Part shown: positions 1-64,000 of the stretch, in pieces
How the letters are laid out: every line of letters starts with the position of its first letter
How positions within the stretch are numbered: the first letter of the stretch is position 1
DNA from: Pedobacter sp. PF22-3
GTDB taxonomy: Bacteria; Bacteroidota; Bacteroidia; Sphingobacteriales; Sphingobacteriaceae
Assembly (NCBI RefSeq): GCF_026239555.1
Contig: NZ_JAPIVP010000015.1
Span: 1 to 64,000 of the forward strand
DNA: 64,000 nucleotides
Direction: 5' to 3'
Notes under the pieces: generated by a model
Database searches by the model: none
What the model was told of the DNA's origin: nothing
Seen by the model: only the letters and a program-made list of their open reading frames with translations
Position numbers and translations under genes: made by a program

Positions 1-214
1 CGGATACAAAAGGTACGCAGTTTACATAGCTTAAACCCGTGGTAAAAATCCGCACAGGACCAGTGGTATGGAAACCATCAATCAGGGTTACGCTCAATGG
101 TGCGCTGATCTCGCTTTCGCCGTTGTAAACCGATACCACTTTCTGGGCAGAAGCCTGGCCACCAAGCAGCAATAAAGCTGCCGCGGCACAAAAATATTTT
201 AGCTGTTGTTTCAT
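1..214 (-). CDS. Secreted protein, N-terminal fragment (probable RHS-type), cut by the window edge
   Basis: A reading frame on the minus strand opens with ATG at 214 and runs off the left edge. The first 71 residues start with a clear Sec signal peptide (MKQQLKYFCAAAALLLLGGQ, then ASAQ) and continue with a segment containing SVTLIDGFHTTGPVRIFTTG. Bacteroidota RHS-type proteins often open with a similar segment, so an RHS or RHS-core protein is the best guess. The start codon lies 6 bp after the stop of the RHS-like gene at 221-3880, so the two are probably co-transcribed. The product cannot be named with certainty because most of the gene is outside the window. Confidence 0.6.
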   Translation of the reverse strand, partial: MKQQLKYFCAAAALLLLGGQASAQKVVSVYNGESEISAPLSVTLIDGFHTTGPVRIFTTGLSYVNCVPFVS

Positions 215-220
215 AGAGCG

Positions 221-3200
221 TTAGTTTTTATAATGATAATTAGTTTGCTTTAAGATATTGCCGTTCTGGTCTTTAATGATTTTCAGGCGCTGAAAGGCAT
301 CGTATTCGTAGGTAGTGGTCATGCCTTTGGCATCGGTACTACTTGTCATGCCGACTAATGGGTCAAATTCGAAAGTAGTCATTTGAGCATTTTTTGGCTG
401 AAAACGAATATTGTCCAGCTGATAACCCTCATTAATAGCAATGATATAGGCAGATGTATCCACCAAAATATTATCTATAACCACAAAAGACCAAAGTCCA
501 GTATTTTCTTTTTTCCAGTAACTTAAAACGTAAGTACCATTTGACAAACCGGATATGCTCTTTGAATATCCTCCGATTTTACTATACTTCCCGGATTTGC
601 TATCTCCAACAGTACTTAATCCAGGACCGTTATATTCTTCAAAGTTTTCGTAAAAAATATCAGTCGCCTTAACATTATTACCTTGTGCAAGAGGAACAGA
701 TAAGCTATTACCCCATAAAAAACTTGTAACGGAGCCTTTATCTGCTGCTTGTTGCGTAAGTCGGTTTTTGTAATCATAAGTCATACGGAACCGGCTAGTA
801 TAGCTTGAGTTTTTCAAGAAAAGGCCGTTTGAAACTGTTGAGAAATCAAAAGAGTTAAGTGGTGTGACCGTTTCAGAAACTAAAATTTGTTTTAAAGTAG
901 GTTGATCAGGGTTAAATATATTGATTGTACCTCCAAAGTATTTCTTTATTAAATTTGTACCTGGTGTAACCAGCTCTGTAAATGATTCTAAAGGGAGAAT
1001 AATATGTTTTTGTTGCAATAGTTTTATACCACTTGAAATAGAATCAAGTCCAGATGCATTATTTAGGTCAGGATAATCCTGAGGATACTTATAATAGGTA
1101 TTTAGCGTATCACCCCTAGAATTCCCAACAGATTTTTTAATCAGCTGAAAGTGTCCATTCGTTTTATCATACATATAGTTCTCATAAGTAATTTGCGCCT
1201 GAGTACCTGATATATCATACTCGGTGTGCTCTTTTCTTACAACAACATTACGATAAACGGGAATAGCGAACTGGTGTGCATAAATTTTGAATTCCTGACC
1301 ATTATCATATCCCGGTGAAGTGTATTGACTAAGTCCTTGATTGAAGAGCATTTGCCATATTCTTCGGGGGTTTTCCCTGTCATAATAATAATAATCTTTT
1401 ACTACAGGCATAAGATTACCCGCAGAAAGTTTATAATGTTTTTCTTCGATTAAATCTCCCCGTCCTCCAGGAATGGACGGGACACTGGCCATTACTGGAT
1501 TTATAATCCAAGTATTGCTTAACTGGTTGCTGAAATAAAGGATAGTATTAATGTTAAAACTGCTCCCTGCATTATAATTGAATTCTGACAGCCCGTTCAG
1601 ATTACCACTAGTGCTTTCTGAAATTTTCACTGTAGAATACCCAAAACACGGCGCATCCCGACCATCGCTGAATGGATAAATTGACTGACCATAGCGATAG
1701 CTAAAAATATTTAAAGCATCCTGTTGTGGAGACTGGTTAAAATAGTCCGATCCCTGTTGTGAAACATATATTGGCTTATCATCCTCTCTTCCATCAATAT
1801 AAGTGAATTTTTTGACGTTAGTCGTTTCTGCAAGCGGGTCATAATTAGTAATCTTGCTGACCCGCAAACCACCTGAATAGATAGTTTTATCTACATAAGT
1901 GCTAGTACTACTTGTTTTCTCAACATATACCTGGAGCCGGACTTCACAGTTATTAAAAAAAGCCTGTGAATAGGGTTCTAGATATACCCTGTAATTACTG
2001 CCTCCCTTTATCACCACAGAAGAATCTTGAGCAGATGCGTAACTCGAAGAAGGAATTGGGATTCTTTTTAGAAACATTCCATTTTCATACAAAACAACAT
2101 TAAAAAAATAATCTGAAGGATAACTACCATGCCTATCAACCATGCAAAAAATCTTGAGCCGCTTATTGTTCCAGGTATTTGCTGCAACCAGATTACCGTT
2201 TGCATCCATAAAACCTGAGACCGACAGTGTACTCGCTCCTGAAGCTTTGTAACCATTGCTTACCGTATCCCTATAAGTCGTTACAAGTTCTTTTCTGATG
2301 AACTGATTGGTTTCATATTCAAAGGTTGATTTACCCCCGGTAGGGTATTGAACAGATGTTAATATATTAGCCTGTGCATTGATTGGACTTGCTTCCCTAT
2401 CTGCACCCGGAAAAGATTGCCAGGCTCCATTTGAAAAAACACTACCACCCGGTATAAACTGACCGTTAAATGCTCCATTAAAATATCCCCAATGATCAAC
2501 AGAATACGACAACTTCGCAGGAAGGTTGATGTTTTCATTGTAAGAGTAAACAGTTCTCTTATTTATGTTCGCCTCTAAGGAATCTAATTCGGTCACGCTA
2601 TTCAACTTAAGCCTTTTTGTATGGTTATCATTTGTATATTGGCTAAGCTGTACATTAGATCCAGATACGCCACCAAATCCGCTGGATGTGAAATAGTCAT
2701 CATTGTTCAAAAGAACTTTTTTGATCAACGCTCCCTTATTGTTTCTAATCTCAATAGCTTTCAAACGGCGGGCGTTTTGAAGATCTTTCCGTTGTTCGTC
2801 ATAAATAAACATAACAAATCCATCAGAAAAATTTATCTTATTGATATTAAGTTGTTGGTAGATTGAGTAGCTAGCTGTTGTAATGACGCCACGGGACTGC
2901 GATGTATGTGGGGAAACATTACCCACTAACTGAGTTTCACCAATAACGGGTAATGGATGCGTATAACTTTGTGTTGAATAGAGGTAATCAAAATTAATTT
3001 CGCCATTTACCGGTGATACAATTTTAGTAAGATACCAAGTATTTAAATTATGTGAAACGCGGTTTTCCACATAATAAGGATCGGTTGAATTGGTAGAGTT
3101 TAACTGTTTTTGGGTAAAAAAATAGACAATCCCCTTTTCATCTGTGATTTTCCAGTCTGGGTAATATCCATTTGGAATGATTTCAATCTTTAAAGAACCA

Positions 3201-3880
3201 TCACCCAATAAAACCGGCTTAAAATTATTGTCAAAAACAAACTTATAACTACGCTCGCCAATATTGATCATATAAAGATCAGACGCAAAATCGGGAGCTT
3301 TCCCATCATAGCCCACTTGAAAATTATAGAAATATTCTTTTCCAACACCATTGTGTGGAAAAGACAACCCACTATAAACAACACCAGATACGCCATTGGC
3401 TGTAAATTGATTAAAGTTATTTACCCATAAATAATAGTTATTTTGATAGCTGATAAAAGGATTTTTTGATTGCAGGATTATGTCAGGATCATCTGGCATG
3501 TCAGGATAATTATTGGCAAACCCGCCTTCGAAATCGGGAGCGCCACGAACAGTGCTGACAATTGAGCCTCCTGCACTGAGCGCCCATCCAAGTCCAACTT
3601 CACTAGCCTCTTCTTTAACTTTTACCCCCCCTGCATGATACATCAAGGAGATTGGTAAGTTAAGATCACCTTCCTTAATCGTATAAACGGGATAAGTTAT
3701 ACTCGGTATTCCCGAAAAGTTACTGACCGGGATGAGTCCAAATTTACCCAATGCAGATACATCTGGAGGAGGAGGGGTAAGCATTGGTGGTTTTACAGTA
3801 GTTTGTCCGCTAATCATTTGACAATAAAGCATGGACAGAAAAAGGATAAAAATCCTTAGGATAGAGAATTGACGTTTCAT
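221..3880 (-). CDS. RHS-like secreted protein with SpvB/TcdB-type N-terminus, no toxin tip
   Basis: This 1219-residue protein has a signal peptide (residues 1-26) and then the segment LPISLMYHAGGVKVKEEASE followed by VGLGWALSAGGSIV. That pattern is typical of the N-terminus of Bacteroidota RHS/YD-repeat surface proteins. The middle is long and rich in aromatic and polar residues. The C-terminus has YD-like repeats (TTTYEYDAFQRLKIIKDQNG). The protein stops directly after a YD repeat, so there is no RHS core motif and no variable toxin domain. The next gene starts 6 bp downstream and may carry the remaining RHS part. Upstream, 178 bp separate it from the gspF-like gene. The RHS family assignment is firm; the function (surface display or delivery) is inference. 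Confidence 0.85.
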   Translation of the reverse strand: MKRQFSILRIFILFLSMLYCQMISGQTTVKPPMLTPPPPDVSALGKFGLIPVSNFSGIPSITYPVYTIKEGDLNLPISLMYHAGGVKVKEEASEVGLGWALSAGGSIVSTVRGAPDFEGGFANNYPDMPDDPDIILQSKNPFISYQNNYYLWVNNFNQFTANGVSGVVYSGLSFPHNGVGKEYFYNFQVGYDGKAPDFASDLYMINIGERSYKFVFDNNFKPVLLGDGSLKIEIIPNGYYPDWKITDEKGIVYFFTQKQLNSTNSTDPYYVENRVSHNLNTWYLTKIVSPVNGEINFDYLYSTQSYTHPLPVIGETQLVGNVSPHTSQSRGVITTASYSIYQQLNINKINFSDGFVMFIYDEQRKDLQNARRLKAIEIRNNKGALIKKVLLNNDDYFTSSGFGGVSGSNVQLSQYTNDNHTKRLKLNSVTELDSLEANINKRTVYSYNENINLPAKLSYSVDHWGYFNGAFNGQFIPGGSVFSNGAWQSFPGADREASPINAQANILTSVQYPTGGKSTFEYETNQFIRKELVTTYRDTVSNGYKASGASTLSVSGFMDANGNLVAANTWNNKRLKIFCMVDRHGSYPSDYFFNVVLYENGMFLKRIPIPSSSYASAQDSSVVIKGGSNYRVYLEPYSQAFFNNCEVRLQVYVEKTSSTSTYVDKTIYSGGLRVSKITNYDPLAETTNVKKFTYIDGREDDKPIYVSQQGSDYFNQSPQQDALNIFSYRYGQSIYPFSDGRDAPCFGYSTVKISESTSGNLNGLSEFNYNAGSSFNINTILYFSNQLSNTWIINPVMASVPSIPGGRGDLIEEKHYKLSAGNLMPVVKDYYYYDRENPRRIWQMLFNQGLSQYTSPGYDNGQEFKIYAHQFAIPVYRNVVVRKEHTEYDISGTQAQITYENYMYDKTNGHFQLIKKSVGNSRGDTLNTYYKYPQDYPDLNNASGLDSISSGIKLLQQKHIILPLESFTELVTPGTNLIKKYFGGTINIFNPDQPTLKQILVSETVTPLNSFDFSTVSNGLFLKNSSYTSRFRMTYDYKNRLTQQAADKGSVTSFLWGNSLSVPLAQGNNVKATDIFYENFEEYNGPGLSTVGDSKSGKYSKIGGYSKSISGLSNGTYVLSYWKKENTGLWSFVVIDNILVDTSAYIIAINEGYQLDNIRFQPKNAQMTTFEFDPLVGMTSSTDAKGMTTTYEYDAFQRLKIIKDQNGNILKQTNYHYKN

Positions 3881-4058
3881 TTATTAAGTATTATTAAGAG
3901 AATTATATGATATAGAATATTAGGAGGTCAGAAAGCTAGGGTAATCAAATTTTTTCACAGAAATCGGGAATTTAAACACCCATTCTCGCGATCTATAATT
4001 CCAACTATTTATTGAATTCAAATTATTATATTGCATTAATATTAGATTATTTAAAGGT

Positions 4059-5198
4059 TTAAAAACTGCTACTCATCTGGAACATCGGCAGGTACATGGC
4101 AATCAGGATTACGCCTACCACTATCCCCAAAAAGATGATAATTAAGGGTTCCAGTAAACCGCTGATGGCGTTGGTTTTGTATTCTACTTCTTCGGTATAC
4201 TGTTCTGAAAGTTGCTCGAAGAAATATTCCAAGCGGTTTACTTCTTCCGCGATTTTGATCATCTGGATAAATTTTGCGGGATAAAAATCGTATTTGGAAA
4301 GTGCTGCCGAAAGACTGCTTCCTAAAAGAATATCCTTTTCTGCCAATTTGAGTGAATTTTCCACAGGATAAAAGGTAATCATCTGCCGCACCAGTTCCAG
4401 TGCCTGTAGCAAAGGGGTGTTGGTTTCGGTGAGTAAGCGCATGGTGTTGGCAAAACGGGCCAGGTAAACCTTACGCGTAATTTCGCCAACAATGGGAATG
4501 CGCAGCAAAAGCAAGGAAGCCCCTTTTTTAAACCAGAATTTATTTCGGTTAATAAAATATAGCACAACCAGTGCTACCACCGCAAACAGCATCAGGTAAA
4601 TATATCGGTCAAACCAATCAGAAAAACTGACAATAAGGGAAGTGATGTAGGGTAATTTGCCACCAAAACGTTTAAATACATCGGCAAACATGGGTACCAC
4701 AAACTTGATCATAAAAAATACCGCGCCGAAAGAGGTAAAAAGAACCAATAAAGGATAGGTAATGGCACCGATAATTTTGCGCTGCTGGCTGATTTTCGAT
4801 TTGTAGTATTTTGCCAGTTCGCCCAATACTTCGCCAAGTTTACCTGTTTCCTCCCCTATTTTTACGCTATAATATTCGTAAGGACTAAATTTCGATTCGG
4901 CCTGCATGGTTTCGGACAGCGATTTACCTTCTATTACCTGTTTCTGTACGGAAGAAAAAAGTTCCACATCATTTTTTTGCGTATAAGAACCCGCGGTAAG
5001 TTCGAGCGCAGAGCGAATATCAATTCCCGATCGGATGAGCGTGCCCAGTTCATTGTAAAATCCTTCCTTTTTCTTATCGGATAATTTACCCTTGCCAAAA
5101 GAAATGTCTTTGCTTAAAAAATCAGCAAGACTTGCTGTTTCCTTTTCGTTGGATGCCCCTTTTTTTTTCTGGATTTTTGAAATATCTATTGATGGCAT
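4059..5198 (-). CDS. gspF: GspF/PilC-type inner-membrane platform protein
   Basis: The 379-residue protein has the two repeated GspF domains. The first runs from FYNELGTLIRSGIDIRSALE to the membrane segment near residues 146-170; the second starts near LLRIPIVGEITRKVYLARFA and ends in a C-terminal membrane segment (LIIIFLGIVVGVILIAMYLP). The motif KIGEETGKLGEVLGELA is the usual GspF/PilC signature. Family members form the inner-membrane platform that the assembly ATPase uses to build a pilus or pseudopilus. The start lies 1 bp after the stop of the prepilin gene at 5200-5676, so they share an operon. No ATPase (GspE/PilB) or secretin gene is visible in this window. Confidence 0.92.
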   Translation of the reverse strand: MPSIDISKIQKKKGASNEKETASLADFLSKDISFGKGKLSDKKKEGFYNELGTLIRSGIDIRSALELTAGSYTQKNDVELFSSVQKQVIEGKSLSETMQAESKFSPYEYYSVKIGEETGKLGEVLGELAKYYKSKISQQRKIIGAITYPLLVLFTSFGAVFFMIKFVVPMFADVFKRFGGKLPYITSLIVSFSDWFDRYIYLMLFAVVALVVLYFINRNKFWFKKGASLLLLRIPIVGEITRKVYLARFANTMRLLTETNTPLLQALELVRQMITFYPVENSLKLAEKDILLGSSLSAALSKYDFYPAKFIQMIKIAEEVNRLEYFFEQLSEQYTEEVEYKTNAISGLLEPLIIIFLGIVVGVILIAMYLPMFQMSSSF

Positions 5199-5199
5199 G

Positions 5200-5676
5200 T
5201 TATTTTAGTAAATCGTGAGCACTATAAAATTTCCCTATGGTGATGGGGATCGTCTGTTGTTTTTCCATTTTGAGCATAAAACTGATGTGATCAACAGTAT
5301 CCATTTCCTGCACTTCTCTTTCTTCAAACCGAAAACGGGTGTCAACCGGTGTGACATGAAAGCTATCCGTACGCAAATTTTCTACCTTTCGGAGGATGGC
5401 CGTGTCTGCAAATTGGTAAGTGATGCTCAAACTATCTCCGGTAATATGGATACCATCAACTGTTCTGATCAGGTAGCACCCTTTAGCCACATCTTTTTCC
5501 ATGGTTCTGCGTAAAGTAAGTACTTCTTCTGCAGTAGCATTTTTTTTCTGAAAAGCATGAAAATAGTCTCCAATCATCTGGTATGCCGTATAACAGATGC
5601 TCATGCATATTGCAGCCAGCAGCATGGCAATCGCTATTTCCATCAACGTATAAGCCTCAATTTTCTTTGCTTTCAT
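5200..5676 (-). CDS. Prepilin-like (minor pseudopilin) protein
   Basis: The 158-residue protein starts with a short basic leader and a prepilin-type segment, MKAKKIEAYTLMEIAIAMLL. The E at mature position 5 is present, and a hydrophobic helix follows (to about residue 32). The residue before the expected cleavage site is Ala rather than the usual Gly. The C-terminal part is a soluble domain with no recognisable motif. Its start overlaps the upstream prepilin gene by 20 bp and the gspF-like gene follows immediately, which fits a GspI/GspJ-like minor pseudopilin role. The exact minor pseudopilin type cannot be assigned. Confidence 0.8.
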   Translation of the reverse strand: MKAKKIEAYTLMEIAIAMLLAAICMSICYTAYQMIGDYFHAFQKKNATAEEVLTLRRTMEKDVAKGCYLIRTVDGIHITGDSLSITYQFADTAILRKVENLRTDSFHVTPVDTRFRFEEREVQEMDTVDHISFMLKMEKQQTIPITIGKFYSAHDLLK

Positions 5677-6022
5677 CCTTCATTTTTAAAAGAAACCTGA
5701 TATAACCTACAGGAGCGCCATGGTCATTTGCCTTGATCTCTACCATTTGCATGGCGGAAGTGGCCTGTTTAACCACATTGATTTTATAATCGACGCTATC
5801 GATCCAGACACTTTCCTGTTCAATACTTCTACTCTCAATAACCTGTAACCTAAGGGTTTCCAGTTGCTGCCCAATCTGCACTTTCCGCATGGATATGCCA
5901 CTGCTCAGCACATTGGAAAAAAGCCCCATGGCCATAGAAAACACCACCATGATAATCACCATGGCAATGAGTACCTCTATTAATGTGGAGGCTTCCAGCT
6001 GCTTGTTTTTCAATTTTGCCAT
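5657..6022 (-). CDS. Prepilin-like (minor pseudopilin) protein
   Basis: The 121-residue protein has a type IV prepilin N-terminus: a basic leader, then LEASTLIEVLIAMVIIMVVF with Glu at position 5 of the mature form and a hydrophobic helix. Ala sits at -1 of the predicted cleavage site, as in the neighbouring prepilin. The soluble part is short (about 85 residues). It overlaps the upstream GspK/PilX-like gene by 13 bp and the downstream prepilin gene by 20 bp, so translation is probably coupled. GspI/GspH-like minor pseudopilin is the likely class. A prepilin peptidase gene is not present in this window. Confidence 0.82.
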   Translation of the reverse strand: MAKLKNKQLEASTLIEVLIAMVIIMVVFSMAMGLFSNVLSSGISMRKVQIGQQLETLRLQVIESRSIEQESVWIDSVDYKINVVKQATSAMQMVEIKANDHGAPVGYIRFLLKMKDESKEN

Positions 6023-7248
6023 CTCAATATATTTTGCTTTTCAGCATTACCTGTAAATATGGCCGAACTGAGGTATACCCTGCTCCTGGCTTTTCTGTTT
6101 AGTATGACATCAATCAGGAAATTCTCATAGAGTGTTGCAGGGGTTTTCATAATAAAGCGGTTACAGGAAACCTTTCCTGCCACCTTTACCCCCTTATCAA
6201 GTTTTATTAGTCCTGTTGCGTAAACTTCGCCCTGCACCATGGTTTGCTCACCCAAGCCCACCAGGGTTTGCAAAGCCGATCTTTTGGGTTCGTAACTAAA
6301 AATAATGCCCTCAAAGTGGTTGTTTTTTCCGAGCGTGATCTTTGCCTGATCAACCATTTTTTCTTTACTCACCAGCCCTAATACCGATGGATAGTTCAGG
6401 CTTACGTCGTTTCCGATCACAATCGAGTCTCTGGCGAAAAGCTGGCAATTGCCTTTAAAACCATCGGCCACTACAATGCTTCTGGCATAAATGATGGTAT
6501 TATCCAGCTTTGCTGCAGCCGAAATCTTCACCGTTGTATCTGAATATAAAATAACCTGACCAGCAAGCTGGGTAGTGATCTGCCTCAAGCCCGATACATT
6601 AAACTTTTTGGCTTTGGCGAAAAAAGAAACCTGCTCATCAGCTCCATTTAAAGTGGGTAGTTTTGTTAAATCAAAATCAAGCTCCGTTTCTATTTCCTTA
6701 ATCCACTTGCTTTCCAGTCCGCCTAAGGTCCGTTTACTATCGGCAATTTTACCATAAACCAGTTGATCGCCCGAATAAGGCCGGCTATCTACATACGATT
6801 TACGCATCCCTGCCTTGGGCACTTCTACATTGCCGGTAATGCGGGTATCGCCACTAACAGACAAAGGTCTGTCTTCATCACTCAGGTACAAGGCCACCGC
6901 ATCGTTGGTGGTTTCCTGCCCCATCAAAAAACTTCGTTTCAGGGTATCAGCCAGCACGAAACTTTTAACGGTAGCGAGGGAAAAAATGCCCCAATGTTTT
7001 TGCTCAATCCATACACTATCGGTCTGGTCGCCAAAAAGATCCAATCCGATGTTATTTTCTTCGGAATTTGCATTTTGGGCCAATACGTACGAGATACCGG
7101 AATCCATATTCCTGCTGAGCCTGGCCATCCGTATCTCTTTCAAGTAACTTCCGCGATAATGCGCGGCCAGCATGATCAGTGAAGCGCAGATCAAAGCAAT
7201 GATGAAAGCTACGATGATAGAGAAATATAAAGCGCCGGCTTTAAGCAT
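6010..7248 (-). CDS. GspK/PilX-like minor pseudopilin with beta-rich body
   Basis: The 412-residue protein starts MLKAGALYFSIIVAFIIALI, a very short leader and a hydrophobic helix as in GspK/PilX-type pilins, which often lack Glu at position 5. The rest is beta-rich. It contains ITGNVEVPKAGMRKSYVDSR and several short repeating beta segments that could form a beta-helix (for example FEGIIFSYEP and MVQGEVYATGLIKLDKGVKV). It is the first of four pilus-type genes, read in the order K-like, two prepilins, gspF. It lies 138 bp downstream of the last fibre gene. The assignment rests on N-terminus, size and gene order. Confidence 0.72.
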   Translation of the reverse strand: MLKAGALYFSIIVAFIIALICASLIMLAAHYRGSYLKEIRMARLSRNMDSGISYVLAQNANSEENNIGLDLFGDQTDSVWIEQKHWGIFSLATVKSFVLADTLKRSFLMGQETTNDAVALYLSDEDRPLSVSGDTRITGNVEVPKAGMRKSYVDSRPYSGDQLVYGKIADSKRTLGGLESKWIKEIETELDFDLTKLPTLNGADEQVSFFAKAKKFNVSGLRQITTQLAGQVILYSDTTVKISAAAKLDNTIIYARSIVVADGFKGNCQLFARDSIVIGNDVSLNYPSVLGLVSKEKMVDQAKITLGKNNHFEGIIFSYEPKRSALQTLVGLGEQTMVQGEVYATGLIKLDKGVKVAGKVSCNRFIMKTPATLYENFLIDVILNRKARSRVYLSSAIFTGNAEKQNILRWQN

Positions 7249-7386
7249 AATTAAGGTTTATTAGTCATTAGTTCATTGGTCAATAGTTTCATTAGTCATT
7301 GGTTAATTGGTACTTTCAAATTGCCTATAGAGATTGTTGATAACTGCTCAATAAAAAACTAAAAACTACCAACTGAAAACTGCTTA
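7249..7386 (-). repeat. Short direct repeats between fibre array and pilus genes
   Basis: The 138-bp spacer contains two imperfect copies of a segment of about 23 bp, TTAGTCATTaGTTcATTGGT and TTAGTCATTgGTTaATTGGT, at about 7262-7312. A run ctaaaaactaccaactgaaa follows at about 7358. This is the only sizeable spacer between the fibre genes and the pilus genes and might hold a processing or promoter site. I found no TAnnTTTG box in it. Confidence 0.5.
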
Positions 7387-8034
7387 CTATTTAACCTTTT
7401 TCTTCAGTTCATTGATTTCTTTCTGCTGGCTGATCATGTGAAGCGTTAGTTCTTCTATTTTTTGGAGCAACAGTTTATTCATTTCGCCAAGTTCAATCCC
7501 GTTTTTCGCCACTTCTTGTGCGCTTGGAATACCCGGGAGGTGTTTATTTGCTTTAATATAAAGGTCTAAATCTGATAGAGAAGAAATTTTATAATCCTTT
7601 CGGAACACGAAATCAGGCCAGCCTGTTGCTTCTACCTTAACTTCTTTGGCCCGTATATTGCCATTAACAGCCAGGCGTTCTGTACCGAAGGTTTCTGTGC
7701 CTATGCCCACTTTACCATCTGCACCCACAACCATGTGAACATAATATTTACTATCCACCCAATTTGTCGTACCGATTAAAAAGCGGTCATCCCCACTTCC
7801 ATAATCATCACCAATATTTACCCTCAAATCGCTCAAATTATTCGCCCTATTAAGCCGGTAAATGGAGAGTTCGTCAGAATTTGAAGTTACTCCGTTGAAT
7901 GTAAGCCTATTCCCGGCACCTGTTACTGCCCCGGCATCTGCGCCAATAGATAAATCCCCGTTGATAGTCTGACTTTGTGCTTTCACCATAATTACAGCAA
8001 TCATAAAAGCGAGTGTTAAATAGATTTTTTTCAT
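7387..8034 (-). CDS. Tail-fibre-like secreted array protein, member 15 (shortest, type A-like)
   Basis: The 215-residue protein has a signal peptide (residues 1-19, ending VKAQ) and a short variable part. One 'KVGIGTETFGTERLAVNGNI' unit links to the family's C-terminal module. The module (about 125-200) diverges from the others: ATGWPDFVFRKDYKISSLSD replaces the usual NWPDYVF...EGY...VGTL form, but KHLPGIPSAQEVAKNGIELG and EMNKLLLQKIEELTLHMI are conserved. A short coiled coil ends the protein. It is the last of fifteen tandem copies in transcription order and the shortest. Export is predicted; its function is unknown. Confidence 0.85.
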   Translation of the reverse strand: MKKIYLTLAFMIAVIMVKAQSQTINGDLSIGADAGAVTGAGNRLTFNGVTSNSDELSIYRLNRANNLSDLRVNIGDDYGSGDDRFLIGTTNWVDSKYYVHMVVGADGKVGIGTETFGTERLAVNGNIRAKEVKVEATGWPDFVFRKDYKISSLSDLDLYIKANKHLPGIPSAQEVAKNGIELGEMNKLLLQKIEELTLHMISQQKEINELKKKVK

Positions 8035-8055
8035 AAAATATAGTTTATTTGCTTA

Positions 8056-8880
8056 TTATCTTTTTTTAAGTTGGTCAAGTTGTTTTTGCTGGTCTACACT
8101 TTCTTTTTTTAGTTCGATGATATAAAGCGTTAACTCTTCAATTTTTTTAAGTAAAAGTTTATTCATTTCGCCTAGTTCAACTCCATTTTCTTTTACTTCT
8201 CTAGCAGTCGGTATATCAGGCAAATGTTTGCTTGCTTTGATATAACCTTCCAACGTTTCCAACGTTCCAACATTATAACCTTCATCAAAAACGTAATCAG
8301 GCCAGTTAGTGGCTTCTACTTTGATTTCTTTAGCACGGATTTTGCCGTTAACTGAAAGTTTTTCTGAAGGAAGGTCTGTACCTATGCCTACATTGCCGTC
8401 AATTACGTTCAGGTTACCAATATAGGTATGGGTGTTATCCCTGATAATATTATAAACAGTTAGGATACCACCATTATCATTTAAGTTATCGTCGTTTACT
8501 GAACCAAGTTCTAATGATCCAGCTAGAAAACTGCTAACTTTAAAAATACCTACATCAGCTCCTATTGCTGCTTTCACCCATATCTGACTCTCCCCTCCTA
8601 AATTTAACAATGCAAATTGTGGTTGTAACCAATTTGCATAGCCCATGCTATGGTGTTCTTGAATAGAAAAACTTTGCGAATTGATAAACTGAATCCGTCC
8701 GGAAATCAAAGATGGTTTATGTGCCGTAGTATGTTTGTAGGTGTATTCAAACTCGCTGTGCATGCCTCCAATTTTAGCTACCAAATACCATTTACCATCA
8801 GCAGGTAAACTGAATTGCTGTGCAGATAAACTTATTATACTGCTAAAAAAAACTGCAATTAATATAAATATATGCTTCAT
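8056..8880 (-). CDS. Tail-fibre-like secreted array protein, member 14 (type A)
   Basis: The 274-residue protein has a signal peptide (residues 1-20, LSAQ), a variable beta-rich N-terminal part without a GIG unit until about residue 165 (GNVGIGTDLPSEKLSVNGKI), and a type A module from about 178. The module has KVEATNWPDYVFDEGYNVGT, KHLPDIPTAREVKENGVELG and EMNKLLLKKIEELTLYII. The end is a lysine- and glutamine-rich coiled coil (ESVDQQKQLDQLKKR). The start overlaps the stop of the upstream member by 4 bp (ATGA). The short GIG unit resembles trimeric tail-fibre or adhesin stalks, so a fibrous surface protein is likely; the binding target is unknown. Confidence 0.87.
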   Translation of the reverse strand: MKHIFILIAVFFSSIISLSAQQFSLPADGKWYLVAKIGGMHSEFEYTYKHTTAHKPSLISGRIQFINSQSFSIQEHHSMGYANWLQPQFALLNLGGESQIWVKAAIGADVGIFKVSSFLAGSLELGSVNDDNLNDNGGILTVYNIIRDNTHTYIGNLNVIDGNVGIGTDLPSEKLSVNGKIRAKEIKVEATNWPDYVFDEGYNVGTLETLEGYIKASKHLPDIPTAREVKENGVELGEMNKLLLKKIEELTLYIIELKKESVDQQKQLDQLKKR

Positions 8881-9800
8881 TTTATTTTTCTTTTAAGTTT
8901 AGATATTTCCGTTTGTTGCCTGACTAACATTTTTGATTGCTCATTCATTTTATGCTCATGCTTAATGATGAACAAAGTAAGTTCTTCTATTTTTTGTTGC
9001 TGCAACTTTAGCATTTCACTCACCGCAATCCCATTTTCTTCTAGTTCTCTAGCACTTGGGATTCCAGGCAAATGTTTATGTACCATGATATAACCTTCCA
9101 ATTCTTCCAACGTTCCAACATTATAACCTTCATCAAAAACATAATCAGGCCAGTTAGTGGCTTCTACTTTAATTTCATGTGCTCTGATTTTACCGTTAAC
9201 GGAGAGTTTTTCTTTTGGATTAGTGGTACCGATACCCAGATCGCCATTGGCTAGTAAGGTAACGGCCTTAGTTTCGTTATTACCCACAGAGAATCCAATA
9301 CCATCGAAAGACCTGATTAATAAATCATTTCCGGTGCGTTTAAAACCAGCAATCATATTCCCGCCTAAATCAGTATGTTTTAACCAATATCCATCAATAC
9401 TATTATATTTAAGATTTACTTCACCGGCCACTTCAAGTCTAGAAGTTGGACTGAGTGTACCCAAACCTAGATTCCCACCAGATAGCACCATAAACGTTTG
9501 TCCCATGTCTCCCCACATCTGTACTCCGGTATAGGGGTTTCTTTCCCACCAGGTCCTGGTATCTACCTGTGGTTGTAAAAATGAAAGATCAACAGCGATC
9601 CCATCATGCAATGATGCGGAGAACCAATCGCTACCATTTTGATTACGGTACAGCCATGTTTTATGCATTACGTTATTTGCGATAGTTGAACCTCCGGCAC
9701 TTGATATTTCATAAACATTTCCTTTAACTGTACCAAGCTGAGCTTTCACCTGATTGAATACACTTAATATCAATACGGATACGAATATTATTTTTTTCAT
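8877..9800 (-). CDS. Tail-fibre-like secreted array protein, member 13 (type A)
   Basis: The start is set at the ATG at 9800. The frame extends upstream only through a TTG at 9821 that would overlap the previous gene, whereas ATG at 9800 gives MKKIIFVSVLILSVFNQVKA, a proper signal peptide, 1 bp after the upstream stop. The 307-residue product has two GIG-type units (GNLGLGTLSPTSRLEVAGEV and GDLGIGTTNPKEKLSVNGKI) and the type A module (KVEATNWPDYVFDEGYNVGT). It has the SEMLKLQQQKIEELTLFIIK ending that members 2, 3, 4 and 6 also use, and a coiled-coil tail. Confidence 0.86.
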   Translation of the reverse strand: MKKIIFVSVLILSVFNQVKAQLGTVKGNVYEISSAGGSTIANNVMHKTWLYRNQNGSDWFSASLHDGIAVDLSFLQPQVDTRTWWERNPYTGVQMWGDMGQTFMVLSGGNLGLGTLSPTSRLEVAGEVNLKYNSIDGYWLKHTDLGGNMIAGFKRTGNDLLIRSFDGIGFSVGNNETKAVTLLANGDLGIGTTNPKEKLSVNGKIRAHEIKVEATNWPDYVFDEGYNVGTLEELEGYIMVHKHLPGIPSARELEENGIAVSEMLKLQQQKIEELTLFIIKHEHKMNEQSKMLVRQQTEISKLKRKIK

Positions 9801-9801
9801 T

Positions 9802-10755
9802 TTATCGTTCTTTAAGTTCAATTTTATCCATTCGTTGAATCATTTTTTTGATGGCGTAATCTTGTTCAGCTTGTTTGGCTTTCAGTTGTATATTTTCAAC
9901 TGCTACTTTCTTAAGTGCTTTATCTTTTTCAATTAAATGCAAGGTTAGTTCCTCAATCTTTTTCTGCTGTAATTTCACCACCTCTCCTAACACTAAACCA
10001 TTCGTTTCTATATCTTTTGCACTTGGCATACCAGGCAGATGTCTATTTGCTTTAATATAACCTTCCAATTCTTCCAACGTTCCAACCTTGTAACCTTCAT
10101 CAAAAACATAATCAGGCCAGTTAGTTGCTTCTACTTTGATTTCCCGGGCACGGATATTGCCGTTTACGGATAATTTTTCACGGGGAGTGGTAGTACCTAT
10201 TCCGACATCGCCTTTACCAGATATGGATAGTTCAGGTGAGTATAGTCCTGATACGCTTGAAGGAATAAGCTGCACATAATCAACATACATATCCGTTACA
10301 CCAGGTTGAAAATTCATTCCCCTCATTTCTAAATTAGGAATTCCGTGAGGAATAGATACAGGGATGGTAATCAGCTGCCACTCGTTACTGGCTTTAAACA
10401 TATTGGGTGTAATCCACATAGACCCATACACGATAGCTCCATATTGACTAACGATATCAAGTGTGAAAAGGTTAGCTATCGAACTATTAGACGACACTTT
10501 TATTCTCACCTGAAAAAGATAATTTCCTGCGGTAACTGGTACATAAGGCCCAGCAAAGAAAGTTCCCCCAGCACTACTTGCAGGCCTGAACATACAGGCA
10601 CCTCCGTTTGCACCGGCATCGTTAATCATGGCAGTACCTTCCGTGGGAACTAATCCATTACTTTCATCATGAAAAAGGGTGGAGATCGCTCCCTGCGAAA
10701 AACAGTTGCCAAAACTGACAGCAAGCAATAAGGTTAAAAATAATTGTCTCATCAT
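9802..10755 (-). CDS. Tail-fibre-like secreted array protein, member 12, with jelly-roll-like N-domain (type A)
   Basis: The 317-residue protein has a signal peptide (1-20, NCFSQ). Residues about 22-165 form a beta-sandwich-like region (FFAGPYVPVTAGNYLFQVRI ... NEWQLITIPVSIP) that resembles carbohydrate-binding or galactose-binding-like folds. No other member has this region. One GDVGIGTTTPREKLSVNGNI unit, the type A module (KVEATNWPDYVFDEGYKVGT) and a long heptad tail follow. The different N-domain on the same C-terminus suggests that each member presents its own head domain. The carbohydrate-binding idea is inference from residue pattern only. Confidence 0.85.
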   Translation of the reverse strand: MMRQLFLTLLLAVSFGNCFSQGAISTLFHDESNGLVPTEGTAMINDAGANGGACMFRPASSAGGTFFAGPYVPVTAGNYLFQVRIKVSSNSSIANLFTLDIVSQYGAIVYGSMWITPNMFKASNEWQLITIPVSIPHGIPNLEMRGMNFQPGVTDMYVDYVQLIPSSVSGLYSPELSISGKGDVGIGTTTPREKLSVNGNIRAREIKVEATNWPDYVFDEGYKVGTLEELEGYIKANRHLPGMPSAKDIETNGLVLGEVVKLQQKKIEELTLHLIEKDKALKKVAVENIQLKAKQAEQDYAIKKMIQRMDKIELKER

Positions 10756-10756
10756 T

Positions 10757-11692
10757 TTATTTTTTTTTCTTTTTATTTTCCAAGATATCTACTCGATTAA
10801 TCAGTGCGTTGATCTGTTTGTCCTTTTCAATCAGGTGTAAAGTCAATTCTTCAACCTTTTGCAACAGTTTAATATTCAGTTCTCCCAGATTGACACCGTT
10901 TTCTACCATCTGTTTTGCAGCTGGGATCTCGGGCAGGTGTCTGTTGATTTTTATAAATTTCTCCAGTTCGGCTAATTCAGGAAGCTTATAATCAGCTTCG
11001 AATACAAAATCGGCTCCAGCGTTAGTCGAAACCTTTATTTCGCGGGCGCCTATCTTTCCAGCTACAGTAAGCATATCGGTTGGATTAGTGGTTCCAATGC
11101 CTACCCTGCTTCCCGTAGGGTTAATAATCAGATCACCTCCCCACTGCGTTAAATTATAATTGTGTGTACCAATTATTGTTCTACCACCAAAGCCACTTCC
11201 GATCACCAACCTATCCGATAAATTATCTGATCCACCAAAATCTGCTGCAATCCAACCTCCATTTAAACCAGCATCTTGTCCACTATTAAAAGAATTAATT
11301 GAATTACGACTATTCCAATTAAATACAGCATTTCCTAATCGCAAGCGATCCAGATGACTGTTCCCATTCACATTAAAAAGTTCAGTAGGAGAAAAAGTTC
11401 CGATCCCAACCTTACCACCTTGTGGATTGATATAGGTATTGCCTTGGTTATAATGGTTAATGTAAGTTGCAAAACCTGCTTTTGAATCGAGATGCAGGTT
11501 TCCGTTAGTTACGGCTACAAAAGCGTGATTGGTTACCTGTCCATTTCCTCCAACCTGCAAATATTCTGACCAGGTAGTATTTGGACCATACAGATGATAT
11601 TGATCTCCGGTGATGTTTATCGCTTGTCCATTTGCAGATGAAACGGCGAAAGAAAATAACAAAGCCTGAAATAAGATGCGTTTAATTTTCAT
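10757..11692 (-). CDS. Tail-fibre-like secreted array protein, member 11 (type B)
   Basis: The 311-residue protein has a signal peptide (1-22, ANGQ) and two or three GIG units (GKVGIGTFSPTELFNVNGNS, SRVGIGTTNPTDMLTVAGKI). Its module is type B: REIKVSTNAGADFVFEADYK, LPELAELEKFIKINRHLPEI, AAKQMVENGVNLGELNIKLL. Type B differs from type A in the first half (AGADFVFE for NWPDYVF) but keeps the EELTLHLIEKDK coiled-coil entry. The tail ends in a lysine run. Start and upstream stop overlap by 11 bp. Confidence 0.87.
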   Translation of the reverse strand: MKIKRILFQALLFSFAVSSANGQAINITGDQYHLYGPNTTWSEYLQVGGNGQVTNHAFVAVTNGNLHLDSKAGFATYINHYNQGNTYINPQGGKVGIGTFSPTELFNVNGNSHLDRLRLGNAVFNWNSRNSINSFNSGQDAGLNGGWIAADFGGSDNLSDRLVIGSGFGGRTIIGTHNYNLTQWGGDLIINPTGSRVGIGTTNPTDMLTVAGKIGAREIKVSTNAGADFVFEADYKLPELAELEKFIKINRHLPEIPAAKQMVENGVNLGELNIKLLQKVEELTLHLIEKDKQINALINRVDILENKKKKK

Positions 11693-12524
11693 TATTCTTT
11701 AATTTTCGGTTTTCAACCTCTAATTTTTCTATTCGTTTATTTAGTTGGATGACGTGTAAAGTAAGTTCTTCCAGACTTTTCAACAGCTTTTTGTTCACTT
11801 CACCCAATGCCAATCCATCTTTTTCAATTACTTTTGCAGATGGAATATCAGGCAAGTGTTTATTTGCCTTGATATAACCTTCCAATTCTTCCAACGTTCC
11901 AACCTTATAACCCTCATCAAAAACATAATCAGGCCAGTTGCTGGCTTCTACTTTGATTTCTCGGGCGCGGATGTTGCCGTTTACTGCTAATCTTTCATTA
12001 GGTGTGAGGGTTCCCATGCCAATGTTACCATTATTTACCACCAACCAATCGTTCATGAAACTGAGCTCCGGACGGCCAGAGAAAGAAGGTGAAAACTTAA
12101 TTAATTGTTCTTCCTGATCTGCGTTATTGGTTGCAACTATATCCAGATCTATCGCATTACCTCTATCTGTAGTTTTAAACTTCCAGCGGTAAATATTTTC
12201 ATAATTGGCAGACAGAACGATATTGGTTGCAGCAGGAGAATTACCAAAAATATGAAGTTGATTGTTGCTAAATGAGTTGGTATTAATACCTATTCCCGGA
12301 ACACTAAATACACCAGATGAGATCAATCTGTTTCCAAAAATATAAAGCCTTAAAGAAAAATCTTCAGTCCCATTATCAATCTCATGAAAATCAATATATT
12401 TCCCTAATTCAGATACACCATCACCTCCTATATGAACTGACTTATTCCAATTCTGTGCATTTGCATTTGTAAAAGCCAGACATAAAACTAATGCTATTGG
12501 AATCTTATCTATTCTTATTTTCAT
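11682..12524 (-). CDS. Tail-fibre-like secreted array protein, member 10 (type A)
   Basis: The 280-residue protein has a signal peptide (1-23, NANAQ) and a variable beta-rich N-part (about 24-165) without a second GIG unit. One GNIGMGTLTPNERLAVNGNI unit and the type A module follow (KVEASNWPDYVFDEGYKVGT, KHLPDIPSAKVIEKDGLALG). The coiled-coil tail is short and asparagine-rich. The start lies 20 bp inside the end of member 9, so translation is probably coupled. Confidence 0.87.
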   Translation of the reverse strand: MKIRIDKIPIALVLCLAFTNANAQNWNKSVHIGGDGVSELGKYIDFHEIDNGTEDFSLRLYIFGNRLISSGVFSVPGIGINTNSFSNNQLHIFGNSPAATNIVLSANYENIYRWKFKTTDRGNAIDLDIVATNNADQEEQLIKFSPSFSGRPELSFMNDWLVVNNGNIGMGTLTPNERLAVNGNIRAREIKVEASNWPDYVFDEGYKVGTLEELEGYIKANKHLPDIPSAKVIEKDGLALGEVNKKLLKSLEELTLHVIQLNKRIEKLEVENRKLKNNEN

Positions 12525-13614
12525 TTTGTTTTAATTTCAATTCAATTTCATTTAAATGGTTTTGCTGCTGTTTTAATAAGATTTTAAATTCATTAATCTC
12601 TTTATCGCGTGCTATAGACTTACTATTTTCTTCAATTAGATGAATTGTAAGTTCTTCAACCTTCTTTAATAATAGTTTATTTATTTCGCCTAGCTGCAAA
12701 CCATTTAATTCTATTTCATGAGCACTCGGCATCTCAGGCAAATGTTTATTTGCTTTGATATAACTTTCCAATTCTTTTAACGTTCCAACATTGTAACCCT
12801 CATCAAAAACATAATCAGGCCAATTGGTGGCTTCTACTTTGATTTCTCGGGCGCGGATGTTGCCATTTACGGATAATTTTTCGCGAGGCATACCAGTGCC
12901 TATGCCCACATCGCCATTAGCCTTAATTGTCATTGAAAGAGCCCCTGTGAAGGCCTGACCTTCAGTTACCGAACTTGGTGTATTGGTATAAAATAAAATA
13001 CCTCCCTGATGATTCTGCCCATTTCCCGGAATTACTATGGAAGCTCCAGACATTGAGGGATGTGTATTTGCAATCTTCTGATCATCATTGTCAGAAAAAA
13101 ACAGGTTAGAAGACATGAGTACGGTTCCATGATTATTAGAGCTAAAATTGGCATAGTTCTTTGTGCTCGTGTTAGAGTTTGTTTGACCAAAAGCTGCATT
13201 AAAGCTTTTAATATTACCAAGTACATCCAATTTTGATGCTGGATTCGAAACTCCTATACCCACATTTCCTGAACTTACCCTCAGTCCTCCCCGCTGGATA
13301 TCTACATAGCTATTTTGATATGAAATTCCCGGATCAAGGATGATGCCTGTGTCCCAGCTAAGTTTTAATTGTTGATAAGCTGGCGCAAGCCAAGACCCGG
13401 GTGTACGGTAGATCCCATAATTCAAAGGTCCTCCATTATACCAGGTAATCCCATCGGGTGTATCGCTTCCATCATTAAGATTATTAAAACTAATTTTTGC
13501 CGCAGGGTTTAAGGTACCAATGCCAACATTTCCACCGTTGGTAGGAAATACACTTTGTGCTGAAACGAGCCCAAAGCTTGAACTAAAGAATACAAGAGCG
13601 AGAATTTTCTTCAT
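12505..13614 (-). CDS. Tail-fibre-like secreted array protein, member 9 (type A, longest)
   Basis: The 369-residue protein has a signal peptide MKKILALVFFSSSFGLVSAQ that is almost the same as that of member 5 (16474-17190). Three GIG units (GNVGIGTLNPAAKISF, GNVGIGVSNPASKLDV, GDVGIGTGMPREKLSV) separate two variable parts. The type A module (KVEATNWPDYVFDEGYNVGT) and a long asparagine- and glutamine-rich coiled coil end the protein. DNA around its start (13533-13685) closely matches 17109-17261, a duplicated junction that includes the 3' end of the neighbouring gene. Confidence 0.87.
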   Translation of the reverse strand: MKKILALVFFSSSFGLVSAQSVFPTNGGNVGIGTLNPAAKISFNNLNDGSDTPDGITWYNGGPLNYGIYRTPGSWLAPAYQQLKLSWDTGIILDPGISYQNSYVDIQRGGLRVSSGNVGIGVSNPASKLDVLGNIKSFNAAFGQTNSNTSTKNYANFSSNNHGTVLMSSNLFFSDNDDQKIANTHPSMSGASIVIPGNGQNHQGGILFYTNTPSSVTEGQAFTGALSMTIKANGDVGIGTGMPREKLSVNGNIRAREIKVEATNWPDYVFDEGYNVGTLKELESYIKANKHLPEMPSAHEIELNGLQLGEINKLLLKKVEELTIHLIEENSKSIARDKEINEFKILLKQQQNHLNEIELKLKQNENKNR

Positions 13615-13617
13615 ATT

Positions 13618-14619
13618 TTAATGTTTAATATTTTTCCTGATGATTAACAATTCTTTCATTACGCGATCAATCTGTTGCTGTTGTTTTTTATTGATGGCTT
13701 GTTCGTCATGAAGCTGTTTATCCTTTTCAATAAGATGCAGGGTGAGCTCTTCAACCTTTTGCAGCAGTTTGATGTTCAATTCCCCAAGATTTACTCCTTC
13801 ATCTACCATTTGTTTTGCTGTCGGAATTTCAGGAAGGTGTTTATTGGTTTTTACAAATTTTTCCAATTCTGTTAAGTCTGGGAGTTTGTAATTCGGTTCG
13901 AATACAAAATCGGCACCGGCATTGGTAGAAACTTTAATTTCTCGTGCACCGATTTTACCTGCGACAGTTAGCAAATCTGTTGGATTGGTTGTGCCAATCC
14001 CTACATTGCCAACAGGATCAATAACCATTCTAACCAAGGGTTGTGAACCATAAGCGGTAGCAAAAACCAATCTTGCCTTAGCATCATTGGTAGCGTCATC
14101 AGTAAGCTGAGCACCTATATAGGCCATTCCTTTATTAAATTGTGCATTCCGTGCTATCCAGCTTACACTGCCTGCAGAACTTCCACTCATGATCGAATTA
14201 TTGCTAAGAATCAGGTGCGATTGACTATTCATTTCAGCATTTGGATTGAAGATCTCAAAGACTTTATTATTTCCACCATGATAATAACTTTGGGGATTTG
14301 GTACATTTAAGCCAAGGTTGCCTGAGGGTATGTCCATTGCTAAAAAGCTGGTTCCAGAATATGGACCGCCCAAAAATATTCTTTTAGTGGAAGTGGCCCC
14401 ATAGATGGATTGCGAATTGTAGCCACCAATAAAAATGGCTTCGGGGTCCCAACCATGGTAGCTACCAATCAGCTGCTGTATAAAACCATTCTGACTACTT
14501 ACCACAATATTATCATAACTATCTTTAATGGTGATTCTCGGGGTAACCACAGGATCCTGTGCTTTCAATTGCATGATAAAGCAAATGTTCAGCAATATAT
14601 ATATCGAATATTTTTTCAT
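13618..14619 (-). CDS. Tail-fibre-like secreted array protein, member 8 (type B, mosaic)
   Basis: The 333-residue protein has a signal peptide (1-20, QLKAQ), a variable N-part, one GNVGIGTTNPTDLLTVAGKI unit and a type B module (ADFVFEPNYKLPDLTELEKF, KQMVDEGVNLGELNIKLLQK). Its module DNA is identical over 142 nt to that of member 7 (13751-13892 against 14776-14917). The last residues (QQQQIDRVMKELLIIRKNIK) match the end of member 4, a type A protein. The gene therefore looks like a mosaic of two parents. Start overlaps the stop of member 7 by 4 bp. Confidence 0.87.
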   Translation of the reverse strand: MKKYSIYILLNICFIMQLKAQDPVVTPRITIKDSYDNIVVSSQNGFIQQLIGSYHGWDPEAIFIGGYNSQSIYGATSTKRIFLGGPYSGTSFLAMDIPSGNLGLNVPNPQSYYHGGNNKVFEIFNPNAEMNSQSHLILSNNSIMSGSSAGSVSWIARNAQFNKGMAYIGAQLTDDATNDAKARLVFATAYGSQPLVRMVIDPVGNVGIGTTNPTDLLTVAGKIGAREIKVSTNAGADFVFEPNYKLPDLTELEKFVKTNKHLPEIPTAKQMVDEGVNLGELNIKLLQKVEELTLHLIEKDKQLHDEQAINKKQQQQIDRVMKELLIIRKNIKH

Positions 14620-15551
14620 TTCCGTTTTGGATTTATAGCCATTGTTCTTTTGAGCTCAGTTTGCAATGACAAGAGCATTTGCTGCTGATCTTTCATCGCT
14701 TTTTTAAGATCATTAATATCCGTTAACTGTGCAGTTAAGGTTTTATCCTTCTCAATCAGATGCAAAGTAAGTTCCTCAACCTTTTGCAGCAGTTTGATGT
14801 TCAATTCCCCAAGATTTACTCCTTCATCTACCATTTGTTTTGCTGTCGGAATTTCAGGAAGGTGTTTATTGGTTTTTACAAATTTTTCCAATTCTGTTAA
14901 GTCTGGGAGTTTGTAATCGGGCTCAAACACAAAGTCGGCTCCCGCATTAGTGGAAACCTTTATTTCGCGGGCACCAATGTTGCCAGCTACCGTAAGCTTA
15001 TCCTGTGGATTAGCTGTCCCAATACCTACATTTCCATTTTGCAGAAAACTAAAAACATATGGATTATTCGTATCTGAAAAACTTCCTGTATGCCCACCAA
15101 AACCGTTGTCCATTGCTAATAACTTAAATACGCCATTACTCGTTCCCATTTTAAATGATGAGATATCCGGTTGATGAAAGGTGATCACTGGTTGGTTTGC
15201 TTTAATTTCGAACGACTCTGCCGGTGCTGTTGTTCCAATCCCAAGGTTTCCCATCAGATAACTTGCTTTACCTAATTCTGATGAAATTGAGGCATTGGGT
15301 GTTTGTGGTGTATTCCATGCCGAGAAATTAAAATTTTGACCTGTACTACTGATCCTGGAGGCACTATAATTCGACCACCACATGATACTACTGTCATGTC
15401 TTACACCTCCGTTAGCATCGCTACCGATAACCACATCTGCCCCATAGGGATTATTGGGATCTATAACATTATTTCCGGTAGTTACTACCTGTACTTGCGC
15501 CAATGCGGCACTTCCTGAGCACAACAGGAAGGAGAGCAATAAAATTTTCAT
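14616..15551 (-). CDS. Tail-fibre-like secreted array protein, member 7 (type B)
   Basis: The 311-residue protein has a signal peptide (1-18, AALAQ) and two GIG-type units (GNLGIGTTAPAESFEIKANQ, GNVGIGTANPQDKLTVAGNI). The type B module follows (ADFVFEPDYKLPDLTELEKF), and a coiled-coil tail ends the protein. The module is the donor or recipient of the 142-nt identical block shared with member 8. The 29-bp spacer to member 6 is one of the larger gaps in the array. Confidence 0.87.
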   Translation of the reverse strand: MKILLLSFLLCSGSAALAQVQVVTTGNNVIDPNNPYGADVVIGSDANGGVRHDSSIMWWSNYSASRISSTGQNFNFSAWNTPQTPNASISSELGKASYLMGNLGIGTTAPAESFEIKANQPVITFHQPDISSFKMGTSNGVFKLLAMDNGFGGHTGSFSDTNNPYVFSFLQNGNVGIGTANPQDKLTVAGNIGAREIKVSTNAGADFVFEPDYKLPDLTELEKFVKTNKHLPEIPTAKQMVDEGVNLGELNIKLLQKVEELTLHLIEKDKTLTAQLTDINDLKKAMKDQQQMLLSLQTELKRTMAINPKRK

Positions 15552-15580
15552 TTGTTTGGTTTAAATTTGAAAAGGATAAT

Positions 15581-16477
15581 CTATTTTTTATTTTTCAGCC
15601 CCTTGAGATCAGCATTTTGAGTTTCTACTTTTTTACTTAATTCGATGAGCTGTAAGGTTAATTCTTCTATTTTTTGTTGCTGCAGTTTCAGCATTTCGCT
15701 TACCGCAATCCCATTTGCCTCCACATCTTTGGCACTCGGCATTCCAGGCAAATGTTTATGCGTTTTGATATAACTTTCCAACACTTCCAAAGTTCCAACC
15801 TTATAACCTTCCTCAAAAACATAATCAGGCCAGTTGGCGGCTTCAACCTTTACTTCTTTTGCCCTGATCTTGCCGTTAACAGAAAGCTTTTCTGTGGGGT
15901 TTAATGTACCAAACCCAATATTGCCCGAGTTGTTAAAAAAAGAGAAGCTTTCTGGATTAGCATTTGATGACCAGGTAAATTGCGTTGGTGTAGTGTTTTC
16001 CTTTTGAAAGTAAGGAGTAAAATCATTACCTCTAATTAGGAAAGTTAAGCCAAGATTTGCAATTGGTGTTTTGATATAAACATCATAAAGCTCTTCATTC
16101 CCATTTTCATTTGAGATTTTTGCATACCATTGCAATTGGTTAGCAGAATTTCCAGATAACTGTAAAATGGGTTTTTGTGTACCCGATAACTTTTGCGGAA
16201 AAGAAAAATCGATATAACTACCTCCCGATCCTTGATAATCTACAAAATAAGCACGACCAGCCACACCTCCTTTGCCCCAAAAACCTTGTGAAGGATTATA
16301 GTTTTTTATTGAAAATAGTTTTATCCATTCTTGCTCCACCGTATGGTGATAATATTCATAAACATAAAGTTTGGTATTGCTATTTTTATTTGGATCACCC
16401 AATATGGTTTGTGCATTACCTAAATGGTAACCAATTAATAAAGCAATTAAAATGATCCAGAATTTGAAGTTTTTCAT
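15581..16477 (-). CDS. Tail-fibre-like secreted array protein, member 6 (type A)
   Basis: The 298-residue protein has a signal peptide (1-22, LGNAQ). A variable N-domain of about 170 residues has no GIG unit; it is beta-rich and aromatic (YVYEYYHHTVEQEWIKLFSI). One GNIGFGTLNPTEKLSVNGKI unit, the type A module (KVEAANWPDYVFEEGYKVGT) and a short coiled coil follow. The start overlaps the stop of member 5 by 4 bp. The head domain has no match I recognise. Confidence 0.86.
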   Translation of the reverse strand: MKNFKFWIILIALLIGYHLGNAQTILGDPNKNSNTKLYVYEYYHHTVEQEWIKLFSIKNYNPSQGFWGKGGVAGRAYFVDYQGSGGSYIDFSFPQKLSGTQKPILQLSGNSANQLQWYAKISNENGNEELYDVYIKTPIANLGLTFLIRGNDFTPYFQKENTTPTQFTWSSNANPESFSFFNNSGNIGFGTLNPTEKLSVNGKIRAKEVKVEAANWPDYVFEEGYKVGTLEVLESYIKTHKHLPGMPSAKDVEANGIAVSEMLKLQQQKIEELTLQLIELSKKVETQNADLKGLKNKK

Positions 16478-17190
16478 AATTTTTGAGCTTTAGATTTTAG
16501 CGCTTCTAATTCTTTTTTGATAATTATCATTTCTCTATCTTTTTGAATTAGATAGAGCGTAATTTCCTCTACTTTTTTAAGCAACAGTTTGTTCATTTCA
16601 CCTAATGCTATCCCATTTTCTTGTACTTCTTTAGCTGAAGGAATCTCTGGCAAATGTTTATTCGCTTTGATATAACTTTCCAACTCTGCCAACGTTCCAA
16701 CCTTATAATCCTCAGCAAAAACATAATCAGGCCAGTTGGTGGCTTCTACCTTGATTTCGCGGGCACGGATATTGCCATTTACGGAGAGTTTTTCTGAAGG
16801 AGTAAATGTGCCAAGGCCTAAATTCCCATTTGCACCGAGGTTCATTAACACATATTCGGTATCGGTTCCGGCATCTCTTTTGAGCCATTGGAAAAGTGGA
16901 AATGCAGCTCTGCTATCAATCCTAAAGGCAGCGCCTAAAAACGAACTTTTTTTATTTGCTTCTCTAAAGTTCAAACTCATATTAAACAGCGGGACAGTAC
17001 CGCCAACTTCAGTATTTAATCCTAACGGTATTTCAGCATTCGAAATCAGGATGTTTCCTCTAACATCCAATTTTTCTTGTGGTGTAATTGTTCCTATTCC
17101 AACGTTGGCACCGTTGGTAGGAAATACACTTTGTGCTGAAGCCGCCCCAAAGCTTGCACTAAGGAACATAAGAGCGAGAATTTTCTTCAT
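16474..17190 (-). CDS. Tail-fibre-like secreted array protein, member 5 (type A)
   Basis: The 238-residue protein is one of the shorter members. It has a signal peptide (MKKILALMFLSASFGAASAQ) nearly identical to that of member 9. Two or three GIG units follow (ANVGIGTITPQEKLDVRGNI, GNLGLGTFTPSEKLSVNGNI), then the type A module (KVEATNWPDYVFAEDYKVGT, KHLPEIPSAKEVQENGIALG) and a basic coiled-coil tail. Its 5' end and the 3' end of member 4 form the junction block duplicated at 13533-13685. Confidence 0.86.
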   Translation of the reverse strand: MKKILALMFLSASFGAASAQSVFPTNGANVGIGTITPQEKLDVRGNILISNAEIPLGLNTEVGGTVPLFNMSLNFREANKKSSFLGAAFRIDSRAAFPLFQWLKRDAGTDTEYVLMNLGANGNLGLGTFTPSEKLSVNGNIRAREIKVEATNWPDYVFAEDYKVGTLAELESYIKANKHLPEIPSAKEVQENGIALGEMNKLLLKKVEEITLYLIQKDREMIIIKKELEALKSKAQKL

Positions 17191-17193
17191 ATT

Positions 17194-18285
17194 TTAATGT
17201 TTAATATTTTTCTTGATGATTAACAATTCATTGATTACACGATCTAGCTGTTGCTGTTGTTTTATATTTATGACTTTTTCATCACGAAGCTGTCTATCCT
17301 TTTCGATGAGATGCAAGGTTAATTCTTCTATTTTTTGCTGTTGTAATTTTAACATTTCACTCACCGTAATTCCATTCGCTTCTACTTCTTGAGCACTCGG
17401 CATTCCAGGCAAATGTTTATGCGTTTTGATATAACTTTCCAATTCTTCCAACTTTCCAACCTTATAACCCTCAGCAAAAACGTAATCAGGCCAATTGGTG
17501 GCTTCTACTTTTATTTCGCGGGCGCGAATATTGCCGTTTACGGAAAGCTTTTCCCGAGGGCTTAATGTCCCCATTCCAATATTTCCAACGCCATCAATCA
17601 CAATATCATCACCATAAAACCATTGTTGGCCATTTCCATACTTATCAAACATCCTTCGGGTGCCCAGAATCATTTTACCGGTAGCATTACCATTACCTGT
17701 ATTTCCCGCTACAGTCATTATTCTGGCCTGTCCCCAAGGGTTACTTCCGTCTGTATTACCTGGTATCACAAATTCAAGTGAGGAACCTTTATCTTCAAGT
17801 CGCCCTCCCGTTTGGGCTTCAACAATAAGACTACTATTAGTATTATAATTATTACCATCGTTAAGGTTTGCTCCATTACCTAAAGCACGAACTTTTGAAG
17901 GATTATTCAATTGTGATTGCACCCAATCTTGTGTTGCAACTGTATGCCAGTTACCCCAAGTACTTTGATATTGCTGACGATAGTATAAGCCATCAGTAAA
18001 ATAACCGAGTCCGATTTGCCCTATCCAGTTATTGCCATGATCATGCTGCATTTCAATAATATGATACCAATCAGAGGATGTAGGGGCATTTATTTGGGTT
18101 TGGGCGTTAAATATATACATCCCCGGCATGCCCGTCCCTCCCCAGTTTTGATTAATATTTAAATCACCTGTGTATTGATTGGCATTAGTTTTAACACCAT
18201 TAGCAGTTGTTAGTGGCTCTTGCGCAATTACCGCCTCAGACAGTCCTAGTGCGGTAATCAATAACAATACTTTCTTATTTAGCAT
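17194..18285 (-). CDS. Tail-fibre-like secreted array protein, member 4, with pyocin-knob-like N-domain (type A)
   Basis: The 363-residue protein has a signal peptide (1-21, AVIAQ). Residues about 30-120 resemble the knob domain of phage and pyocin tail fibres (NAPTSSDWYHIIEMQHDHGN ... YQSTWGNWHTVATQDWVQSQ). This is the clearest link between the array and tail-fibre receptor-binding parts. After a second variable part come a GNIGMGTLSPREKLSVNGNI unit, the type A module (NWPDYVFAEGYKVGKLEELE) and a tail (QQQQLDRVINELLIIKKNIK) shared with member 8. The start overlaps member 3 by 11 bp. Confidence 0.86.
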   Translation of the reverse strand: MLNKKVLLLITALGLSEAVIAQEPLTTANGVKTNANQYTGDLNINQNWGGTGMPGMYIFNAQTQINAPTSSDWYHIIEMQHDHGNNWIGQIGLGYFTDGLYYRQQYQSTWGNWHTVATQDWVQSQLNNPSKVRALGNGANLNDGNNYNTNSSLIVEAQTGGRLEDKGSSLEFVIPGNTDGSNPWGQARIMTVAGNTGNGNATGKMILGTRRMFDKYGNGQQWFYGDDIVIDGVGNIGMGTLSPREKLSVNGNIRAREIKVEATNWPDYVFAEGYKVGKLEELESYIKTHKHLPGMPSAQEVEANGITVSEMLKLQQQKIEELTLHLIEKDRQLRDEKVINIKQQQQLDRVINELLIIKKNIKH

Positions 18286-19318
18286 TTTTTAGTTTTTTTT
18301 GAGTTAACCTGGTTTTGGTGCTTTTCATTTCTAGCTTTAGCAAGCGTTCTTCATAGCTTTTATTTATTGTTCTCTGTTCAGTAAGTTGTTTATCTTTTTC
18401 GATCAGATGCAGCGTCAACTCCTCTATCTTTTTCTGTTGTAATTTGAGCATTTCACTCACCGCAATTCCATTCACTTCTACTTCTTGAGCACTTGGCATT
18501 CCAGGCAAATGTTTATGCGTTTTGATATAACTTTCCAATTCTTCCAACTTTCCAATCTTATAACCCTCAGCAAAAACATAATCGGGCCAGTTGGTGGCTT
18601 CTACCTTAATTTCTTTGGCCCTGATGTTACCATTTACTGCAAGTTTATCAGTGGGTGAATTCACGCCTATGCCCATATTTCCATTACCTAAAATTCTTAA
18701 GAGTTGTCTTTCCTGACTAGCATTATTATAACTATAAAAAGCAAACCCACCTTGAGATCCGGCGCCTTCGTTAGCAACAAAATCAGTCTCTCCATCTCCA
18801 GCAGTCCTATTCCAGCCCATCAGCATCTTACCTGTACCTGCCAGGCTTTGATACGCAACAGGGTTTCCGTACATATCAAGGTTTGCATACTGTCCTCCAA
18901 ACTTTACCGTACCCATCACATCCAATGTCGCACTAGGATCTGATGTACCGATGCCTACATACCCATTATATTGCCAGGTCATAGCATGCTGATCTGGCAC
19001 ATTGTTCTGATTGGCTGCTCCGTTTACAAAAAGGTCTAACCTCGAGCCCCACACATTCGGGCCACCATGAGCAATCCTAAATTCTGCCGATTCAGGATAA
19101 CTGTAATTCGGTGTCCCAGGGCGCGAAAACTTCAACAGCGATTGTGCAGACGAGACTACACCAGCTGGTTTGCTATCTGGATTAACTAATATATGCAATG
19201 GCGCACTAGGATTAAGCGTACCAATTCCTGCCGGGCCATTATTTGGAAAGGTATTCTGTGCATGAGTCAGGCTTCCTCCACACATTATGGAGCAGAGCAT
19301 TAAAAATTTAAAATTCAT
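18275..19318 (-). CDS. Tail-fibre-like secreted array protein, member 3 (type A)
   Basis: The 347-residue protein has a signal peptide (1-20, THAQ) and repeated GIG units (AGIGTLNPSAPLHI, GYVGIGTSDPSATLDV, GNMGIGVNSPTDKLAVNGNI) separated by variable parts. The type A module (NWPDYVFAEGYKIGKLEELE) is almost identical to that of member 4. The tail is long, basic and coiled-coil-like. The start lies 2 bp after the out-of-frame stop of the frameshifted member 2 (TAA at 19321-19323), which shows where member 2 originally ended. Confidence 0.87.
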   Translation of the reverse strand: MNFKFLMLCSIMCGGSLTHAQNTFPNNGPAGIGTLNPSAPLHILVNPDSKPAGVVSSAQSLLKFSRPGTPNYSYPESAEFRIAHGGPNVWGSRLDLFVNGAANQNNVPDQHAMTWQYNGYVGIGTSDPSATLDVMGTVKFGGQYANLDMYGNPVAYQSLAGTGKMLMGWNRTAGDGETDFVANEGAGSQGGFAFYSYNNASQERQLLRILGNGNMGIGVNSPTDKLAVNGNIRAKEIKVEATNWPDYVFAEGYKIGKLEELESYIKTHKHLPGMPSAQEVEVNGIAVSEMLKLQQKKIEELTLHLIEKDKQLTEQRTINKSYEERLLKLEMKSTKTRLTQKKLKNAK

Positions 19319-19320
19319 GT

Positions 19321-19395
19321 TTAATGTTTTTGTTGATCAGTTTTTGGATTATTGTCTTCCAGAATTCCCATCCTTTTAATCAGTTCATCAAGTTT
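19321..19395 (-). pseudogene. Out-of-frame coiled-coil tail of array member 2
   Basis: This stretch encodes about 23 residues beginning LDELIKRMGILEDNN, in the frame next to that of member 2, and ends with TAA 2 bp before the ATG of member 3. It aligns with the tail of member 11 (INALINRVDILENKKKK). It is the detached end of member 2. Confidence 0.75.
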
Positions 19396-20171
19396 TTATC
19401 TTTTTCGATGAGATGTAAGGTTAGTTCTTCTATTTTTTGTTGCTGCAGTTTCAGCATTTCACTTACCGCAATCCCATTTACTTCTATATCTTTGGCAGAT
19501 GGCATTCCAGGCAAGTGCTTGTTTGCTTTGATATAATCTTCCAACGCTTTCAACGGCCCAACCTGATAACCATCTTCAAAAACATAATCGGGCCAGTTAG
19601 TAGCTTCTACCTTGATTTCTTTAGCGCGGATGTTACCATTTATGGCCAACTTATAATTGTTGTCAGGAATGGCCATGTTAATCGCCAAATTCCCCTCATG
19701 ATCACTTGTAATTACTGACTTGATGTTTAACGGAAGTAGCTCTGTTAACCCTGAAGGAAGAGATTCAGTGACGGTATTTACCACTAGTTTGGTCGCGTCT
19801 CCTCCAAACATACAAGATTTAACGGCTATGGCAGTCCAGTGGTTAGTAATTAAATAGAAATCTATATTACCATTCGTATTATGATAAGCATGCAGAGAAT
19901 AGCGGTCTGAGATACCACCCGTCGTAAATTTTGTTATTCTTAACTCATTTCTGTTGGCAATATAATAAGTAGTTTCGCCTGTTTGATAAGATTCCCAGGC
20001 TCCTCCCAAAACCTCTACCTTTAGTTTCTGCAAATTGGAGCCATCACTTGGGGGCAGGCTCCCTAGATATACATGCAATTGTTGCCCAGCATTTCCAATT
20101 ATTTCTTTGCCATATTGTGCTTTTAGAAGAAATGGAAATAAGTATAACAAGATTAGGATTATTTTTTTCAT
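19380..20171 (-). CDS. Tail-fibre-like secreted array protein, member 2 (type A), C-terminus shortened by a frameshift
   Basis: The 263-residue frame has a signal peptide (1-18, LLKAQ), a variable N-domain of about 150 residues, an atypical GIG-like unit (GNLAINMAIPDNNYKLAING) and the type A module (NWPDYVFEDGYQVGPLKALE). It stops abruptly after HLIEKDKNLMN, where its relatives continue with a coiled coil. In the next frame the sequence reads LDELIKRMGILEDNNPK and on to a TAA at 19321-19323, as expected for the missing tail. One base, most simply an A in the A5 run (minus strand) at 19393-19397, seems to have been lost. The protein may still fold, because module and coiled-coil start are intact. 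Confidence 0.82.
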   Translation of the reverse strand: MKKIILILLYLFPFLLKAQYGKEIIGNAGQQLHVYLGSLPPSDGSNLQKLKVEVLGGAWESYQTGETTYYIANRNELRITKFTTGGISDRYSLHAYHNTNGNIDFYLITNHWTAIAVKSCMFGGDATKLVVNTVTESLPSGLTELLPLNIKSVITSDHEGNLAINMAIPDNNYKLAINGNIRAKEIKVEATNWPDYVFEDGYQVGPLKALEDYIKANKHLPGMPSAKDIEVNGIAVSEMLKLQQQKIEELTLHLIEKDKNLMN

Positions 20172-20230
20172 GATGGGTTGAGGAGTGTTAATAAGTATAT
20201 CGTTTAAATTTTCAGCTAATGATTAGCAGT

Positions 20231-21217
20231 TTATTTTATTTTCTTCAAGATTTCTTTAAGCATTTTATCCTGGCGGTCAAGCTTCGTTTCGAGAGTGGTG
20301 ATTTTAAGGTTTTGTTTGTTAAGCTGCTTTTCTTTTTCGATCAGATGTAAAGTGAGCTCCTCAACCTTTTGCAACAGCTTAATATTCAGTTCACCGAGGT
20401 TTACTCCATTTTCTACCATCTGCTTGGCCGTTGGGATTTCGGGAAGTTGTTTATTGGTTTTTACGAATTTTTCCAGTTCGGCTAATTCAGGAAGTTTATA
20501 ATCGGGTTCGAAAACGAAATCGGCACCTGTGGTATTTACCACTATTTCATTGGCCCGGGCTTTTCCGTTTACGTCAAGAAGATACGTACTGTTAGCTTGA
20601 CTTGTTTTACCAATGATTACATTACCATTGTCACTAATTACAAATTTCGGCCCCATCGCGGAATTATCCTGATTATAACTCCAAAACTGTAGAGAATTAC
20701 CATAATATCCAGTCATATTGTATATCGCCCAGCGATAGGCCAAATTACTGGCCGTTTTATTAGGGTTTTCGAGCCACAAAGATCCGCCTTCATTTGAGCC
20801 TACATTAGACAGAATACTGCCAGCAACAGATAATTTTTGAGTTGGGTTATCTATTCCTATACCTACATTACCAGCACCTTTTAGTGTTAAAACTGTTTTG
20901 GGACCATTTTTATAGGCTCCTAGCACGAGGTATGGATCTGCCGGATTACTTACATAATTGAAATGAAATTCATCTTCAGAACCATTTGTACCTTCTGAAA
21001 ACGCACCTTTAAATAAAATAGTTCCTAAACCGCCACTTAAACTCGGCGCAAGTCTTAACACAGGCCTTTGACCTTCAATCTGCAATACTGGTCCGCCAAA
21101 CCAAGAGGTTGGATTTAGTGTACCAATACCCACATTTCCTGAAGTTGGGAAAGTATTTTGGGCAAACAAAAAGTTACCCGTAAATAATGAGAGGCCAATT
21201 AAGATGATTTTTTTCAT
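20231..21217 (-). CDS. Tail-fibre-like secreted array protein, member 1 (type B)
   Basis: The 328-residue protein is the first fibre gene in transcription order. It has a signal peptide (1-19, FLFAQ) and GIG-type units (GNVGIGTLNPTSWF, GNVGIGIDNPTQKLSVAGSI, GNVIIGKTSQANSTYLLDVN). A divergent type B module follows (ANEIVVNTTGADFVFEPDYK, KQLPEIPTAKQMVENGVNLG), then a heptad tail. Its ATG overlaps the stop of the MORN-repeat gene by 4 bp, which ties the array to the upstream gspC-like and lipoprotein genes. Confidence 0.87.
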   Translation of the reverse strand: MKKIILIGLSLFTGNFLFAQNTFPTSGNVGIGTLNPTSWFGGPVLQIEGQRPVLRLAPSLSGGLGTILFKGAFSEGTNGSEDEFHFNYVSNPADPYLVLGAYKNGPKTVLTLKGAGNVGIGIDNPTQKLSVAGSILSNVGSNEGGSLWLENPNKTASNLAYRWAIYNMTGYYGNSLQFWSYNQDNSAMGPKFVISDNGNVIIGKTSQANSTYLLDVNGKARANEIVVNTTGADFVFEPDYKLPELAELEKFVKTNKQLPEIPTAKQMVENGVNLGELNIKLLQKVEELTLHLIEKEKQLNKQNLKITTLETKLDRQDKMLKEILKKIK

Positions 21218-21831
21218 TGTTTTGTTTTTTTATCTTTTTTAAAAATGGATTTTAACCAACGGGCAATTTTCACTGCCCTGCTGGGTTGGTAAGCGATAAC
21301 CTTACCTTTATTGTAGCGGATAACCTGGATACTATCGGCACTCACCCGCTTTTCCAGTTTCCCATTTAATAAACCATCGAGGTATTTTCCCCTTTCCAGC
21401 AGTATACCATCCTGATCGTATTTTTCAAACCTGCCGTTGGCTTTACCTGAAGAATAATTAATGATTGAATCCAGTTTTCCGTCTTCACCCCAGTTTTTCC
21501 ATCTACCTGTTTTCAGACCCATTTGGTATAATCCCTGTGTTTTAAGTCCTTTGGTATCGTAAAATTCATTATATATACCATCCAGCAGTTTACCGCTATA
21601 GCCACCTTGGGTGTATCGGATCTGGTTGCCGCTAAACCAGGCATAATTTCGGTCAGATTTCATATTACCTAACCCTGTTTCCGGTTTTTGCACATAAAAA
21701 ACAGCTTTATAATGCTCGTAATTAACGGTATGGGTATAGTGATCTACATTAAAATAGGATGTTATTCGTTGTGCACCAGCCTTAAAAAACAGCAGGCACA
21801 GCAGGAGCATGGTGATGTAAACTAATTTCAT
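21214..21831 (-). CDS. Exported MORN-repeat (YwqK-type) protein
   Basis: The 205-residue protein has a signal peptide (1-20, KAGAQ) and four to five MORN-like repeats between about residues 75 and 175 (LLDGIYNEFYDTKGLKTQGL, MGLKTGRWKNWGEDGKLDSI, KANGRFEKYDQDGILLERGK). A basic tail follows. Such YwqK-type proteins are common in Bacteroidota and are often named antitoxins without proof. It overlaps its upstream neighbour by 4 bp and the first fibre gene by 4 bp, so it belongs to the same operon. A structural or binding role at the envelope is likely; the exact role is unknown. Confidence 0.82.
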   Translation of the reverse strand: MKLVYITMLLLCLLFFKAGAQRITSYFNVDHYTHTVNYEHYKAVFYVQKPETGLGNMKSDRNYAWFSGNQIRYTQGGYSGKLLDGIYNEFYDTKGLKTQGLYQMGLKTGRWKNWGEDGKLDSIINYSSGKANGRFEKYDQDGILLERGKYLDGLLNGKLEKRVSADSIQVIRYNKGKVIAYQPSRAVKIARWLKSIFKKDKKTKQ

Positions 21832-22319
21832 TGTTTTATAGATAAAAATTTTGTTGCGTTCTGGTATTCGACTTTTATCGAATCACCAATCCTTTTTATA
21901 AATTTTAAGCCATTTGCCCGTTCACCCTCACTAAGCATGACTTCTTTCCCATTTACACTGATAATGGCGACATGTGTTTTTTCTGCACGGTTATAAATCT
22001 GCCCGCTATAAATAATTCCCGACCAATTTACCTGCGGTTTAAATGGAGCAGGTGTTGTTGGTGATATGGGTGTTGATGGTTTGTCCACAGGTTTGGGTTC
22101 GGCAGCAGTTAAGGCAAAAGGATCTGCATAGTTCATTTCCAATGTTACCTGGTCTTTTGCATGATCAATCATATTAAAATAAGGCTCTTTAATGGTCCTC
22201 GAATTAACTGGCACGTTATCTTCAGTAGCCAGCCCGGTAAAAACCCGATAAAAAATAATACCCCATACACCTGCTACACAGCAAATGAGCAAATAGGTGG
22301 TTCTTTTACTCTTCATCAT
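21828..22319 (-). CDS. GspC-like inner-membrane protein (HR-domain)
   Basis: The 163-residue protein has a short cytoplasmic start, one transmembrane helix (about 9-28, YLLICCVAGVWGIIFYRVF), a proline-rich linker (KPSTPISPTTPAPFKPQ) and a C-terminal domain of about 65 residues. That domain fits the GspC/PilP homology region: WSGIIYSGQIYNRAEKTHVA, then IISVNGKEVMLSEGERANGL, then the VEYQ...FLSI strand. In type II secretion and type IV pili this region links the inner-membrane platform to the secretin. Its presence here, with the pseudopilins and GspF 15 kb downstream in the same train, supports one machine. The family match is by eye. Confidence 0.65.
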   Translation of the reverse strand: MMKSKRTTYLLICCVAGVWGIIFYRVFTGLATEDNVPVNSRTIKEPYFNMIDHAKDQVTLEMNYADPFALTAAEPKPVDKPSTPISPTTPAPFKPQVNWSGIIYSGQIYNRAEKTHVAIISVNGKEVMLSEGERANGLKFIKRIGDSIKVEYQNATKFLSIKQ

Positions 22320-23263
22320 TACTGTATGGTAAAAGTTCTGATCTCACTATAGGCACCAGCATTTCCGGCTTTATCAAAAGCCCTCACTCTCCAGGCAACG
22401 GTTTCACCAACGTTACCGGCATCAAAAACGTGTTCGGTAGAAGTTACGATCAGTGGATAACTCTTACTATAGGGCGTCTGTTCATCACTTTGGTATACCG
22501 ATATCTCATAACGTTCTGCATCGGCAAGTCTACTCCAAGTTAGCCTTACCGGCCGGGATACGGCCTGCTTATTAGAGGGGGTATTGAGCAATACCCGTTC
22601 AGGACCTGTAACATCATAGATCAAGCTTCTTACGGTACTCCATTTCGAGTTCTCCACGCTGTTTTCTGCCCGTACACGGAACTGATAAGTTCCTTCCTTG
22701 CTTAGTGTTTGTAGAAAGCCCAGGTTATCAGTTGTAATGTTGAGTGTCATGTTATTTTCATCGAGAAAATTATTATTATCTACCTGTAAGCGATATACTT
22801 TGGCACCGAAAAGCTTAAGCCATTCGTATCTTACATCAGGTTTTGAAAAATAAAGTCCACTTGACGGAACCGTAAGCTGTACACTCTGCTCTTTAAGACT
22901 GGAAGGAAATATTTCAAGCGAACGGGTACTGTAATTACTTGCACTACTACCGTTTTCGCCCCTTACCCGCCATTCATATTTTCCCGGGTCCATGGTATAT
23001 ACAAATTTTTCGGTCTTGATCAAAGTATCCAAAACCATTTTACTTACACTGTCAAATTTTGGCGAAACGATCTGTAACCGGTAAAAGAGCGCATCGGCCA
23101 TTGGGTTCCACCAAAACGTCTGTTGATAGCTATTGGTTTCGAGTTTATTGGCAGGGGCCAGGATATCTATACTTCGATTTTCTATGGATGGCTCTATAAA
23201 TTCACTGCAGCCTGCCATTAATAGCAAAACACTTACCATTAAAAGATTTATATTTTTTTTCAT
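22319..23263 (-). CDS. Lipoprotein with repeated Fn3-like domains
   Basis: The 314-residue protein has a lipobox (LLMAGC, Cys about 19) and three Fn3-like beta-sandwich repeats of about 90 residues. Each repeat begins with a run such as ILAPANKLETNSYQQTFWWN, LTVPSSGLYFSKPDVRYEWL or LNTPSNKQAVSRPVRLTWSR and ends with a Y-x-W/F-R-V-R-A strand (YEWRVRGENG, YQFRVRAENS, VAWRVRAFDK). It shares one base with the gspC-like gene downstream. As an outer-membrane lipoprotein it could be a scaffold or pilotin-like factor for the machine; that is inference. Confidence 0.82.
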   Translation of the reverse strand: MKKNINLLMVSVLLLMAGCSEFIEPSIENRSIDILAPANKLETNSYQQTFWWNPMADALFYRLQIVSPKFDSVSKMVLDTLIKTEKFVYTMDPGKYEWRVRGENGSSASNYSTRSLEIFPSSLKEQSVQLTVPSSGLYFSKPDVRYEWLKLFGAKVYRLQVDNNNFLDENNMTLNITTDNLGFLQTLSKEGTYQFRVRAENSVENSKWSTVRSLIYDVTGPERVLLNTPSNKQAVSRPVRLTWSRLADAERYEISVYQSDEQTPYSKSYPLIVTSTEHVFDAGNVGETVAWRVRAFDKAGNAGAYSEIRTFTIQ

Positions 23264-23266
23264 CGG

Positions 23267-24109
23267 TTAAAACTGTATATTAATTTCGTACATGGACTGT
23301 ACTTTTATCAGGATTCCTCCAAAGGTAATTAAAGCCTCTGCCAATCTGGAGTAAGAAAAGATTTGAACAATAGCCTTTTTTTTAATCATTTTTTGCGCCT
23401 TTTTTTCAAAAAAAGCCTTTCTGTATGTACTACCAATCAGGAGTTTATTCGTTTCATTGCCATTAAGCATGACGGTATTTCCCTCTATAGCAGTAATTTT
23501 TTCATCACTGATGATATAAGATTTATGTATCCGGCTAAAACAGGCACTGGGCAAACCATCTTCCATTTCTTTCATCGTGTTATGGCAAGAGAAACGTTGG
23601 TTATTTTCCATGTGAAGTACTACATAGTTCTGCATGGCCTGTATGTAAATCAATTGGTCGCATTTGATCAGGAATTCTTTTAGTCCTTTAGCATCTGCCT
23701 TAATAAAAAAAGAATCTATCACCTGCTGCTTTTTTGTGCCTTGTACACCGTGGGCGAGCTGTGTAAGATGATCGAATTTATTGATGGTTTTTGCAAAACG
23801 GTTAAAGGTAACTGGCCTGATCAGGAAATCAAATGCCGAATGCTCAAAAGCTTCGAAAGCCATTTCCGTATTTTCGGATACCAAAACGATGGAAGAAAAC
23901 TGTTTGATTCGTTCCAGCCAGCCATTGCTACCACTTAAAAATACAACATCAACAAAAACAATATCGGGTCTGATAGAATATACGGCATCAAAACTTTCTG
24001 GCCGCTGTACCGAATATCCCTTTAATTGAGTAAGCGGATAGTCGTTTATGTACATACATAAAGATTCTACGGTATGCAGTTCACCGATTACATAACAGCT
24101 GATCATCAT
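23267..24109 (-). CDS. LytTR-family response regulator
   Basis: The 280-residue protein has a receiver-like domain (about 1-115) with a possible phosphoacceptor Asp54 in IRPDIVFVDVVF. The paired acidic residues usually found after the first strand are missing (CYVIGELH). A LytTR DNA-binding domain spans about 130-240 (LIYIQAMQNYVVLHMENNQR, SRIHKSYIISDEKITAIEGN). A tail of about 38 residues (from KKKAIVQIF to the end at INIQF) goes past the usual LytTR end. It is the first gene of the train that leads into the fibre array and is the natural candidate for its regulator. No partner kinase lies in the window. Confidence 0.85.
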   Translation of the reverse strand: MMISCYVIGELHTVESLCMYINDYPLTQLKGYSVQRPESFDAVYSIRPDIVFVDVVFLSGSNGWLERIKQFSSIVLVSENTEMAFEAFEHSAFDFLIRPVTFNRFAKTINKFDHLTQLAHGVQGTKKQQVIDSFFIKADAKGLKEFLIKCDQLIYIQAMQNYVVLHMENNQRFSCHNTMKEMEDGLPSACFSRIHKSYIISDEKITAIEGNTVMLNGNETNKLLIGSTYRKAFFEKKAQKMIKKKAIVQIFSYSRLAEALITFGGILIKVQSMYEINIQF

Positions 24110-24481
24110 TTTTTAGTCTAAAATATACTTTTGCCATGCCTCTTTTCAGACATTGAAATTTAATATTGATTAAAGCAGAAACCGACTGGTTTGTTTATGG
24201 ATCCTGGGATGGAATAATACCTGTAAAGCAGGATATTTTGAGAGAAGCATTAACAATAGACGAGTACATTTTTTTGCCGTTTAACCTGCTCTAATATCTT
24301 TAAAAAAATATAAATTGCAAAAGAACAGCAAACAAAAAAAACAAATAATGCGTTAAATAGCTGTAATCAGGTAAATACAATTGAAATTTTAGCTTTTTTG
24401 AAGAAGTAAAGTAACAGGAATACCTTAAAAAGTAAATATTTCGTTACAAAAAGAATCTAACAAGTTATATTTGTATTCTGC

Positions 24482-24538
24482 CCGATCATTTAAATATGCT
24501 AAAAAGATGGCGAAACGATGTAGCGCTGATTGCGAAGA
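24482..24538 (+). pseudogene. Fragment related to the unknown gene at 30784-31371
   Basis: In one frame the sequence reads PDHLNMLKRWRNDVALIAK, against PNHLKMLKRWRNDAALESE in the intact gene (at 30892-30948). At DNA level about 40 of 47 positions agree by eye over the core. Outside this stretch similarity stops. This is either a relic of a second copy or a fragment left by recombination. Confidence 0.6.
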
Positions 24539-25149
24539 GGCTGGAATGGTTATTGGTAATCCAAATACCGTAGTTTTTAATAACCTTAATTTTTCAAGTG
24601 CATTTGCTTATACAATAAATATGTGGTGATAAAAAAATCAATATTTAAAATTCTTTACTGTGATTTATCTTAGAGCCATTTGCAGAAAAATGATAATTTT
24701 TTAAGCCATTAGCGTATTAAGTTCAATATTTACTCTAAATAGCCCGTAAGCGCTTCAGGCTATATGGCCATGCGGACAATTTTGACATGCCGTCTTGAAA
24801 AATAATTCAGATTTTTTCGTTGCAGGGCTCAAGTCCGAATACCATTGCCTCATTTTAACGAGGATAAAACTTGATCTGGAAACTAAAGAAATTTTTGAGG
24901 TTGATGATTTTAGAAGATAATACCTCTATAGTTAGTATGGTTTTATTCTGAAGTCTGTAACTTACCACAACGGAGCATTATCTTACTGTAATGAAAATTT
25001 ATTCTTTAAAGTTAGTCAAGTGGTATCGAAATAACTGGTGCACAATTGGAAATCTGGATTAACTATTATTTATAACTTGCTCATTTATTACGTTTGGATT
25101 ATTAAGTTATTATCCCAGCGGGATCACACCAAAGACTGTCAAAATGTAT

Positions 25150-25184
25150 AAAACCCTGCAATCGCACGATTAGCAGGGTTTTTG
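25150..25184. terminator. Strong bidirectional hairpin terminator
   Basis: AAAACCCTGC at 25150-25159 pairs with GCAGGGTTTT at 25173-25182. Inside, AATCG and CGATT can extend the stem. A T-run follows on the plus strand and an A-run precedes, so it can act both ways. No gene ends directly at it, which fits a decayed neighbourhood. Confidence 0.7.
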
Positions 25185-25228
25185 CTTTTAGGGAATTGCC
25201 AAATCGTTGAGAAAGCGCTATCCTATGC

Positions 25229-25360
25229 CTGTCCGTAGCGTTCCGCAGGGCTCTACGGATTAGTAAATAGAAAAGAGTCTGTGACTCGCTTTTATTTGAG
25301 TTTATAAGTTCAATTTTATTCTTATATCCGTAGAGACGCTATGCTTAACTCTACGGACAG
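25229..25360. repeat. Nested palindromic element (MITE-like)
   Basis: CTGTCCGTAG (25229-25238) and CTCTACGGAT (25251-25260) form one hairpin. ATCCGTAGAG (25326-25335) and CTACGGACAG (25351-25360) form another. The two arms are also inverted copies of each other, so the whole 132-bp unit is palindromic at two levels. This is the shape of a miniature inverted-repeat or REP-doublet element. Confidence 0.65.
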
Positions 25361-25400
25361 AGGGGTTCGATTTCAAATTTCTAAGTTTGCGAAATTAATA

Positions 25401-25850
25401 TCAACTCCAGTTTAGGAGTTCTATTATATTCCCGTCCGGGTCTGAGATGTAAATAAACCTAAATACACCGATATTATCAAAATGATGTTCGCTTAGCTCT
25501 CCAATTTTCGATGCTCCATTCTTTAATGCTATTGCTAAAACCCCCGCAATATCCTCTACCTTAAATGCGATATGTCCAAATCCTTTTTGATTAGCTAAGT
25601 GTCTTTCAGCATTAATCATTTCTGAATACTGATAGATTTCTAATGTCGGTCCATTATCCCCATAGCCAGGTAGCCGTAATTGTACCCCTTGTAAATTCGC
25701 GTTAAAGACGCCGGTGCCTTTTTCAAGCCACTCCCCTTGATAGTTTCGTATAGGTGGAACCGCTATGCAATTAAACACGATTTCATAGAAACGTGCAAGT
25801 TCCTTCCAATCCTTTGTTATAATGTTGGTATGCGCATACTTTATATTCAT
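25401..25850 (-). CDS. VOC (glyoxalase/bleomycin-resistance) family protein
   Basis: The start is set at the ATG at 25850, giving 149 residues from MNIKYAHTNIITKDWKELAR. The frame continues upstream without family similarity. Two VOC half-domains are visible: residues 1-65 and from about 85 (GFGHIAFKVEDIAGVLAIAL) to FIYISDPDGNIIELLNW. The metal ligands typical of the family can be matched to His7, His91 and Glu near the end (IIELL), so it may be a metal-binding lyase or dioxygenase-like enzyme. Substrate unknown. Confidence 0.82.
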   Translation of the reverse strand: MNIKYAHTNIITKDWKELARFYEIVFNCIAVPPIRNYQGEWLEKGTGVFNANLQGVQLRLPGYGDNGPTLEIYQYSEMINAERHLANQKGFGHIAFKVEDIAGVLAIALKNGASKIGELSEHHFDNIGVFRFIYISDPDGNIIELLNWS

Positions 25851-26052
25851 GATGTAAATTCTGACTTGATTGTACGTAAAGGTATTAAAGGTAAGATTTT
25901 TTGCAATTTGTCCTTCTCTGGCGTGATAAAATTTTTTGTCCTTTAAGCCATTTAAAAGTATTGTTTTGCCTTCAAATTTCCTGTAATAAACCAACAAGAA
26001 ATATCAAGTTTATTGCCTGTTGTGTTCTCCTGAAATTGCCATTTACAATAAA

Positions 26053-26262
26053 CTATTCTATATTACCATTAAAAGATGCTAAATGTAGATTATATTTTTT
26101 CCTAATTATAATATTCGTTTTATAAAAGGGAATACTGCCCACTTTGTAAAGGCCTTTTTCTTTATCAATTACTACAGCCCACATTGTCTCAATGGTTTCT
26201 TCGTCAAGAACGTTGCTGTAAAATTGGAAAAGTATTTTTTCGTATTCTTCTTCTTCTGCCAT
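26053..26262 (-). CDS. Short DUF4265-like protein, probably truncated
   Basis: The ATG at 26262 gives 69 residues; an in-frame TTG at 26277 is less likely. The segment TMWAVVIDKEKGLYKVGSIP followed by FY matches the start of DUF4265 proteins, which usually run to about 120-140 residues. The frame ends soon after in LHLASFNGNIE, so the second half of the domain is missing. It may be a decayed gene. Confidence 0.45.
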   Translation of the reverse strand: MAEEEEYEKILFQFYSNVLDEETIETMWAVVIDKEKGLYKVGSIPFYKTNIIIRKKYNLHLASFNGNIE

Positions 26263-26316
26263 TTTAAAAGAGGTCAAATTATTTATTACTTATAATTTAG
26301 GGTTGAGCAAGTTTGG

Positions 26317-26811
26317 TTAAACACATCTATTGTTCTGTAGCCAGGTGATTGCTTTATTTGTTACCAATCTCTCTATATTATCTTTGGTAGCCTCTGGAAC
26401 ATAATCTTGATAAGTCTCGCCATGGTCTAAATCATCCCAGGCCCAGTGAAGTAGATAAAAATCGAAAATTGGTTTTTCATAGTCATAAGCCAGACCTGTC
26501 GAATACAAAGCTTTTAGATTGCGCTTAACATCTATGGATTTAGCCATTTTTTCAATAAAAGTTCTACAGTACCCAACAATTGCTTCTTGTTCTTCTGGCA
26601 ACACGATAAAAAGCTCATTAAATGAAGAGAGTAGATATTTTTCTGTTTCAAAAAAGTTTGCTGGCTTGGAAATACCTGCTAAGATCAGTAAAGACGGTGT
26701 TTCGTAACCAAGCGACAACATCTCAACAGCCCAATCTATGGATTGATCGATATCGAAATCTTTAAGGTATCGATATGCAAGCATCTTGCCTGTCAAATCA
26801 CTTGTGCGCAT
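26317..26811 (-). CDS. Hypothetical protein, 164 residues
   Basis: A helical, acidic, soluble protein with no signal peptide (MRTSDLTGKMLAYRYLKDFD). Conspicuous residues are a Trp-rich stretch FYLLHWAWDDLDHGETYQDY and a C-terminal ITWLQNNRCV. I do not recognise the family. Size, acidity and its place among other unrelated small genes resemble immunity-type proteins, but this is only an impression. Confidence 0.6.
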   Translation of the reverse strand: MRTSDLTGKMLAYRYLKDFDIDQSIDWAVEMLSLGYETPSLLILAGISKPANFFETEKYLLSSFNELFIVLPEEQEAIVGYCRTFIEKMAKSIDVKRNLKALYSTGLAYDYEKPIFDFYLLHWAWDDLDHGETYQDYVPEATKDNIERLVTNKAITWLQNNRCV

Positions 26812-26960
26812 TGGTAGTTGACATTATAGTTGAGCATTCTGTTTTAATGAATTGTAAAGTCGTTCCAGAGTCTGGCTTTTTTAGCGAGTTGATGAATTGC
26901 TAATCCGTCATGTTATCTTATAATCTGTGGCAAATAATTGATTTCTGCTTGTTGTGCCAT

Positions 26961-27605
26961 TTATTTTTTATCAATATTATTTACGATTGTCCTCGTTACG
27001 CTATGCAGAATGTCGGTATTCCAATCATCCATATAACTAAATGACTTGTTTTCCTTGGCTGGATCATCAGCAGAATAAATAACAAAATACGTTTGATAAT
27101 CTTTGGTACGAACCTTATCCCAGGTAATTTCCAGGAGATCGTTTGAAAGAATGCCATTCTTCTTGATTTTCAAGCAATCATTGTAGAATGTCACATCACC
27201 TATAGAAAATTCCAGATCGTTCCAAAAGTCTTGAATATGCCCGTTTGCAATATCACGAAAGTAATATTTCCATAGATTGCCCAAGATCTCTGAATATAGA
27301 TTATGGCGATCTATTTTTCCAATTCCGTAAAAGCTCTTGAAGTGTATCTTCAGAACCTGATCATTTCTATCCTTGATAAATATCTGATATTCTCTTCCCA
27401 CAATAAATTTATAGCCACTGATCCATCTCACGCCAAAACGATATTCCTTTACCGATGCTTTATCAATTTTTATATAAGGATTATGTTTTTTTCCTGTCTC
27501 GAACCTTATAAACTCTGGATGGATAGTCAATTCCCGTCGCTTATTGTCTATTGGCCCTCGCTTCACCACAAATCTAATTCCCCCTAAATGTTCTTCAGCA
27601 TCCAT
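26961..27605 (-). CDS. Hypothetical protein, 214 residues
   Basis: The ATG at 27605 is preferred over an in-frame TTG at 27635. The protein starts MDAEEHLGGIRFVVKRGPID, is soluble and beta-rich, with basic and aromatic residues (VKEYRFGVRWISGYKFIVGR). It might hold one or two PH-like barrels (segments 20-110 and 125-200). I do not recognise the family. It follows the DUF6794 lipoprotein gene with a 32-bp gap. Confidence 0.62.
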   Translation of the reverse strand: MDAEEHLGGIRFVVKRGPIDNKRRELTIHPEFIRFETGKKHNPYIKIDKASVKEYRFGVRWISGYKFIVGREYQIFIKDRNDQVLKIHFKSFYGIGKIDRHNLYSEILGNLWKYYFRDIANGHIQDFWNDLEFSIGDVTFYNDCLKIKKNGILSNDLLEITWDKVRTKDYQTYFVIYSADDPAKENKSFSYMDDWNTDILHSVTRTIVNNIDKK

Positions 27606-27637
27606 TATTTTTCTTTTTGATGTAGGAAATTGCAATT

Positions 27638-28366
27638 TTATTCAACGGTCAATCCTATAAGTGAGAAGTCGATATCTTCTCCAATTTTTATTTTTTGCAT
27701 AAGAATATCCGTATCGCTTCTATTTGCGCTATTTATCTTTACTGTAAAAAATACATTCGATGGCGAATTGATGTTATACTTTTTTACAACAGTACCTTTA
27801 ATCAAACGGTCAGTTTTTGGATCAAATTTCCAGGATATATTTGGGCAATCCAAAATTAAGGCATTTCTGGAACCGTCAGTATTATCTACGCGCATATAGA
27901 TTAAAATATGATCTCCTTCCTTAAACCGATTATAGTTTTTAACGGCCATAAGTGCAGCTTTTTCTTCGCATTCCCTTATGGTTTTCCAATATACTTTGTA
28001 TTTTTCAACCTGTTCATCCACATCAATTTTTGTGTTATTTAATCTCCTATGCAAAGATGTAAGGATGATCGAGGACATATCATCGGGATGATTGATGCCT
28101 AATGATCTAAAATATTTGGCTAAAGGAACATTTCTGTCGCCTCTTATCCAATTATTTCTGATCCAAAGTCCGGCTCCAAAGTGGGCTTCAGCAACGGCCT
28201 TTTGTTCAGATTTGGTTTTAAACGAATTCAATTCGGTGGAAGTCCATTCATTTTTGAGGTAAGAGATTGACTCCTCCAGGTTTTTCGGCATTGCCTGTGT
28301 TTTAGGAGATGCTGAAGAACAACTAAGGCATGAAATAAGCAACAGAATATTGACCAGTGTTTTCAT
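27638..28366 (-). CDS. DUF6794-domain lipoprotein
   Basis: The 242-residue protein has a lipobox-like start (LLLISCLSCSSA, Cys 14 or 17). A DUF6794 domain spans about 28-115. Typical residues are MPKNLEESISYLKNEWT, AHFGAGLWIRNNWI, LGINHPDDMSSIILTSLHRR. The rest (about 120-240) is an unassigned beta-rich domain with RVDNTDGSRNALILDCPNIS. The domain is common in Bacteroidota and its function is unknown. It is in a minus-strand row of unrelated small genes. Confidence 0.8.
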   Translation of the reverse strand: MKTLVNILLLISCLSCSSASPKTQAMPKNLEESISYLKNEWTSTELNSFKTKSEQKAVAEAHFGAGLWIRNNWIRGDRNVPLAKYFRSLGINHPDDMSSIILTSLHRRLNNTKIDVDEQVEKYKVYWKTIRECEEKAALMAVKNYNRFKEGDHILIYMRVDNTDGSRNALILDCPNISWKFDPKTDRLIKGTVVKKYNINSPSNVFFTVKINSANRSDTDILMQKIKIGEDIDFSLIGLTVE

Positions 28367-28417
28367 TAGAGAGCGAATAATTTTTAAATCTACAAAACGC
28401 TATTGAATTAGTAGCAC

Positions 28418-28969
28418 TCACATAATCTTCTTTTCAACTGACATACTTATCCAATAAATTCCCATCTGTCCCCTGTTATCCATTACGCCTTTGGGCAACT
28501 GATTTTTAGGACAGCTTAAAATGCAAGTATCTACCCCTTTTACAAATGCAGTTAAGGCTTCAAGTTTATTTTCTGAAAATGGAAGTATCGTGTAGTCCCA
28601 ACTGGAATAAAAAGACAACATCCACTTAAATTCTGCATCGGTTTTTCCATCGATTAAATATTGATTTAAAATGGAATACGATTCAGATACGGTTGCATTG
28701 TCGAGATCTTCAATTCCTGTATAACAACTGGGCTCCACCTGAGTATACCAATTTAAAAATATCAGCCGCTTTAAGATTTCAAGCTTTGCTGCTTCGTCAT
28801 CAATGCGAAAATAGAGTTCAAGATAAGATTTATGGATATTCCGATATTGGTCAAATATTCCTTCCTCGGCAAGTTTTTCGGTTACAAAGTCCATAGTTCC
28901 ATTTTGAGACTCGGCATAATCCCAAATTTCTACTTCTCTATCAGATAAAATATCGATTTCGGTTTTCAT
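28418..28969 (-). CDS. Hypothetical protein, 183 residues
   Basis: A soluble, acidic, mostly helical protein (MKTEIDILSDREVEIWDYAE). It has a stretch LFFRI-like helix pairs and WYTQVEPSCYTGIEDLDNAT and ends with a strand (QMGIYWISMSVEKKIM). I do not recognise the family. It sits 51 bp upstream of the DUF6794 lipoprotein gene in the same direction and may be transcribed with it. Confidence 0.6.
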   Translation of the reverse strand: MKTEIDILSDREVEIWDYAESQNGTMDFVTEKLAEEGIFDQYRNIHKSYLELYFRIDDEAAKLEILKRLIFLNWYTQVEPSCYTGIEDLDNATVSESYSILNQYLIDGKTDAEFKWMLSFYSSWDYTILPFSENKLEALTAFVKGVDTCILSCPKNQLPKGVMDNRGQMGIYWISMSVEKKIM

Positions 28970-29087
28970 AATTTACTCCAACCCATGCTTTTTAGATAAA
29001 CTGGGCTCTGCATAATCGAGAATCCCAGCGGATTAGTGGCGTCGTCCGTTAGATAGTTAATATCCATTTCAGTCTTAAAGAAAGTTT

Positions 29088-29408
29088 CTATTTTGTGTGC
29101 TTGGCCTTATTAACTCCAATCTTGCTGATTATCTTCTTCTCTGTTTCTGCCTGTATCACATTGATGATCAGATTTGGGTCAATATTTAGTATGTATGCTA
29201 GACGTAGTATTTCAGAAACTGTGAACTTTTCAGGATCAGCCAACTTCACAGAATACCGTTCCGAATTGATGCCTAACAATTTAATAATCTTAGTTGGATA
29301 CAACTCAGAAATATCATACATCTTTTTAATCTTGTTGGTTTCAAACATTGCGCCTATTGACGAAAGGTCTTTTTCGGGACTATTATTGTTGTTCTTCCAA
29401 TTAGCCAT
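29088..29408 (-). CDS. Small protein with HTH-like segment
   Basis: The 106-residue protein has an N-terminal asparagine-rich start and then SELYPTKIIKLLGINSERYS followed by VKLADPEKFTVSEILRLAYI, LNIDPNLII. That pattern of helices resembles a Cro/CI-type helix-turn-helix, so a small DNA-binding regulator is likely. The C-terminus is basic (KIGVNKAKHTK). It lies upstream of the small-gene row on the same strand. Confidence 0.6.
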   Translation of the reverse strand: MANWKNNNNSPEKDLSSIGAMFETNKIKKMYDISELYPTKIIKLLGINSERYSVKLADPEKFTVSEILRLAYILNIDPNLIINVIQAETEKKIISKIGVNKAKHTK

Positions 29409-29783
29409 ATTACTGCGTTTACAACTAAAGTCGTCAATAGATTACTATTCATTTATAAAAAAGAACCATTAGTAAATTTAAAAATACTAATAGTTTTTTT
29501 TTGTCTGGACTTTTTACTACGTTTGGGTATGAAAAAATAAAGAATTATTTTTAGCGATTACTTCACAAAATATTGAAGCATTCGCACTTCGAGTCTCGTC
29601 TTAGAAACCTGAGAAATTTCAAATGGATACGAGAGGTAAGTGTAGTGCTCACGTCATAGGCGTGAGCCTGCTTTTCCGTATCCAAGGCTTCTCAGGGCCA
29701 CTAAGACGGTAAGTGGGTTTCACGCCTTATTTTGTGCCACCCACTTCCAAGACTCATTTGAAAGAAATTTAAATGAGATCAAT
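29409..29783. other. Spacer with two hairpins upstream of the HEPN gene
   Basis: No gene found. The left part is AT-rich. The right part has two clear hairpins listed in the next entry, just before the HEPN gene on the plus strand. Confidence 0.55.
29647..29746 (+). promoter_or_regulatory. Two hairpins in the leader of the HEPN gene
   Basis: GCTCACG (29647-29653) pairs perfectly with CGTGAGC (29661-29667) over a 7-nt loop. AAGTGGGT (29711-29718) pairs with ACCCACTT (29739-29746), extended by an inner CAC/GTG pair. The unit ends 37 bp before the HEPN ATG at 29784. The sequence is GC-richer than its surroundings and could be a leader RNA structure or a remnant of a mobile-element end. Confidence 0.45.
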
Positions 29784-30695
29784 ATGGAACCAAAATTATC
29801 ACCAGAAGCCGAACACGCTGCCCATTTCAGGGCGTTTATCCATCGGCTCTCCCAAAAGTTCGAACCACTCCAGATCTTCAGCTTTTCGCAGAACAGCTCC
29901 ACTCATCATTCTCAAGGCTGTTTTATTGACAATCAAGGCTATTTTAAATGCGACTATTGCCTATTGGTAGTTACTGAAACGGCAACCCGAATAGATTACG
30001 AAATGCAGGATTTCGCCAACAGCTATTACCAGCATGGAACAATTACGGTGATCTCCCATGGCAGGCAATCGGTTATCGACGCAGTACAGCAAAACAGCCG
30101 CTTTTTTATCAGCGTGCTTACCTATGGAAAACTGCTCTATAGTAAGGATGGACTGTTAGACAGTGATCTAATAGCTGCGTTTATCCCCACAAAGGGCGCA
30201 ATCAAGGCACTCAAACATTATGAACATCGGATACCGCTGGCTGACGGATTTCTGATGTGCGCATCCGAATGCCTGGAAAAGGAGCAGTTCGGGATTTGTG
30301 CCTTTATGCTCCATCAGGCGGTAGAACAGACTTGTATCTGTCTGTTGAGGGTTCATATCGCCTACCGTTCTGAGTTCCATAACCTTTACCGCCTGCTCCG
30401 TTTGTGTCAATGCTTTTCTGAAAAGCCTTTTCAGCTTTTCCTGTCCACTCCCGAAGATGAGCGGTTATTTGATGTAATGGCAAAAAGTTATTCTGGTTCA
30501 CGTTATAAAGATGATTTTACGGTTTCCCGGCAGGATGCGGAGCGTCTTTATCAAAGGGTCGCATCTTTTATTTTGTTGGCAAAGGAGATGTGCAAAGAAA
30601 AAATAGAACTGCTTGCCAAATCGGCATCAGACTATTCAGTCTTAAAAAACGCTGATCACGTACAGATCGAAAAAATATTACAGACCAATATTTGA
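29784..30695 (+). CDS. HEPN-domain protein with degenerate nucleotidyltransferase-like N-part
   Basis: The 303-residue protein has a C-terminal HEPN-type helical domain (about 140-270): AFMLHQAVEQTCICLLRVHI and AYRSEFHNLYRLLRLC. The N-terminal half resembles the nucleotidyltransferase part of MNT-HEPN proteins (FIHRLSQKFEPLQIFSFSQN) but lacks a clear GSxxxxxxDxD site. Proteins of this size are common cargo of Bacteroidota integrative elements and are often followed by small unknown genes, as here. The HEPN nuclease function is possible but not shown. Confidence 0.75.
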   Translation: MEPKLSPEAEHAAHFRAFIHRLSQKFEPLQIFSFSQNSSTHHSQGCFIDNQGYFKCDYCLLVVTETATRIDYEMQDFANSYYQHGTITVISHGRQSVIDAVQQNSRFFISVLTYGKLLYSKDGLLDSDLIAAFIPTKGAIKALKHYEHRIPLADGFLMCASECLEKEQFGICAFMLHQAVEQTCICLLRVHIAYRSEFHNLYRLLRLCQCFSEKPFQLFLSTPEDERLFDVMAKSYSGSRYKDDFTVSRQDAERLYQRVASFILLAKEMCKEKIELLAKSASDYSVLKNADHVQIEKILQTNI

Positions 30696-30783
30696 AACTA
30701 TGAAACCATCATGATTTATCAACCACACAGTGGGATGAATAAATCTGATAGCTTCATAACAGCTAAAAAACAAATTTAAACAG

Positions 30784-31371
30784 ATGAAAAAGCAAACAAA
30801 TAAAACATCAGATAACAGGATCGTTTATCTTGACAATGATGAAATAACAGATCCGATAAAAGTGGTAAATGATTTTTTCAGTCACTCCTGGTTGCCCAAT
30901 CATTTGAAGATGCTGAAACGCTGGCGAAACGATGCAGCGCTTGAATCCGAAGAATCAAAAAAATGTAGCCCAGACTACCTTGTTTATAATTACGAACTGA
31001 CCATAAAGCTGATAGAGGCCGCCTGGCTCTTAAAGAGTCACAAGCTTGGCAGACTTGACTTCGATGACAAACAGCAAAGTGATATCGCAAAATGGTACAT
31101 CAAAACGGAAAGGAAGAAGCTACGGGATTATCCAGAAAATCTGAGCATTCGGGAGATCGTAAAGCCTTCATCTGTACTAAAGAAAATGTTCAGGACCTAT
31201 AAACTGGACGGGTATAAAAAAATCCTGAACACATGGCTTCACAATGCGCTGAGCAGCTCCTTCATAGAAGAAAGCCTTTCCAAATCTGAAGTCATCACAG
31301 TTTACGAACAATTGGTTAAACTGTTCGAGGCTACGTGGCTGATTAGTGAGCGCGTTAAAGATGGCAATTGA
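30784..31371 (+). CDS. Hypothetical protein, 195 residues, partner of the HEPN gene
   Basis: A soluble helical protein with two similar halves. Near residue 40 it has PNHLKMLKRWRNDAALESEE and YNYELTIKLIEAAWLLKSHK. A related pair occurs later: YKKILNTWLHNALSSSFIEE and VYEQLVKLFEATWLISERVK. An internal repeat is therefore likely (helix pairs ending in EA-x-WL). I do not recognise the family. It lies 88 bp after the HEPN gene. A short relic related to its first half is found at 24482-24538. Confidence 0.68.
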   Translation: MKKQTNKTSDNRIVYLDNDEITDPIKVVNDFFSHSWLPNHLKMLKRWRNDAALESEESKKCSPDYLVYNYELTIKLIEAAWLLKSHKLGRLDFDDKQQSDIAKWYIKTERKKLRDYPENLSIREIVKPSSVLKKMFRTYKLDGYKKILNTWLHNALSSSFIEESLSKSEVITVYEQLVKLFEATWLISERVKDGN

Positions 31372-31808
31372 AGCTTTATTTTCCGTCCCGACTGACGAAG
31401 GCCCTAAACCGTTTAGAAAAACTCCTTTTCATTCGTTTTGTAAATTTTTAGGAGGAAATGGTTGTCATCATGGCTATACCACAACCCCATAAATGTTCCC
31501 AGATCATATGGGTGTGAAGAAAATGAAAATGGTTTGCGGGGTTTGAAACAGCTTACTCTCATTAATTATGTTCTTGGATCAACTAAGTTAAATTTTTCGA
31601 AGTAATTTTGTCAAGCAGAAGTGTTATAAGAAATTGGCAATTAGGTAGATTCCTATTAAGAAACCATTTACTATGGCCTAAATTTAATTCAAAAAAATTG
31701 ATTCTTGTTGACAAAGGCAATAAGAATCAATGATCCATTCTATCAATATTTTCGGTCTCTTGCTCGGTATTCATAATTATTTTGTAAGTTATTAGCACCT
31801 CAAACTAT
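31372..31808. other. Spacer of 0.4 kb without a recognisable feature
   Basis: AT-rich, with stops in all frames. I see no gene, strong hairpin or promoter box here. Confidence 0.5.
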
Positions 31809-32045
31809 TTAATCTGTCTCCTTTGGTACAAAAGCCTCGTACCACGCACTGTTATTTTCATCGCCGTCATGGGTTTTTACCACAGCTCTTATTTCTGGCT
31901 CGCCAACAAGATCTCCATCATCATTAACAAGTTGAATTAAAACACGTTCATGGTGGTCAAACTGGTCTTTTGGCGCACCCTGAAAGGGAATAAGTAATGG
32001 TACTTGAGATACTGATTCATCTGTTCTGATTTTGATAGTTTTCAT
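31809..32045 (-). CDS. Small hypothetical protein, 78 residues
   Basis: The protein starts MKTIKIRTDESVSQVPLLIP and is acidic and soluble, with a C-terminal DGDENNSAWYEAFVPKETD. It probably folds as a small beta-domain. No family is recognised. It lies 111 bp downstream of the ImmA/IrrE gene on the same strand and may belong to that operon. Confidence 0.55.
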   Translation of the reverse strand: MKTIKIRTDESVSQVPLLIPFQGAPKDQFDHHERVLIQLVNDDGDLVGEPEIRAVVKTHDGDENNSAWYEAFVPKETD

Positions 32046-32156
32046 ATTTTATTTTTATTTCTTTAACATCGATTCAAATAAACAGTCAAATTCCCCTCAG
32101 GTTCAACGTAACATCTTTCATTTGATCTTTAAGCAAAATATTGTTTTTGCTATCAC

Positions 32157-32957
32157 TTATTTCTCCCAGATTACACTAATTGTATAGTCGTAGGACTTAG
32201 CAAATAGACAATACTCATAAAACCTGCTGTCTTGTTCATCATCGTTCAATCTCAACCAATCTGATTTCCATATATCCTGTTTTGATTCGTTGCCACTGTA
32301 CACTTTTTTTGTAGTGTATAATTCGTAAGCAACAGATCCTGTCGGTGGCGGGGAATCCCGTTGAAACTCCAGAAAATATCTAAAGTCATATGATGGCTTG
32401 AACCACTTCATTTTATTTCCCTTACAAAATACAATGCATATTGGATGGTTTCCTGCCTTCACGAACTTGAGAATTGCAGCGGTTTTACTCACCTGAAATC
32501 GTTTTGCTAAATTGTCTATAAGATCGGGGCCGAATACTTTTCTTTCACATTCCTTATAGAAAAGGGTCGAAGGCATCAGGAATTCGGATGCAAACTCATT
32601 GGCTTCTACTTCATGGGGACCTCCCTGAAACCAGCTAAGCAAATCATGATCAGTGTCCGAAATTATCGGATATAAATCCTTATGCATTTCGAAGTGTCCC
32701 AATTCGTGAGCGGCGGCAAAGCGCTTTTTACTCACATATTCAATTTGTGAATTTATAGTAATTATTGACTTCCCCTTTAATGTGATAATCTCACCTTCCT
32801 TTCCCGATAGCGGTTTTTCTTCGTAAAAAGCCCGCCTCCCTAAAATGATCTCCGAAATGGGGAGTTCGGTCGGGTCATCTAGTCCACAAGCATCAAGGAC
32901 TTTTTGAGCGGTCAGCTCGGCTTTAGTAAGCTTAAACGTCTTTGTTGTTGGAACCAT
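32157..32957 (-). CDS. ImmA/IrrE-family zinc metallopeptidase
   Basis: The 266-residue protein carries the HExxH site at His84-His88 (KRFAAAHELGHFEMH) and the downstream signature HEVEANEFASEFLMP (about 115-129) with the third zinc-ligand Glu. These are the hallmarks of ImmA/IrrE peptidases, which cleave a repressor or other regulator on a signal. The C-terminal half (from about 160) is unassigned and may be the sensor part. It is the last gene of a three-gene operon and overlaps the gene before it by 26 bp. It may act on the unknown or sigma-like protein of the operon. Confidence 0.88.
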   Translation of the reverse strand: MVPTTKTFKLTKAELTAQKVLDACGLDDPTELPISEIILGRRAFYEEKPLSGKEGEIITLKGKSIITINSQIEYVSKKRFAAAHELGHFEMHKDLYPIISDTDHDLLSWFQGGPHEVEANEFASEFLMPSTLFYKECERKVFGPDLIDNLAKRFQVSKTAAILKFVKAGNHPICIVFCKGNKMKWFKPSYDFRYFLEFQRDSPPPTGSVAYELYTTKKVYSGNESKQDIWKSDWLRLNDDEQDSRFYEYCLFAKSYDYTISVIWEK

Positions 32958-33354
32958 CTTCCTCCATAAATTTGAGTGTATAGTGTTTAATTAAAATAGC
33001 CTTAATATCTTCTTTGGATAACGTCTCAAAATTTCGGAAGTTCAGTGAAAGTTCTTCTTTTAGCATGAACTCTTTAATTGAGAAAGTTGCCTGACTTAGC
33101 AAATTTTCGGCCCATTGTATCGCCTTGTCCTTAACAGATTCTGCCGCTACCATGTCTGCTTTAGTTTGTTCTGCATTTATCTGGAGATGCATCCTTTTAA
33201 TCCGTTTTAGGCCATCTGCCACTATTTTATCCGGATTTAACCCCTGCAACGACAAAAACTGTTTTGACTGTTCTTTATTGGAGCTGATTGAGTCGAGGTC
33301 AGCAACTACTAATCTGATAAAATCAGTTTTAGTGTATTTTGCACTTTTACTCAT
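32932..33354 (-). CDS. Hypothetical protein, 140 residues, between sigma-like and ImmA/IrrE genes
   Basis: A soluble, charged, helical protein (MSKSAKYTKTDFIRLVVADL). It has a central helix AAESVKDKAIQWAENLLSQA and ends TLKFMEEDGSNNKDV. No family is recognised. Overlaps with both neighbours (4 bp upstream, 26 bp downstream) imply a fixed unit. By position it could be an anti-sigma-like partner or the substrate of the peptidase; both are inference. Confidence 0.7.
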   Translation of the reverse strand: MSKSAKYTKTDFIRLVVADLDSISSNKEQSKQFLSLQGLNPDKIVADGLKRIKRMHLQINAEQTKADMVAAESVKDKAIQWAENLLSQATFSIKEFMLKEELSLNFRNFETLSKEDIKAILIKHYTLKFMEEDGSNNKDV

Positions 33355-33962
33355 AATTTATGTTCCGTTAAATCAAACTTTTTCACTGTATTTTTTATAA
33401 TTGTTTTCAAACGCCTAAAGGCGTTGTCATAGGTATCTTCACTCATTTCAAACTCTTTAATTACTTCCCGTCTCTTCATCCCGTAGCCATATATAGATAC
33501 AAATATCTGTTCAACATCATTTTCACCCTGCACGGTATCAGCTATACTGGACATAACGTTGTCATAATCCACCTGTTGGTCAAAAAATGCTTCCACATAT
33601 GGCAAAACCGATTCCAGATAATTATTGGCACTATCTTCATCGTCGAGGCCATCGGCAATGCCAAATACATCTTTCGTAGTTTTATTTTCATCAGACCTTA
33701 AGTCATTGCCAACCAACGACCTAATAACGCTAAATTTTAAGAAATCTACCAACGTTCCTTTTTCAGGATCAAACTTCTCTGGTTTTTCTAAATACCTTCC
33801 AATAGCTTCGTAGACATAATCGTCCACCTCTTTGCCTTTTAAATAAGAACCAGGATCTTTTCCTCTAAACCATGTCTTACCTTTTATCAGCCCTATTGTA
33901 TAAGAATGAAGCTTGAGGATTATATCCTCCCAATCAGGGTCTTCCATATTTTTCTCACTCAT
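33351..33962 (-). CDS. Sigma-70/ECF-like protein
   Basis: The 203-residue protein has a region-2-like part (about 35-105) including KEVDDYVYEAIGRYLEKPEK and FLKFSVIRSLVGNDLRSDE. A C-terminal region-4-like HTH (about 150-195) reads GYGMKRREVIKEFEMSEDTY and DNAFRRLKTIIKNTVK. The layout is that of an ECF sigma factor, although the linker is acidic and longer than usual. It heads the operon sigma-like, unknown, ImmA/IrrE, and diverges from the CBASS operon, so it may be a regulator of that operon or of itself. Confidence 0.7.
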   Translation of the reverse strand: MSEKNMEDPDWEDIILKLHSYTIGLIKGKTWFRGKDPGSYLKGKEVDDYVYEAIGRYLEKPEKFDPEKGTLVDFLKFSVIRSLVGNDLRSDENKTTKDVFGIADGLDDEDSANNYLESVLPYVEAFFDQQVDYDNVMSSIADTVQGENDVEQIFVSIYGYGMKRREVIKEFEMSEDTYDNAFRRLKTIIKNTVKKFDLTEHKL

Positions 33963-34080
33963 TAATATACTTGCTTACTTAATTAATGTTGGTGACTAAC
34001 TTTTTTTTGCAGGCACCTGCCAAAAAGATTTTCTCATCAACAGTCCTATTTATAAGCAAATTATTAAAAATAAATTAGAT
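33963..34080. promoter_or_regulatory. Divergent spacer with a GCAGG/CCTGC palindrome
   Basis: GCAGGCACCTGC at 34009-34020, flanked by a T-run on the left and CAAAAAG on the right, is an inverted repeat in the 118-bp space between the sigma-like operon (minus) and the CBASS operon (plus). Its place suits an operator seen by both operons. I found no clean TAnnTTTG box for either direction. Confidence 0.45.
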
Positions 34081-35055
34081 ATGACACTTTTACAAGCTAT
34101 TAACCAGTTCATCGACAATATTTCGGTTACTGATAGACAAGAGACCAGCATCTCATCATCTTTGGACAATATATATTGGCACCTGAAAAAAAAGGATAAT
34201 GAACTTTATGTGAGCAAAACGTTCACTAACGGGTCTTACGATAGAGACACCATAATTAGACCGTTAAATGATATAGACATCTTTGCGGTACTGAAGCTGG
34301 ACGAGTGGAAAGATGAATATGGCAGGCTACCATCACCTCAAACCGTTCTTTCTAGGTTCAAAAATTATCTAAATGGTCTGGTAGATTACAAAGATAAAGT
34401 GTATCAAGATAGACCCTGTGTTTCAATAGAACTCTCAGATAAACAGTTTGATATACTTCCTTGCTTTGAAGTGTTTGGCGGTGGGTACCAAATTCCGAAT
34501 TATGATCTCACAGGATGGAGTTACAGTTACCCAGACCAGTTGTACAGAGATTTAGAGGCCGTTCATAAACTTCGCAACTACAAAGTAAAACAGATTATCA
34601 AAGCCGTTAAATACTGGAACAGAGACCTTTACAAGCTGATACCATCTTACCATATAGAGGAGGCAGCCATAAATATATTTAACCTAAACAGTTTCACTAA
34701 TTTTAAAACCGGGATAGAGATTTGGTTCGATAACGCTGGGTATTATCTTCAACAGGCCAAGTTTAAGTCCTATAAGAACTATGATAAGGCGATTGAAAAC
34801 ATTAAGAAAGCAAACAAAAAACTGCAAGATGCAGCGGTTAAATATGAAGATGGAAAAGAGGGAGAAGCAGTTTTAATGTGGAAAGAGATATTCGGTAGGG
34901 ATTTCCCGACTATCAATGCAGAAGAAGCTAAGAACTTTTCCCAGGCAATCAGCGAAGGCAATCTGAAAGTCGCAAGTACAGGACTATTATCTACAGTTGC
35001 CGGTTATGGCATCAGTGCATCTAGGGGTTATCATGGCGGTATATCAGAAGGCTAA
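34081..35055 (+). CDS. CD-NTase (cGAS/DncV-like nucleotidyltransferase) of a CBASS
   Basis: The 324-residue protein has the CD-NTase active site: Gly51-Ser52 in TFTNGSYDRDTIIRPLNDID, Asp64 and Asp66 of the DID, and Asp124 in KQFDILPCFEV. The downstream GGGYQIPN segment and the helical C-lobe (about 155-300) fit a complete enzyme that makes a cyclic oligonucleotide on phage infection. The C-terminus is a flexible glycine-rich tail, GYHGGISEG, ending in Gly. In type II CBASS the C-terminal residue of the CD-NTase is the target of the E2-like partner, and the next gene is one. Which nucleotide it makes cannot be read from sequence. Confidence 0.9.
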   Translation: MTLLQAINQFIDNISVTDRQETSISSSLDNIYWHLKKKDNELYVSKTFTNGSYDRDTIIRPLNDIDIFAVLKLDEWKDEYGRLPSPQTVLSRFKNYLNGLVDYKDKVYQDRPCVSIELSDKQFDILPCFEVFGGGYQIPNYDLTGWSYSYPDQLYRDLEAVHKLRNYKVKQIIKAVKYWNRDLYKLIPSYHIEEAAINIFNLNSFTNFKTGIEIWFDNAGYYLQQAKFKSYKNYDKAIENIKKANKKLQDAAVKYEDGKEGEAVLMWKEIFGRDFPTINAEEAKNFSQAISEGNLKVASTGLLSTVAGYGISASRGYHGGISEG

Positions 35056-35440
35056 AAAATATAACCCTGAAATACAGGTTATCGCCATGCGGTCGAGGTA
35101 CCCACAGTTCAAACATACGCGAACCAAAGATGGTTGCATAGTTTTTAAAGGCAAATTACGTGTAAAACCAGAACTGCCGGAGTATGAGGTTAAGATTTTA
35201 TATTGTGGTGATAAATCGCCAAAAGTTTATATTTTAAACCCTGCTCCCGTTGAGGGTGCCCCACATATTTACTCTAACACAAAATCATTATGTTTATACC
35301 ATCCGGATAACTTTAAGTGGCACGGCGGTAAATTGATTGCTGAAGATATAATGGGATGGACAGCTGGCTGGATATATTTTTATGAATACTGGTTGCAAAC
35401 AGGTAAATGGATTGGGCCTGAAGCTTCACACAATATTTAA
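35033..35440 (+). CDS. Stand-alone E2-like protein of short type II CBASS
   Basis: The start is set at ATG 35033 (135 residues). A frame from 34997 would begin with TTG and overlap the CD-NTase more. The first part is a beta-sheet (RYPQFKHTRTKDGCIVFKGK, VKILYCGDKSPKVYILNP). The key segment is NTKSLCLYHPDNFKWHGG with Cys87 as likely active site, then MGWTAGWIYFYEYWLQTGKW, GPEASH. The pattern agrees with prokaryotic E2 domains that act on the CD-NTase C-terminus in CBASS that lack E1 and JAB parts. The gene overlaps the CD-NTase by 23 bp, a sign of translational coupling. Confidence 0.82.
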   Translation: MAVYQKAKKYNPEIQVIAMRSRYPQFKHTRTKDGCIVFKGKLRVKPELPEYEVKILYCGDKSPKVYILNPAPVEGAPHIYSNTKSLCLYHPDNFKWHGGKLIAEDIMGWTAGWIYFYEYWLQTGKWIGPEASHNI

Positions 35441-35449
35441 TTAAACGCT

Positions 35450-36223
35450 ATGACACGAATAGTACCACATCAACAGATGTTCAATAGGGCCAAGATGTTT
35501 GACAAATGGGCAAATATTTTTATCTATATTTCTTCAGCTATCTCGATAGCATTAATGTTCATCAATCCGACAAACGAAAGATTTGTTATTGTATTAAATG
35601 CACTCAACTGCGTAATAATAGCATTAGTGGTGCTCTTTGACCAGCTTTTTAACTATTTGTTTTTTGAGGCTGGAAAAGCAAAGAGACTGGATTTCATAGA
35701 TAATTCGTTTGGAACCGATTTCTCTGGTGCTAAATCCCAGGGTTATTTCACAAATGAAAATCTCAGCGCCGGAATCTATAAAATGGCTGTGAACTGCTTC
35801 GAGAATTCTTTTTTTTCAAAAAATATAAGTAGTAAAATGATCTCTGGTGCATGGATCAAGGCAGTTATCATACTGGTTATTTTTGTCTTTAACGCAGCAC
35901 TGGGAGCTAAAGGTCTAGTTAACCTTCTTTTTCAGTTATCGCTTCCTGTTTTGCTTATCACGCAAGCGGTTAAGGTTACTTTTTTCTATGCAAGAATAAA
36001 CACAACTTATGAGGCTTTTCTCTCTTTGTTCAGCGACTTCAAACAGGCAGGAAACATCTTAGGCAAGGACCCGGAAATTTTAAAGATAGTATTAGAATAT
36101 CAGACTACCCTCACATGGGGAGCAATACCACTTAGTGACAGGGTATTCAACAAATTTAATCCAACGCTTTCCAGAAAATGGAATGAGCTTAAGGCGAACT
36201 ATAACATAGCCGGTGAGGCTTAA
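35450..36223 (+). CDS. Four-TM CBASS effector (S-4TM-like)
   Basis: The 257-residue protein has four predicted membrane helices: about 21-39 (ANIFIYISSAISIALMFI), 46-68 (VLNALNCVIIALVVLFDQLF), 145-165 (WIKAVIILVIFVFNAALG) and 172-195 (LLFQLSLPVLLITQAVKVTF). A cytosolic insert lies between helices 2 and 3 and a soluble tail after helix 4. This is the layout of SMODS-associated four-TM effectors, which act on the inner membrane after binding the cyclic nucleotide. It starts 9 bp after the E2 gene. The effector role comes from position and topology. Confidence 0.78.
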   Translation: MTRIVPHQQMFNRAKMFDKWANIFIYISSAISIALMFINPTNERFVIVLNALNCVIIALVVLFDQLFNYLFFEAGKAKRLDFIDNSFGTDFSGAKSQGYFTNENLSAGIYKMAVNCFENSFFSKNISSKMISGAWIKAVIILVIFVFNAALGAKGLVNLLFQLSLPVLLITQAVKVTFFYARINTTYEAFLSLFSDFKQAGNILGKDPEILKIVLEYQTTLTWGAIPLSDRVFNKFNPTLSRKWNELKANYNIAGEA

Positions 36224-36278
36224 TGTTAAATAGCGAAGATGAAACTATTCCTCTTTTTAATCTATAAAGTTATCAATC

Positions 36279-36464
36279 ATGTTGAAACCTAAAACTGCGA
36301 ACAGAAAAATACATTTACCTGCAATAGAAGATAGCATTTACCCTCTTTGCAAACAAACAAATCTTAGAACAGGGATACGAAGACCTGCTATAACAATGCC
36401 TGTGGCTGAATTCCTTAAACTGGATTATTTTATGCGGTGTGAGAAATGTTATAAAATGATATGA
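36279..36464 (+). CDS. Small cysteine-containing protein, 61 residues
   Basis: ATG at 36279, 55 bp after the effector, gives MLKPKTANRKIHLPAIEDSI. Later cysteines are in YPLCKQ and RCEKCYKMI. The CxxC end plus one more Cys hints at a zinc ribbon that lacks the fourth ligand. It may be a genuine small accessory gene or a chance frame. Confidence 0.4.
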   Translation: MLKPKTANRKIHLPAIEDSIYPLCKQTNLRTGIRRPAITMPVAEFLKLDYFMRCEKCYKMI

Positions 36465-37265
36465 ATTAACAACTTGAAACTTTCTCTTCCGATCATCAGT
36501 AAATCCAAAAAAAAATGTACGGTTTCGTAACGATTTTATAATAACATTTTTTGCTTTTCAAAGAAATAGATTATATTAACGTATAGCAATTGCAACTAAA
36601 AAATACAAACAAAAAGGTGAGTGATTCGGTGAGTCGCTTTTCAAAAACCTTTCAGATAGCCTTTCAACGCTGAAAATTGAACGAAATTCACATCCCATTG
36701 AGATCTCAAAAATCCTCCAATTTTCCTTAAAGGTTTTTTTGTTTAAAAGGATTCCGCTATGCTAAATCCCGAACAGCTGTTTATTGCCCCCTTACCCGGC
36801 CTGCTCCGACATTACTTACTGAGGGTATTATTGGAAGACTAACGATTTGGCAATCCTTTATTTCATTTCTGCCTTACCGGCAGACCACAGTTCTGATATT
36901 CGCCGAAATTGTTAGGTAGAAGCGATTTCAATTCAGGTATAGCAATTCGATGCTGTATTAAAACCTGCTGATGGAGACTGAATGATTTTTTTTCTAAACA
37001 ACTGATTTCGAATGCACACCTTGCTGTTTCCACCCGGCTCGGTTACGCACGTATTTTATGGATAAAATTGCTTTTTTTCTCTTCTTTAATTATAATTAAG
37101 TTCCCAAAAGCATCGCCAAAACCAAACTCAATTCACTTGACGGAAAGTATTAGCCGGGTTAACCTGTTTACCAAACTTTGAACCTGTAAGCGTATCAATA
37201 TTCCCTGGTTTTTCAATAATTAAGCTGGATCTAATACCAATATAGTTCAAATATTTATTTTTTAT
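36465..37265. other. Spacer of 0.8 kb with one dispersed repeat
   Basis: No gene found. A 61-bp segment at 36751-36811 recurs at 47838-47899. The remainder is AT-rich without further structure that I can identify. Confidence 0.55.
36751..36811 (+). repeat. Direct repeat, left copy
   Basis: The segment begins attccgctatgctaaatccc and ends ggcctgctccgaca. The other copy at 47838-47899 differs at a few bases and by one inserted base. Both have the same orientation and flank the efflux/Ndh block. Confidence 0.7.
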
Positions 37266-37301
37266 TTGTTCGACTGAACATTTTATGTACTTTTGTCTAA
37301 A
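37266..37301 (+). promoter_or_regulatory. Promoter of the efflux operon with operator palindrome
   Basis: TTG at 37266-37268 is followed after 19 bp by TACTTTTG (37288-37295), a full match to the Bacteroidota TTG-N19-TAnnTTTG promoter. TGTTCGACTGAACA (37268-37281), a 5-4-5 palindrome, lies between the two boxes and would be the binding site of the TetR product. The transcript would start close to the ATG at 37302, so the mRNA is nearly leaderless. Confidence 0.75.
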
Positions 37302-37892
37302 ATGAAGTTATCCAAAGAAGACCAAATCAGAGACGAAATTATCGCTGCCGCCATAGCGGTTTTTGAAAGCTATGGCTTTACCCGGGTATCAATGCAGGAT
37401 ATTTCCAAAGCAGGTAAAAAAGGACGCACTACTTTGTATTATTATTTCGGTAATAAAACAGAAGTTTTTGATGCAGTAGTAGAAAAATTATGCCTTCAGA
37501 TATTTGATGCCTGCCAGGCGGTTATTGATCCCAATGCCTCAATGTCTACTAATTTGGAAAAATTTTACACCAAGAAATTACAGGAACTCAAATTGCTTAC
37601 TAAAAGATATCATCTGGTATTAGAAGATTTAAAGCAACAACCGGAGCTTGCCGCCGCTAAAACCAGGGTTTTACTCGAGAAAGAAGGCAGTGTACTTTAC
37701 AAGTTGATCAGATGGGCAGTTGAGAAAAAAGAAATTGCGGAACTCAGCGAGGCTGATAGTCATTTTCTTGCTGAAACAATTGTAACCGCATTCAAAAGCT
37801 TTGAGCATGAAATCATCTTGTTTAACCGGTTTCCCGATATGGAAGCCAAACTGTCCTGGATTTCACAAATTTTTTGCAAAGGATTGAAATAA
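37302..37892 (+). CDS. TetR-family repressor of the efflux operon
   Basis: The start is set at ATG 37302 (196 residues), because the TTG at 37293 lies inside the promoter's TACTTTTG box. The N-terminus is a TetR HTH (about 10-55): RDEIIAAAIAVFESYGFTRV, SMQDISKAGKKGRTTLYYYF. The C-terminal ligand-binding part is helical and unassigned. The gene heads the operon and its own promoter carries a palindrome, so autorepression and control of the pump genes is likely. The inducer is unknown. Confidence 0.88.
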   Translation: MKLSKEDQIRDEIIAAAIAVFESYGFTRVSMQDISKAGKKGRTTLYYYFGNKTEVFDAVVEKLCLQIFDACQAVIDPNASMSTNLEKFYTKKLQELKLLTKRYHLVLEDLKQQPELAAAKTRVLLEKEGSVLYKLIRWAVEKKEIAELSEADSHFLAETIVTAFKSFEHEIILFNRFPDMEAKLSWISQIFCKGLK

Positions 37893-37946
37893 TTTTTTTT
37901 GATTAAAAATAGACAAAAACACATAAACTGTTCAAATGATTAAAAT

Positions 37947-39011
37947 ATGAAACCTATCTCATCAATTTTTACAGCCGCTACCGTAGCGCTACTTTTCACT
38001 GGATGTTCCGAGCACAAAGATTCTGGCAAAATGCCTGACACGATCAATGTTAAAACGATTAATTTAAGCAAGCAACAGGGAGGATCCTCCGATCAGATAA
38101 TTTATAGCGGAACTTTGCAGGCCGACAAAATGATCGATTTGAGTTTCCAGGTTTCCGGCACCATTAATTCATTCCCGGTACAAGCCGGAGATTACATAAA
38201 AAAAGGCCAGTTAGTGGCCACCGTAGATGAAACTACTTACCGTAATCAATATAATGCACAATTAGCCCAGGTTAAACTGGCTGAAGAAAACTATAACCGT
38301 ATTCTTTCTGTATTTAAGAAAGGCAGCATAGCAGAAATTAAAATGCTGGAGGCCAAATCAAATCTAGACCAGGCGGCATCTGCTGCAAAGGCAACTTATC
38401 AAAATATTGCGCACACCAAGCTATACGCTCCTCAAAGCGGGTATGCGGGCGACAAAAAAACAGAAGCAGGTGCTATTGCTAGTCCCGGATTACCTGTGTT
38501 GCAGTTACTGGATACACGTTCGGTAAATGTTTTAGTAGCTGTTCCTGAAAATGAAATCAACCTATATCATCAGGGTGATCATGCATCTGTCACCATAGAG
38601 GCCATGGGTAATACTCCGGTAGAGGGGCATATTGCAGAAGTAGGTGTCATGGCCCTCAATAGTAGTGCAAACTACACGGTCAAAGTAAAACTGGCCAATT
38701 CCAGTCAAAATTTAAAACCGGGCATGCTCTGCAAGGTGGTATTCCGCCCTTCTCAAACTAAATCATTGTCTGCTAAAACAGTTGAACAGCAATTAATTGT
38801 CCCTGCCCAGGCCGTACAAGTAGATGAGCAAGGCCGTAATTATGTATATACCGTTAACCCGCAACATAAAGCGCAACGGAAAGAGGTTAAAACCGGTTTA
38901 CTCTATAATAATGGATTGGCAATTACCAGTGGTTTAACTGGTAATGAAGAACTGATTACTTCCGGTTACCAAAAGCTGGCAGATCAGTCTCCCGTTAAAA
39001 TCATCCAATAA
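37947..39011 (+). CDS. RND efflux periplasmic adaptor (lipoprotein)
   Basis: The 354-residue protein has a lipobox (ALLFTGC, Cys about 20), a barrel-sandwich lipoyl motif (FPVQAGDYIKKGQLVATVDE), a helical hairpin (about 100-150) and the second lipoyl half (TKLYAPQSGYAGDKKTEAGA). A beta-barrel and a membrane-proximal domain (about 200-350) follow. It is the membrane-fusion protein that links the pump to the TolC-like channel. It lies 54 bp after tetR and 11 bp before the pump gene. Confidence 0.93.
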   Translation: MKPISSIFTAATVALLFTGCSEHKDSGKMPDTINVKTINLSKQQGGSSDQIIYSGTLQADKMIDLSFQVSGTINSFPVQAGDYIKKGQLVATVDETTYRNQYNAQLAQVKLAEENYNRILSVFKKGSIAEIKMLEAKSNLDQAASAAKATYQNIAHTKLYAPQSGYAGDKKTEAGAIASPGLPVLQLLDTRSVNVLVAVPENEINLYHQGDHASVTIEAMGNTPVEGHIAEVGVMALNSSANYTVKVKLANSSQNLKPGMLCKVVFRPSQTKSLSAKTVEQQLIVPAQAVQVDEQGRNYVYTVNPQHKAQRKEVKTGLLYNNGLAITSGLTGNEELITSGYQKLADQSPVKIIQ

Positions 39012-39022
39012 ATCAGCCCCCC

Positions 39023-42000
39023 ATGAAAAAGAAAGAAAACATGATTGAGTGGGCCATGCGCTACCATGTGCTGCCCCTTACCCTAGCTGTTGTACTATTT
39101 TTACTGGGTATCCTTGCCCTGTTCAATATGCCCCGCAATGAATTTCCCGATTTTACGATCAGGCAGGGCGTAATTGTTGGCCTTTACCCGGGTGCATCAT
39201 CCAACCAGGTAGAAGAACAAATGACCAAAAAAGTTGAGGAATACCTTTTTAGTAATAATGAGGTGAATAAAACCAAAACCTACTCTTATTCACGCGATGG
39301 CGTAATGTATATTTTTGTTGAAGTATCTGATAAAGTGAGCGGTGCTGAGGCCAAAGCTTTTTGGAATAAGATTAAGAATGGCATGCTCCTTTTACAGGGG
39401 CAGTTACCGAAAGAGGTGAAAGGTTTTTATGTGAACAGCGATTTTGGTTCTACTTCTGCTTTACTGCTGGCAGTAGAATCACCCACCCGGCCTTATAAAG
39501 AACTACTGCGAAATGTAGAAGACATTGAAGCTGAATTACGCCGGGTTAAAGACGTGGCCAAAATATCACACACGGGTAACCTGAACGAGCAAATCGGTAT
39601 TTATGTTGATAACAATAAACTGCTTCAAAATGGAGTTACGGCTGGTAACATTAAGGAAGTATTGCAAAATGAGGGTGCCATCAGTGCTGCGGGCACCGAA
39701 GATGGAAAAATAATCGACCGACCAATACATCTGACCAGTTTTTATAAAACGGAGTCAGACCTTGCCGGGCAGATTATCAAGCGTGACGATAAAGGTAATT
39801 CCATACGGCTCCGTGATGTAGCCACCATCAGGCGGGAATATGGTGACCCTGACAGCTATGTAACATCGAATGGCACCAAAAGCATCATTATTTCGCTGGA
39901 AATGGTGACCGGTAAAAATATCGTACATTTTGGCAAGGAACTGGAAGAGCGGCTGGCAAAAGTGAGTGCACATTTGCCGCCGGATATTAAACTGGTTAAA
40001 CTAGCCAATCAGCCGGAAGTGGTTGATGAATCCATTGCCCACTTTATGAAGGAGTTCGCTTTTGCCTTAATTGGTGTCGTGGTTGTAGCTTTATTGTTAT
40101 TACCGTTGCGGGTAGCAGCTGTAGCAGCGGCAACCATTCCAATTACGATTGCGGCAACACTGGGCATTATGTACCTGGCAGGGATAGAACTGGATACGGT
40201 AACATTGGCAGCGCTTATTGTGGTACTGGGGATCGTTGTTGATGATCCTATTGTAGTTATAGATAACCATGTAGAAAAGCTGGATCATGGGATGTCTTTC
40301 TGGGATGCAGCCAAAAGCAGTGCGGAGGAACTTTTCCCTTCTGTATTTACAGCAACGCTTGCCATTTCGGCCACATTCTTCCCGCTGATGTTTTTTATGA
40401 CGGGAACCGCAAAAGACTTTATCAGTGTTTTCCCGGTTACCATCATTATTGCCTTAACCTTATCCCTGGTGATATCAATGTTATTGGTGCCATTTTTTAA
40501 TACGCTTTTCATTAAAAAGGGGTTGCATAACGAAAATAAAAAGCAAGACCATAAATCAATGCTGGACAGGCTACAACTGTTTTTTAATAAACATATCGGC
40601 AATTCAGTTAAACATTACAAACTTACCATACTCTTCGGCGTGCTGTCCGTTGTATTCGGTGTCATCATCATGGGCATACTCCCCCAGCAATTATTCCCTA
40701 AAGTAGAACGTAATCAATTTGCTGTGGAGATTTACCTGCCCAGTGGTTACAGCCTTAACCAAACGGATAGTGTGGTTAAAAACATGGAACGTATCATGCA
40801 TCAGGATAAACGGGTGGTAAATTATACCAGTTTTATTGGTAACAGTTCACCACGTTTTCACATGGTTTATGCCCCTAACCTCGCCGCTAAAAATTATGCG
40901 CAAATATTGGTCAATACGGCATCTGAAGGCGCTACGGAAGAAGTGATCAAAGATTATCAGCAAAAATACAGCAATGTGTTCCCTTCTGCTTATGTAAGGA
41001 TGAAACAACTCAACATGGTTAGTTCACCGGCGCCGATAGAAGTTCGTATATCAGGCAACAATATTGATGATCTTAAAGCGGTAGGTGAAAAGGTGATTGC
41101 CATAGGTAATAGGCATAAAAAAGTGATCTGGACCAGGACGGACTATGACCAAATGGAGGAAGGGATAAAACTCAATGTGAAAAGCCAGGAACTGGCGCGC
41201 CTTGGTTTAACTAAGAGCGATGTGGCCAACACCGTGGCCATGCACACCGAGGGCGTTGATGCTACGCGACTTTGGGAAGGTAACTATCAGATTGATGTGA
41301 AAATTAAAACACCCAAAACATCCAGAATGAATGTATCCAACCTGCTGGATCTCAATATACCTTCCCAGCAAACAAAAACAGTGGTACCGCTTAGACAGGT
41401 GGCCGATATTTCGCCGGAATGGAATGATGGACAGGTGGTGAGGCGGAACAGCATCCGCACACTAACTGTACGGATGGACATTGTTCCGGATGCTGTTGCC
41501 AATAACGTGCTGACGGAACTACAGCCAGATATCACCAAAATTAAATTGCCGCAGGATGTTGAAATCTCCTATGGCGGTGAACTGGAACTGCAAAGTGAAA
41601 ACATGGGCCCTATGGGGATTTCCTTACTCATGAGCGTCATCCTGATCTTTTTGATTTTGCTTTGGCACTTTAAACATCTTAAACACGCAATACTCAGCAT
41701 CACCACCATGCCCCTCAGCTTGCTTGGCGCATCATTCGGATTGTTGGTAACTGGCTATCCATTCGGGTTTACCTCTTTTCTAGGACTATTGGCCTTATGC
41801 GGTATTGTGGTGCGTAATGGCATTATCCTGATCGATCATGCCGAAGAACTCAGGATTCATGAAGGGAAAACGGTGTTGCAGGCCGGTATTTTATCAGCCG
41901 AACGCCGTATGCGGCCCATATTCCTAACTTCTACGGCTGCAGCCGTGGGTGTTACACCTATGATCATCAGCCGCTCCTCTTTATGGGGACCATTAGGCAC

Positions 42001-42124
42001 TGTGATCTGCTTTGGGCTAATGGTTTCCATGGTATTAACCCTTTTTGTTTTACCAACGCTTTACTGGCTGTTCTTCCGCAAAGAAGATGAAAAGGTAGAA
42101 GAAACAAATCACCAAACCGCGTAA
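39023..42124 (+). CDS. RND-family multidrug/solute efflux pump
   Basis: The 1033-residue protein has the standard two-repeat RND layout: TM1 near 12-32, a large periplasmic loop, TM2-6 (about 340-500), TM7 (about 525-550), a second loop and TM8-12 (about 850-1015). The proton-relay aspartates lie in TM4 (VLGIVVDDPIVVIDNHVE, about 404-405). The two porter-type loops (FPDFTIRQGVIVGLYPGASS) agree with the HAE-type pump family. Substrate specificity cannot be deduced. It is flanked by adaptor and TolC-type genes in one operon. Confidence 0.95.
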   Translation: MKKKENMIEWAMRYHVLPLTLAVVLFLLGILALFNMPRNEFPDFTIRQGVIVGLYPGASSNQVEEQMTKKVEEYLFSNNEVNKTKTYSYSRDGVMYIFVEVSDKVSGAEAKAFWNKIKNGMLLLQGQLPKEVKGFYVNSDFGSTSALLLAVESPTRPYKELLRNVEDIEAELRRVKDVAKISHTGNLNEQIGIYVDNNKLLQNGVTAGNIKEVLQNEGAISAAGTEDGKIIDRPIHLTSFYKTESDLAGQIIKRDDKGNSIRLRDVATIRREYGDPDSYVTSNGTKSIIISLEMVTGKNIVHFGKELEERLAKVSAHLPPDIKLVKLANQPEVVDESIAHFMKEFAFALIGVVVVALLLLPLRVAAVAAATIPITIAATLGIMYLAGIELDTVTLAALIVVLGIVVDDPIVVIDNHVEKLDHGMSFWDAAKSSAEELFPSVFTATLAISATFFPLMFFMTGTAKDFISVFPVTIIIALTLSLVISMLLVPFFNTLFIKKGLHNENKKQDHKSMLDRLQLFFNKHIGNSVKHYKLTILFGVLSVVFGVIIMGILPQQLFPKVERNQFAVEIYLPSGYSLNQTDSVVKNMERIMHQDKRVVNYTSFIGNSSPRFHMVYAPNLAAKNYAQILVNTASEGATEEVIKDYQQKYSNVFPSAYVRMKQLNMVSSPAPIEVRISGNNIDDLKAVGEKVIAIGNRHKKVIWTRTDYDQMEEGIKLNVKSQELARLGLTKSDVANTVAMHTEGVDATRLWEGNYQIDVKIKTPKTSRMNVSNLLDLNIPSQQTKTVVPLRQVADISPEWNDGQVVRRNSIRTLTVRMDIVPDAVANNVLTELQPDITKIKLPQDVEISYGGELELQSENMGPMGISLLMSVILIFLILLWHFKHLKHAILSITTMPLSLLGASFGLLVTGYPFGFTSFLGLLALCGIVVRNGIILIDHAEELRIHEGKTVLQAGILSAERRMRPIFLTSTAAAVGVTPMIISRSSLWGPLGTVICFGLMVSMVLTLFVLPTLYWLFFRKEDEKVEETNHQTA

Positions 42125-42142
42125 TCCTTAAAATTGATTATT

Positions 42143-43432
42143 ATGAAATTCCTCTTTTTATCCATCATATATCTGGGTTTGGCGTATACCGCCACCGCTC
42201 AGCATATTGTATCACTTGAGCAAAGCAGGCAAGCCGCTTTAGCATACAGTACCGCGATCAAAAACGGGCAGCTTAAAGTAAGCTCGGCAGACTTCGGACT
42301 AGTTGCAGCCAAATCTTCCTATCTCCCATCTGTTAGCGGTACTGGCCTGGGCTTGTATGGCTTCAAAGATTTGGTACCGGCTATTCCGGGCATATTGAAC
42401 AAAGGCATCAACAATTTCTACCTGGTAGGTGTAACAGCCACCCAGCCCATTTACGCAGGCGGTAAAATTGAAACCGGTTATCGGCTAGCTGCTTTACAGC
42501 AGGAAACCAGTAAAATAATGGCCCGGCAATCTGTTGATTCGGTATTACTGCTCACTACGCAAAAATACTGGAACCTGGTAAACTTGCAGGAGCAGGAAAA
42601 AACGCTCGCAGCTAATGAATTGCTGCTGAATAATGTGCTGAAAATGCAAAAGGATATGCTGGCTTCAGGAATGATTGCCCGCAATGACCTGCTGAAAGTA
42701 AAAGTTCAACGCAGTCAGCTAATTGTTAACCGCAGTAAATTGCAAAACGGGCGTCGACTGGCCCTGTTTGATTTTTCAATATACACCGGCATGCAATATG
42801 ATTCATTGATGGTGATGCAAGATACGCTGGACAAGGTAAATGAACCATTGCTTCCTGGTGGAACAGCGGACACCACACTTTCTGGCATAGCCAATTACCA
42901 GTTACTGCTCAAACAGGTGCAAGCTGAAGGTCTGCAAACCAAATTAAGTAAAGCAGATTATTTGCCGAGTTTATCTGTCGGGCTGAGTGCTTCGCAGGCA
43001 GGCTCATTTAATAAGACAATAGGCAGTACTTTTGTACCGGCAGCCCTGGCTACCCTGAGCATTCCTATTTCAGACGGTTTATGGGGGCATGCGAAACAAA
43101 AGGTAAAACAGAGAAAGATTAGCGAACAAATTGCTCAAAACACTTTAAGGGATGGGAGCAATCAGCTGCAGGTAGGTATTCTGAAATACTGGTACGATAT
43201 GAAAGATGAACTGACGCAGATCCGCTACGCCAAAGAGAACTTGTTACAGGCCACAGAAAATCTGAAAGTAAATCAGGACAACTATAAAGCGGGATTAAGT
43301 ACGGCAACTGATGTTTTGGATGCCCAGGCATTTTATCAACAGGCTGCATTAACATTAAATACCGCTTATTCAGATTTCCAGGTGAAAAAAGCTGCATATG
43401 AATATGCAACAGGTAAAATTAATAGTAAATAA
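42143..43432 (+). CDS. TolC-family outer-membrane channel
   Basis: The start is set at ATG 42143 (429 residues), since the TTG at 42134 would add three residues before the signal peptide. The signal peptide ends at TATAQ. Two OEP repeats follow, with long helices such as VVNLQEQEK-type and SKLQNGRRLALFDFSIYTGM, and the closing LNTAYSDFQVKKAAYEYATG is typical. It is the outer-membrane exit duct for the RND pump just upstream (18-bp gap). Confidence 0.9.
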   Translation: MKFLFLSIIYLGLAYTATAQHIVSLEQSRQAALAYSTAIKNGQLKVSSADFGLVAAKSSYLPSVSGTGLGLYGFKDLVPAIPGILNKGINNFYLVGVTATQPIYAGGKIETGYRLAALQQETSKIMARQSVDSVLLLTTQKYWNLVNLQEQEKTLAANELLLNNVLKMQKDMLASGMIARNDLLKVKVQRSQLIVNRSKLQNGRRLALFDFSIYTGMQYDSLMVMQDTLDKVNEPLLPGGTADTTLSGIANYQLLLKQVQAEGLQTKLSKADYLPSLSVGLSASQAGSFNKTIGSTFVPAALATLSIPISDGLWGHAKQKVKQRKISEQIAQNTLRDGSNQLQVGILKYWYDMKDELTQIRYAKENLLQATENLKVNQDNYKAGLSTATDVLDAQAFYQQAALTLNTAYSDFQVKKAAYEYATGKINSK

Positions 43433-43456
43433 GTTTTATTCATCATAGCTAACCCG

Positions 43457-44056
43457 ATGGAAATATTTAGGAAAACGGAATATCGTGTTCAAATAGCCGA
43501 AAACGCAATTAGAGTAATTAGCCAATACAGTATTGAACAAATCTCTTTTAAACTCATCTCGGCTATTACAAAAGTTAGTGTAAACACAATTATTGATCAT
43601 TTTGACAATTTGAATAATCTGATCGCCTTTTGCCTTGTGCAGAGTTTTGATGGTTTAGCCAAAAATTTATCAAAAGATATTAAAGAGAGGCGCAATAATA
43701 TGAATGGTATGGAAGCCTTTTGGATAACATTGGTGGAGTTTAATACGACTCATTGCCATAAAGGGCGGCTAATAGCCGCTTACCTTAAGGCTCCAGCTTC
43801 GTATCCGTTGGTGCATGCAAAGCATTGCCTTGCAAATTCCCTTAATCATAAGTTTGAAAAGACTGAGCATATCTTAAAAAAATGCAATGGTGATATTAGG
43901 TTTATCGCATTTGCGTACCTGTTTCAAATGGCAAATAAGGTATCGAATGATCTGGCCAATTCTGTAGAAAGGCATAGACAACTTTTCATGTCAGATTTCT
44001 ACAATGAGCATGTGGCATATGAGCTCAACAGGTTTACTAAACTCCCCATAAGCTAA
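43457..44056 (+). CDS. TetR-like regulator, second copy
   Basis: The 199-residue protein begins with a TetR-type HTH that is less typical: RVQIAENAIRVISQYSIEQI, SFKLISAITKVSVNTIIDHF. The C-terminal part is helical (AFWITLVEFNTTHCHKGRLI). It starts 24 bp after the tolC-like gene and precedes ndh by 7 bp, so it is in the same transcriptional unit or just downstream. It may control ndh and the following gene. Confidence 0.75.
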   Translation: MEIFRKTEYRVQIAENAIRVISQYSIEQISFKLISAITKVSVNTIIDHFDNLNNLIAFCLVQSFDGLAKNLSKDIKERRNNMNGMEAFWITLVEFNTTHCHKGRLIAAYLKAPASYPLVHAKHCLANSLNHKFEKTEHILKKCNGDIRFIAFAYLFQMANKVSNDLANSVERHRQLFMSDFYNEHVAYELNRFTKLPIS

Positions 44057-44063
44057 CCATAAA

Positions 44064-45329
44064 ATGAAAATGATGACGAGAATTATAGTTGTAGGCGGCG
44101 GATTCGCCGGAATTAATCTGATAAAAGGACTGGCTGGTAAAAAAGGTATTGAAGTGGTATTAGTAGATAAGAATAATTATCATTTTTTTCCGCCGCTCCT
44201 GTACCAGGTAGCCACCGCATTTATTGAGCCATCCAACATTACCTACCCCTTTAGGAAAATGTTTCAGGGAAGACAAAATGTGCGCTTCTATAATGGAACA
44301 TTGCTAAGTGTTGATGATGAGGAAAAACAAATCATCACCGATAGCGGGAGGCTCAACTATGACTTTTTAGTGTTGGCCATGGGTACCGAAACCAATTTCT
44401 ACGGCCTGGAAACCTTGAAAACGAAAGCTTTGCCAATCAAAACAATTGAAGATGCGCTGTATCTGCGCAATCATTTGTTAATGAATATGGAAAAAGCCGT
44501 TAAAACAACCAACCCGCAAGAACGGACCAAGCTGCTTAACCTTGTTATTGCAGGAGGCGGGCCAACCGGTGTTGAATTGGCCGGCATGGCAGGCGAAATG
44601 AGCAAAAGTATTTTTCGAAAAGATTATCCTGAACTGGGTGAAGCTGCAGGAAACATCTACCTGGTAGGTTCAGGAGATAAACTGTTAGGCCCCATGAGCA
44701 AAAAGGCACAACAGGAATCTTATAAACAATTGTTTAAATTAGGGATTCAAATCAAATTGGGGGTGGCTGTTCAGGATTATATGAATGACGAGGTGATCCT
44801 TTCCAACGGGGAAAAGATCAGTACCTGTTCCCTTATCTGGGCATCGGGAGTTGTCGCAGCCAATGTGAACGGTTTGCCTGATGAATCCAGGGGCCGGGGA
44901 GGAAGATTAAAGGTTGATGAATATAACAGCATTTCAGGGATTGATAGCATTTTCGCCATTGGTGACATCTGCTGTCAAACTACAGACAAACATTATCCTG
45001 AAGGTCATCCGCAACTGGCACAGGTGGCCATACAGCAGGGTGAGTTACTTGCAGCTAACCTGGTGAATTTGACAGATAATAAAAGGATGAAGCCTTTCAC
45101 CTATGTAAACAAAGGAAGTATGGCTATTATCACTAAATATCATGCCGTTGTAGACCTTCCATTTGGTTCTTTTAAGGGCTACTTCGCCTGGCTAACCTGG
45201 CTGTTCGTACACATCATACCTATAGCAGGGTTCAGGAACAAGGCAAAACTGGCATACAACTGGATTTGGAGTTTTCTAACGAATGATCCCAACCTGCGAT
45301 TGATTATACGCGCAAAAAAGGACCTTTAA
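44064..45329 (+). CDS. ndh: Type II NADH:quinone dehydrogenase
   Basis: The 421-residue flavoprotein has two dinucleotide-binding motifs: FAD site VVGGGFAGINLIKGLAG (about 7-23) and NADH site IAGGGPTGVELAGMAGEM (about 160-180). The third element YNSISGIDSIFAIGDICCQT (about 288-307) is the FAD-closing ATG-like motif. The C-terminal part is basic and amphipathic (FAWLTWLFVHIIPIAGFRNK) and anchors it to the membrane. NDH-2 passes electrons from NADH to quinone without pumping protons. Its place next to the efflux operon is unusual. Confidence 0.92.
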   Translation: MKMMTRIIVVGGGFAGINLIKGLAGKKGIEVVLVDKNNYHFFPPLLYQVATAFIEPSNITYPFRKMFQGRQNVRFYNGTLLSVDDEEKQIITDSGRLNYDFLVLAMGTETNFYGLETLKTKALPIKTIEDALYLRNHLLMNMEKAVKTTNPQERTKLLNLVIAGGGPTGVELAGMAGEMSKSIFRKDYPELGEAAGNIYLVGSGDKLLGPMSKKAQQESYKQLFKLGIQIKLGVAVQDYMNDEVILSNGEKISTCSLIWASGVVAANVNGLPDESRGRGGRLKVDEYNSISGIDSIFAIGDICCQTTDKHYPEGHPQLAQVAIQQGELLAANLVNLTDNKRMKPFTYVNKGSMAIITKYHAVVDLPFGSFKGYFAWLTWLFVHIIPIAGFRNKAKLAYNWIWSFLTNDPNLRLIIRAKKDL

Positions 45330-45399
45330 ACATCATAGTATAAATTACAGCAATCACTGTTTATGCTGATGCCTTAGTCATATCTTAATTCACTAAATT

Positions 45400-47727
45400 A
45401 TGCGCACCCCTACGTTTTCATTTCAATCCAATCCTACGATTAATCGTTTGATAAAGAGCGATTTTTCATTCAGGCCACTCGAAAACTACCTGAAAAAATT
45501 AAACCGCTCTTCACCGATTAGAATGAGAATGATCGATGAGCTGATTGAAGCGCTGCAACAATATTTAACTGGCAACAAGGACAATTCGTCCTTGCTTCCC
45601 GACCCTGATGACCAATCCTTATTTGATTTAATTTACCTGGCACTGAACCCGTTACTTGCAGATGAACGTAATTGTTTTTTGGCAATAGCCTCGCCATTGC
45701 CGGGGAAAATACATTATTGTACAGATGCATTTAATGATCTTTTTAAAAATGGTATGGCAAAAGCAAAAAGCGTTGGCGGTACAGATCAGGATGTAAATCT
45801 GTTAAATGAATATAAGAATTACATCTACCGCCTGATTTTAAGCCAATGTTATCACTTTTCCTTTCAGATACTGGAACCAGGACATTATACCTATACTAAC
45901 CCTAAAACCGGGCTGGAAGAATATTACAAGGTAAATATCGATACCAGATTTGTAGAGGTTGTGGTTACAGGTGAGTTGCCTGATGTCACGATGGATAGTA
46001 TCATCAATGCCGGCCCTGCCCGCATAGACCCATTAACAATACTAGAAAAGATTTTACCATTGCACTTTTTTAAACTATCCGGTTTTGCCGTAATTACGCT
46101 GGAAAACATTACTGATACCTTCGCAATTGATCAAATCAGAAACGAACTTGTAAACCATGAAAACGAAGATCACATCTACCAGCAAGTGATTAAAAGTTTA
46201 AGTGTCCTATCCGGCAACAATGCTGTTCATTTTAGTTTAAAACCTTTGACCAGATTAAACAATGAGACAATTGTGGATATCAACCCGAAAATACAAAGTT
46301 TCATGATGGATTTAGCCGAACAATTTGAAGACGAAATAATGCTTCAATCACTCTTTAGTGGGTACCAGGAAAATCCGGTTACGTATTACTTTTCTTCAGC
46401 CAATAATGCCGGACACAATTTTGAAATTCCTATTCATGATCTTTTGGAATCAAAAAAAGTTAAAGTTTATGCTTGTCTGCCGCTACTTTTCAAACAAAAG
46501 GTTGTTGGCATTTTGGAAATATATGCTTTCAAAGAGGTATTATTCTTTGAAAACATTTTGGCGAAAATAGCAGTAGCATTGCCTTTACTCAGCCAGTTAA
46601 CAAAAAATAGTGCCGATCACTTTTCAGATAAGATCAATGATGTGGTGCGGCAACACTTCACTGTTCTGCAACCGGCCGTTCTGTGGAAATTCCATCTTGC
46701 GGCCTGGAATTACCTGCAAAAAGAGCAGAACATGGAAGCCGGTGCCGCCATAGAATCTATCACATTTGATGGCGTTTATGCTATTTATGGCGCAATTGAC
46801 ATCAAAGATTCTACACTAAAACGTAATGATGCACTATTGAAGGACATTCATAGCATGCTGGACGAATCCATAAGCATATCAGACAAATTGATCATTGCCG
46901 GGTATCCTGCCGAAAAGGTCAAAACATCATGTGTTAAATTCAAATCCAGATACCAGCAAGCGGTTACATTAAAGGACGAAATAGCTATTTTAACCTTTCT
47001 ACGTCTTTATTTGAAACCACTCTTAATGCCCCTGGCAGAGGAAGAGCCGGATTATTTAGCTTATGCTAACGCTTATCTGGAACAGGTTGGTAATGTAAAT
47101 AGTGCAAGCCATGTTAACCGTAACATTTTAGAGCAAAAAATTGGGCAGTTAAACGAAGATATAACGGGATTTATGGCCAGGATGATCGAGGATTTGCAGC
47201 AGCTACATCCTGGTTACATTAAGACATTTAGAACTGACGGAGTAGAAAGTGATATTTACATCGGTCAATCCATTACGCCAAGATCAAAATTAGATGGCGG
47301 TAAAATCAGGGCATATCGGGCTTTGCAGCTTCGTTATATGGCTTTGATGGCAAAGTATTCCGCTCAAACGTCATTAACCGACTCATTTGCGCTAACCACT
47401 ACACAACTCATCTTTGCACCCGGCACCCCCATTACCATTACTTTCCGTAATGATGAAAAGCGGTTTGATGTGGAAGGAGCAGATAACATCAATTATGAAA
47501 TAATTAAAAAGCGAATCGATAAGATATGCATTAAAGGAAAAACCGAAAGGTTGAATCAGCCCGGTAAAATTGCTATTGTATATCAGGATGATGACATTAA
47601 AACGGAGTATTTGCATCTCATAAGCGTATTACAGGAAGAAGGTATTTTGCGTGAAAATGTAGAAATTTTGCACCTTGAAGACTTGAAAGATGTTTTTGGA
47701 TTAATGGCGATCCGGGTAGAGATTTAA
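45400..47727 (+). CDS. Large cytosolic protein with GAF-like segment, unknown role
   Basis: The 775-residue protein has no signal peptide and no membrane helix. A GAF-like part lies at about residues 340-400 (KVKVYACLPLLFKQKVVGIL, EIYAFKEVLFFENILAKIAV). The N-terminal third (about 1-215) and the C-terminal third (about 560-775) have no match I recognise; the latter ends with a compact alpha/beta part (IAIVYQDDDIKTEYLHLISV). Conserved clusters suggest a signalling protein. The gene follows ndh with a 70-bp gap on the same strand, so redox sensing in the same operon is possible but unproven. Confidence 0.65.
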   Translation: MRTPTFSFQSNPTINRLIKSDFSFRPLENYLKKLNRSSPIRMRMIDELIEALQQYLTGNKDNSSLLPDPDDQSLFDLIYLALNPLLADERNCFLAIASPLPGKIHYCTDAFNDLFKNGMAKAKSVGGTDQDVNLLNEYKNYIYRLILSQCYHFSFQILEPGHYTYTNPKTGLEEYYKVNIDTRFVEVVVTGELPDVTMDSIINAGPARIDPLTILEKILPLHFFKLSGFAVITLENITDTFAIDQIRNELVNHENEDHIYQQVIKSLSVLSGNNAVHFSLKPLTRLNNETIVDINPKIQSFMMDLAEQFEDEIMLQSLFSGYQENPVTYYFSSANNAGHNFEIPIHDLLESKKVKVYACLPLLFKQKVVGILEIYAFKEVLFFENILAKIAVALPLLSQLTKNSADHFSDKINDVVRQHFTVLQPAVLWKFHLAAWNYLQKEQNMEAGAAIESITFDGVYAIYGAIDIKDSTLKRNDALLKDIHSMLDESISISDKLIIAGYPAEKVKTSCVKFKSRYQQAVTLKDEIAILTFLRLYLKPLLMPLAEEEPDYLAYANAYLEQVGNVNSASHVNRNILEQKIGQLNEDITGFMARMIEDLQQLHPGYIKTFRTDGVESDIYIGQSITPRSKLDGGKIRAYRALQLRYMALMAKYSAQTSLTDSFALTTTQLIFAPGTPITITFRNDEKRFDVEGADNINYEIIKKRIDKICIKGKTERLNQPGKIAIVYQDDDIKTEYLHLISVLQEEGILRENVEILHLEDLKDVFGLMAIRVEI

Positions 47728-48253
47728 AATATAGAGGCAAAGAAAATCGTTTAAGGACATACAGACGGTAAATAAGGATGAATCTTCTTTGATCTCTTTA
47801 ATTATCTTAAAAGAGCTGCTGGTCACATACAGGTGGCATTCCGTTATGCTAAAATCCCGAACAGCCGTTTATTGCCTCCTTACCCGGGCTGCTCCGACAC
47901 AGCGATAGCCCAACTAAACCTTAAGATAACCTTCTCCTTACCTGTTATTTAGCTATTGTTAATCTTCCAATCCAAAGCGAGGCAAATCTTTAACCTAGCT
48001 GATCTCTAACAGCGCCATACCTCAACTAAAGCAAGTGTGAAGTAGTGTGCAAGCAAGTACCACGCAAGCCTGGCCGGAAGGTGGCCTAAACGTGGGGTAA
48101 ATGTGGAATTGGAATATTCTTTTTGGAGTTTTTTAATCAGACGGATTGATTTGGGTGATCATCCTTTTTTGCTTATCCTAAGATACGAAAATTATGGCAA
48201 AAACATACGGTTTGAGGAATATGGAAAACTAAGGTTGTCTTCTTAGATTTCAG
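47728..48253. other. Spacer of 0.5 kb with one dispersed repeat
   Basis: The right copy of the 61-62 bp direct repeat (47838-47899) lies here. No gene was found, and no TAnnTTTG promoter box was seen. Confidence 0.55.
47838..47899 (+). repeat. Direct repeat, right copy
   Basis: The segment starts attccgttatgctaaaatcc and ends gggctgctccgaca. It matches 36751-36811 in direct orientation, with one extra A and a few substitutions. Confidence 0.7.
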
Positions 48254-48295
48254 AATTTTTCAAGTACCCGGTATGCTTTGGGTACTTGAAAAATT
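48254..48295 (-). terminator. Perfect 16-bp hairpin terminator
   Basis: AATTTTTCAAGTACCC (48254-48269) pairs perfectly with GGGTACTTGAAAAATT (48280-48295) around a 10-nt loop. It lies 2 bp downstream of the stop of the large lipoprotein gene (48298-50163) and ends in a run of T on that strand, so it terminates it. It may also stop transcription from the left. Confidence 0.85.
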
Positions 48296-48297
48296 GA

Positions 48298-50163
48298 TTA
48301 TTTTGCTTTTCCCTCTTTTTTCTGCTCTTCATAGGTTAATTTCACGTTGAAGTGATAATCAACAAGGTGATTGCCCTTTAAAACGTAGCATTCAAGCATG
48401 AAAGGTTTACCGTAATAATAGTCTGCCTTTATATGAGGTCCAAAATTATCACCCCTGCTGAAACTCACTGATGTAATTTTCTTTAAATATCTTCCCGAAG
48501 TATTCTTTGGATAAATCAAGATCTTATCTTTTATGATTGCCTCGTCAACCATCACCTTATTGCCAGATACCGTGATTCCTGGAGGAAGCTTATCGATGCG
48601 ATAAATGGCTTTCGAAATTTCGGCAAGATTAATCTGCATTACACCCTTAACATACTTTGCTTTTGCAAGCATTCCCTTGGGTATAAAATTCAGGCTGGAT
48701 CTGTTAAATTCAACCACAGGAACAGTGCCGTTAAACTCCCCATTGGCATAGTCAATCGAATCCTTTGGAATGGAGATTTGCTTTCCATCCTGCTCCTCAA
48801 AAAAAGCGACTTCTTTTGCGCCCTCATACCGGCTTATATTATCAATAAAAAAAGAACTCATCAATTCCGGATATTCAAAGCTTACCCGCCATTTCTCTTT
48901 ATCACCCGACGGAGTAGTGTAAGTCATGGACGATTGATCAATTTTAATTTTGCTGCCAAGTTCTCCCGCAGATAGCTCTGGCTTTGTGCTTAAAAGCTTA
49001 GCAACAGCAGGGTCGTAGGCAGTAGCATAAGTTGGGATGTCAAATACTTCCTGATAAGGAGCGGTGCTGTTATATCCTCTTTCCTTCGCCTTAAATGAGT
49101 AGACCGGCAACGAAAAGTTCTTTTTCAGAACGGTGGCTTTCGAATAATCCATGACGTAAATCACCACATCCTCTACCGTGCCTTTAAAGTAAGCGGAATA
49201 GTAAGACATATTTTTGTGCTTTTCGTCATACTTACGCTGCTCTTCGTCCAGGTTCTTTTCTAAATTCGCTACCTTTTCAGGGTTTTCTACAACCTCATTT
49301 AAAAGTTTTTTGTAGTAATCAAGCATTTCGCCTGAACCGCTGGAAGATCCACTTTGGTGCAAAAACTTTTTCGTTTTGTCGGTTGCCAAAATGGTTACTA
49401 AATCCATTTTCTCGGTATCTATGGCAGGATCTGTTTTATTAGGGTTTTCAACCTCTATACTTACCGCATGCCCTTTAACTTTTGCTAGTTTTACTTTAAT
49501 GCCATTCTGTTCTTTGGTGTCACCTCGTTCATTGCTTGCGAAAGTAAACTTTAAGATGCCTTTAGGAACCTGCGCTTCGACAGAACCGTTTAGAGAAACC
49601 GGTTTTGCTGAATAGGATTTTTCATCAGGATAAAGGATGTCAAACCCTTCCTCATTGTTCCAATTAGTTCTTACCACTTGTCTGCTGATGAGGGAGTTAT
49701 TTTCATCTTCAATAATATCTGTACTAGACTTGTCGTTAAATTTTACACTTTTCCAGGATGTCTTTTGGGCAAATGGAAGGGCGTAGGGATAATGAAGTTT
49801 GAGTTCAATCTTATCGCCACGAGATTCGTCCTTTTCTACTATGATGCCATCTAAGTAATTATTCGCTAAATCGCTTGTAGATCCATAATCGTTGAGAATG
49901 ACGAATGGATTTTCGTCATATACCGTGTCCTTTGGTGGACGTTCGTTCTCAAGGTCAATCTCCCGGAACCAGAAAAGCATTCCCCCGAATTTTTTGGCTT
50001 GTTGTTTAAGACTATCGTTTTTAATTGCTGCTACTTTCTTTTCAAAAGCAAGCTTTTCTTTCTTGAGGTCTTCCAGCTTTTCGTCAACTGACTTTGTGCA
50101 AGAAGTGAAAATTGCCGATGTGATGGAGATGGCTAAAAGCGTTAACAGGAAATTTTTGGTCAT
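48298..50163 (-). CDS. Large lipoprotein of unknown function
   Basis: The 621-residue protein has a signal peptide with lipobox-like FTSC (Cys about 22) and then a coiled-coil stretch (KLEDLKKEKLAFEKKVAAIK). The rest is mostly beta-rich with lysine- and aspartate-rich loops. A low-complexity helix lies at about 265-325 (EVVENPEKVANLEKNLDEEQ). I do not recognise a family. It is transcribed alone: a strong terminator follows it and the upstream space holds only a divergent small gene. Confidence 0.75.
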   Translation of the reverse strand: MTKNFLLTLLAISITSAIFTSCTKSVDEKLEDLKKEKLAFEKKVAAIKNDSLKQQAKKFGGMLFWFREIDLENERPPKDTVYDENPFVILNDYGSTSDLANNYLDGIIVEKDESRGDKIELKLHYPYALPFAQKTSWKSVKFNDKSSTDIIEDENNSLISRQVVRTNWNNEEGFDILYPDEKSYSAKPVSLNGSVEAQVPKGILKFTFASNERGDTKEQNGIKVKLAKVKGHAVSIEVENPNKTDPAIDTEKMDLVTILATDKTKKFLHQSGSSSGSGEMLDYYKKLLNEVVENPEKVANLEKNLDEEQRKYDEKHKNMSYYSAYFKGTVEDVVIYVMDYSKATVLKKNFSLPVYSFKAKERGYNSTAPYQEVFDIPTYATAYDPAVAKLLSTKPELSAGELGSKIKIDQSSMTYTTPSGDKEKWRVSFEYPELMSSFFIDNISRYEGAKEVAFFEEQDGKQISIPKDSIDYANGEFNGTVPVVEFNRSSLNFIPKGMLAKAKYVKGVMQINLAEISKAIYRIDKLPPGITVSGNKVMVDEAIIKDKILIYPKNTSGRYLKKITSVSFSRGDNFGPHIKADYYYGKPFMLECYVLKGNHLVDYHFNVKLTYEEQKKEGKAK

Positions 50164-50361
50164 ATCAAGAGGATTATTAATTCAGCTGTCACCCTGCAAA
50201 TCCCTGGCCACAATGACATTTCGATGATTAATGTTCTAAGAATTGTCGTTCATTCAATAAAAAATCAACAATTTGAACGGAAGTATAAAATATCCAAAGA
50301 ATGATCAATACATAAGTTTAGACATTATAAATAAACAAATTCTGAACCTTAAATCCTCCTC

Positions 50362-50508
50362 ATGATAATTAAAAAAAATATTCGAAAAGCTTGTGCCGGC
50401 TTTATTTGGTTGGGCACGGTGATCATTCTTTGCATCACAATAGAATATGCGGTGTACATTTGTGAAAACACTGCCACATGCTACAAACATCTAAAAATTA
50501 AGTTGTGA
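50362..50508 (+). CDS. Small membrane peptide, 48 residues
   Basis: A frame from ATG 50362 encodes a short basic start (MIIKKNIRKACAGF), one hydrophobic helix (IWLGTVIILCITIEYAVYI) and a cysteine-containing tail ending HLKIKL. The plan (basic N-end, one helix) is that of a genuine small membrane peptide or toxin-like peptide. No promoter is apparent. It lies alone in the space between the lipoprotein gene and the DUF1275 gene. Confidence 0.4.
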   Translation: MIIKKNIRKACAGFIWLGTVIILCITIEYAVYICENTATCYKHLKIKL

Positions 50509-50726
50509 ATAATTGATATATGCAAAGCTTAAATGGAAAATTAAAAACAGCATATCGAATTCCAATACTGTTAATTTTATCCGTATTTGTTTGCCAATAT
50601 GTTTAAGTGTGTAGTATCTTAAGTTTTTCACAGACTCCGGATTCCTGTATACAAAATATAAACGGAGACCATTATTAAATGGGATTGCGATTGAATTTTG
50701 TAAATTAGCGGGTAAAGAATTTACAG

Positions 50727-51470
50727 ATGTTCAGACACAAAGGGAAAGGCCGTACCTATTCCCATAATCTAAAACTAGCCTCGATCTTATCAACTGTAGC
50801 GGGGATTGTGAATATCTCCGGGGTTTTGTCGGTACATACCTTAACAACGAATGTAACCGGACATTTTGCGTTTTTCTCTGAACAGCTTTTCATGGAGAAC
50901 TATAATATGGCTTTTACCTATCTGTATTATATACTGTTTTTTTTATCAGGGGCCTTTGTATCAGGGCTGATTATGGAATGGGCATCAAAATACAGATCCC
51001 ACAATTCTTATATTATCCCCATCTCTCTGGAAATCGGAATCATGCTTTCCATAAGTTTGACCAGCTTTTTAGCTCCTACATGGTATCTGACGTATCCATC
51101 AGTTATAGCTTCGGCCTTATTATTTTCGATGGGACTGCAAAATGCATTGGTGACCAAGGTTTCGCAGTCTGTCGTGAGAACCACCCACCTTACAGGACTT
51201 TTTACAGATTTAGGTATAGAACTTTCTCAATTATTGCTTTACAAAGAAAACTCAGTGTATAAATCAATACGCAGGAGTATTTTCCTTAAAACCATGATCA
51301 TAAGCGGATTCTTTTTAGGTGGAATGTTGGGTGGACTGGGATATCAGCATTTTCAGCTAAAAATATTATTACTTCCTGTTGTAATGCTGCTGGGTGCCCT
51401 ATGGTATGACCGCCTGTTATTTCGGTATTATCATCTGAAAAGGAAGTTTAGCGATTCAACATCAAAATAA
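50727..51470 (+). CDS. YoaK/DUF1275-family membrane protein
   Basis: The 247-residue protein has six predicted membrane helices. The DUF1275 signature is in KLASILSTVAGIVNISGVLS, VHTLTTNVTGHFAFFSEQLF and ALLFSMGLQNALVTKVSQSV, RTTHLTGLFTDLGIELSQLL. Members sit in the inner membrane; their substrate is not established. It is transcribed alone and followed by a terminator. Confidence 0.88.
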   Translation: MFRHKGKGRTYSHNLKLASILSTVAGIVNISGVLSVHTLTTNVTGHFAFFSEQLFMENYNMAFTYLYYILFFLSGAFVSGLIMEWASKYRSHNSYIIPISLEIGIMLSISLTSFLAPTWYLTYPSVIASALLFSMGLQNALVTKVSQSVVRTTHLTGLFTDLGIELSQLLLYKENSVYKSIRRSIFLKTMIISGFFLGGMLGGLGYQHFQLKILLLPVVMLLGALWYDRLLFRYYHLKRKFSDSTSK

Positions 51471-51546
51471 AAATATTTTATCGACTGATTTTAACACCCT
51501 TGCTAGCCTAATTCTAAAATTTCTTAAATTTAAGAAAAAATGAACA

Positions 51547-51580
51547 ACAAAGCGGCTTCCTATTTATGAAACCGCTTTGT
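51547..51580. terminator. Bidirectional hairpin terminator between convergent genes
   Basis: ACAAAGCGG (51547-51555) pairs with CCGCTTTGT (51572-51580) with a 16-nt loop. It separates the DUF1275 gene (plus, ends 51470) and the GH92 gene (minus, ends 51615). The arms are flanked by A/T-rich tracts but no long T-run is present. Confidence 0.6.
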
Positions 51581-51614
51581 GAATAGATATTCTCTCTTAA
51601 TATTTATAATAAAC

Positions 51615-53762
51615 TTATCGTGTAACGATCTCTACCTTACCCCCATTTTTAAACAGATCGTGAGAAATGAAATATCCATTGCTTAATTTTCCATTTACTT
51701 TAATTTGGCTGATCCCCCTGCCCTTACCCGGTTTATTAATCGTTAATAATTTCCCTGTACTTGTTTTCCATTTAACTTCATCAAAAAGTGGAGCAGTAAT
51801 TAAGTAAGTTGGATCGGTTGCTGAGAATGGATATAATCCCAACGAAGAAAATACATACCAGGCAGACATTTCTCCGGCATCGTCCATTCCCGAGAGTGCT
51901 AAACCATCATCGCCGATACCATATAGTTCATTTAAGATCTTATCAATAATTTTTTGCGATTTTTCTGGCTTGCCTATAAAGGTATAAGCAAAAGGCGCCT
52001 CATGATCTGGTTGGTTGCCCTGGCAATATTGTCCAATCATGGTTTCTACATTGCGGGCAATATATTTCGGGTTCCAAGGCAAAGTAAACAGGGAATCTAG
52101 TTTGGATTCGAATCCTTTTGCACCGCCATATAGTTCGATTAAGCCTTTCATATCATGTGGCGCATAGAACGAAACCTGCCAGGCATTGGCTTCTCTGTAC
52201 ATATACTCGTAGTAAGGATATTGTGGGTTAAAAGGTTTTATCCAATCGCCATTTTCTAATCTACCCCTCATAAACCGCGTAGCCGGATCGAACATATTTT
52301 TATAACTCTTAGATCGGGTCATTAGCGTGTGATAATTACTGCTATCACCTAGTTTTTTAGCAATTTGAGCCAGCGAATAATCATCATAGGCATACTCCAG
52401 CGTTTTAGAAACACCTGCTTTGGCTTTGGTTTCTACATGTGGATTTTTAACATCAGGGTCAGAAATATATCCTTTTTCAATATATTCTTTCACAAATGGA
52501 CGGGCACCACCTTCCACATTGGCATTACGTAACAAAATCTGGTAGGTGCCTTTGATGTCAAAATCGTCGATTCCCCTCAGATAAGCTCCCGCAATGGATG
52601 ACGCACCATGGTCGCCATGAAAAAACGTGGGAATAAAACCCGTTTTATCGCCAACATCTTTCATTGATTTAATTACATCTAAGGTTACTTTAGGCGTAAT
52701 CAGCCCTAAAAGCACATCTTTATTACGGTAGGTATCCCAAAGTGATGGTTCCGTATAATAATTGAAATTTCCTTTTACGGTGTTGTGTTTTGCATCTCTA
52801 AACTCACCGTTAACATCGCTTCTCAAAGCCGGCCATAAAAATGACCTGTACAGGCAAGAGTACAACATCTGTTTTTGTTTCTCGCTTCCGCCCTTTACCT
52901 TGATGTTAGATAGAAGCGATTCCCATTTTTCAGTTGCCTCTTGGCGGATTTGTGTGAAACTTTTATCTCCAATTTCTCTTGCCAGATTTTCTTTGGCATT
53001 GGCAATACTAACAAATGATAAGCCAATCCTCAGTTCTACAGGTTTTTTGCTTCCGTCTGCGAGGTGCACAATGGCATAACCAGTGCGTTTGCCTTCTTCA
53101 GTAATATCAAGTTTATCTATCTTTCCGTTTACTACAGCATAAAAATATACGTTTTCGCCCCCTTGAAAGCCCTGTATGGCTGATGAACCATCTTGCGCGA
53201 TATTCCATGTATTAACACTACTGTTAGCTTTACCCATACTGAATAGAATTTGCCTGTCGGTATTATCTTTGTACGTGTATTCATGAAAACCGCATCTTAA
53301 AGTTGAAGTAAGCCTAACATTTACCTGGTAATCATCAAGATATACTTGGTAAAAACCTGGTGCAGCACTTTCTTTCTGGTGCGAAAACTTTGATCCAAAT
53401 TTCCCATTAGGTTTGGACAGCGGTAGAATGGGGATATTACATAGATTCCAGTGGCCTTTATTCGTGTGTGCAAAACCATAAATGGTATCGTCTTCGTATT
53501 CGTAGCCTGCGCCAGATTCAAATTCCGTAATCGGGCTCAACTGTACCATGGCATTCGGCAGAGCGCTACCGGGAAAAGTTAAACCCGCCCACGATCGCCA
53601 ACCTTGTGGTAACTCATACCCTAAAATTTTAGGATCGGTTAAAGGCGCCGTGCCAATAAAGGTGTTTACATATCGCGTTAATTTAGTTTGTGCCTGAGAT
53701 GGGTACAGAATCGCAATACTAAGTATTAAGACAATGGTTAAGGATTTGGTTAGCAATTTCAT
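51615..53762 (-). CDS. GH92-family alpha-mannosidase, exported
   Basis: The 715-residue protein has a signal peptide (1-24, SQAQ) and the two-part GH92 fold: a beta-sandwich domain (to about 240) and an (alpha/alpha) barrel (to the end). Conserved segments are FAHTNKGHWNLCNIPILPLS, REANAWQVSFYAPHDMKGLI, NQPDHEAPFAYTFIGKPEKS and SGMDDAGEMSAWYVFSSLGL; the DD pair and the EANAW glutamate are typical of catalysis in this calcium-dependent family. GH92 enzymes remove alpha-linked mannose from N-glycans and mannans. It diverges from the GH95 gene. Confidence 0.92.
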   Translation of the reverse strand: MKLLTKSLTIVLILSIAILYPSQAQTKLTRYVNTFIGTAPLTDPKILGYELPQGWRSWAGLTFPGSALPNAMVQLSPITEFESGAGYEYEDDTIYGFAHTNKGHWNLCNIPILPLSKPNGKFGSKFSHQKESAAPGFYQVYLDDYQVNVRLTSTLRCGFHEYTYKDNTDRQILFSMGKANSSVNTWNIAQDGSSAIQGFQGGENVYFYAVVNGKIDKLDITEEGKRTGYAIVHLADGSKKPVELRIGLSFVSIANAKENLAREIGDKSFTQIRQEATEKWESLLSNIKVKGGSEKQKQMLYSCLYRSFLWPALRSDVNGEFRDAKHNTVKGNFNYYTEPSLWDTYRNKDVLLGLITPKVTLDVIKSMKDVGDKTGFIPTFFHGDHGASSIAGAYLRGIDDFDIKGTYQILLRNANVEGGARPFVKEYIEKGYISDPDVKNPHVETKAKAGVSKTLEYAYDDYSLAQIAKKLGDSSNYHTLMTRSKSYKNMFDPATRFMRGRLENGDWIKPFNPQYPYYEYMYREANAWQVSFYAPHDMKGLIELYGGAKGFESKLDSLFTLPWNPKYIARNVETMIGQYCQGNQPDHEAPFAYTFIGKPEKSQKIIDKILNELYGIGDDGLALSGMDDAGEMSAWYVFSSLGLYPFSATDPTYLITAPLFDEVKWKTSTGKLLTINKPGKGRGISQIKVNGKLSNGYFISHDLFKNGGKVEIVTR

Positions 53763-53790
53763 TTTTACATAAAACGTTTTAGTGTTCTAT

Positions 53791-53798
53791 CAAATATA
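53791..53798 (-). promoter_or_regulatory. Candidate -7 box of the GH92 gene
   Basis: On the minus strand the box reads TATATTTG, a match to TAnnTTTG, 29 bp before the GH92 start. The upstream -33 position has TAG instead of TTG. Confidence 0.4.
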
Positions 53799-53950
53799 TA
53801 AAATCTATTAAGTTCATCTATAAAATATCAGAATAGTTACTCATAATTTTCAACGAATTCTCCATACAAGATGCTTAAATAGTTGAATAATTTGCCAAAT
53901 ATCGGGATGCTTTAGTGCCTGGCTTTCCATACCTCCACTTCTATTTTATA

Positions 53951-53958
53951 TATCTTTG
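53951..53958 (+). promoter_or_regulatory. Candidate -7 box of the GH95 gene
   Basis: TATCTTTG lies 27 bp before the GH95 start at 53985. No TTG is found at the expected -33 distance, so the promoter may need an activator. Confidence 0.4.
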
Positions 53959-53984
53959 ATTTACACACCAATCAAATAACCAAC

Positions 53985-56252
53985 ATGCTTTTAAACTACA
54001 GGCAAAACATGGTTTGCGCCATATTACCGTGCTTAATGCTCTTCTGCTTTATCAACCAGCTGCAGGCTCAAAACAAAGAAAATACAGCTTTTACGATGTG
54101 GGATAATAAACCTGCAAAGCAGTGGATGACTGAGGCCTATCCCATTGGCAATGGCCGCATCGGCGGGATGATTTTTGGTGGTGTTGATCAGGAACACATT
54201 CAGTTTAATGATAATACGTTGTGGACAGGCGATGAAAATGACCGTGGTACTTATCAGGCTTTTGGTGACCTGTTTATTGAATTTAATAACATAGACAAAC
54301 AATTCACCAATTACAGTCGCAAACTTGATATGACTAAGGCCGTACATACCGTTAATTACACACAAAACGGCACCCAGTTTAAACGTGAGTATTTTTGCAG
54401 TTTTCCGGATAAAGTGATGGTGTTACGCTTTACGGCCAACCAGAAAAAAGCTTACTCGGCAGTTATTGGCTTAAAAGATGCACACGATGGCAAAATAACG
54501 GACAGCGGAAATACCATCCAGCTTACTGGTAAATTACCAAACGGCATGACTTACCAGGCTAATGCTATAGTTAAAGTAGAAAATGGAAAGCTTGAGTCGG
54601 TAAAAGAGGGTAATAGCGGGAAGTTAAAAATAACCAATGCTGATGCCATTACCCTTATTTTTACTGCTGCTACCAATTATAGCAACAAACGAGCGCAAAA
54701 CTGGAAAGGTGAAGAGCCGGCACCCAAAATTGAACGTATTTTAAATGCGGTTAAAACCAAAAGTTATGAGCAACTTTTAAAAACACATGTCCAGGATTAT
54801 AGCCATTTATATAACCGCCTTGCAATAAACCTTGGAACAAGCAATGCCGAAACTCAAAATCTGCCTACCTATCAGCGGCTGATCAATTATAAAAATCTAG
54901 CTGACCCTGCACTCGAAGCTTTAATTTTCCAATATGGCCGATATCTGTTAATCAGTTCATCAAGGCCAGGTGGATTACCTGCCAATTTGCAAGGTCTTTG
55001 GAACGAAAGTAACACCCCGCCATGGGGCAGCGATTATCACTCGAACATCAACATCCAGATGAATTATTGGCTGGCTGAGCCAACCAATCTATCTGAGTGC
55101 CAGATTCCGTATCTGGATTATATTAATAGCATGCGAGAAGTTAGTACTATAGCTACCCGCAAGCAATACCCCAATACCAGAGGCTGGACGGTAAAAACAG
55201 AAAACAATATTTTTGGAGGCATGAGTTTTCTATGGAACACCCCTGGAAGTGCCTGGTACGCACAAGCACTTTGGGAGCATTATGCCTTTACAAAAGATAA
55301 AAATTACTTAAAAAATTTCGCCTACCCGATTATAAAAGAAATCGCTGAATTTTGGGATGACCATTTAAAAAGAAGACCGGATGGAACCTTGGTATCGCCA
55401 ATGGGCTGGTCGCCAGAACATGGACCAACCGAAGATGGGGTAACGCACGATCAACAAATTGTATACGATCTGTTTACCAATTATATTGAAGCTGCTGAAG
55501 TTTTAGGTATTGATGCTGATTACAAAAAACACATTGCCGATTTAAAGGCACATTTATTAAAACCTAAAATCGGAAAATGGGGTCAGCTACAGGAATGGGA
55601 AACCGATCGCGATGATCCTACAGACCAACACCGGCACATTTCACACCTCTTTGGTTTACATCCAGGAAGAGAGATCAATACCATTAAAACACCAGAACTC
55701 GCAAAAGCTGCCAGGGTAACCTTAATTGCCCGTGGCGATGAGTCAACCGGCTGGTCAATGGCCTGGAAAATGAATTTCTGGGCGCGTTTACAGGATGGAA
55801 ACCATGCTTATAAAATCTTACAAAATTTTATCACACCTGTTGGTGGCTCAGGTACAGATTATAACAAAGGCGGTGGTATTTATACCAATCTATTCTGCGC
55901 ACATCCACCCTTTCAAATTGACGGGAACTTTGGCTATACAGCTGGTGTTTCAGAAATGTTGCTGCAAAGTCAGGCTGGCGAGTTGCAACTTCTACCGGCG
56001 CTACCCGATCAATGGGCTAAAGGCAGTATTCAAGGTTTAAGGGCTCGTGGTAATTTCGAAATTTCTGATTTGCAATGGAAGGATGGTAAAGTTGTGAAAC
56101 TGTCAATCAAATCCTTATCAGGCGAAGATTGTATTGTGAGAAGTCCGAATGCGCTTAAAAAAATTAAAGGCATTGCAGAAGAAAAATCAGGAAATGATTT
56201 TAAATACAGTTTTAAAACGCAGGTTGGGAAAGTGTATAATTTTGAAGGATAG
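53985..56252 (+). CDS. GH95-family alpha-L-fucosidase-like hydrolase, exported
   Basis: The 755-residue protein has a signal peptide (1-29, QLQAQ), an N-terminal beta-sandwich domain ([35 protein letters not shown]), a linker and an (alpha/alpha)6 barrel. The acid segment [20 protein letters not shown] and [14 protein letters not shown], and the late [20 protein letters not shown] are typical for GH95. In the region where many members have HHNTDxW this protein has [20 protein letters not shown], so the substrate pocket may differ. The usual activity is removal of alpha-1,2-fucose; the substrate here is open. Confidence 0.88.
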
Positions 56253-56365
56253 CCCAGAGATCGGGTGATGATTTATAGGATTGAATTAGTTTTAATAGCA
56301 TTTTTTTTGCGAATACTAGGTTGCGGGATATCATCATCCTCAACCCGATAGCTATCAGGTCGATT

Positions 56366-56397
56366 GGGGATCTTAAAGCACTTGTATTAAGATCCCC
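56366..56397 (+). terminator. Hairpin after the GH95 gene
   Basis: GGGGATCTTAA (56366-56376) pairs perfectly with TTAAGATCCCC (56387-56397). It lies 113 bp after the GH95 stop, so it may be its terminator, but a T-run is missing and it may instead be part of a dispersed repeat. Confidence 0.45.
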
Positions 56398-56569
56398 CGC
56401 CTGCGCCTATCGTGTGGACACATCTTTTTTTAAGAATGGTTTTGGGCATCATGCTAGATGGCTTTAATAGACCACAGTCTTTACCGAAGGACGCCGTCAA
56501 TCCCAGGTGGCAGGAGAATCAAAAAAATAGGTGCATAATGGTCCAAATAGCATTGCCAAACCTGAAACG

Positions 56570-56640
56570 CAGTGGTTTTGTGTTCATTCGCATTGAATTC
56601 AAAATTTAATATAAATTGAACACAAAACGAAGTGCCACTG
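56570..56640. repeat. Long imperfect inverted repeat
   Basis: CAGTGG then TTTTGTGTTCA (56576-56586) pair with TGAACACAAAA (56617-56627) and CCACTG (56635-56640). The right arm has an inserted CGAAGTG. The loop region is AT-rich. Confidence 0.6.
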
Positions 56641-56698
56641 TTTTTTTGATGAGCGTGGGCAGTGAGAAGCCACATTGCTGGATTGACAAAGCGCTTTG

Positions 56699-56722
56699 GG
56701 TACTTTGGCGCTCCAAAGTACC
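56699..56722. repeat. Perfect 10-bp hairpin with 4-nt loop
   Basis: GGTACTTTGG (56699-56708) and CCAAAGTACC (56713-56722) flank CGCT. The surrounding AGCGCTTTGGGTACTTTGG looks like a dispersed repeat unit. Confidence 0.65.
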
Positions 56723-57060
56723 ATGCCCCCGCGGCAAAGAGCGGAAAAAATCAACATTTGTTCCCAAAACTATTGCTTCTTAAGGAATCAGTACCTGTTA
56801 ATGGGGGGAAAGATGCTGACCACGCAGTAGCTACAAGACAATTGAAAATACTAACTTCTACTTGTAAAATAAATTCAGCATGACGATCGCCTTAGGAATA
56901 TGTGCTATAAAAAATAAATGCAGCTAACAGAAATGTTTCCACACGATAGCGCCTGCCCGGGAATGACGACATTGCTATTAAAATCTGTCTAGTTACTCAT
57001 AAAGTCTCTTCATTTCAAACATTCCTTTGCAAATCTCCGTTTTATCATAAAAGAAATGCC

Positions 57061-57414
57061 ATGAGTACATCCAATAAGATAACAACCGAACATAATGCAA
57101 AAGTTGTTATACTTGATTTTATCAATGCCTTAAATGCCGAAAATTTTGAAATGGCCAGAGCACAACTGCATGACGATATGACTTTTAAAGGTGTGATGGG
57201 CGAAAGAAATGGCGCTGATATTTACATCGAAGACATGAAGAAAATGAAATTCAAATACGCTGTTAAAAAAGTATTTGTAGATCAGGAAGAGGTTTGCCTG
57301 TGGTATGATATCAACATGGGTGAAAAAACAATCTTTTCAAGCGGCTGGTATAAACTGGAAGACGAGAAGATTAAATCTTTTCAGGTGATATTTGATCCAA
57401 GACCAATTTTATAA
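57061..57414 (+). CDS. SnoaL/NTF2-like small protein
   Basis: The 117-residue protein has the cone-shaped NTF2-like layout: an N-terminal helix pair (KVVILDFINALNAENFEMAR), AQLHDDMTFKGVMGE and strands ending IFSSGWYKLEDEKIKSFQVI, FDPRPIL. The family includes isomerases, hydrolases and non-enzymatic ligand-binding proteins, so a function cannot be assigned. It stands alone. Confidence 0.75.
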   Translation: MSTSNKITTEHNAKVVILDFINALNAENFEMARAQLHDDMTFKGVMGERNGADIYIEDMKKMKFKYAVKKVFVDQEEVCLWYDINMGEKTIFSSGWYKLEDEKIKSFQVIFDPRPIL

Positions 57415-57440
57415 GGTAGATGGAAACGCCGTGGTATCGT

Positions 57441-57460
57441 CATCCGATAGCTATCGGATG
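57441..57460. repeat. Perfect 20-bp palindrome
   Basis: CATCCGATAGCTATCGGATG is self-complementary over 20 bases. It lies 27 bp after the SnoaL-like gene. The core GATAGCTATC recurs at 56347-56356; a near version lies at 62329-62338. Confidence 0.7.
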
Positions 57461-57479
57461 CGAGAAGGCCTTTTCTGCC

Positions 57480-57530
57480 GACGAAGCAATCTTTCTAGCA
57501 GGGATCGCTAACAGGAAAGATTGCTTCGTC
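57480..57530. repeat. Inverted repeat with 15-bp perfect arms
   Basis: GACGAAGCAATCTTT (57480-57494) pairs with AAAGATTGCTTCGTC (57516-57530) around a 21-nt loop. Together with the palindrome at 57441 it forms a compact repeat unit. Confidence 0.75.
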
Positions 57531-57681
57531 GTTCCTCCTCGCAATGACGACCAATCTATTGGAGTCTGCAAATTGTAGCTGAGCTTCAGGATCTTTAGCA
57601 GTTTTAAATACCAATAGATTTTTATGTTCTATTACATTTCATCTAATAACTATCGATCAAAATGACCGATTGTAACAAGCG

Positions 57682-57873
57682 TTAACAAACCTGTTTGAGT
57701 TTTTTAATGATGATATGGCTACCTTCCAATTGAAAAAGAAACATTAAAAATTCATCCGTTTCGCTAATTTCAACATTTTGAATGATGCCGGATTGGTTTC
57801 CGTTGGAAATCACATCCCCAATTTTCAATTCCAACAGCATGGAAGTTGGCAACTGATCGTTAACCGCTATCAT
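57682..57873 (-). CDS. Small protein of 63 residues after the histidine kinase
   Basis: The protein starts MIAVNDQLPTSMLLELKIGD and has a small beta-barrel-like pattern (KIGDVISNGNQSGIIQNVEI), compatible with an SH3-like or KOW-type fold. Its ATG overlaps the stop of the histidine kinase gene by 4 bp, so it is translated with it. No function is known. Confidence 0.6.
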   Translation of the reverse strand: MIAVNDQLPTSMLLELKIGDVISNGNQSGIIQNVEISETDEFLMFLFQLEGSHIIIKKLKQVC

Positions 57874-59057
57874 TTTTTATAAGGGATATGCAGGGTAAAA
57901 CAAGTTTGTTCAGGCGTAGAAGATACATCAAGGGTACCATCATGCGCAGTTGCGATTTCTGAGGCAATGTAAAGACCTAAACCCAAGCCTTTTTGATTGG
58001 GTTCTACCTCTCCTCTCGAAAAAGGTTGAAACAAACGTTCCATAGCAGCGGTTGGTATTTGTTTGCCCTTATTCGCTACGCAAAGATTAAACTCTTCGAT
58101 ATTGCTAAATGCGGTAATTTCTACAGTCGAATCTGATGGAGAATAATTTAAAGCATTAGCCAGCAAATTAGAAAAAAGCTGCGCAATACGTTTACCATCA
58201 GCATGAACAGGATAACCAAAATTAAAACTTACCTTAAGATTTCTAGACGGCCAAATGGCCTGTAACTCTTCGACTACCTGAAGCAGCAATTTTTCTAAAT
58301 CTTCGTCTGGTGTTTTAGTAATCGTAATGCCCTCGCCTAATCTTCCGCTGGCAAAATCGAGCATATTCTCGATCAAACCATTCATCCTAAAAGATGAATC
58401 TTTAATAATTTTAGCAATCCGTATACCACGATCATCTAAATTTAAACGCGATAATAATTGTGCACTGCTGGATATTGCATTTAAAGGATTACGGAGATCG
58501 TGACCCAAAATAGCAATAAACTGATCTCTTAAAACCGCTATTTCCTGCTCTTTCTTTAATTCTCGCTCTGTTTTCGCAAGTTCTTCCAGTGCGTCTAAAT
58601 GAAAGGCGATTAAGTCGGCAAACATGGTAAACATACCTGTAACTGTTGGATTTTTCAGTTTAGCAGGTTTAGGATCAATGGCACATAATGTACCGAAAAA
58701 CATACCATTTTTTAAAGTGATGGGTACTGAAATGTAACTCTGAAAACCATACGTTAAAGGCGTATGGTGATGGGCAAAATCGGGATCTTCTGCCACATGG
58801 TCAATGATAACGGCTTGTTTGTGCTGCCTGATCTCGTTACAGATGGTCGTTTCCAGTTTAAGTTCACCTCCCACAGCTAACCCAAAATTTATTTCATCAC
58901 GAACAGCACAGACTGTCCATGTATCTGATGTTACCCTGGCCACAGCCGAAAAGCCCATCCCTGTTGTTCTACAAACAATTTCTAAAATATGTGCAACAGC
59001 AGGAATCTTATTTATCGATTCAATGTCCTCAAGGATGGTTTTATTAAAATTTTGCAA
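57870..59057 (-). CDS. Soluble GAF-domain histidine kinase
   Basis: The 395-residue protein starts at TTG 59057; upstream in frame a stop is met after nine codons and there is no ATG in the first 30 codons. A GAF domain (about 20-155) is followed by the HisKA helix with the phosphorylated His186 (QFIAILGHDLRNPLNAISSS) and an ATPase domain with N-box (LFSNLLANALNYSPSDSTVE), G1 (LCVANKGKQI) and G2 (GLGLGLYIASEI). No membrane helix is visible, so it is a cytosolic sensor. No response regulator is adjacent. Confidence 0.9.
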   Translation of the reverse strand: MQNFNKTILEDIESINKIPAVAHILEIVCRTTGMGFSAVARVTSDTWTVCAVRDEINFGLAVGGELKLETTICNEIRQHKQAVIIDHVAEDPDFAHHHTPLTYGFQSYISVPITLKNGMFFGTLCAIDPKPAKLKNPTVTGMFTMFADLIAFHLDALEELAKTERELKKEQEIAVLRDQFIAILGHDLRNPLNAISSSAQLLSRLNLDDRGIRIAKIIKDSSFRMNGLIENMLDFASGRLGEGITITKTPDEDLEKLLLQVVEELQAIWPSRNLKVSFNFGYPVHADGKRIAQLFSNLLANALNYSPSDSTVEITAFSNIEEFNLCVANKGKQIPTAAMERLFQPFSRGEVEPNQKGLGLGLYIASEIATAHDGTLDVSSTPEQTCFTLHIPYKK

Positions 59058-59286
59058 TGCTTTAAGGAAATAATTTTTAGCAAATTACAATATTTATATA
59101 AGTAAAAAAAAAGTAACAGGTGTTTTAACAGCGCTTTTATGTAGATTAAACGCTTTATTCCCAATTGGAGTATAAATGCAATAATATTTAACATTAGGTT
59201 GTAAAGAAAACCCGAAACCGTATTGATTAGAAATAGAACTGAATATCAAACGCAGTCAATAAAACCAATCAATACGGTTAGTTACA

Positions 59287-60711
59287 TTATGCTTTTAACA
59301 AGGCTGGTTTTTCATGGTAAGTTCTCCAAAGCAACTCGCCAAATAAGGTGTTAGACCAGGCGAACCAGGCCCTGGTAAAGTTGGCTGGGTTATCTTTATT
59401 AAAAGATTCGTGCATAAAACCTTTGCCCGCATGCGTTTTACGCAAAGTATCTATACAATATTTAATCTCTGCATCATCTTTAGAAGTTAATGCACGCATG
59501 GTGATGCTCATTGGCCAAATCATGTCCTGACCAGCATGTGGACCGCCAATACCTTCTGCAGCTGTACCTTTAAAGAAATAAGGATTATCTTTAGAAAGCG
59601 CAAATTTCCTGGTGTTCTGATAAATCGGGTCTTCAACTTTCATCGCACCCAGATAAGGCAAGCCCAATAAACTTGGTACGTTCGAATCGTCCATTAAATA
59701 CGAACTGCCAAAACCGTCCACTTCGAAAGCGTAAATTTTGCCATATTTTGGATGGTTTACAACAGCATGTTTCTGAAGTGCGACATTTACCTCATCAGCA
59801 AGATTTAACAAGCTGCTTTCCAAAGTTTTATCGCTGTATAGAGCCTTAATCATTTCTGCAGCCTGCTTTAAGCTCGATACGGCGAAGAAGTTAGATGGAA
59901 CCAAGAAAGGAAAAATGGTAGCATCGTCACTCGGACGAAATGCAGAACAGATTAAACCCACCGGGTTTACCGGAAAACCATAACCGGCCATCGGTAGCGA
60001 ATCAGTAGGTTGTGTGGTTTCCCGCTGGAAATGGTATGGTCCTTTATCTGATTTGCGTTGTTGTTCTTTAAAAGTTTTTAAAGTAGCTTCAATTCCTTTT
60101 TTCCAATTGGCATCGAATGGTGTTTTATCACCTGTTTTTTTCCAATAGTGATAAGCCAAACGGATTGGGTAACACAAGGAATCGATTTCCCACTTGCGCT
60201 CGTGCACACCTGGCTGCATAGCGGTTTTATCGGTTTTCCACTCGCCTACTTTATTGGCATCGCCATAAAAAGCATTGGCATAAGGATCTTTTAAAATGCA
60301 TTTGGTTTGGTGGATGATTACCCCGGCAATTAGTTTTTTTAGTGGCTCATCTTCATTTACAAATTGCAGGTAAGGCCAAACCTGTGCCGAACTATCGCGT
60401 AACCACATGGCATCAATATCGCCGGTAATTACATAAGTATCAGGTTTGCCGTCTTTTTCACCATGATAAACCGTTGTATCTAAAGTATTTGGGAAACAGT
60501 TTTCAAACAGCCAGGCCAACTCAGGATTTTTAACATTTGCCTGGAAAGTTTTAATGGCTGCGTCTACTGCCTTACTTTGAAAATGTCTTTTCGCAGCAGC
60601 TACACGTACCACAGGGAATTCTGGTGCCAGATCAGCTGCGAAAGAAAATTTTGATGCAACTACTCCTGCCCCTAACAAGCCTGTGTTTTGTATAAATGTT
60701 CTTCTTTTCAT
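59287..60711 (-). CDS. GH125-family exo-alpha-1,6-mannosidase, Tat-type leader
   Basis: The 474-residue protein has an N-terminal MKRRTFIQNTGLLGAGVVAS with twin Arg, a Tat-type signal (RRTFIQ). The (alpha/alpha)6 barrel is recognisable by ITGDIDAMWLRDSSAQVWPY, GGPHAGQDMIWPMSITMRAL and the TARAWFAW-type end (NFTRAWFAWSNTLFGELLWR). GH125 enzymes remove alpha-1,6-linked mannose. With GH92 nearby it fits breakdown of yeast-type mannan or N-glycan cores. It is transcribed alone. Confidence 0.9.
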   Translation of the reverse strand: MKRRTFIQNTGLLGAGVVASKFSFAADLAPEFPVVRVAAAKRHFQSKAVDAAIKTFQANVKNPELAWLFENCFPNTLDTTVYHGEKDGKPDTYVITGDIDAMWLRDSSAQVWPYLQFVNEDEPLKKLIAGVIIHQTKCILKDPYANAFYGDANKVGEWKTDKTAMQPGVHERKWEIDSLCYPIRLAYHYWKKTGDKTPFDANWKKGIEATLKTFKEQQRKSDKGPYHFQRETTQPTDSLPMAGYGFPVNPVGLICSAFRPSDDATIFPFLVPSNFFAVSSLKQAAEMIKALYSDKTLESSLLNLADEVNVALQKHAVVNHPKYGKIYAFEVDGFGSSYLMDDSNVPSLLGLPYLGAMKVEDPIYQNTRKFALSKDNPYFFKGTAAEGIGGPHAGQDMIWPMSITMRALTSKDDAEIKYCIDTLRKTHAGKGFMHESFNKDNPANFTRAWFAWSNTLFGELLWRTYHEKPALLKA

Positions 60712-60994
60712 TATAATTTATGATGATATTTTGGTTTAATTTTTAGTGATGACACTCCGACACATTATGAATTCACATCACTTGCAGTGCTGGCATATTA
60801 TTCGGTTAGTCCTTAACAAATATTATGATAATTTTTCGAACATCAAAATCATGATGGTCAATTTAACTATTCCTAAATCGATTTTCTTGTGCAATATATA
60901 AAATAGATTCTGCTCGTATTCTTTGGATTAAGGTAATTAATTATGGATATAAATAATTCTAAATAAGTATATTTAAATAACCAAACCTAATTTT

Positions 60995-62182
60995 ATGGAT
61001 GCTGATAACGTTACCCTGTCTAAACGTATTTTATCTATTGATATTCTGCGCGGCTTAGTGATGATTATTATGGCATTAGATCACACCAGAGATTTCTTTC
61101 AGATAAGTGCCATGACAGCCGATCCGCTAAATCCTGAAACCACCACAGGGATGTTATTTCTTACCCGGTGGATTACACATTTCTGTGCACCAACATTTGT
61201 TTTTTTATCGGGTTTATCTGCTTATTTATCTGCACAGCATAAGACAGCAACTCAGGCGTCTAAATTTTTGCTAAAAAGGGGATTGTGGCTAATACTGGTT
61301 GAGATTATAGTCATCACCTTAGGGCTAACGTTTAATCCATTATACAATTTTATCATTCTTCAAGTGATCTGGGCCATTGGTTGGAGTATGGTATTTTTGG
61401 CGTTAGTTACCCGTATTTCACCAAAAAGCGTCCTTATCATAGGTTTAATTTTGGTTTTCGGACATAATCTCTTTAATTTATTTCCTGCTCCGGCAGATCC
61501 GAGCAGCGGTTTGATTTTAAAAGTTTTCTTTACCGCATCTGGAACAGTCGTACCAATATCCGGTAATCATTTGGTTGGTGTTTTTTATGCCATCCTGCCA
61601 TGGACAGGTATCATGTTTTTAGGTTACGCGCTCGGTGCATGGTATAAAAAAGGATATGCCGCCGAACGTAGACAAAGAAATTTACTGTTTCTAGGCTTAT
61701 TTTCTATATGTATGTTTATCGTCCTGAGGTTAATCAATGTATATGGCGATCCAGCACCAAGAAAAGAATATCATGATTTCTTTAAAAATGTACTTGCTTT
61801 TTTTAATGTAAGCAAATACCCACCATCACTGCAATATACCGCAATGACTTTAGGTCCGGCCATCCTATTTTTAACTTTCACCGAAAACCTGAATAACTGG
61901 TTTACCAGGATAACTGCTGTATATGGCGCTATACCTTTCTTTTACTACATATTACATTTTTACCTGCTTCATACCCTACTTATACTTGCATTTTTTGTCA
62001 CAGGGTATACAAGCAAGGATATTGTACAAATTCCGTTCTGGTTTAGGCCAGCTCCGTTTGGTTTTGGTTTGCCAATAGTGTATTTAATATGGTTTTGTGT
62101 AGTAGCAGCCTTGTATTTACCATGCAGATGGTTTAAACGATACAAAGAAAACCACAGACAATGGTGGTTAAGGTATGTTTAA
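60995..62182 (+). CDS. HGSNAT-like (DUF1624) membrane acetyltransferase
   Basis: The 395-residue protein has about ten membrane helices and starts with the HGSNAT/DUF1624 signature SIDILRGLVMIIMALDHTRD. His in MALDH is the expected active-site residue. Later typical segments are GVFYAILPWTGIMFLGYALG and AIPFFYYILHFYLLHTLLIL. Bacterial members are predicted to acetylate sugars across the inner membrane. It diverges from the GH125 gene and may act in the same glycan pathway, which is inference. Confidence 0.85.
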   Translation: MDADNVTLSKRILSIDILRGLVMIIMALDHTRDFFQISAMTADPLNPETTTGMLFLTRWITHFCAPTFVFLSGLSAYLSAQHKTATQASKFLLKRGLWLILVEIIVITLGLTFNPLYNFIILQVIWAIGWSMVFLALVTRISPKSVLIIGLILVFGHNLFNLFPAPADPSSGLILKVFFTASGTVVPISGNHLVGVFYAILPWTGIMFLGYALGAWYKKGYAAERRQRNLLFLGLFSICMFIVLRLINVYGDPAPRKEYHDFFKNVLAFFNVSKYPPSLQYTAMTLGPAILFLTFTENLNNWFTRITAVYGAIPFFYYILHFYLLHTLLILAFFVTGYTSKDIVQIPFWFRPAPFGFGLPIVYLIWFCVVAALYLPCRWFKRYKENHRQWWLRYV

Positions 62183-62270
62183 ACAATGAGAGTGTATCAT
62201 AAAGGCGATTTTATCTCAGATAATAAAGTTTGTTTTAATAACAGATTGTCATTCTGAACAGTTGGTCGTC

Positions 62271-62347
62271 ATTCCCGCGCAGGCGGGAATCTTAATGCAA
62301 GAAGCTTTACGATTCCCAATCAACCAAATAGCTATCGGGTTGGGAAT
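62271..62347. repeat. Two inverted repeats between convergent genes
   Basis: ATTCCCGC (62271-62278) and GCGGGAAT (62283-62290) form a hairpin with loop GCAG. ATTCCCAA (62312-62319) and TTGGGAAT (62340-62347) form a second one whose loop contains TAGCTATCGGG. Similar sequences are met near 56341 and 57441. Confidence 0.65.
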
Positions 62348-62420
62348 GAATACACCCATATTAAAGATTTCTCCATTCCGTTGCACTTCAGTCGAAATGA
62401 CGCCCTCCCCCGAACAAAAA

Positions 62421-62948
62421 CTAATTAACCGATCCCGATTTCACCAAAACCTTTTGATAAGCCGGTAATGTTAAATCATCTACAATTACCCCTCTGGTAG
62501 TGCTTGCATGCACAAAAAAACCATTATTCAGGTAAACACCCACGTGATCTACATCGTTGCCACCAAAAGAGAAAAACACGAGATCCCCCTCTTTTAAGTT
62601 ATCAATATCTTTTCTTTTGATCACATTGGCCTGATCGCGTGAAATTCTTGGTAACGTAACCCCATAAATTTCTTTTTCCAGTAAAAAAGCAAAACCCGAA
62701 CAATCAACACCATTTTTATCCAATCCGCCAAAACGGTACCTCACCCCTGTCCAATCGGTAATGAAACGATAAAGCGGTTTGCTTTTTAAATTGGCCATTG
62801 CGTCAGCCGCTTTTGCAGCCTTCGTATCACTTTTAACCGTATATTTTCTGGTGCCGCAGGAAGAAAGGAAGAATATGGTGGCTACTAAAAAGAATAAGTT
62901 TATTTTGAGGGGGAAGGTAAAGGGCGTAAGGTTGAAAGTTCTTTCCAT
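62421..62948 (-). CDS. NlpC/P60 peptidoglycan hydrolase, lipoprotein
   Basis: The 175-residue protein has a leader ending in a lipobox (FFLSSC, Cys31) and an NlpC/P60 domain (about 55-170). The catalytic Cys83 (GVDCSGFAFLL), His135 (NDVDHVGVYL) and a third polar residue His147 (FFVHAS) are present. Such enzymes cut D-Glu-to-diamino-acid bonds in peptidoglycan stem peptides. It is transcribed towards the inverted-repeat space and alone. Confidence 0.9.
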   Translation of the reverse strand: MERTFNLTPFTFPLKINLFFLVATIFFLSSCGTRKYTVKSDTKAAKAADAMANLKSKPLYRFITDWTGVRYRFGGLDKNGVDCSGFAFLLEKEIYGVTLPRISRDQANVIKRKDIDNLKEGDLVFFSFGGNDVDHVGVYLNNGFFVHASTTRGVIVDDLTLPAYQKVLVKSGSVN

Positions 62949-63019
62949 CGTATAGTGTATTCGTTGTGTGTGATAAGATTTAAAACCTTATGCCTTAAAC
63001 CCTATACCCTACAACCTTT

Positions 63020-64000
63020 CTAATTCTTAATCAATCGCTGTATTTCATCCAGTTTTAACAAAGCTTCTACAGGTGTTAACGCATTTACATCCAAATTATT
63101 GAGTGTATCGCGGATTTTCACCAGGACAGGATCATCAATGGCAAACATTTGTAACTGATAAGCCTGGTTCTGTACTTTTTTAATGCTGTCTTTTATACTT
63201 TGCCCTTCAGTACGGTCTATTTCCAGCTTCTTCAAGATTTCGTTGGCCCGACCTATTAGTTTTGTAGGCATACCGGCCATTTTCGCTACATGTATACCAA
63301 AACTATGCTCACTTCCACCAGGAACCAGTTTCCTTAAAAAAATCACCTTATTGGTCATTTCTTTTACCGATACATTAAAGTTTTTAATGCGCGGCATGGT
63401 GTTGGCGAGTTCATTTAACTCATGGTAGTGCGTAGCAAATAAGGTTTTTGGCCTGGCAGTTGGGTGTTGATGCAAAAACTCAGCAATGGCCCAGGCGATT
63501 GAAATACCATCATAGGTACTCGTCCCGCGGCCAATCTCATCGAGTAAGATCAAACTATCGTCCGAAATGTTGTTCAGGATACTGGCTGTTTCATTCATTT
63601 CGACCATGAATGTACTTTCTCCCGAAGAAATATTATCTGATGCCCCTACACGGGTGAAAATCTTGTCTACTATACCTACCTCCGCATCTTTCGCCGGCAC
63701 AAAAGAACCCATTTGTGCCATCAATACAATCAGTGCAGTTTGCCTTAAAATGGCCGACTTACCCGCCATGTTGGGACCGGTAATCATAATAATCTGCTGA
63801 CTTTCGGTATCAAGATATACATCATTGGTGATGTATTCTGTGCCAACAGGCAACTGTTTTTCAATTACGGGGTGGCGGCCACCTTTAATATCAAGCACTT
63901 TATTTTCAGTAACTTTTGGCTTGTTATAATGGTTTTTAGCTGCCAATTGTGCAAAACACAACAAACAATCGAGTTGTGCAATTAAATACGAATCAAGTTG
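63020..64000 (-). CDS. mutS: DNA mismatch repair protein MutS, C-terminal part (5' end outside window)
   Basis: The frame is open to the right edge, so at least 326 residues are seen. The last 12 codons before the edge read [12 protein letters not shown] and continue the core domain. The ATPase domain has Walker A ([15 protein letters not shown]), the signature [20 protein letters not shown] and Walker B ([17 protein letters not shown]), then [10 protein letters not shown] and the C-terminal helices. MutS binds mispaired bases and starts repair with MutL. Walker A has Ala where many family members have Gly (NMAGKS for NMGGKS). Confidence 0.95.

What the first reader, a model, noticed from the sequence alone, without database searches (positions are those of the whole stretch)
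221..24109. Fibre array inserted into a pseudopilus/secretion gene set
The same-strand train has GspC-like, GspK-like, two prepilins and GspF on both sides of the fibre array, led by a LytTR regulator and followed by RHS-like proteins. Only part of a type II secretion/type IV pilus machine is seen (no ATPase, secretin or prepilin peptidase in the window). The simplest reading is a regulated machine that exports or assembles the fibres. I know of no described system with this order.
Basis: partly seen in the sequence, partly recalled or inferred. Interest (0 to 1): 0.85.

Follow-up and report, generated by a model that had tools for sequence, protein, structure and literature searches.

The report
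Mosaic fibre genes inside secretion operon
A Pedobacter-like bacterium carries fifteen genes for mix-and-match fibre proteins wedged inside the genes of a little-understood protein-export machine, which makes these fibres (and neighbouring RHS proteins) good candidates for what that machine exports.

Summary
The train at 221-24109 (- strand) runs LytTR regulator, Fn3-type lipoprotein, GspC-like, MORN protein, 15 fibre genes, GspK-like, two prepilins, GspF, RHS-like. Together they form the Bacteroidota "T2SS", which Denise 2019 suggested may be a separate, T4aP-derived secretion system.

In 80 related loci the machine is conserved, while fibre and RHS genes sit at variable module boundaries. 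GspK normally abuts the MORN gene; in 9 of 67 loci 1-15 fibre genes, all on the same strand, lie between them. In 17 relatives 110 of 150 fibre genes lie within 50 kb of gspF (2.9 expected); RHS genes are enriched there too.

The fibres resemble Bdellovibrio MAT fibres in sequence and fold, with reversed polarity: variable N-terminal heads, conserved C-terminal tails exchanged between array members.

Best explanation: the machine exports Sec-delivered fibres and RHS proteins. Export is untested. Against it: 29 relatives have fibre genes without this machine, some beside T9SS genes, others beside RHS genes. Verdict: new variant of a known kind.

The parts
23267..24109 (-). LytTR-family response regulator; receiver domain looks degenerate (Asp kept in FVDV, acidic pocket not recognisable, Lys replaced by Arg)
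   Evidence: PF04397 E 2e-15; Response_reg only E 0.023; sequence read
22319..23263 (-). putative lipoprotein with Fn3/Y_Y_Y-type repeats, conserved member of the cluster
   Evidence: in 66 of 80 related loci
21828..22319 (-). GspC/PilP-like inner-membrane protein: one TM helix, linker, HR-type beta domain
   Evidence: AlphaFold pLDDT 83; best Foldseek hits GspC-HR, PulC-HR, PilP, GspB
21214..21831 (-). secreted MORN-repeat protein, conserved member of the cluster
   Evidence: PF07661 below cut-off; in 67 of 80 related loci
20231..21217 (-). fibre gene 1 (tail type B)
   Evidence: tail profile, alignment
19380..20171 (-). fibre gene 2
18275..19318 (-). fibre gene 3
17194..18285 (-). fibre gene 4
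16474..17190 (-). fibre gene 5; structure predicted
15581..16477 (-). fibre gene 6
14616..15551 (-). fibre gene 7 (tail type B)
13618..14619 (-). fibre gene 8 (tail type B)
12505..13614 (-). fibre gene 9
11682..12524 (-). fibre gene 10
10757..11692 (-). fibre gene 11 (tail type B)
9802..10755 (-). fibre gene 12
8877..9821 (-). fibre gene 13
8056..8880 (-). fibre gene 14
7387..8034 (-). fibre gene 15
6010..7248 (-). GspK-like large minor pseudopilin: prepilin-type N-terminus without Glu5, weak bactofilin match
   Evidence: in 77 of 80 loci
5657..6022 (-). minor prepilin (GspI/ComGE-like)
   Evidence: PF07963 E 0.002, ComGE E 0.003; Glu5 present
5200..5676 (-). minor prepilin (GspJ/ComGF-like)
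   Evidence: PF07963 E 0.014; Glu5 present
4059..5198 (-). GspF/PilC-like inner-membrane platform protein, the only one in the genome
   Evidence: PF00482 E 2e-45; single gene
221..3880 (-). RHS/YD-repeat protein with signal peptide
   Evidence: PF05593 E 2e-5
1..214 (-). start of a second RHS-type gene, cut by the contig end
   Evidence: translation; a relative has a second RHS gene here (L140)

Best explanation
The locus encodes a T4aP-derived, T2SS-like protein exporter together with its cargo. Shown: a full gene set for the machine exists in the genome, in two modules (LytTR-lipoprotein-C-MORN-[array]-K-I-J-F in the window; G-peptidase-ATPase-secretin-L-M on contig C27); the 15 array genes are packed in the operon; each has a Sec-type N-terminus, a variable beta-rich head related to MAT and phage fibres, and a conserved ~90-residue tail ending in a coiled coil. 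Inferred: fibres cross the inner membrane by Sec, trimerise in the periplasm through the tail, are passed by the GspC-like protein to the secretin and pushed out by a pseudopilus with the K/I/J tip, and stay at the surface or are released as adhesins. The tail would be the common handle and the heads the variable binding ends; array members exchange tails and heads, so the repertoire turns over quickly. The RHS proteins beside the machine are inferred to use the same exit.
For: Machine completeness. One GspF, one full ATPase, one secretin, no PilT-type second ATPase. Co-location in 17 relatives: 110 of 150 fibre genes within 50 kb of gspF, 2.9 expected; 14 of 40 fibre clusters at gspF, 0.39 expected. 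RHS clusters: 28 of 71 within 50 kb of gspF, 1.4 expected. All fibre clusters of five or more genes in that set are near gspF. Intra-operon fibres are always co-oriented (32 of 32 between MORN and K, 59 of 59 upstream of K). In 251 family genomes, 46 of 53 with 3 or more fibre genes have GspF, 24 of 198 others do. MAT relation. Head/tail mosaic. No lipobox or T9SS-type C-terminus was seen in the fibres.
Against: No export experiment exists. 29 of 82 fibre-bearing family genomes lack both GspF and a secretin. Class-wide, fibre tails are in 142 of 296 genomes but secretins in 52, with only a modest association (38 of 52 against 104 of 244), and in the listed rows I saw no close adjacency outside the family. 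Tails from the machine-less genome G219 are closest to tails of machine-linked arrays, so the tail is not a machine-specific signal. Many loci have the machine without fibres within 10 kb (37 of 80). The Fisher and uniform-placement tests ignore phylogeny.
Confidence: 0.5

Rival explanations
1. Hot-spot reading: the fibres and RHS proteins form their own module, exported by another route (T9SS or unknown), and the machine's gene boundaries are merely tolerated landing and expansion sites for such variable genes.
For: Away from gspF 17 of 29 fibre clusters have an RHS gene within 5 kb (0.49 expected), so fibre-RHS pairing does not need the machine. Machine-less genomes G219, G072, G150 have arrays beside PorP/SprF and a T9SS type B protein. 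Fibres also lie on either strand upstream or downstream of the modules.
Against: Intra-operon fibres are always co-oriented and tightly packed; large arrays in the sampled genomes are only near gspF; co-occurrence across the family is strong.
Confidence: 0.25
2. Pilus-decoration reading: the T4aP-like machine builds a short surface filament or tip complex, and the fibres attach to it or to the outer-membrane complex as exchangeable adhesins rather than being exported through the secretin.
For: Major pilin is closer to PilA than to GspG (PilA_Myxo 52.9 bits, GspG 34.3 bits; PDB best hit PilA). The fibre array lies directly before the K-I-J tip genes. Secretin-like complexes sit at tips of outer-membrane tubes in Flavobacterium johnsoniae (PMC8455137).
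Against: No retraction ATPase. Fibres have Sec-type, not prepilin-type, N-termini. In C. hutchinsonii the homologous system affects outer-membrane protein presentation and adhesion to cellulose (PMC5553014); in the passages I read no pilus was reported.
Confidence: 0.15

Closest known systems
Bacteroidota T2SS-like system of Cytophaga hutchinsonii / Pedobacter heparinus (Wang 2017, PMC5553014; Denise 2019, PMC6668835)
   Same: Same component set (D, E, F, G, peptidase, two minor pilins, C/L/M-like) with an order unlike the proteobacterial one; Denise 2019 places it with T4aP and suggests a novel secretion system.
   Different: The passages I read name no fibre or RHS genes as part of it. Here 15 fibre genes interrupt the module between the MORN and GspK genes, and a LytTR regulator leads it.
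Mosaic adhesive trimer (MAT) fibres of Bdellovibrio bacteriovorus (Caulton 2024, PMC10769870)
   Same: Profile match E 9e-14 to 8ond and 5e-12 to 8oml; top 15 Foldseek hits are MAT fibres; many paralogues with one conserved and one exchanged end.
   Different: Polarity is reversed: in MATs the N-terminal domain is conserved and the C-terminal tip varies; here heads are N-terminal and variable, tails C-terminal and conserved. Much shorter (215-369 aa against ~1000). Clustered in a secretion operon.
Phage tail fibres (PHROGs tail-fibre families)
   Same: Short matches of the GNVGIGT..P..KL.V.G collar to tail-fibre families.
   Different: No phage genes seen in the locus; no Peptidase_S74 match in Pfam scans.
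PorP/SprF plus type B CTD protein pairs of the T9SS
   Same: Homologous fibre arrays in machine-less relatives sit beside such pairs.
   Different: No PorP/SprF match lies within about 10 kb of gspF in the 80 machine-bearing loci, and only two loci have a type-B-protein-like match.

Membership tests
Type II secretion system (proteobacterial Gsp sense) | Secretin, assembly ATPase, GspF platform, prepilin peptidase and pseudopilins encoded in the genome | tested here: met
   the peptidase is a weak PF01478 match (E 0.66) with both Asp motifs by eye
Type II secretion system (proteobacterial Gsp sense) | Components pass curated T2SS equivalog cut-offs | tested here: not met
   GspE 484.8 bits (cut-off 630), GspD 118.5 (351), GspG 34.3 (89), GspF 244 (424), GspC 12.5 (102)
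Type II secretion system (proteobacterial Gsp sense) | GspC with HR domain | tested here: met
   model matches GspC-HR with TM 0.69 by target length, but PilP also matches
Type II secretion system (proteobacterial Gsp sense) | GspK-like tip pseudopilin lacking Glu5 | tested here: inconclusive
   N-terminus without Glu5, but no sequence match to GspK or any PDB entry
Type II secretion system (proteobacterial Gsp sense) | Exports folded periplasmic proteins | not testable with these tools
   needs a deletion and secretome experiment
Type IVa pilus | Retraction ATPase PilT | tested here: not met
   only one full-length PF00437 protein in the genome
Type IVa pilus | Components pass curated T4aP equivalog cut-offs | tested here: not met
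   PilB 485.1 bits (cut-off 676), PilQ 123.9 (284), PilA_Myxo 52.9 (400)
MAT fibre superfamily | Trimeric beta-helix fibre with capping-loop repeats | tested here: inconclusive
   sequence and Foldseek matches, but monomer model only, low TM-scores, trimer not modelled
MAT fibre superfamily | Conserved ~130-aa N-terminal domain after the signal peptide | tested here: not met
   N-terminal parts of the window fibres are the variable ones (median identity 0.17, shuffled 0.11; tails 0.61)
MAT fibre superfamily | Surface display and prey or glycan binding | not testable with these tools
   needs localisation and binding experiments

The most novel reading that the evidence does not exclude
A T4aP-derived secretion machine, evolved independently of the classical T2SS, that exports both a combinatorial set of trimeric recognition fibres and RHS-encased effectors, so that fibres choose the target cell and RHS proteins act on it: a contact-type antagonism system without a phage-like injection apparatus.
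Probability: 0.18. Interest if true: 0.87.

Novelty: new variant of a known kind. Interest (0 to 1): 0.62.

Why it matters
The Bacteroidota T2SS-like system has been suggested to be a separate, pilus-derived protein secretion system, but its direct substrates are unknown. This locus gives concrete candidates (mosaic fibres and RHS proteins), a clear test, and a second case of MAT-like recombining fibre repertoires, here outside predatory bacteria; for the Bdellovibrio fibres the surface element that holds them is also unknown.

Tried and rejected
Promoter and terminator scans were at chance or uninformative; no Bacteroidota -7 motif TANNTTTG was found on the - strand just upstream of the LytTR gene. 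No tRNA or Rfam family in the window. PDB profile searches of GspK-like and GspL-like proteins found nothing useful; the GspC profile found nothing by sequence and needed the fold. Pfam scans of the heads gave no named binding domain. I tested whether tails of machine-less arrays form a separate class: in G219 they do not, those of G072 and G150 resemble each other, so a machine-specific tail signal was rejected. A phage or prophage origin of the array was rejected: no phage genes around it. Joining C7 to C27 by sequence overlap: an exact shared stretch of at least 55 bases lies near the end of C27 (from base ~15735), in RHS sequence; contig ends share repeats, so this is suggestive only and the order remains unproven. 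Literature searches for fibres or RHS linked to this system found nothing.

Full report
WHAT IS THERE. The window is the first 64 kb of contig C7 of a 5.6 Mb genome whose closest named relatives are Pedobacter species (GspF 91-94% identical to Pedobacter sp. Bi126, AK013 and P. kyungheensis). On the - strand, from 24109 down to 221, lie 24 genes: a LytTR regulator, a lipoprotein with Fn3/Y_Y_Y-type repeats, a GspC-like protein, a MORN-repeat protein, 15 fibre genes, a GspK-like protein, two prepilins, GspF and an RHS protein. The median intergenic distance is -1 bp; the two largest gaps are 138 bp (array to GspK) and 178 bp (GspF to RHS).

THE REST OF THE MACHINE. The genome has one GspF, one full-length T2SSE-family ATPase and one secretin. 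ATPase and secretin are on contig C27, 15.8 kb, in the order: major pilin (5512-5952), A24-like peptidase (5952-6479), ATPase (6436-7893), secretin (7894-9840), GspL/PilN-like (9844-11034), GspM-like (11036-11581), then an RHS gene; a 16th fibre gene (4186-5166, -) sits before the pilin. Family matches: ATPase E 2e-126, secretin E 1e-35, pilin N_methyl E 6e-5. The peptidase scores only E 0.66 for PF01478, but has both Asp motifs (QD, GLGD) by eye. The GspC-like protein had almost no sequence match (E 0.08), but its predicted structure (pLDDT 83) has one TM helix and a beta domain whose best Foldseek hits are GspC-HR (3oss_C, E 3e-3, TM 0.69 by target length), PulC-HR, PilP, LspC and GspB.

WHAT KIND OF MACHINE. 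By curated cut-offs it is neither a classical T2SS nor a T4aP: the ATPase scores 484.8 bits for GspE and 485.1 for PilB, the secretin 118.5 for GspD and 123.9 for PilQ, the pilin 34.3 for GspG and 52.9 for Myxococcus PilA, all below cut-off. No PilT-type second ATPase is present. This agrees with Denise et al. 2019 (PMC6668835), who place the so-called T2SS of Bacteroidetes with T4aP and raise the possibility of a novel secretion system derived from T4aP. The same gene set was found in Cytophaga hutchinsonii and P. heparinus (PMC5553014), where C. hutchinsonii mutants of D, F and G had reduced adhesion to cellulose and altered outer-membrane proteins; the affected proteins named there were judged unlikely to be direct substrates.

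GENE ORDER IN RELATIVES. One scan with a GspF alignment gave 80 named loci, annotated with queries from this genome. Two modules recur: lipoprotein-C-MORN-K-I-J-F and G-peptidase-E-D-L-M. They are adjacent in many species, in either order or orientation (e.g. L109, L077, L114). Within 10 kb of GspF, 43 of 80 loci have fibre genes and 51 have RHS genes; 34 have both (Fisher p 0.003). Fibre genes occur at several boundaries: MORN|K, after F, before the lipoprotein, after M. Where MORN and K are both in view (67 loci), 58 have them abutting (gaps at most 60 bp); 9 have 1-15 fibre genes there, all on the operon strand. In seven more the array fills the upstream flank as far as the locus reaches. 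In one relative (G171, L149) the order L-M-lipoprotein-C-MORN-8 fibres-K-I-J-F-RHS is continuous, and in another (L063) RHS genes lie between F and G, which makes it plausible that C7 and C27 belong to one locus. That is inferred, not shown. The LytTR gene is found in only 10 of 80 loci.

CO-OCCURRENCE AND CO-LOCATION. Of 251 family genomes 70 have GspF and 82 have the fibre tail. With three or more fibre genes, 46 of 53 have GspF against 24 of 198 of the rest (p 4e-25, not corrected for phylogeny). In 17 relatives with few contigs, 110 of 150 listed fibre genes lie within 50 kb of gspF (2.9 expected under uniform placement), 14 of 40 fibre clusters within 20 kb (0.39 expected), and 28 of 71 RHS clusters within 50 kb (1.4 expected). 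In the window's genome 16 of 20 fibre genes are in the two machine loci.

EVIDENCE THAT CUTS THE OTHER WAY. 29 family genomes with fibre genes have neither GspF nor a secretin. In three of the same genus (G219, G072, G150) arrays sit beside a PorP/SprF protein (TIGR03519, E 5e-77) and a T9SS type B protein (TIGR04131); others sit beside RHS genes (L158, L162, L163). Away from gspF 17 of 29 fibre clusters have an RHS gene within 5 kb (0.49 expected). Class-wide, fibre tails are in 142 of 296 genomes, secretins in 52, and the association is modest (odds ratio 3.7, p 1e-4). What is particular to the Sphingobacteriaceae is that the large arrays are found at the machine.

WHAT THE FIBRES ARE. Each has a Sec-type N-terminus, a variable head, the collar GNVGIGTxxPxEKLxVNG, a conserved ~90-residue tail (IRAREIKVEATNWPDYVF...HLPxIPSAKE...LLLKKIEELTLHLIE) and a C-terminal helix that reads as a coiled coil. 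The profile finds Bdellovibrio MAT fibres in the PDB (8ond E 9e-14, 8oml E 5e-12) and the predicted fold does too (top 15 Foldseek hits; TM-scores are low, the model being a monomer of pLDDT 75). Caulton et al. 2024 (PMC10769870) describe MATs as surface adhesins, mosaic, with a conserved N-terminal end and variable C-terminal tips, and the surface element that holds them awaits identification. Here the polarity is reversed.

A RECOMBINING REPERTOIRE. Among the 15 window fibres the heads have median identity 0.17 (shuffled 0.11) and tails 0.61. Nine have a head orthologue (identity above 0.6) in five close relatives; in seven of these the tail is closer to another tail of the same array than to the best head orthologue's tail. 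The clearest: gene 7 has head 0.82 but tail 0.52 to its orthologue, and tail 0.95 to neighbour gene 8; gene 4 has head 0.91, tail 0.71, and tail 0.91 to neighbour gene 3. Six have no head orthologue there. This is what tail conversion within the array, or head exchange onto resident tails, would give.

HOW IT MOST LIKELY WORKS. Inferred: Sec export, trimerisation by the tail, hand-over to the GspC-like/secretin gate, and pseudopilus-driven exit; RHS proteins leave the same way. Export of folded, oligomeric cargo from the periplasm is established for T2SS in general (own knowledge). I put this at 0.5. The hot-spot reading (0.25) and the pilus-decoration reading (0.15) remain open. Nothing here shows export, transcription or function.

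VERDICT. A real and reproducible gene arrangement, not an artefact; a known but poorly understood machine with a new kind of resident cargo candidate. Interest 0.62.

Noticed in passing
window 25401-29408 (-): Upstream of the LytTR gene lies a run of small genes, among them a DUF6794 lipoprotein-like protein (27638-28366) with an 88% identical shorter copy on contig C1 near fibre and RHS-tip genes (L137:10846-11286); possibly immunity-type genes of RHS toxins.
   Followed up: partly
L143, L145, L146 (genomes G219, G072, G150): Fibre arrays in genomes without the T2SS-like machine sit next to a PorP/SprF protein and, on the opposite strand, a T9SS type B sorting-domain protein of 672-674 aa.
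   Followed up: partly
L006:1-3858 (contig C27): RHS core and C-terminal tip fragments with small genes between, as in displaced RHS tip/immunity cassettes.
   Followed up: no
L137 and L138 (contigs C1 and C59 of the window's genome): The four fibre genes outside the machine loci lie beside RHS fragments or RHS-like genes.
   Followed up: partly
window 29784-30695 (+): HEPN-domain protein just beyond the cluster.
   Followed up: no
window 23267-24109 (-): The LytTR regulator's receiver domain looks degenerate, so control by phosphorylation is doubtful.
   Followed up: partly

Follow-up and report, generated by a model that had tools for sequence, protein, structure and literature searches.

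The fibre array and its operon

The window comprises 64,000 nucleotides of a contig of Pedobacter sp. PF22-3. Fifteen ORFs of 215–369 aa occupied positions 7387–21217, all on the minus strand, with intact frames and uninterrupted by unrelated genes (Table 1). The ORF list and the alignment bore out the preliminary description of this interval as fifteen consecutive one-strand paralogues. Neighbouring genes overlapped in seven cases, by 4, 20, 11, 20, 4, 4 and 11 bp, and were elsewhere separated by 1–61 bp; the overlaps of 4–20 bp described earlier stood, but the stated gap limit of 59 bp was exceeded by the largest gap, of 61 bp (19319–19379). No Rfam element was found at the gathering threshold in 1–30,000.

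Table 1. Genes of the fibre array and its neighbourhood in the window.
Feature	Coordinates	Strand	Remarks
LytTR transcription regulator	23267..24109	-	operon head
Lipoprotein, Fn3/Ig-like repeats (sub-cutoff)	22319..23263	-	constant operon member; place kept in relatives
GspC/PilP-like inner-membrane protein	21828..22319	-	assigned by gene position and appearance
MORN_2-like secreted protein	21214..21831	-	immediately upstream of array; place conserved in relatives
Fibre 1 (transcribed first)	20231..21217	-	328 aa; ORF list, alignment
Fibre 2	19380..20171	-	263 aa; ORF list, alignment
Fibre 3	18275..19318	-	347 aa; ORF list, alignment
Fibre 4	17194..18285	-	363 aa; earlier pyocin-knob head unconfirmed
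Fibre 5	16474..17190	-	238 aa; C-terminal 125 aa (16477-16851) modelled
Fibre 6	15581..16477	-	298 aa; ORF list, alignment
Fibre 7	14616..15551	-	311 aa; head shared with G001 fibre
Fibre 8	13618..14619	-	333 aa; ORF list, alignment
Fibre 9	12505..13614	-	369 aa; ORF list, alignment
Fibre 10	11682..12524	-	280 aa; head resembles phage tail-fibre PHROG, 4.7e-7
Fibre 11	10757..11692	-	311 aa; ORF list, alignment
Fibre 12	9802..10755	-	317 aa; head CBM6/CBM35/CBM36-like beta-sandwich (predicted structure)
Fibre 13	8877..9821	-	314 aa; TTG start listed, ATG few codons inward probable
Fibre 14	8056..8880	-	274 aa; head shared with G009 fibre
Fibre 15 (transcribed last)	7387..8034	-	215 aa; ORF list, alignment
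Large minor-pseudopilin candidate (GspK-like position)	6010..7248	-	sub-cutoff bactofilin-like similarity; place conserved in relatives
Pseudopilin	5657..6022	-	N-terminal methylation motif (sub-cutoff)
Pseudopilin-like protein	5200..5676	-	place conserved in relatives
GspF-like inner-membrane platform protein	4059..5198	-	PF00482, 2.3e-45
RHS-type 'A' protein, secreted	221..3880	-	1219 aa; RHS/YD repeat at end; first gene past operon, contig edge

The array was nested among pseudopilin, GspF and GspC-like genes of a Bacteroidota type II-secretion-like (T2SS-like) machine, with the LytTR, lipoprotein, GspC-like and MORN genes upstream and the pseudopilins and GspF downstream. This operon context and the adjoining RHS gene were absent from the earlier sequence-only reading. 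The GspG, peptidase, GspE, GspD and GspL-like genes of the same genome were located on contig C27, where they adjoined another fibre gene. The Bacteroidota T2SS-like parts present were thus GspD, GspE, GspF, GspG, the prepilin peptidase, minor pseudopilins and L/M/C-like genes, of which GspF, GspE and GspD exceeded the Pfam cut-offs, GspG was assigned by its pilin motif, and the peptidase and the L/M/C-like genes by gene order only. A canonical T2SS was rejected, as GspF (244 of 424 bits), GspE (485 of 630) and GspD (118 of 351, with 124 for PilQ) remained below the NCBIfam equivalog cut-offs. The genome contained a single full-length PF00437 ATPase. In relatives, the same operon slot held different fibre sets, and in other T2SS-like operons fibres were inserted at PepA24/GspE, GspM/lipoprotein and MORN/K.

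Architecture and mosaicism of the fibres

All fifteen proteins satisfied a crude Sec signal-peptide rule, in agreement with the preliminary description, and none of the signal peptides carried a lipobox. No Pfam or NCBIfam family covered the fifteen proteins. The proposed division into a variable N-terminal part and a conserved C-terminal module was evident from pairwise identities within the array, with a median of 26.0% for the heads (maximum 39.6%) and 59.8% for the modules (minimum 42.6%). Moreover, all 22 invariant columns of the 15-member alignment lay inside the last ~100 residues. The stalk and the coiled coil, also proposed earlier, were both recovered: a simple GIGT-type pattern was found in 14 of the 15 fibres, the hydrophobic fraction at the a/d heptad positions of the tail was 0.68 (0.52 in shuffles), and the AlphaFold2 monomer models showed a single long C-terminal helix. 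The module model, a monomer of middling quality, had a pLDDT of 76 and a pTM of 0.56; Foldseek with the module alone returned no significant match. The best match of the module profile among PDB sequences was 8ond (E 0.001), covering 24 residues of the stalk part only.

Fold assignment by structure covered one of the fifteen heads, that of fibre 12. Its suggested jelly-roll was upheld as a beta-sandwich of the CBM/Cry-domain-III type (Foldseek E down to 3e-7), and Pfam gave a sub-cutoff match to Endotoxin_C. For the pyocin-knob head suggested for fibre 4, sequence searches of Pfam, PHROGs and the PDB gave no supporting match. The fibres probably grip sugars.

The fibres are mosaic. The head of fibre 7 was 82% identical to that of a fibre from genome G001, whereas the modules shared only 54%; likewise, fibre 14 and a fibre from G009, a genome lacking GspF, had heads 88% identical and modules 65% identical. 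Heads thus recombine between modules, and they also cross between T2SS-like settings and those with SprF, whereas the modules remain with their setting. Clustering of the modules by partner required 6 changes, compared to 31 in shuffles, showing that module lineages keep to their local secretion setting, although within-genome gene conversion would look similar: the modules cluster by genome too, and gene conversion could therefore mimic partner matching. The head diversity, the mosaic reassortment and the one head of predicted carbohydrate-binding type lend good support to the earlier reading of the array as a putative repertoire of surface adhesins.

Distribution and relation to known systems

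Within Pedobacter, all ten GspF-positive genomes carried 7–26 module copies, and at least seven copies were present in 10/10 GspF-positive vs 2/15 GspF-less genomes (p = 2e-5). T2SS genes lay within 10 kb of a fibre in 18 of 24 cases, compared to 0.45 expected, and at least 27 of the 74 named fibre loci, spanning two families, contained two or more T2SS genes. Fibre arrays flanked by PorP/SprF occurred in five genomes, all lacking GspF; none of the T2SS-linked arrays compared had an SprF gene next to it. One genome, G023, had scattered single fibre genes with neither a T2SS-like nor an SprF partner. Across Bacteroidia, the module was absent from 17 of 63 GspF-positive genomes and present in 148 of 332 GspF-negative ones; it is therefore not T2SS-specific, and an obligate fibre–T2SS link at class level was rejected. 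A literature search that covered few subscription papers found no earlier report of the fibre–T2SS-like association.

The machine parts are the same as those of the Bacteroidota T2SS-like system (PMC5553014; PMC6668835), which has been proposed as a new secretion system type (PMC6668835). In Cytophaga hutchinsonii, T2SS mutants showed reduced cellulose adhesion, with no direct cargo identified (PMC5553014); the same paper lists such a cluster for Flavobacterium johnsoniae. Our locus differs from that system in having fibre arrays inside the operon and RHS/DUF6443 genes alongside.

The closest known fibres are the mosaic adhesive trimers (MATs) of Bdellovibrio and Legionella Lcl, and the array fibres are members of neither family. 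Like the MATs, they form a secreted family with many members per genome, diverse putative binding domains and a mosaic build (PMC10769870); they may also share the GIGT beta-stalk of the MATs, the similarity extending over the 24 stalk residues matched to 8ond. However, MATs have a common ~130-aa N-terminal domain and a varying C-terminal tip, with an S74 chaperone-protease in 13 of 21 (PMC10769870), whereas the array fibres vary N-terminally, share the C-terminal module, lack S74 and are encoded by a single array within a secretion operon. Membership was rejected on both counts: instead of a conserved beta-rich domain after the signal peptide we found N-terminal parts with 26% median identity, and the C-terminus, in place of a variable tip or S74, was the conserved part. 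Lcl is a trimeric glycosaminoglycan-binding adhesin exported by the T2SS (PMC11162425). Its trimeric stalk-and-head build and glycan binding resemble those proposed here for the array fibres, and it sets a precedent for a T2SS carrying a trimeric fibre, but it has a collagen stalk, a C-terminal head and a canonical T2SS; no sequence relation between Lcl and the array fibres was found. S74 intramolecular chaperone-proteases are likewise conserved C-terminal modules carried by fibres that are otherwise unrelated. S74 membership was rejected, since PF13884 matched none of the array (its only match in the genome was on contig C2), and the invariant columns of the array alignment contained no S-K dyad. 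Trimeric autotransporter adhesins (T5cSS) were rejected as well: Pfam matched no YadA-type anchor in the 15 proteins, whose C-terminus is a helical coil.

Proposed export and role of the fibres

We consider it fairly probable that the array encodes surface fibres that are trimeric, bind glycans and leave the cell through the T2SS-like machine, as one component of a fibre-plus-RHS island. The array would act as a cassette encoding secreted fibre adhesins that can be exchanged, and we infer their export, trimerisation and adhesion as follows. Judging by the signal peptides, each chain would reach the periplasm via Sec. Trimerisation would proceed through the C-terminal coiled coil and the shared module, with the GIGT beta-stalk behind, as suggested by the sequences and the MAT relatives. 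The folded fibre would cross the outer membrane through the pseudopilus/secretin machine, to which gene position and co-occurrence point. The variable N-terminal head on display would bind surface ligands, whether glycans or others; one of the heads was modelled as a carbohydrate-binding fold. Recombination swaps heads among modules, and the module lineage keeps to its secretion setting, subject to the gene-conversion caveat above. In GspF-less relatives, export may instead rely on the type IX apparatus, because the module there adjoins a PorP/SprF gene.

The "shared anchoring end" of the preliminary description survives as a shared C-terminal module, but anchoring is just one of three readings of it, the others being a trimerisation/folding cap and an export adaptor. 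We favour the cap and/or export adaptor because of the coiled coil and because the module lineage tracks the adjacent export machinery while heads swap. The module is of cellular, not phage, origin.

The fibres could instead be surface adhesins exported independently of the T2SS, e.g. by the type IX route with PorP/SprF, the island merely gathering fast-evolving surface genes (fibres, RHS). The GspF-negative genomes with the module, the five GspF-less genomes with SprF-adjoining arrays and the partnerless G023 fibres speak for this. We nevertheless regard it as unlikely, since the genus-level co-occurrence with GspF is strong and one-directional, fibres are inserted among T2SS genes at several points, and SprF was not observed at T2SS-linked arrays. 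Furthermore, the 15 fibres matched no known T9SS C-terminal domain in Pfam or NCBIfam, which divergent signals could escape. It is more improbable still that the fibres are structural or tip parts of the pseudopilus or a pilus, which would then be an adhesive, type IV-like pilus carrying interchangeable adhesins at its tip. They have Sec signal peptides rather than prepilin N-termini, an operon with as many as 15 tips in parallel would be unusual, and the single full-length PF00437 ATPase means that no PilT-type retraction ATPase was seen; these points outweigh the branching of the Bacteroidota system with T4aP and not T2SS (PMC6668835), the PilQ score of the secretin, which is no lower than its GspD score, and the adjacency of fibre and minor-pilin genes. 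Decaying prophage tail-fibre or tailocin genes would account for the matches of up to 11 of the 15 members to phage tail-fibre or tail PHROGs, but we deem this very improbable. The neighbourhood has no phage structural genes, the module matched 0 of 50,697 phage records and gave a single match when viral contigs were scanned, and the proteins have signal peptides and intact frames (15/15). A phage tail fibre or tailocin identity was rejected on the absence of phage structural neighbours and the empty phage search.

Under the preferred reading, export by the T2SS-like machine, the fibres of Pedobacter, a soil bacterium, would be the first concrete candidate cargo of the Bacteroidota machine, and the RHS link adds a testable cargo. 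The two-partner pattern (T2SS-like or SprF, with common heads) offers a route to finding the export tag. If this reading is right, a MAT-like adhesin repertoire exists outside predatory bacteria.

Genes for secreted RHS/DUF6443 proteins usually border the T2SS-like machine, and the island therefore probably exports target-binding fibres plus RHS proteins. A bolder version, which we hold only tentatively and think rather doubtful, is that the Bacteroidota "T2SS" is a distinct system with a dedicated, paired cargo: RHS/DUF6443 polymorphic toxins directed at neighbouring bacteria, together with trimeric fibres whose swappable heads would select the surface to be targeted. The fibre module would then be an export/docking tag, and machine-less lineages would carry its type IX (SprF) counterpart. 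A survey of RHS toxins puts their export under a general "T2SS" label (PMC3482391); the accessible part of its text contains neither "pseudopilin" nor "secretin", and fibre arrays of this kind were not found in that part. DUF6443 was present in 55 of 63 GspF-positive Bacteroidia genomes vs 59 of 332 GspF-negative ones. We also observed that the neighbouring RHS B proteins combine a conserved RHS core end (50%) with a variable tip (22%), a pattern like that of RHS polymorphic toxin systems (PMC3482391).

The fifteen-gene array and its module

The tandem family proposed in the preliminary description is real and far beyond chance, with fifteen minus-strand ORFs carrying a common C-terminal module. 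The genes are consecutive and lie on one strand, as had been described, with seven short overlaps between neighbours; the largest gap is 61 bp rather than 59 bp. All 22 invariant columns in the alignment of the fifteen fibres fell within the last ~ 100 residues. Within the array, the median identity was 26% for the heads and 60% for the modules, in line with the proposed variable N-terminal and conserved C-terminal parts. The signal peptides were also recovered, as all fifteen fibres passed a crude Sec signal test, and none carried a lipobox. No Pfam family scored above its cut-off in any fibre and NCBIfam gave no match at a meaningful E-value, whereas PHROG tail-fibre families matched up to 11 of the 15. 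The module was absent from 50,697 phage records, and the scan of viral contigs returned one match. A profile search of the kind suggested earlier, run on Bacteroidia, found it in 194 of 395 genomes; the module is cellular and of Bacteroidota type. The source genome holds 20 copies (profile A2 search): 15 in the array, three on contig C1, and one each on contigs C59 and C27.

The module, predicted as a monomer (pLDDT 76, pTM 0.56), was modelled with short helices plus one long helix at its C-terminus, which, with heptad-like spacing, supports the coiled coil claimed previously. Foldseek gave no significant match to this model; two of the weak matches were to the Bdellovibrio Bd3182 fibre. The jelly-roll-like head assigned to fibre 12 held up, and this head is CBM-like: Foldseek hits of the full-chain monomer model (pLDDT 80, pTM 0.49), the best at E 3e-7 with probability 1.0, were to CBM6, CBM35, CBM36, CBM4, CBM16 and Cry proteins. 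We took the matched columns, about 140-180, as its predicted beta-sandwich head.

Nesting within a T2SS-like operon

The array is nested among genes of the Bacteroidota type II-secretion-like (T2SS-like) machine, further components of which are encoded on contig C27 (Table).

Features of the window and compared loci (the labels peptidase, L, M and C rest on gene order, by comparison with the Cytophaga cluster, and not on a profile match)
Feature	Position	Remarks
Fifteen fibre genes	7387-21217	minus strand
Large minor-pseudopilin candidate, two small pseudopilins	downstream of array	
GspF	downstream of array	PF00482, 2.3e-45
MORN protein, GspC/PilP-like protein, lipoprotein, LytTR regulator	upstream of array	
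GspG, prepilin peptidase, GspE, GspD, GspL-like	contig C27	diverge from a further fibre gene there
RHS 'A', secreted, 1219 aa	221-3880	first gene past operon; RHS repeat at end
HEPN-domain protein	29784-30695	PF05168
Unassigned 195-aa ORF	after HEPN gene, within 29784-31371	
CBASS-type operon	32157-36223	
capP-like gene	32157-32957	strand opposite to rest of CBASS-type operon
CD-NTase	34081-35055	SMODS; PADLOC cyclase 3e-170
E2-like protein	34997-35440	CBASS-type operon
4TM effector	35450-36223	CBASS-type operon
SprF-adjoining arrays	L035 12862-19269, L037 7061-14756 (G009); L056, L059, L065, L072	no GspF in genome
DUF6443/RHS with GspF, example loci	L134-L136, L140, L141, L148	
RHS-tip ORF, genome G001	L026 16815-17567	Lipase_3, above Pfam cut-off

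In genomes G001 and G020, the flanking genes keep the order of the window at 70-94% identity, and the array in between has another head set. Three further relatives carry fibres at PepA24/GspE, GspM/lipoprotein gene and MORN/K, and after GspF. The machine fell below the NCBIfam equivalog cut-offs for canonical T2SS, in agreement with Denise et al., who place it separately (PMC6668835).

Fibres and machine co-occur. At least seven module copies were present in 10 of 10 GspF-positive and 2 of 15 GspF-negative Pedobacter genomes (Fisher p = 2e-5); among the genes listed, 18 of 24 T2SS genes lay ≤ 10 kb from a fibre, against 0.45 expected under uniform placement, and 80 of the 120 fibres listed were ≤ 25 kb from GspD, E or F, uniform placement being a simple null and the genomes in these counts not being independent. 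Of 74 named loci, no fewer than 27 held two or more T2SS genes; their genera include Pedobacter, Sphingobacterium, Parapedobacter, Arcticibacter, Mucilaginibacter and Maribacter. This is a lower bound because the flanks were cut at 10 kb and GspF-positive genomes account for three arrays that show no T2SS gene in view. Across the class the association weakens: the module occurs in 46/63 GspF-positive and 148/332 GspF-negative Bacteroidia genomes (p = 3e-5), these genomes, too, not being independent.

RHS and PorP/SprF partners

In relatives, 'A' adjoins DUF6443-RHS 'B' proteins, whose core end is conserved (50%) and whose tip varies (22%), as in polymorphic toxins. DUF6443 was present in 55/63 GspF-positive and 59/332 GspF-negative Bacteroidia (odds ratio 32, p = 1e-26; n = 395), or 41/46 when counted by genus (p = 3e-13). 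Among those listed, at least 20 genomes of 16 genera had DUF6443 and GspF ≤ 25 kb apart, hand-picked pairs that indicate proximity and not a rate. A or B still adjoins the fibre-free T2SS-like loci of G347, G368, G316 and G339. Given these loci and the DUF6443 association, RHS accompanies the machine more consistently than the fibres, the more variable partner. Neither A nor B was found at SprF-type loci.

Three fibre-bearing contigs, C7 (window 1-221), C1 (1-9000) and C27 (1-3500), terminate in RHS sequence; RHS repeats are thus the probable point at which the assembly broke, and the fibre, T2SS and RHS loci may form one island. The Lipase_3-bearing tip in G001 is a possible RHS effector tip.

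The partner split is between this machine and PorP/SprF, which is type IX-associated. In GspF-less G009, a PorP/SprF gene (PF11751, 3e-76) lies about 40 bp from fibres, and one also adjoins the array in four named genomes without GspF; no SprF-like gene was seen in T2SS-linked loci. The exception is G023, with single, scattered fibre genes neighbouring neither. In several SprF-side sequences seen, NAPDYVF replaces NWPDYVF in the module. On a tree of 139 modules, the T2SS/SprF label changed 6 times, versus 31 in shuffles. The heads are mosaic: fibre 14 and a fibre of SprF-type G009 share 88% identity in the head and only 65% in the module. Across 55 cross-genome head pairs with ≥ 75% identity, a few counted double (L043 repeats L027; L045/L077 repeat other G010 loci), module similarity was > 5 points below head similarity in 30 and above it in 5. 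Heads thus reassort between modules, also across the two settings, and module lineage tracks the local setting. Within-genome gene conversion is an alternative cause of modules following their setting.

Predicted export and known fibres

In the proposed mechanism, each fibre would reach the periplasm through Sec, its chains would trimerise, and it would pass the secretin of the T2SS-like machine to be displayed on the surface and bind a ligand, perhaps cooperating with RHS proteins. T2SS transports folded proteins. As the Legionella trimeric adhesin Lcl is also T2SS-exported (PMC11162425), such a route fits the fibres on both counts. Cytophaga hutchinsonii T2SS mutants lose adhesion to cellulose, the adhesins not being named (PMC5553014), and fibres of this kind could explain that loss. 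The array fibres resemble mosaic adhesive trimer (MAT) fibres of Bdellovibrio (PMC10769870) in presumed working, but two defining MAT features are absent from them. No report in the literature searched ties fibre arrays or RHS genes to the T2SS-like machine. We regard the array products as predicted trimeric fibre adhesins, a known kind in an unexpected, testable place; RHS export by this machine merits separate study. The window also encodes a CBASS-type anti-phage operon (Table).
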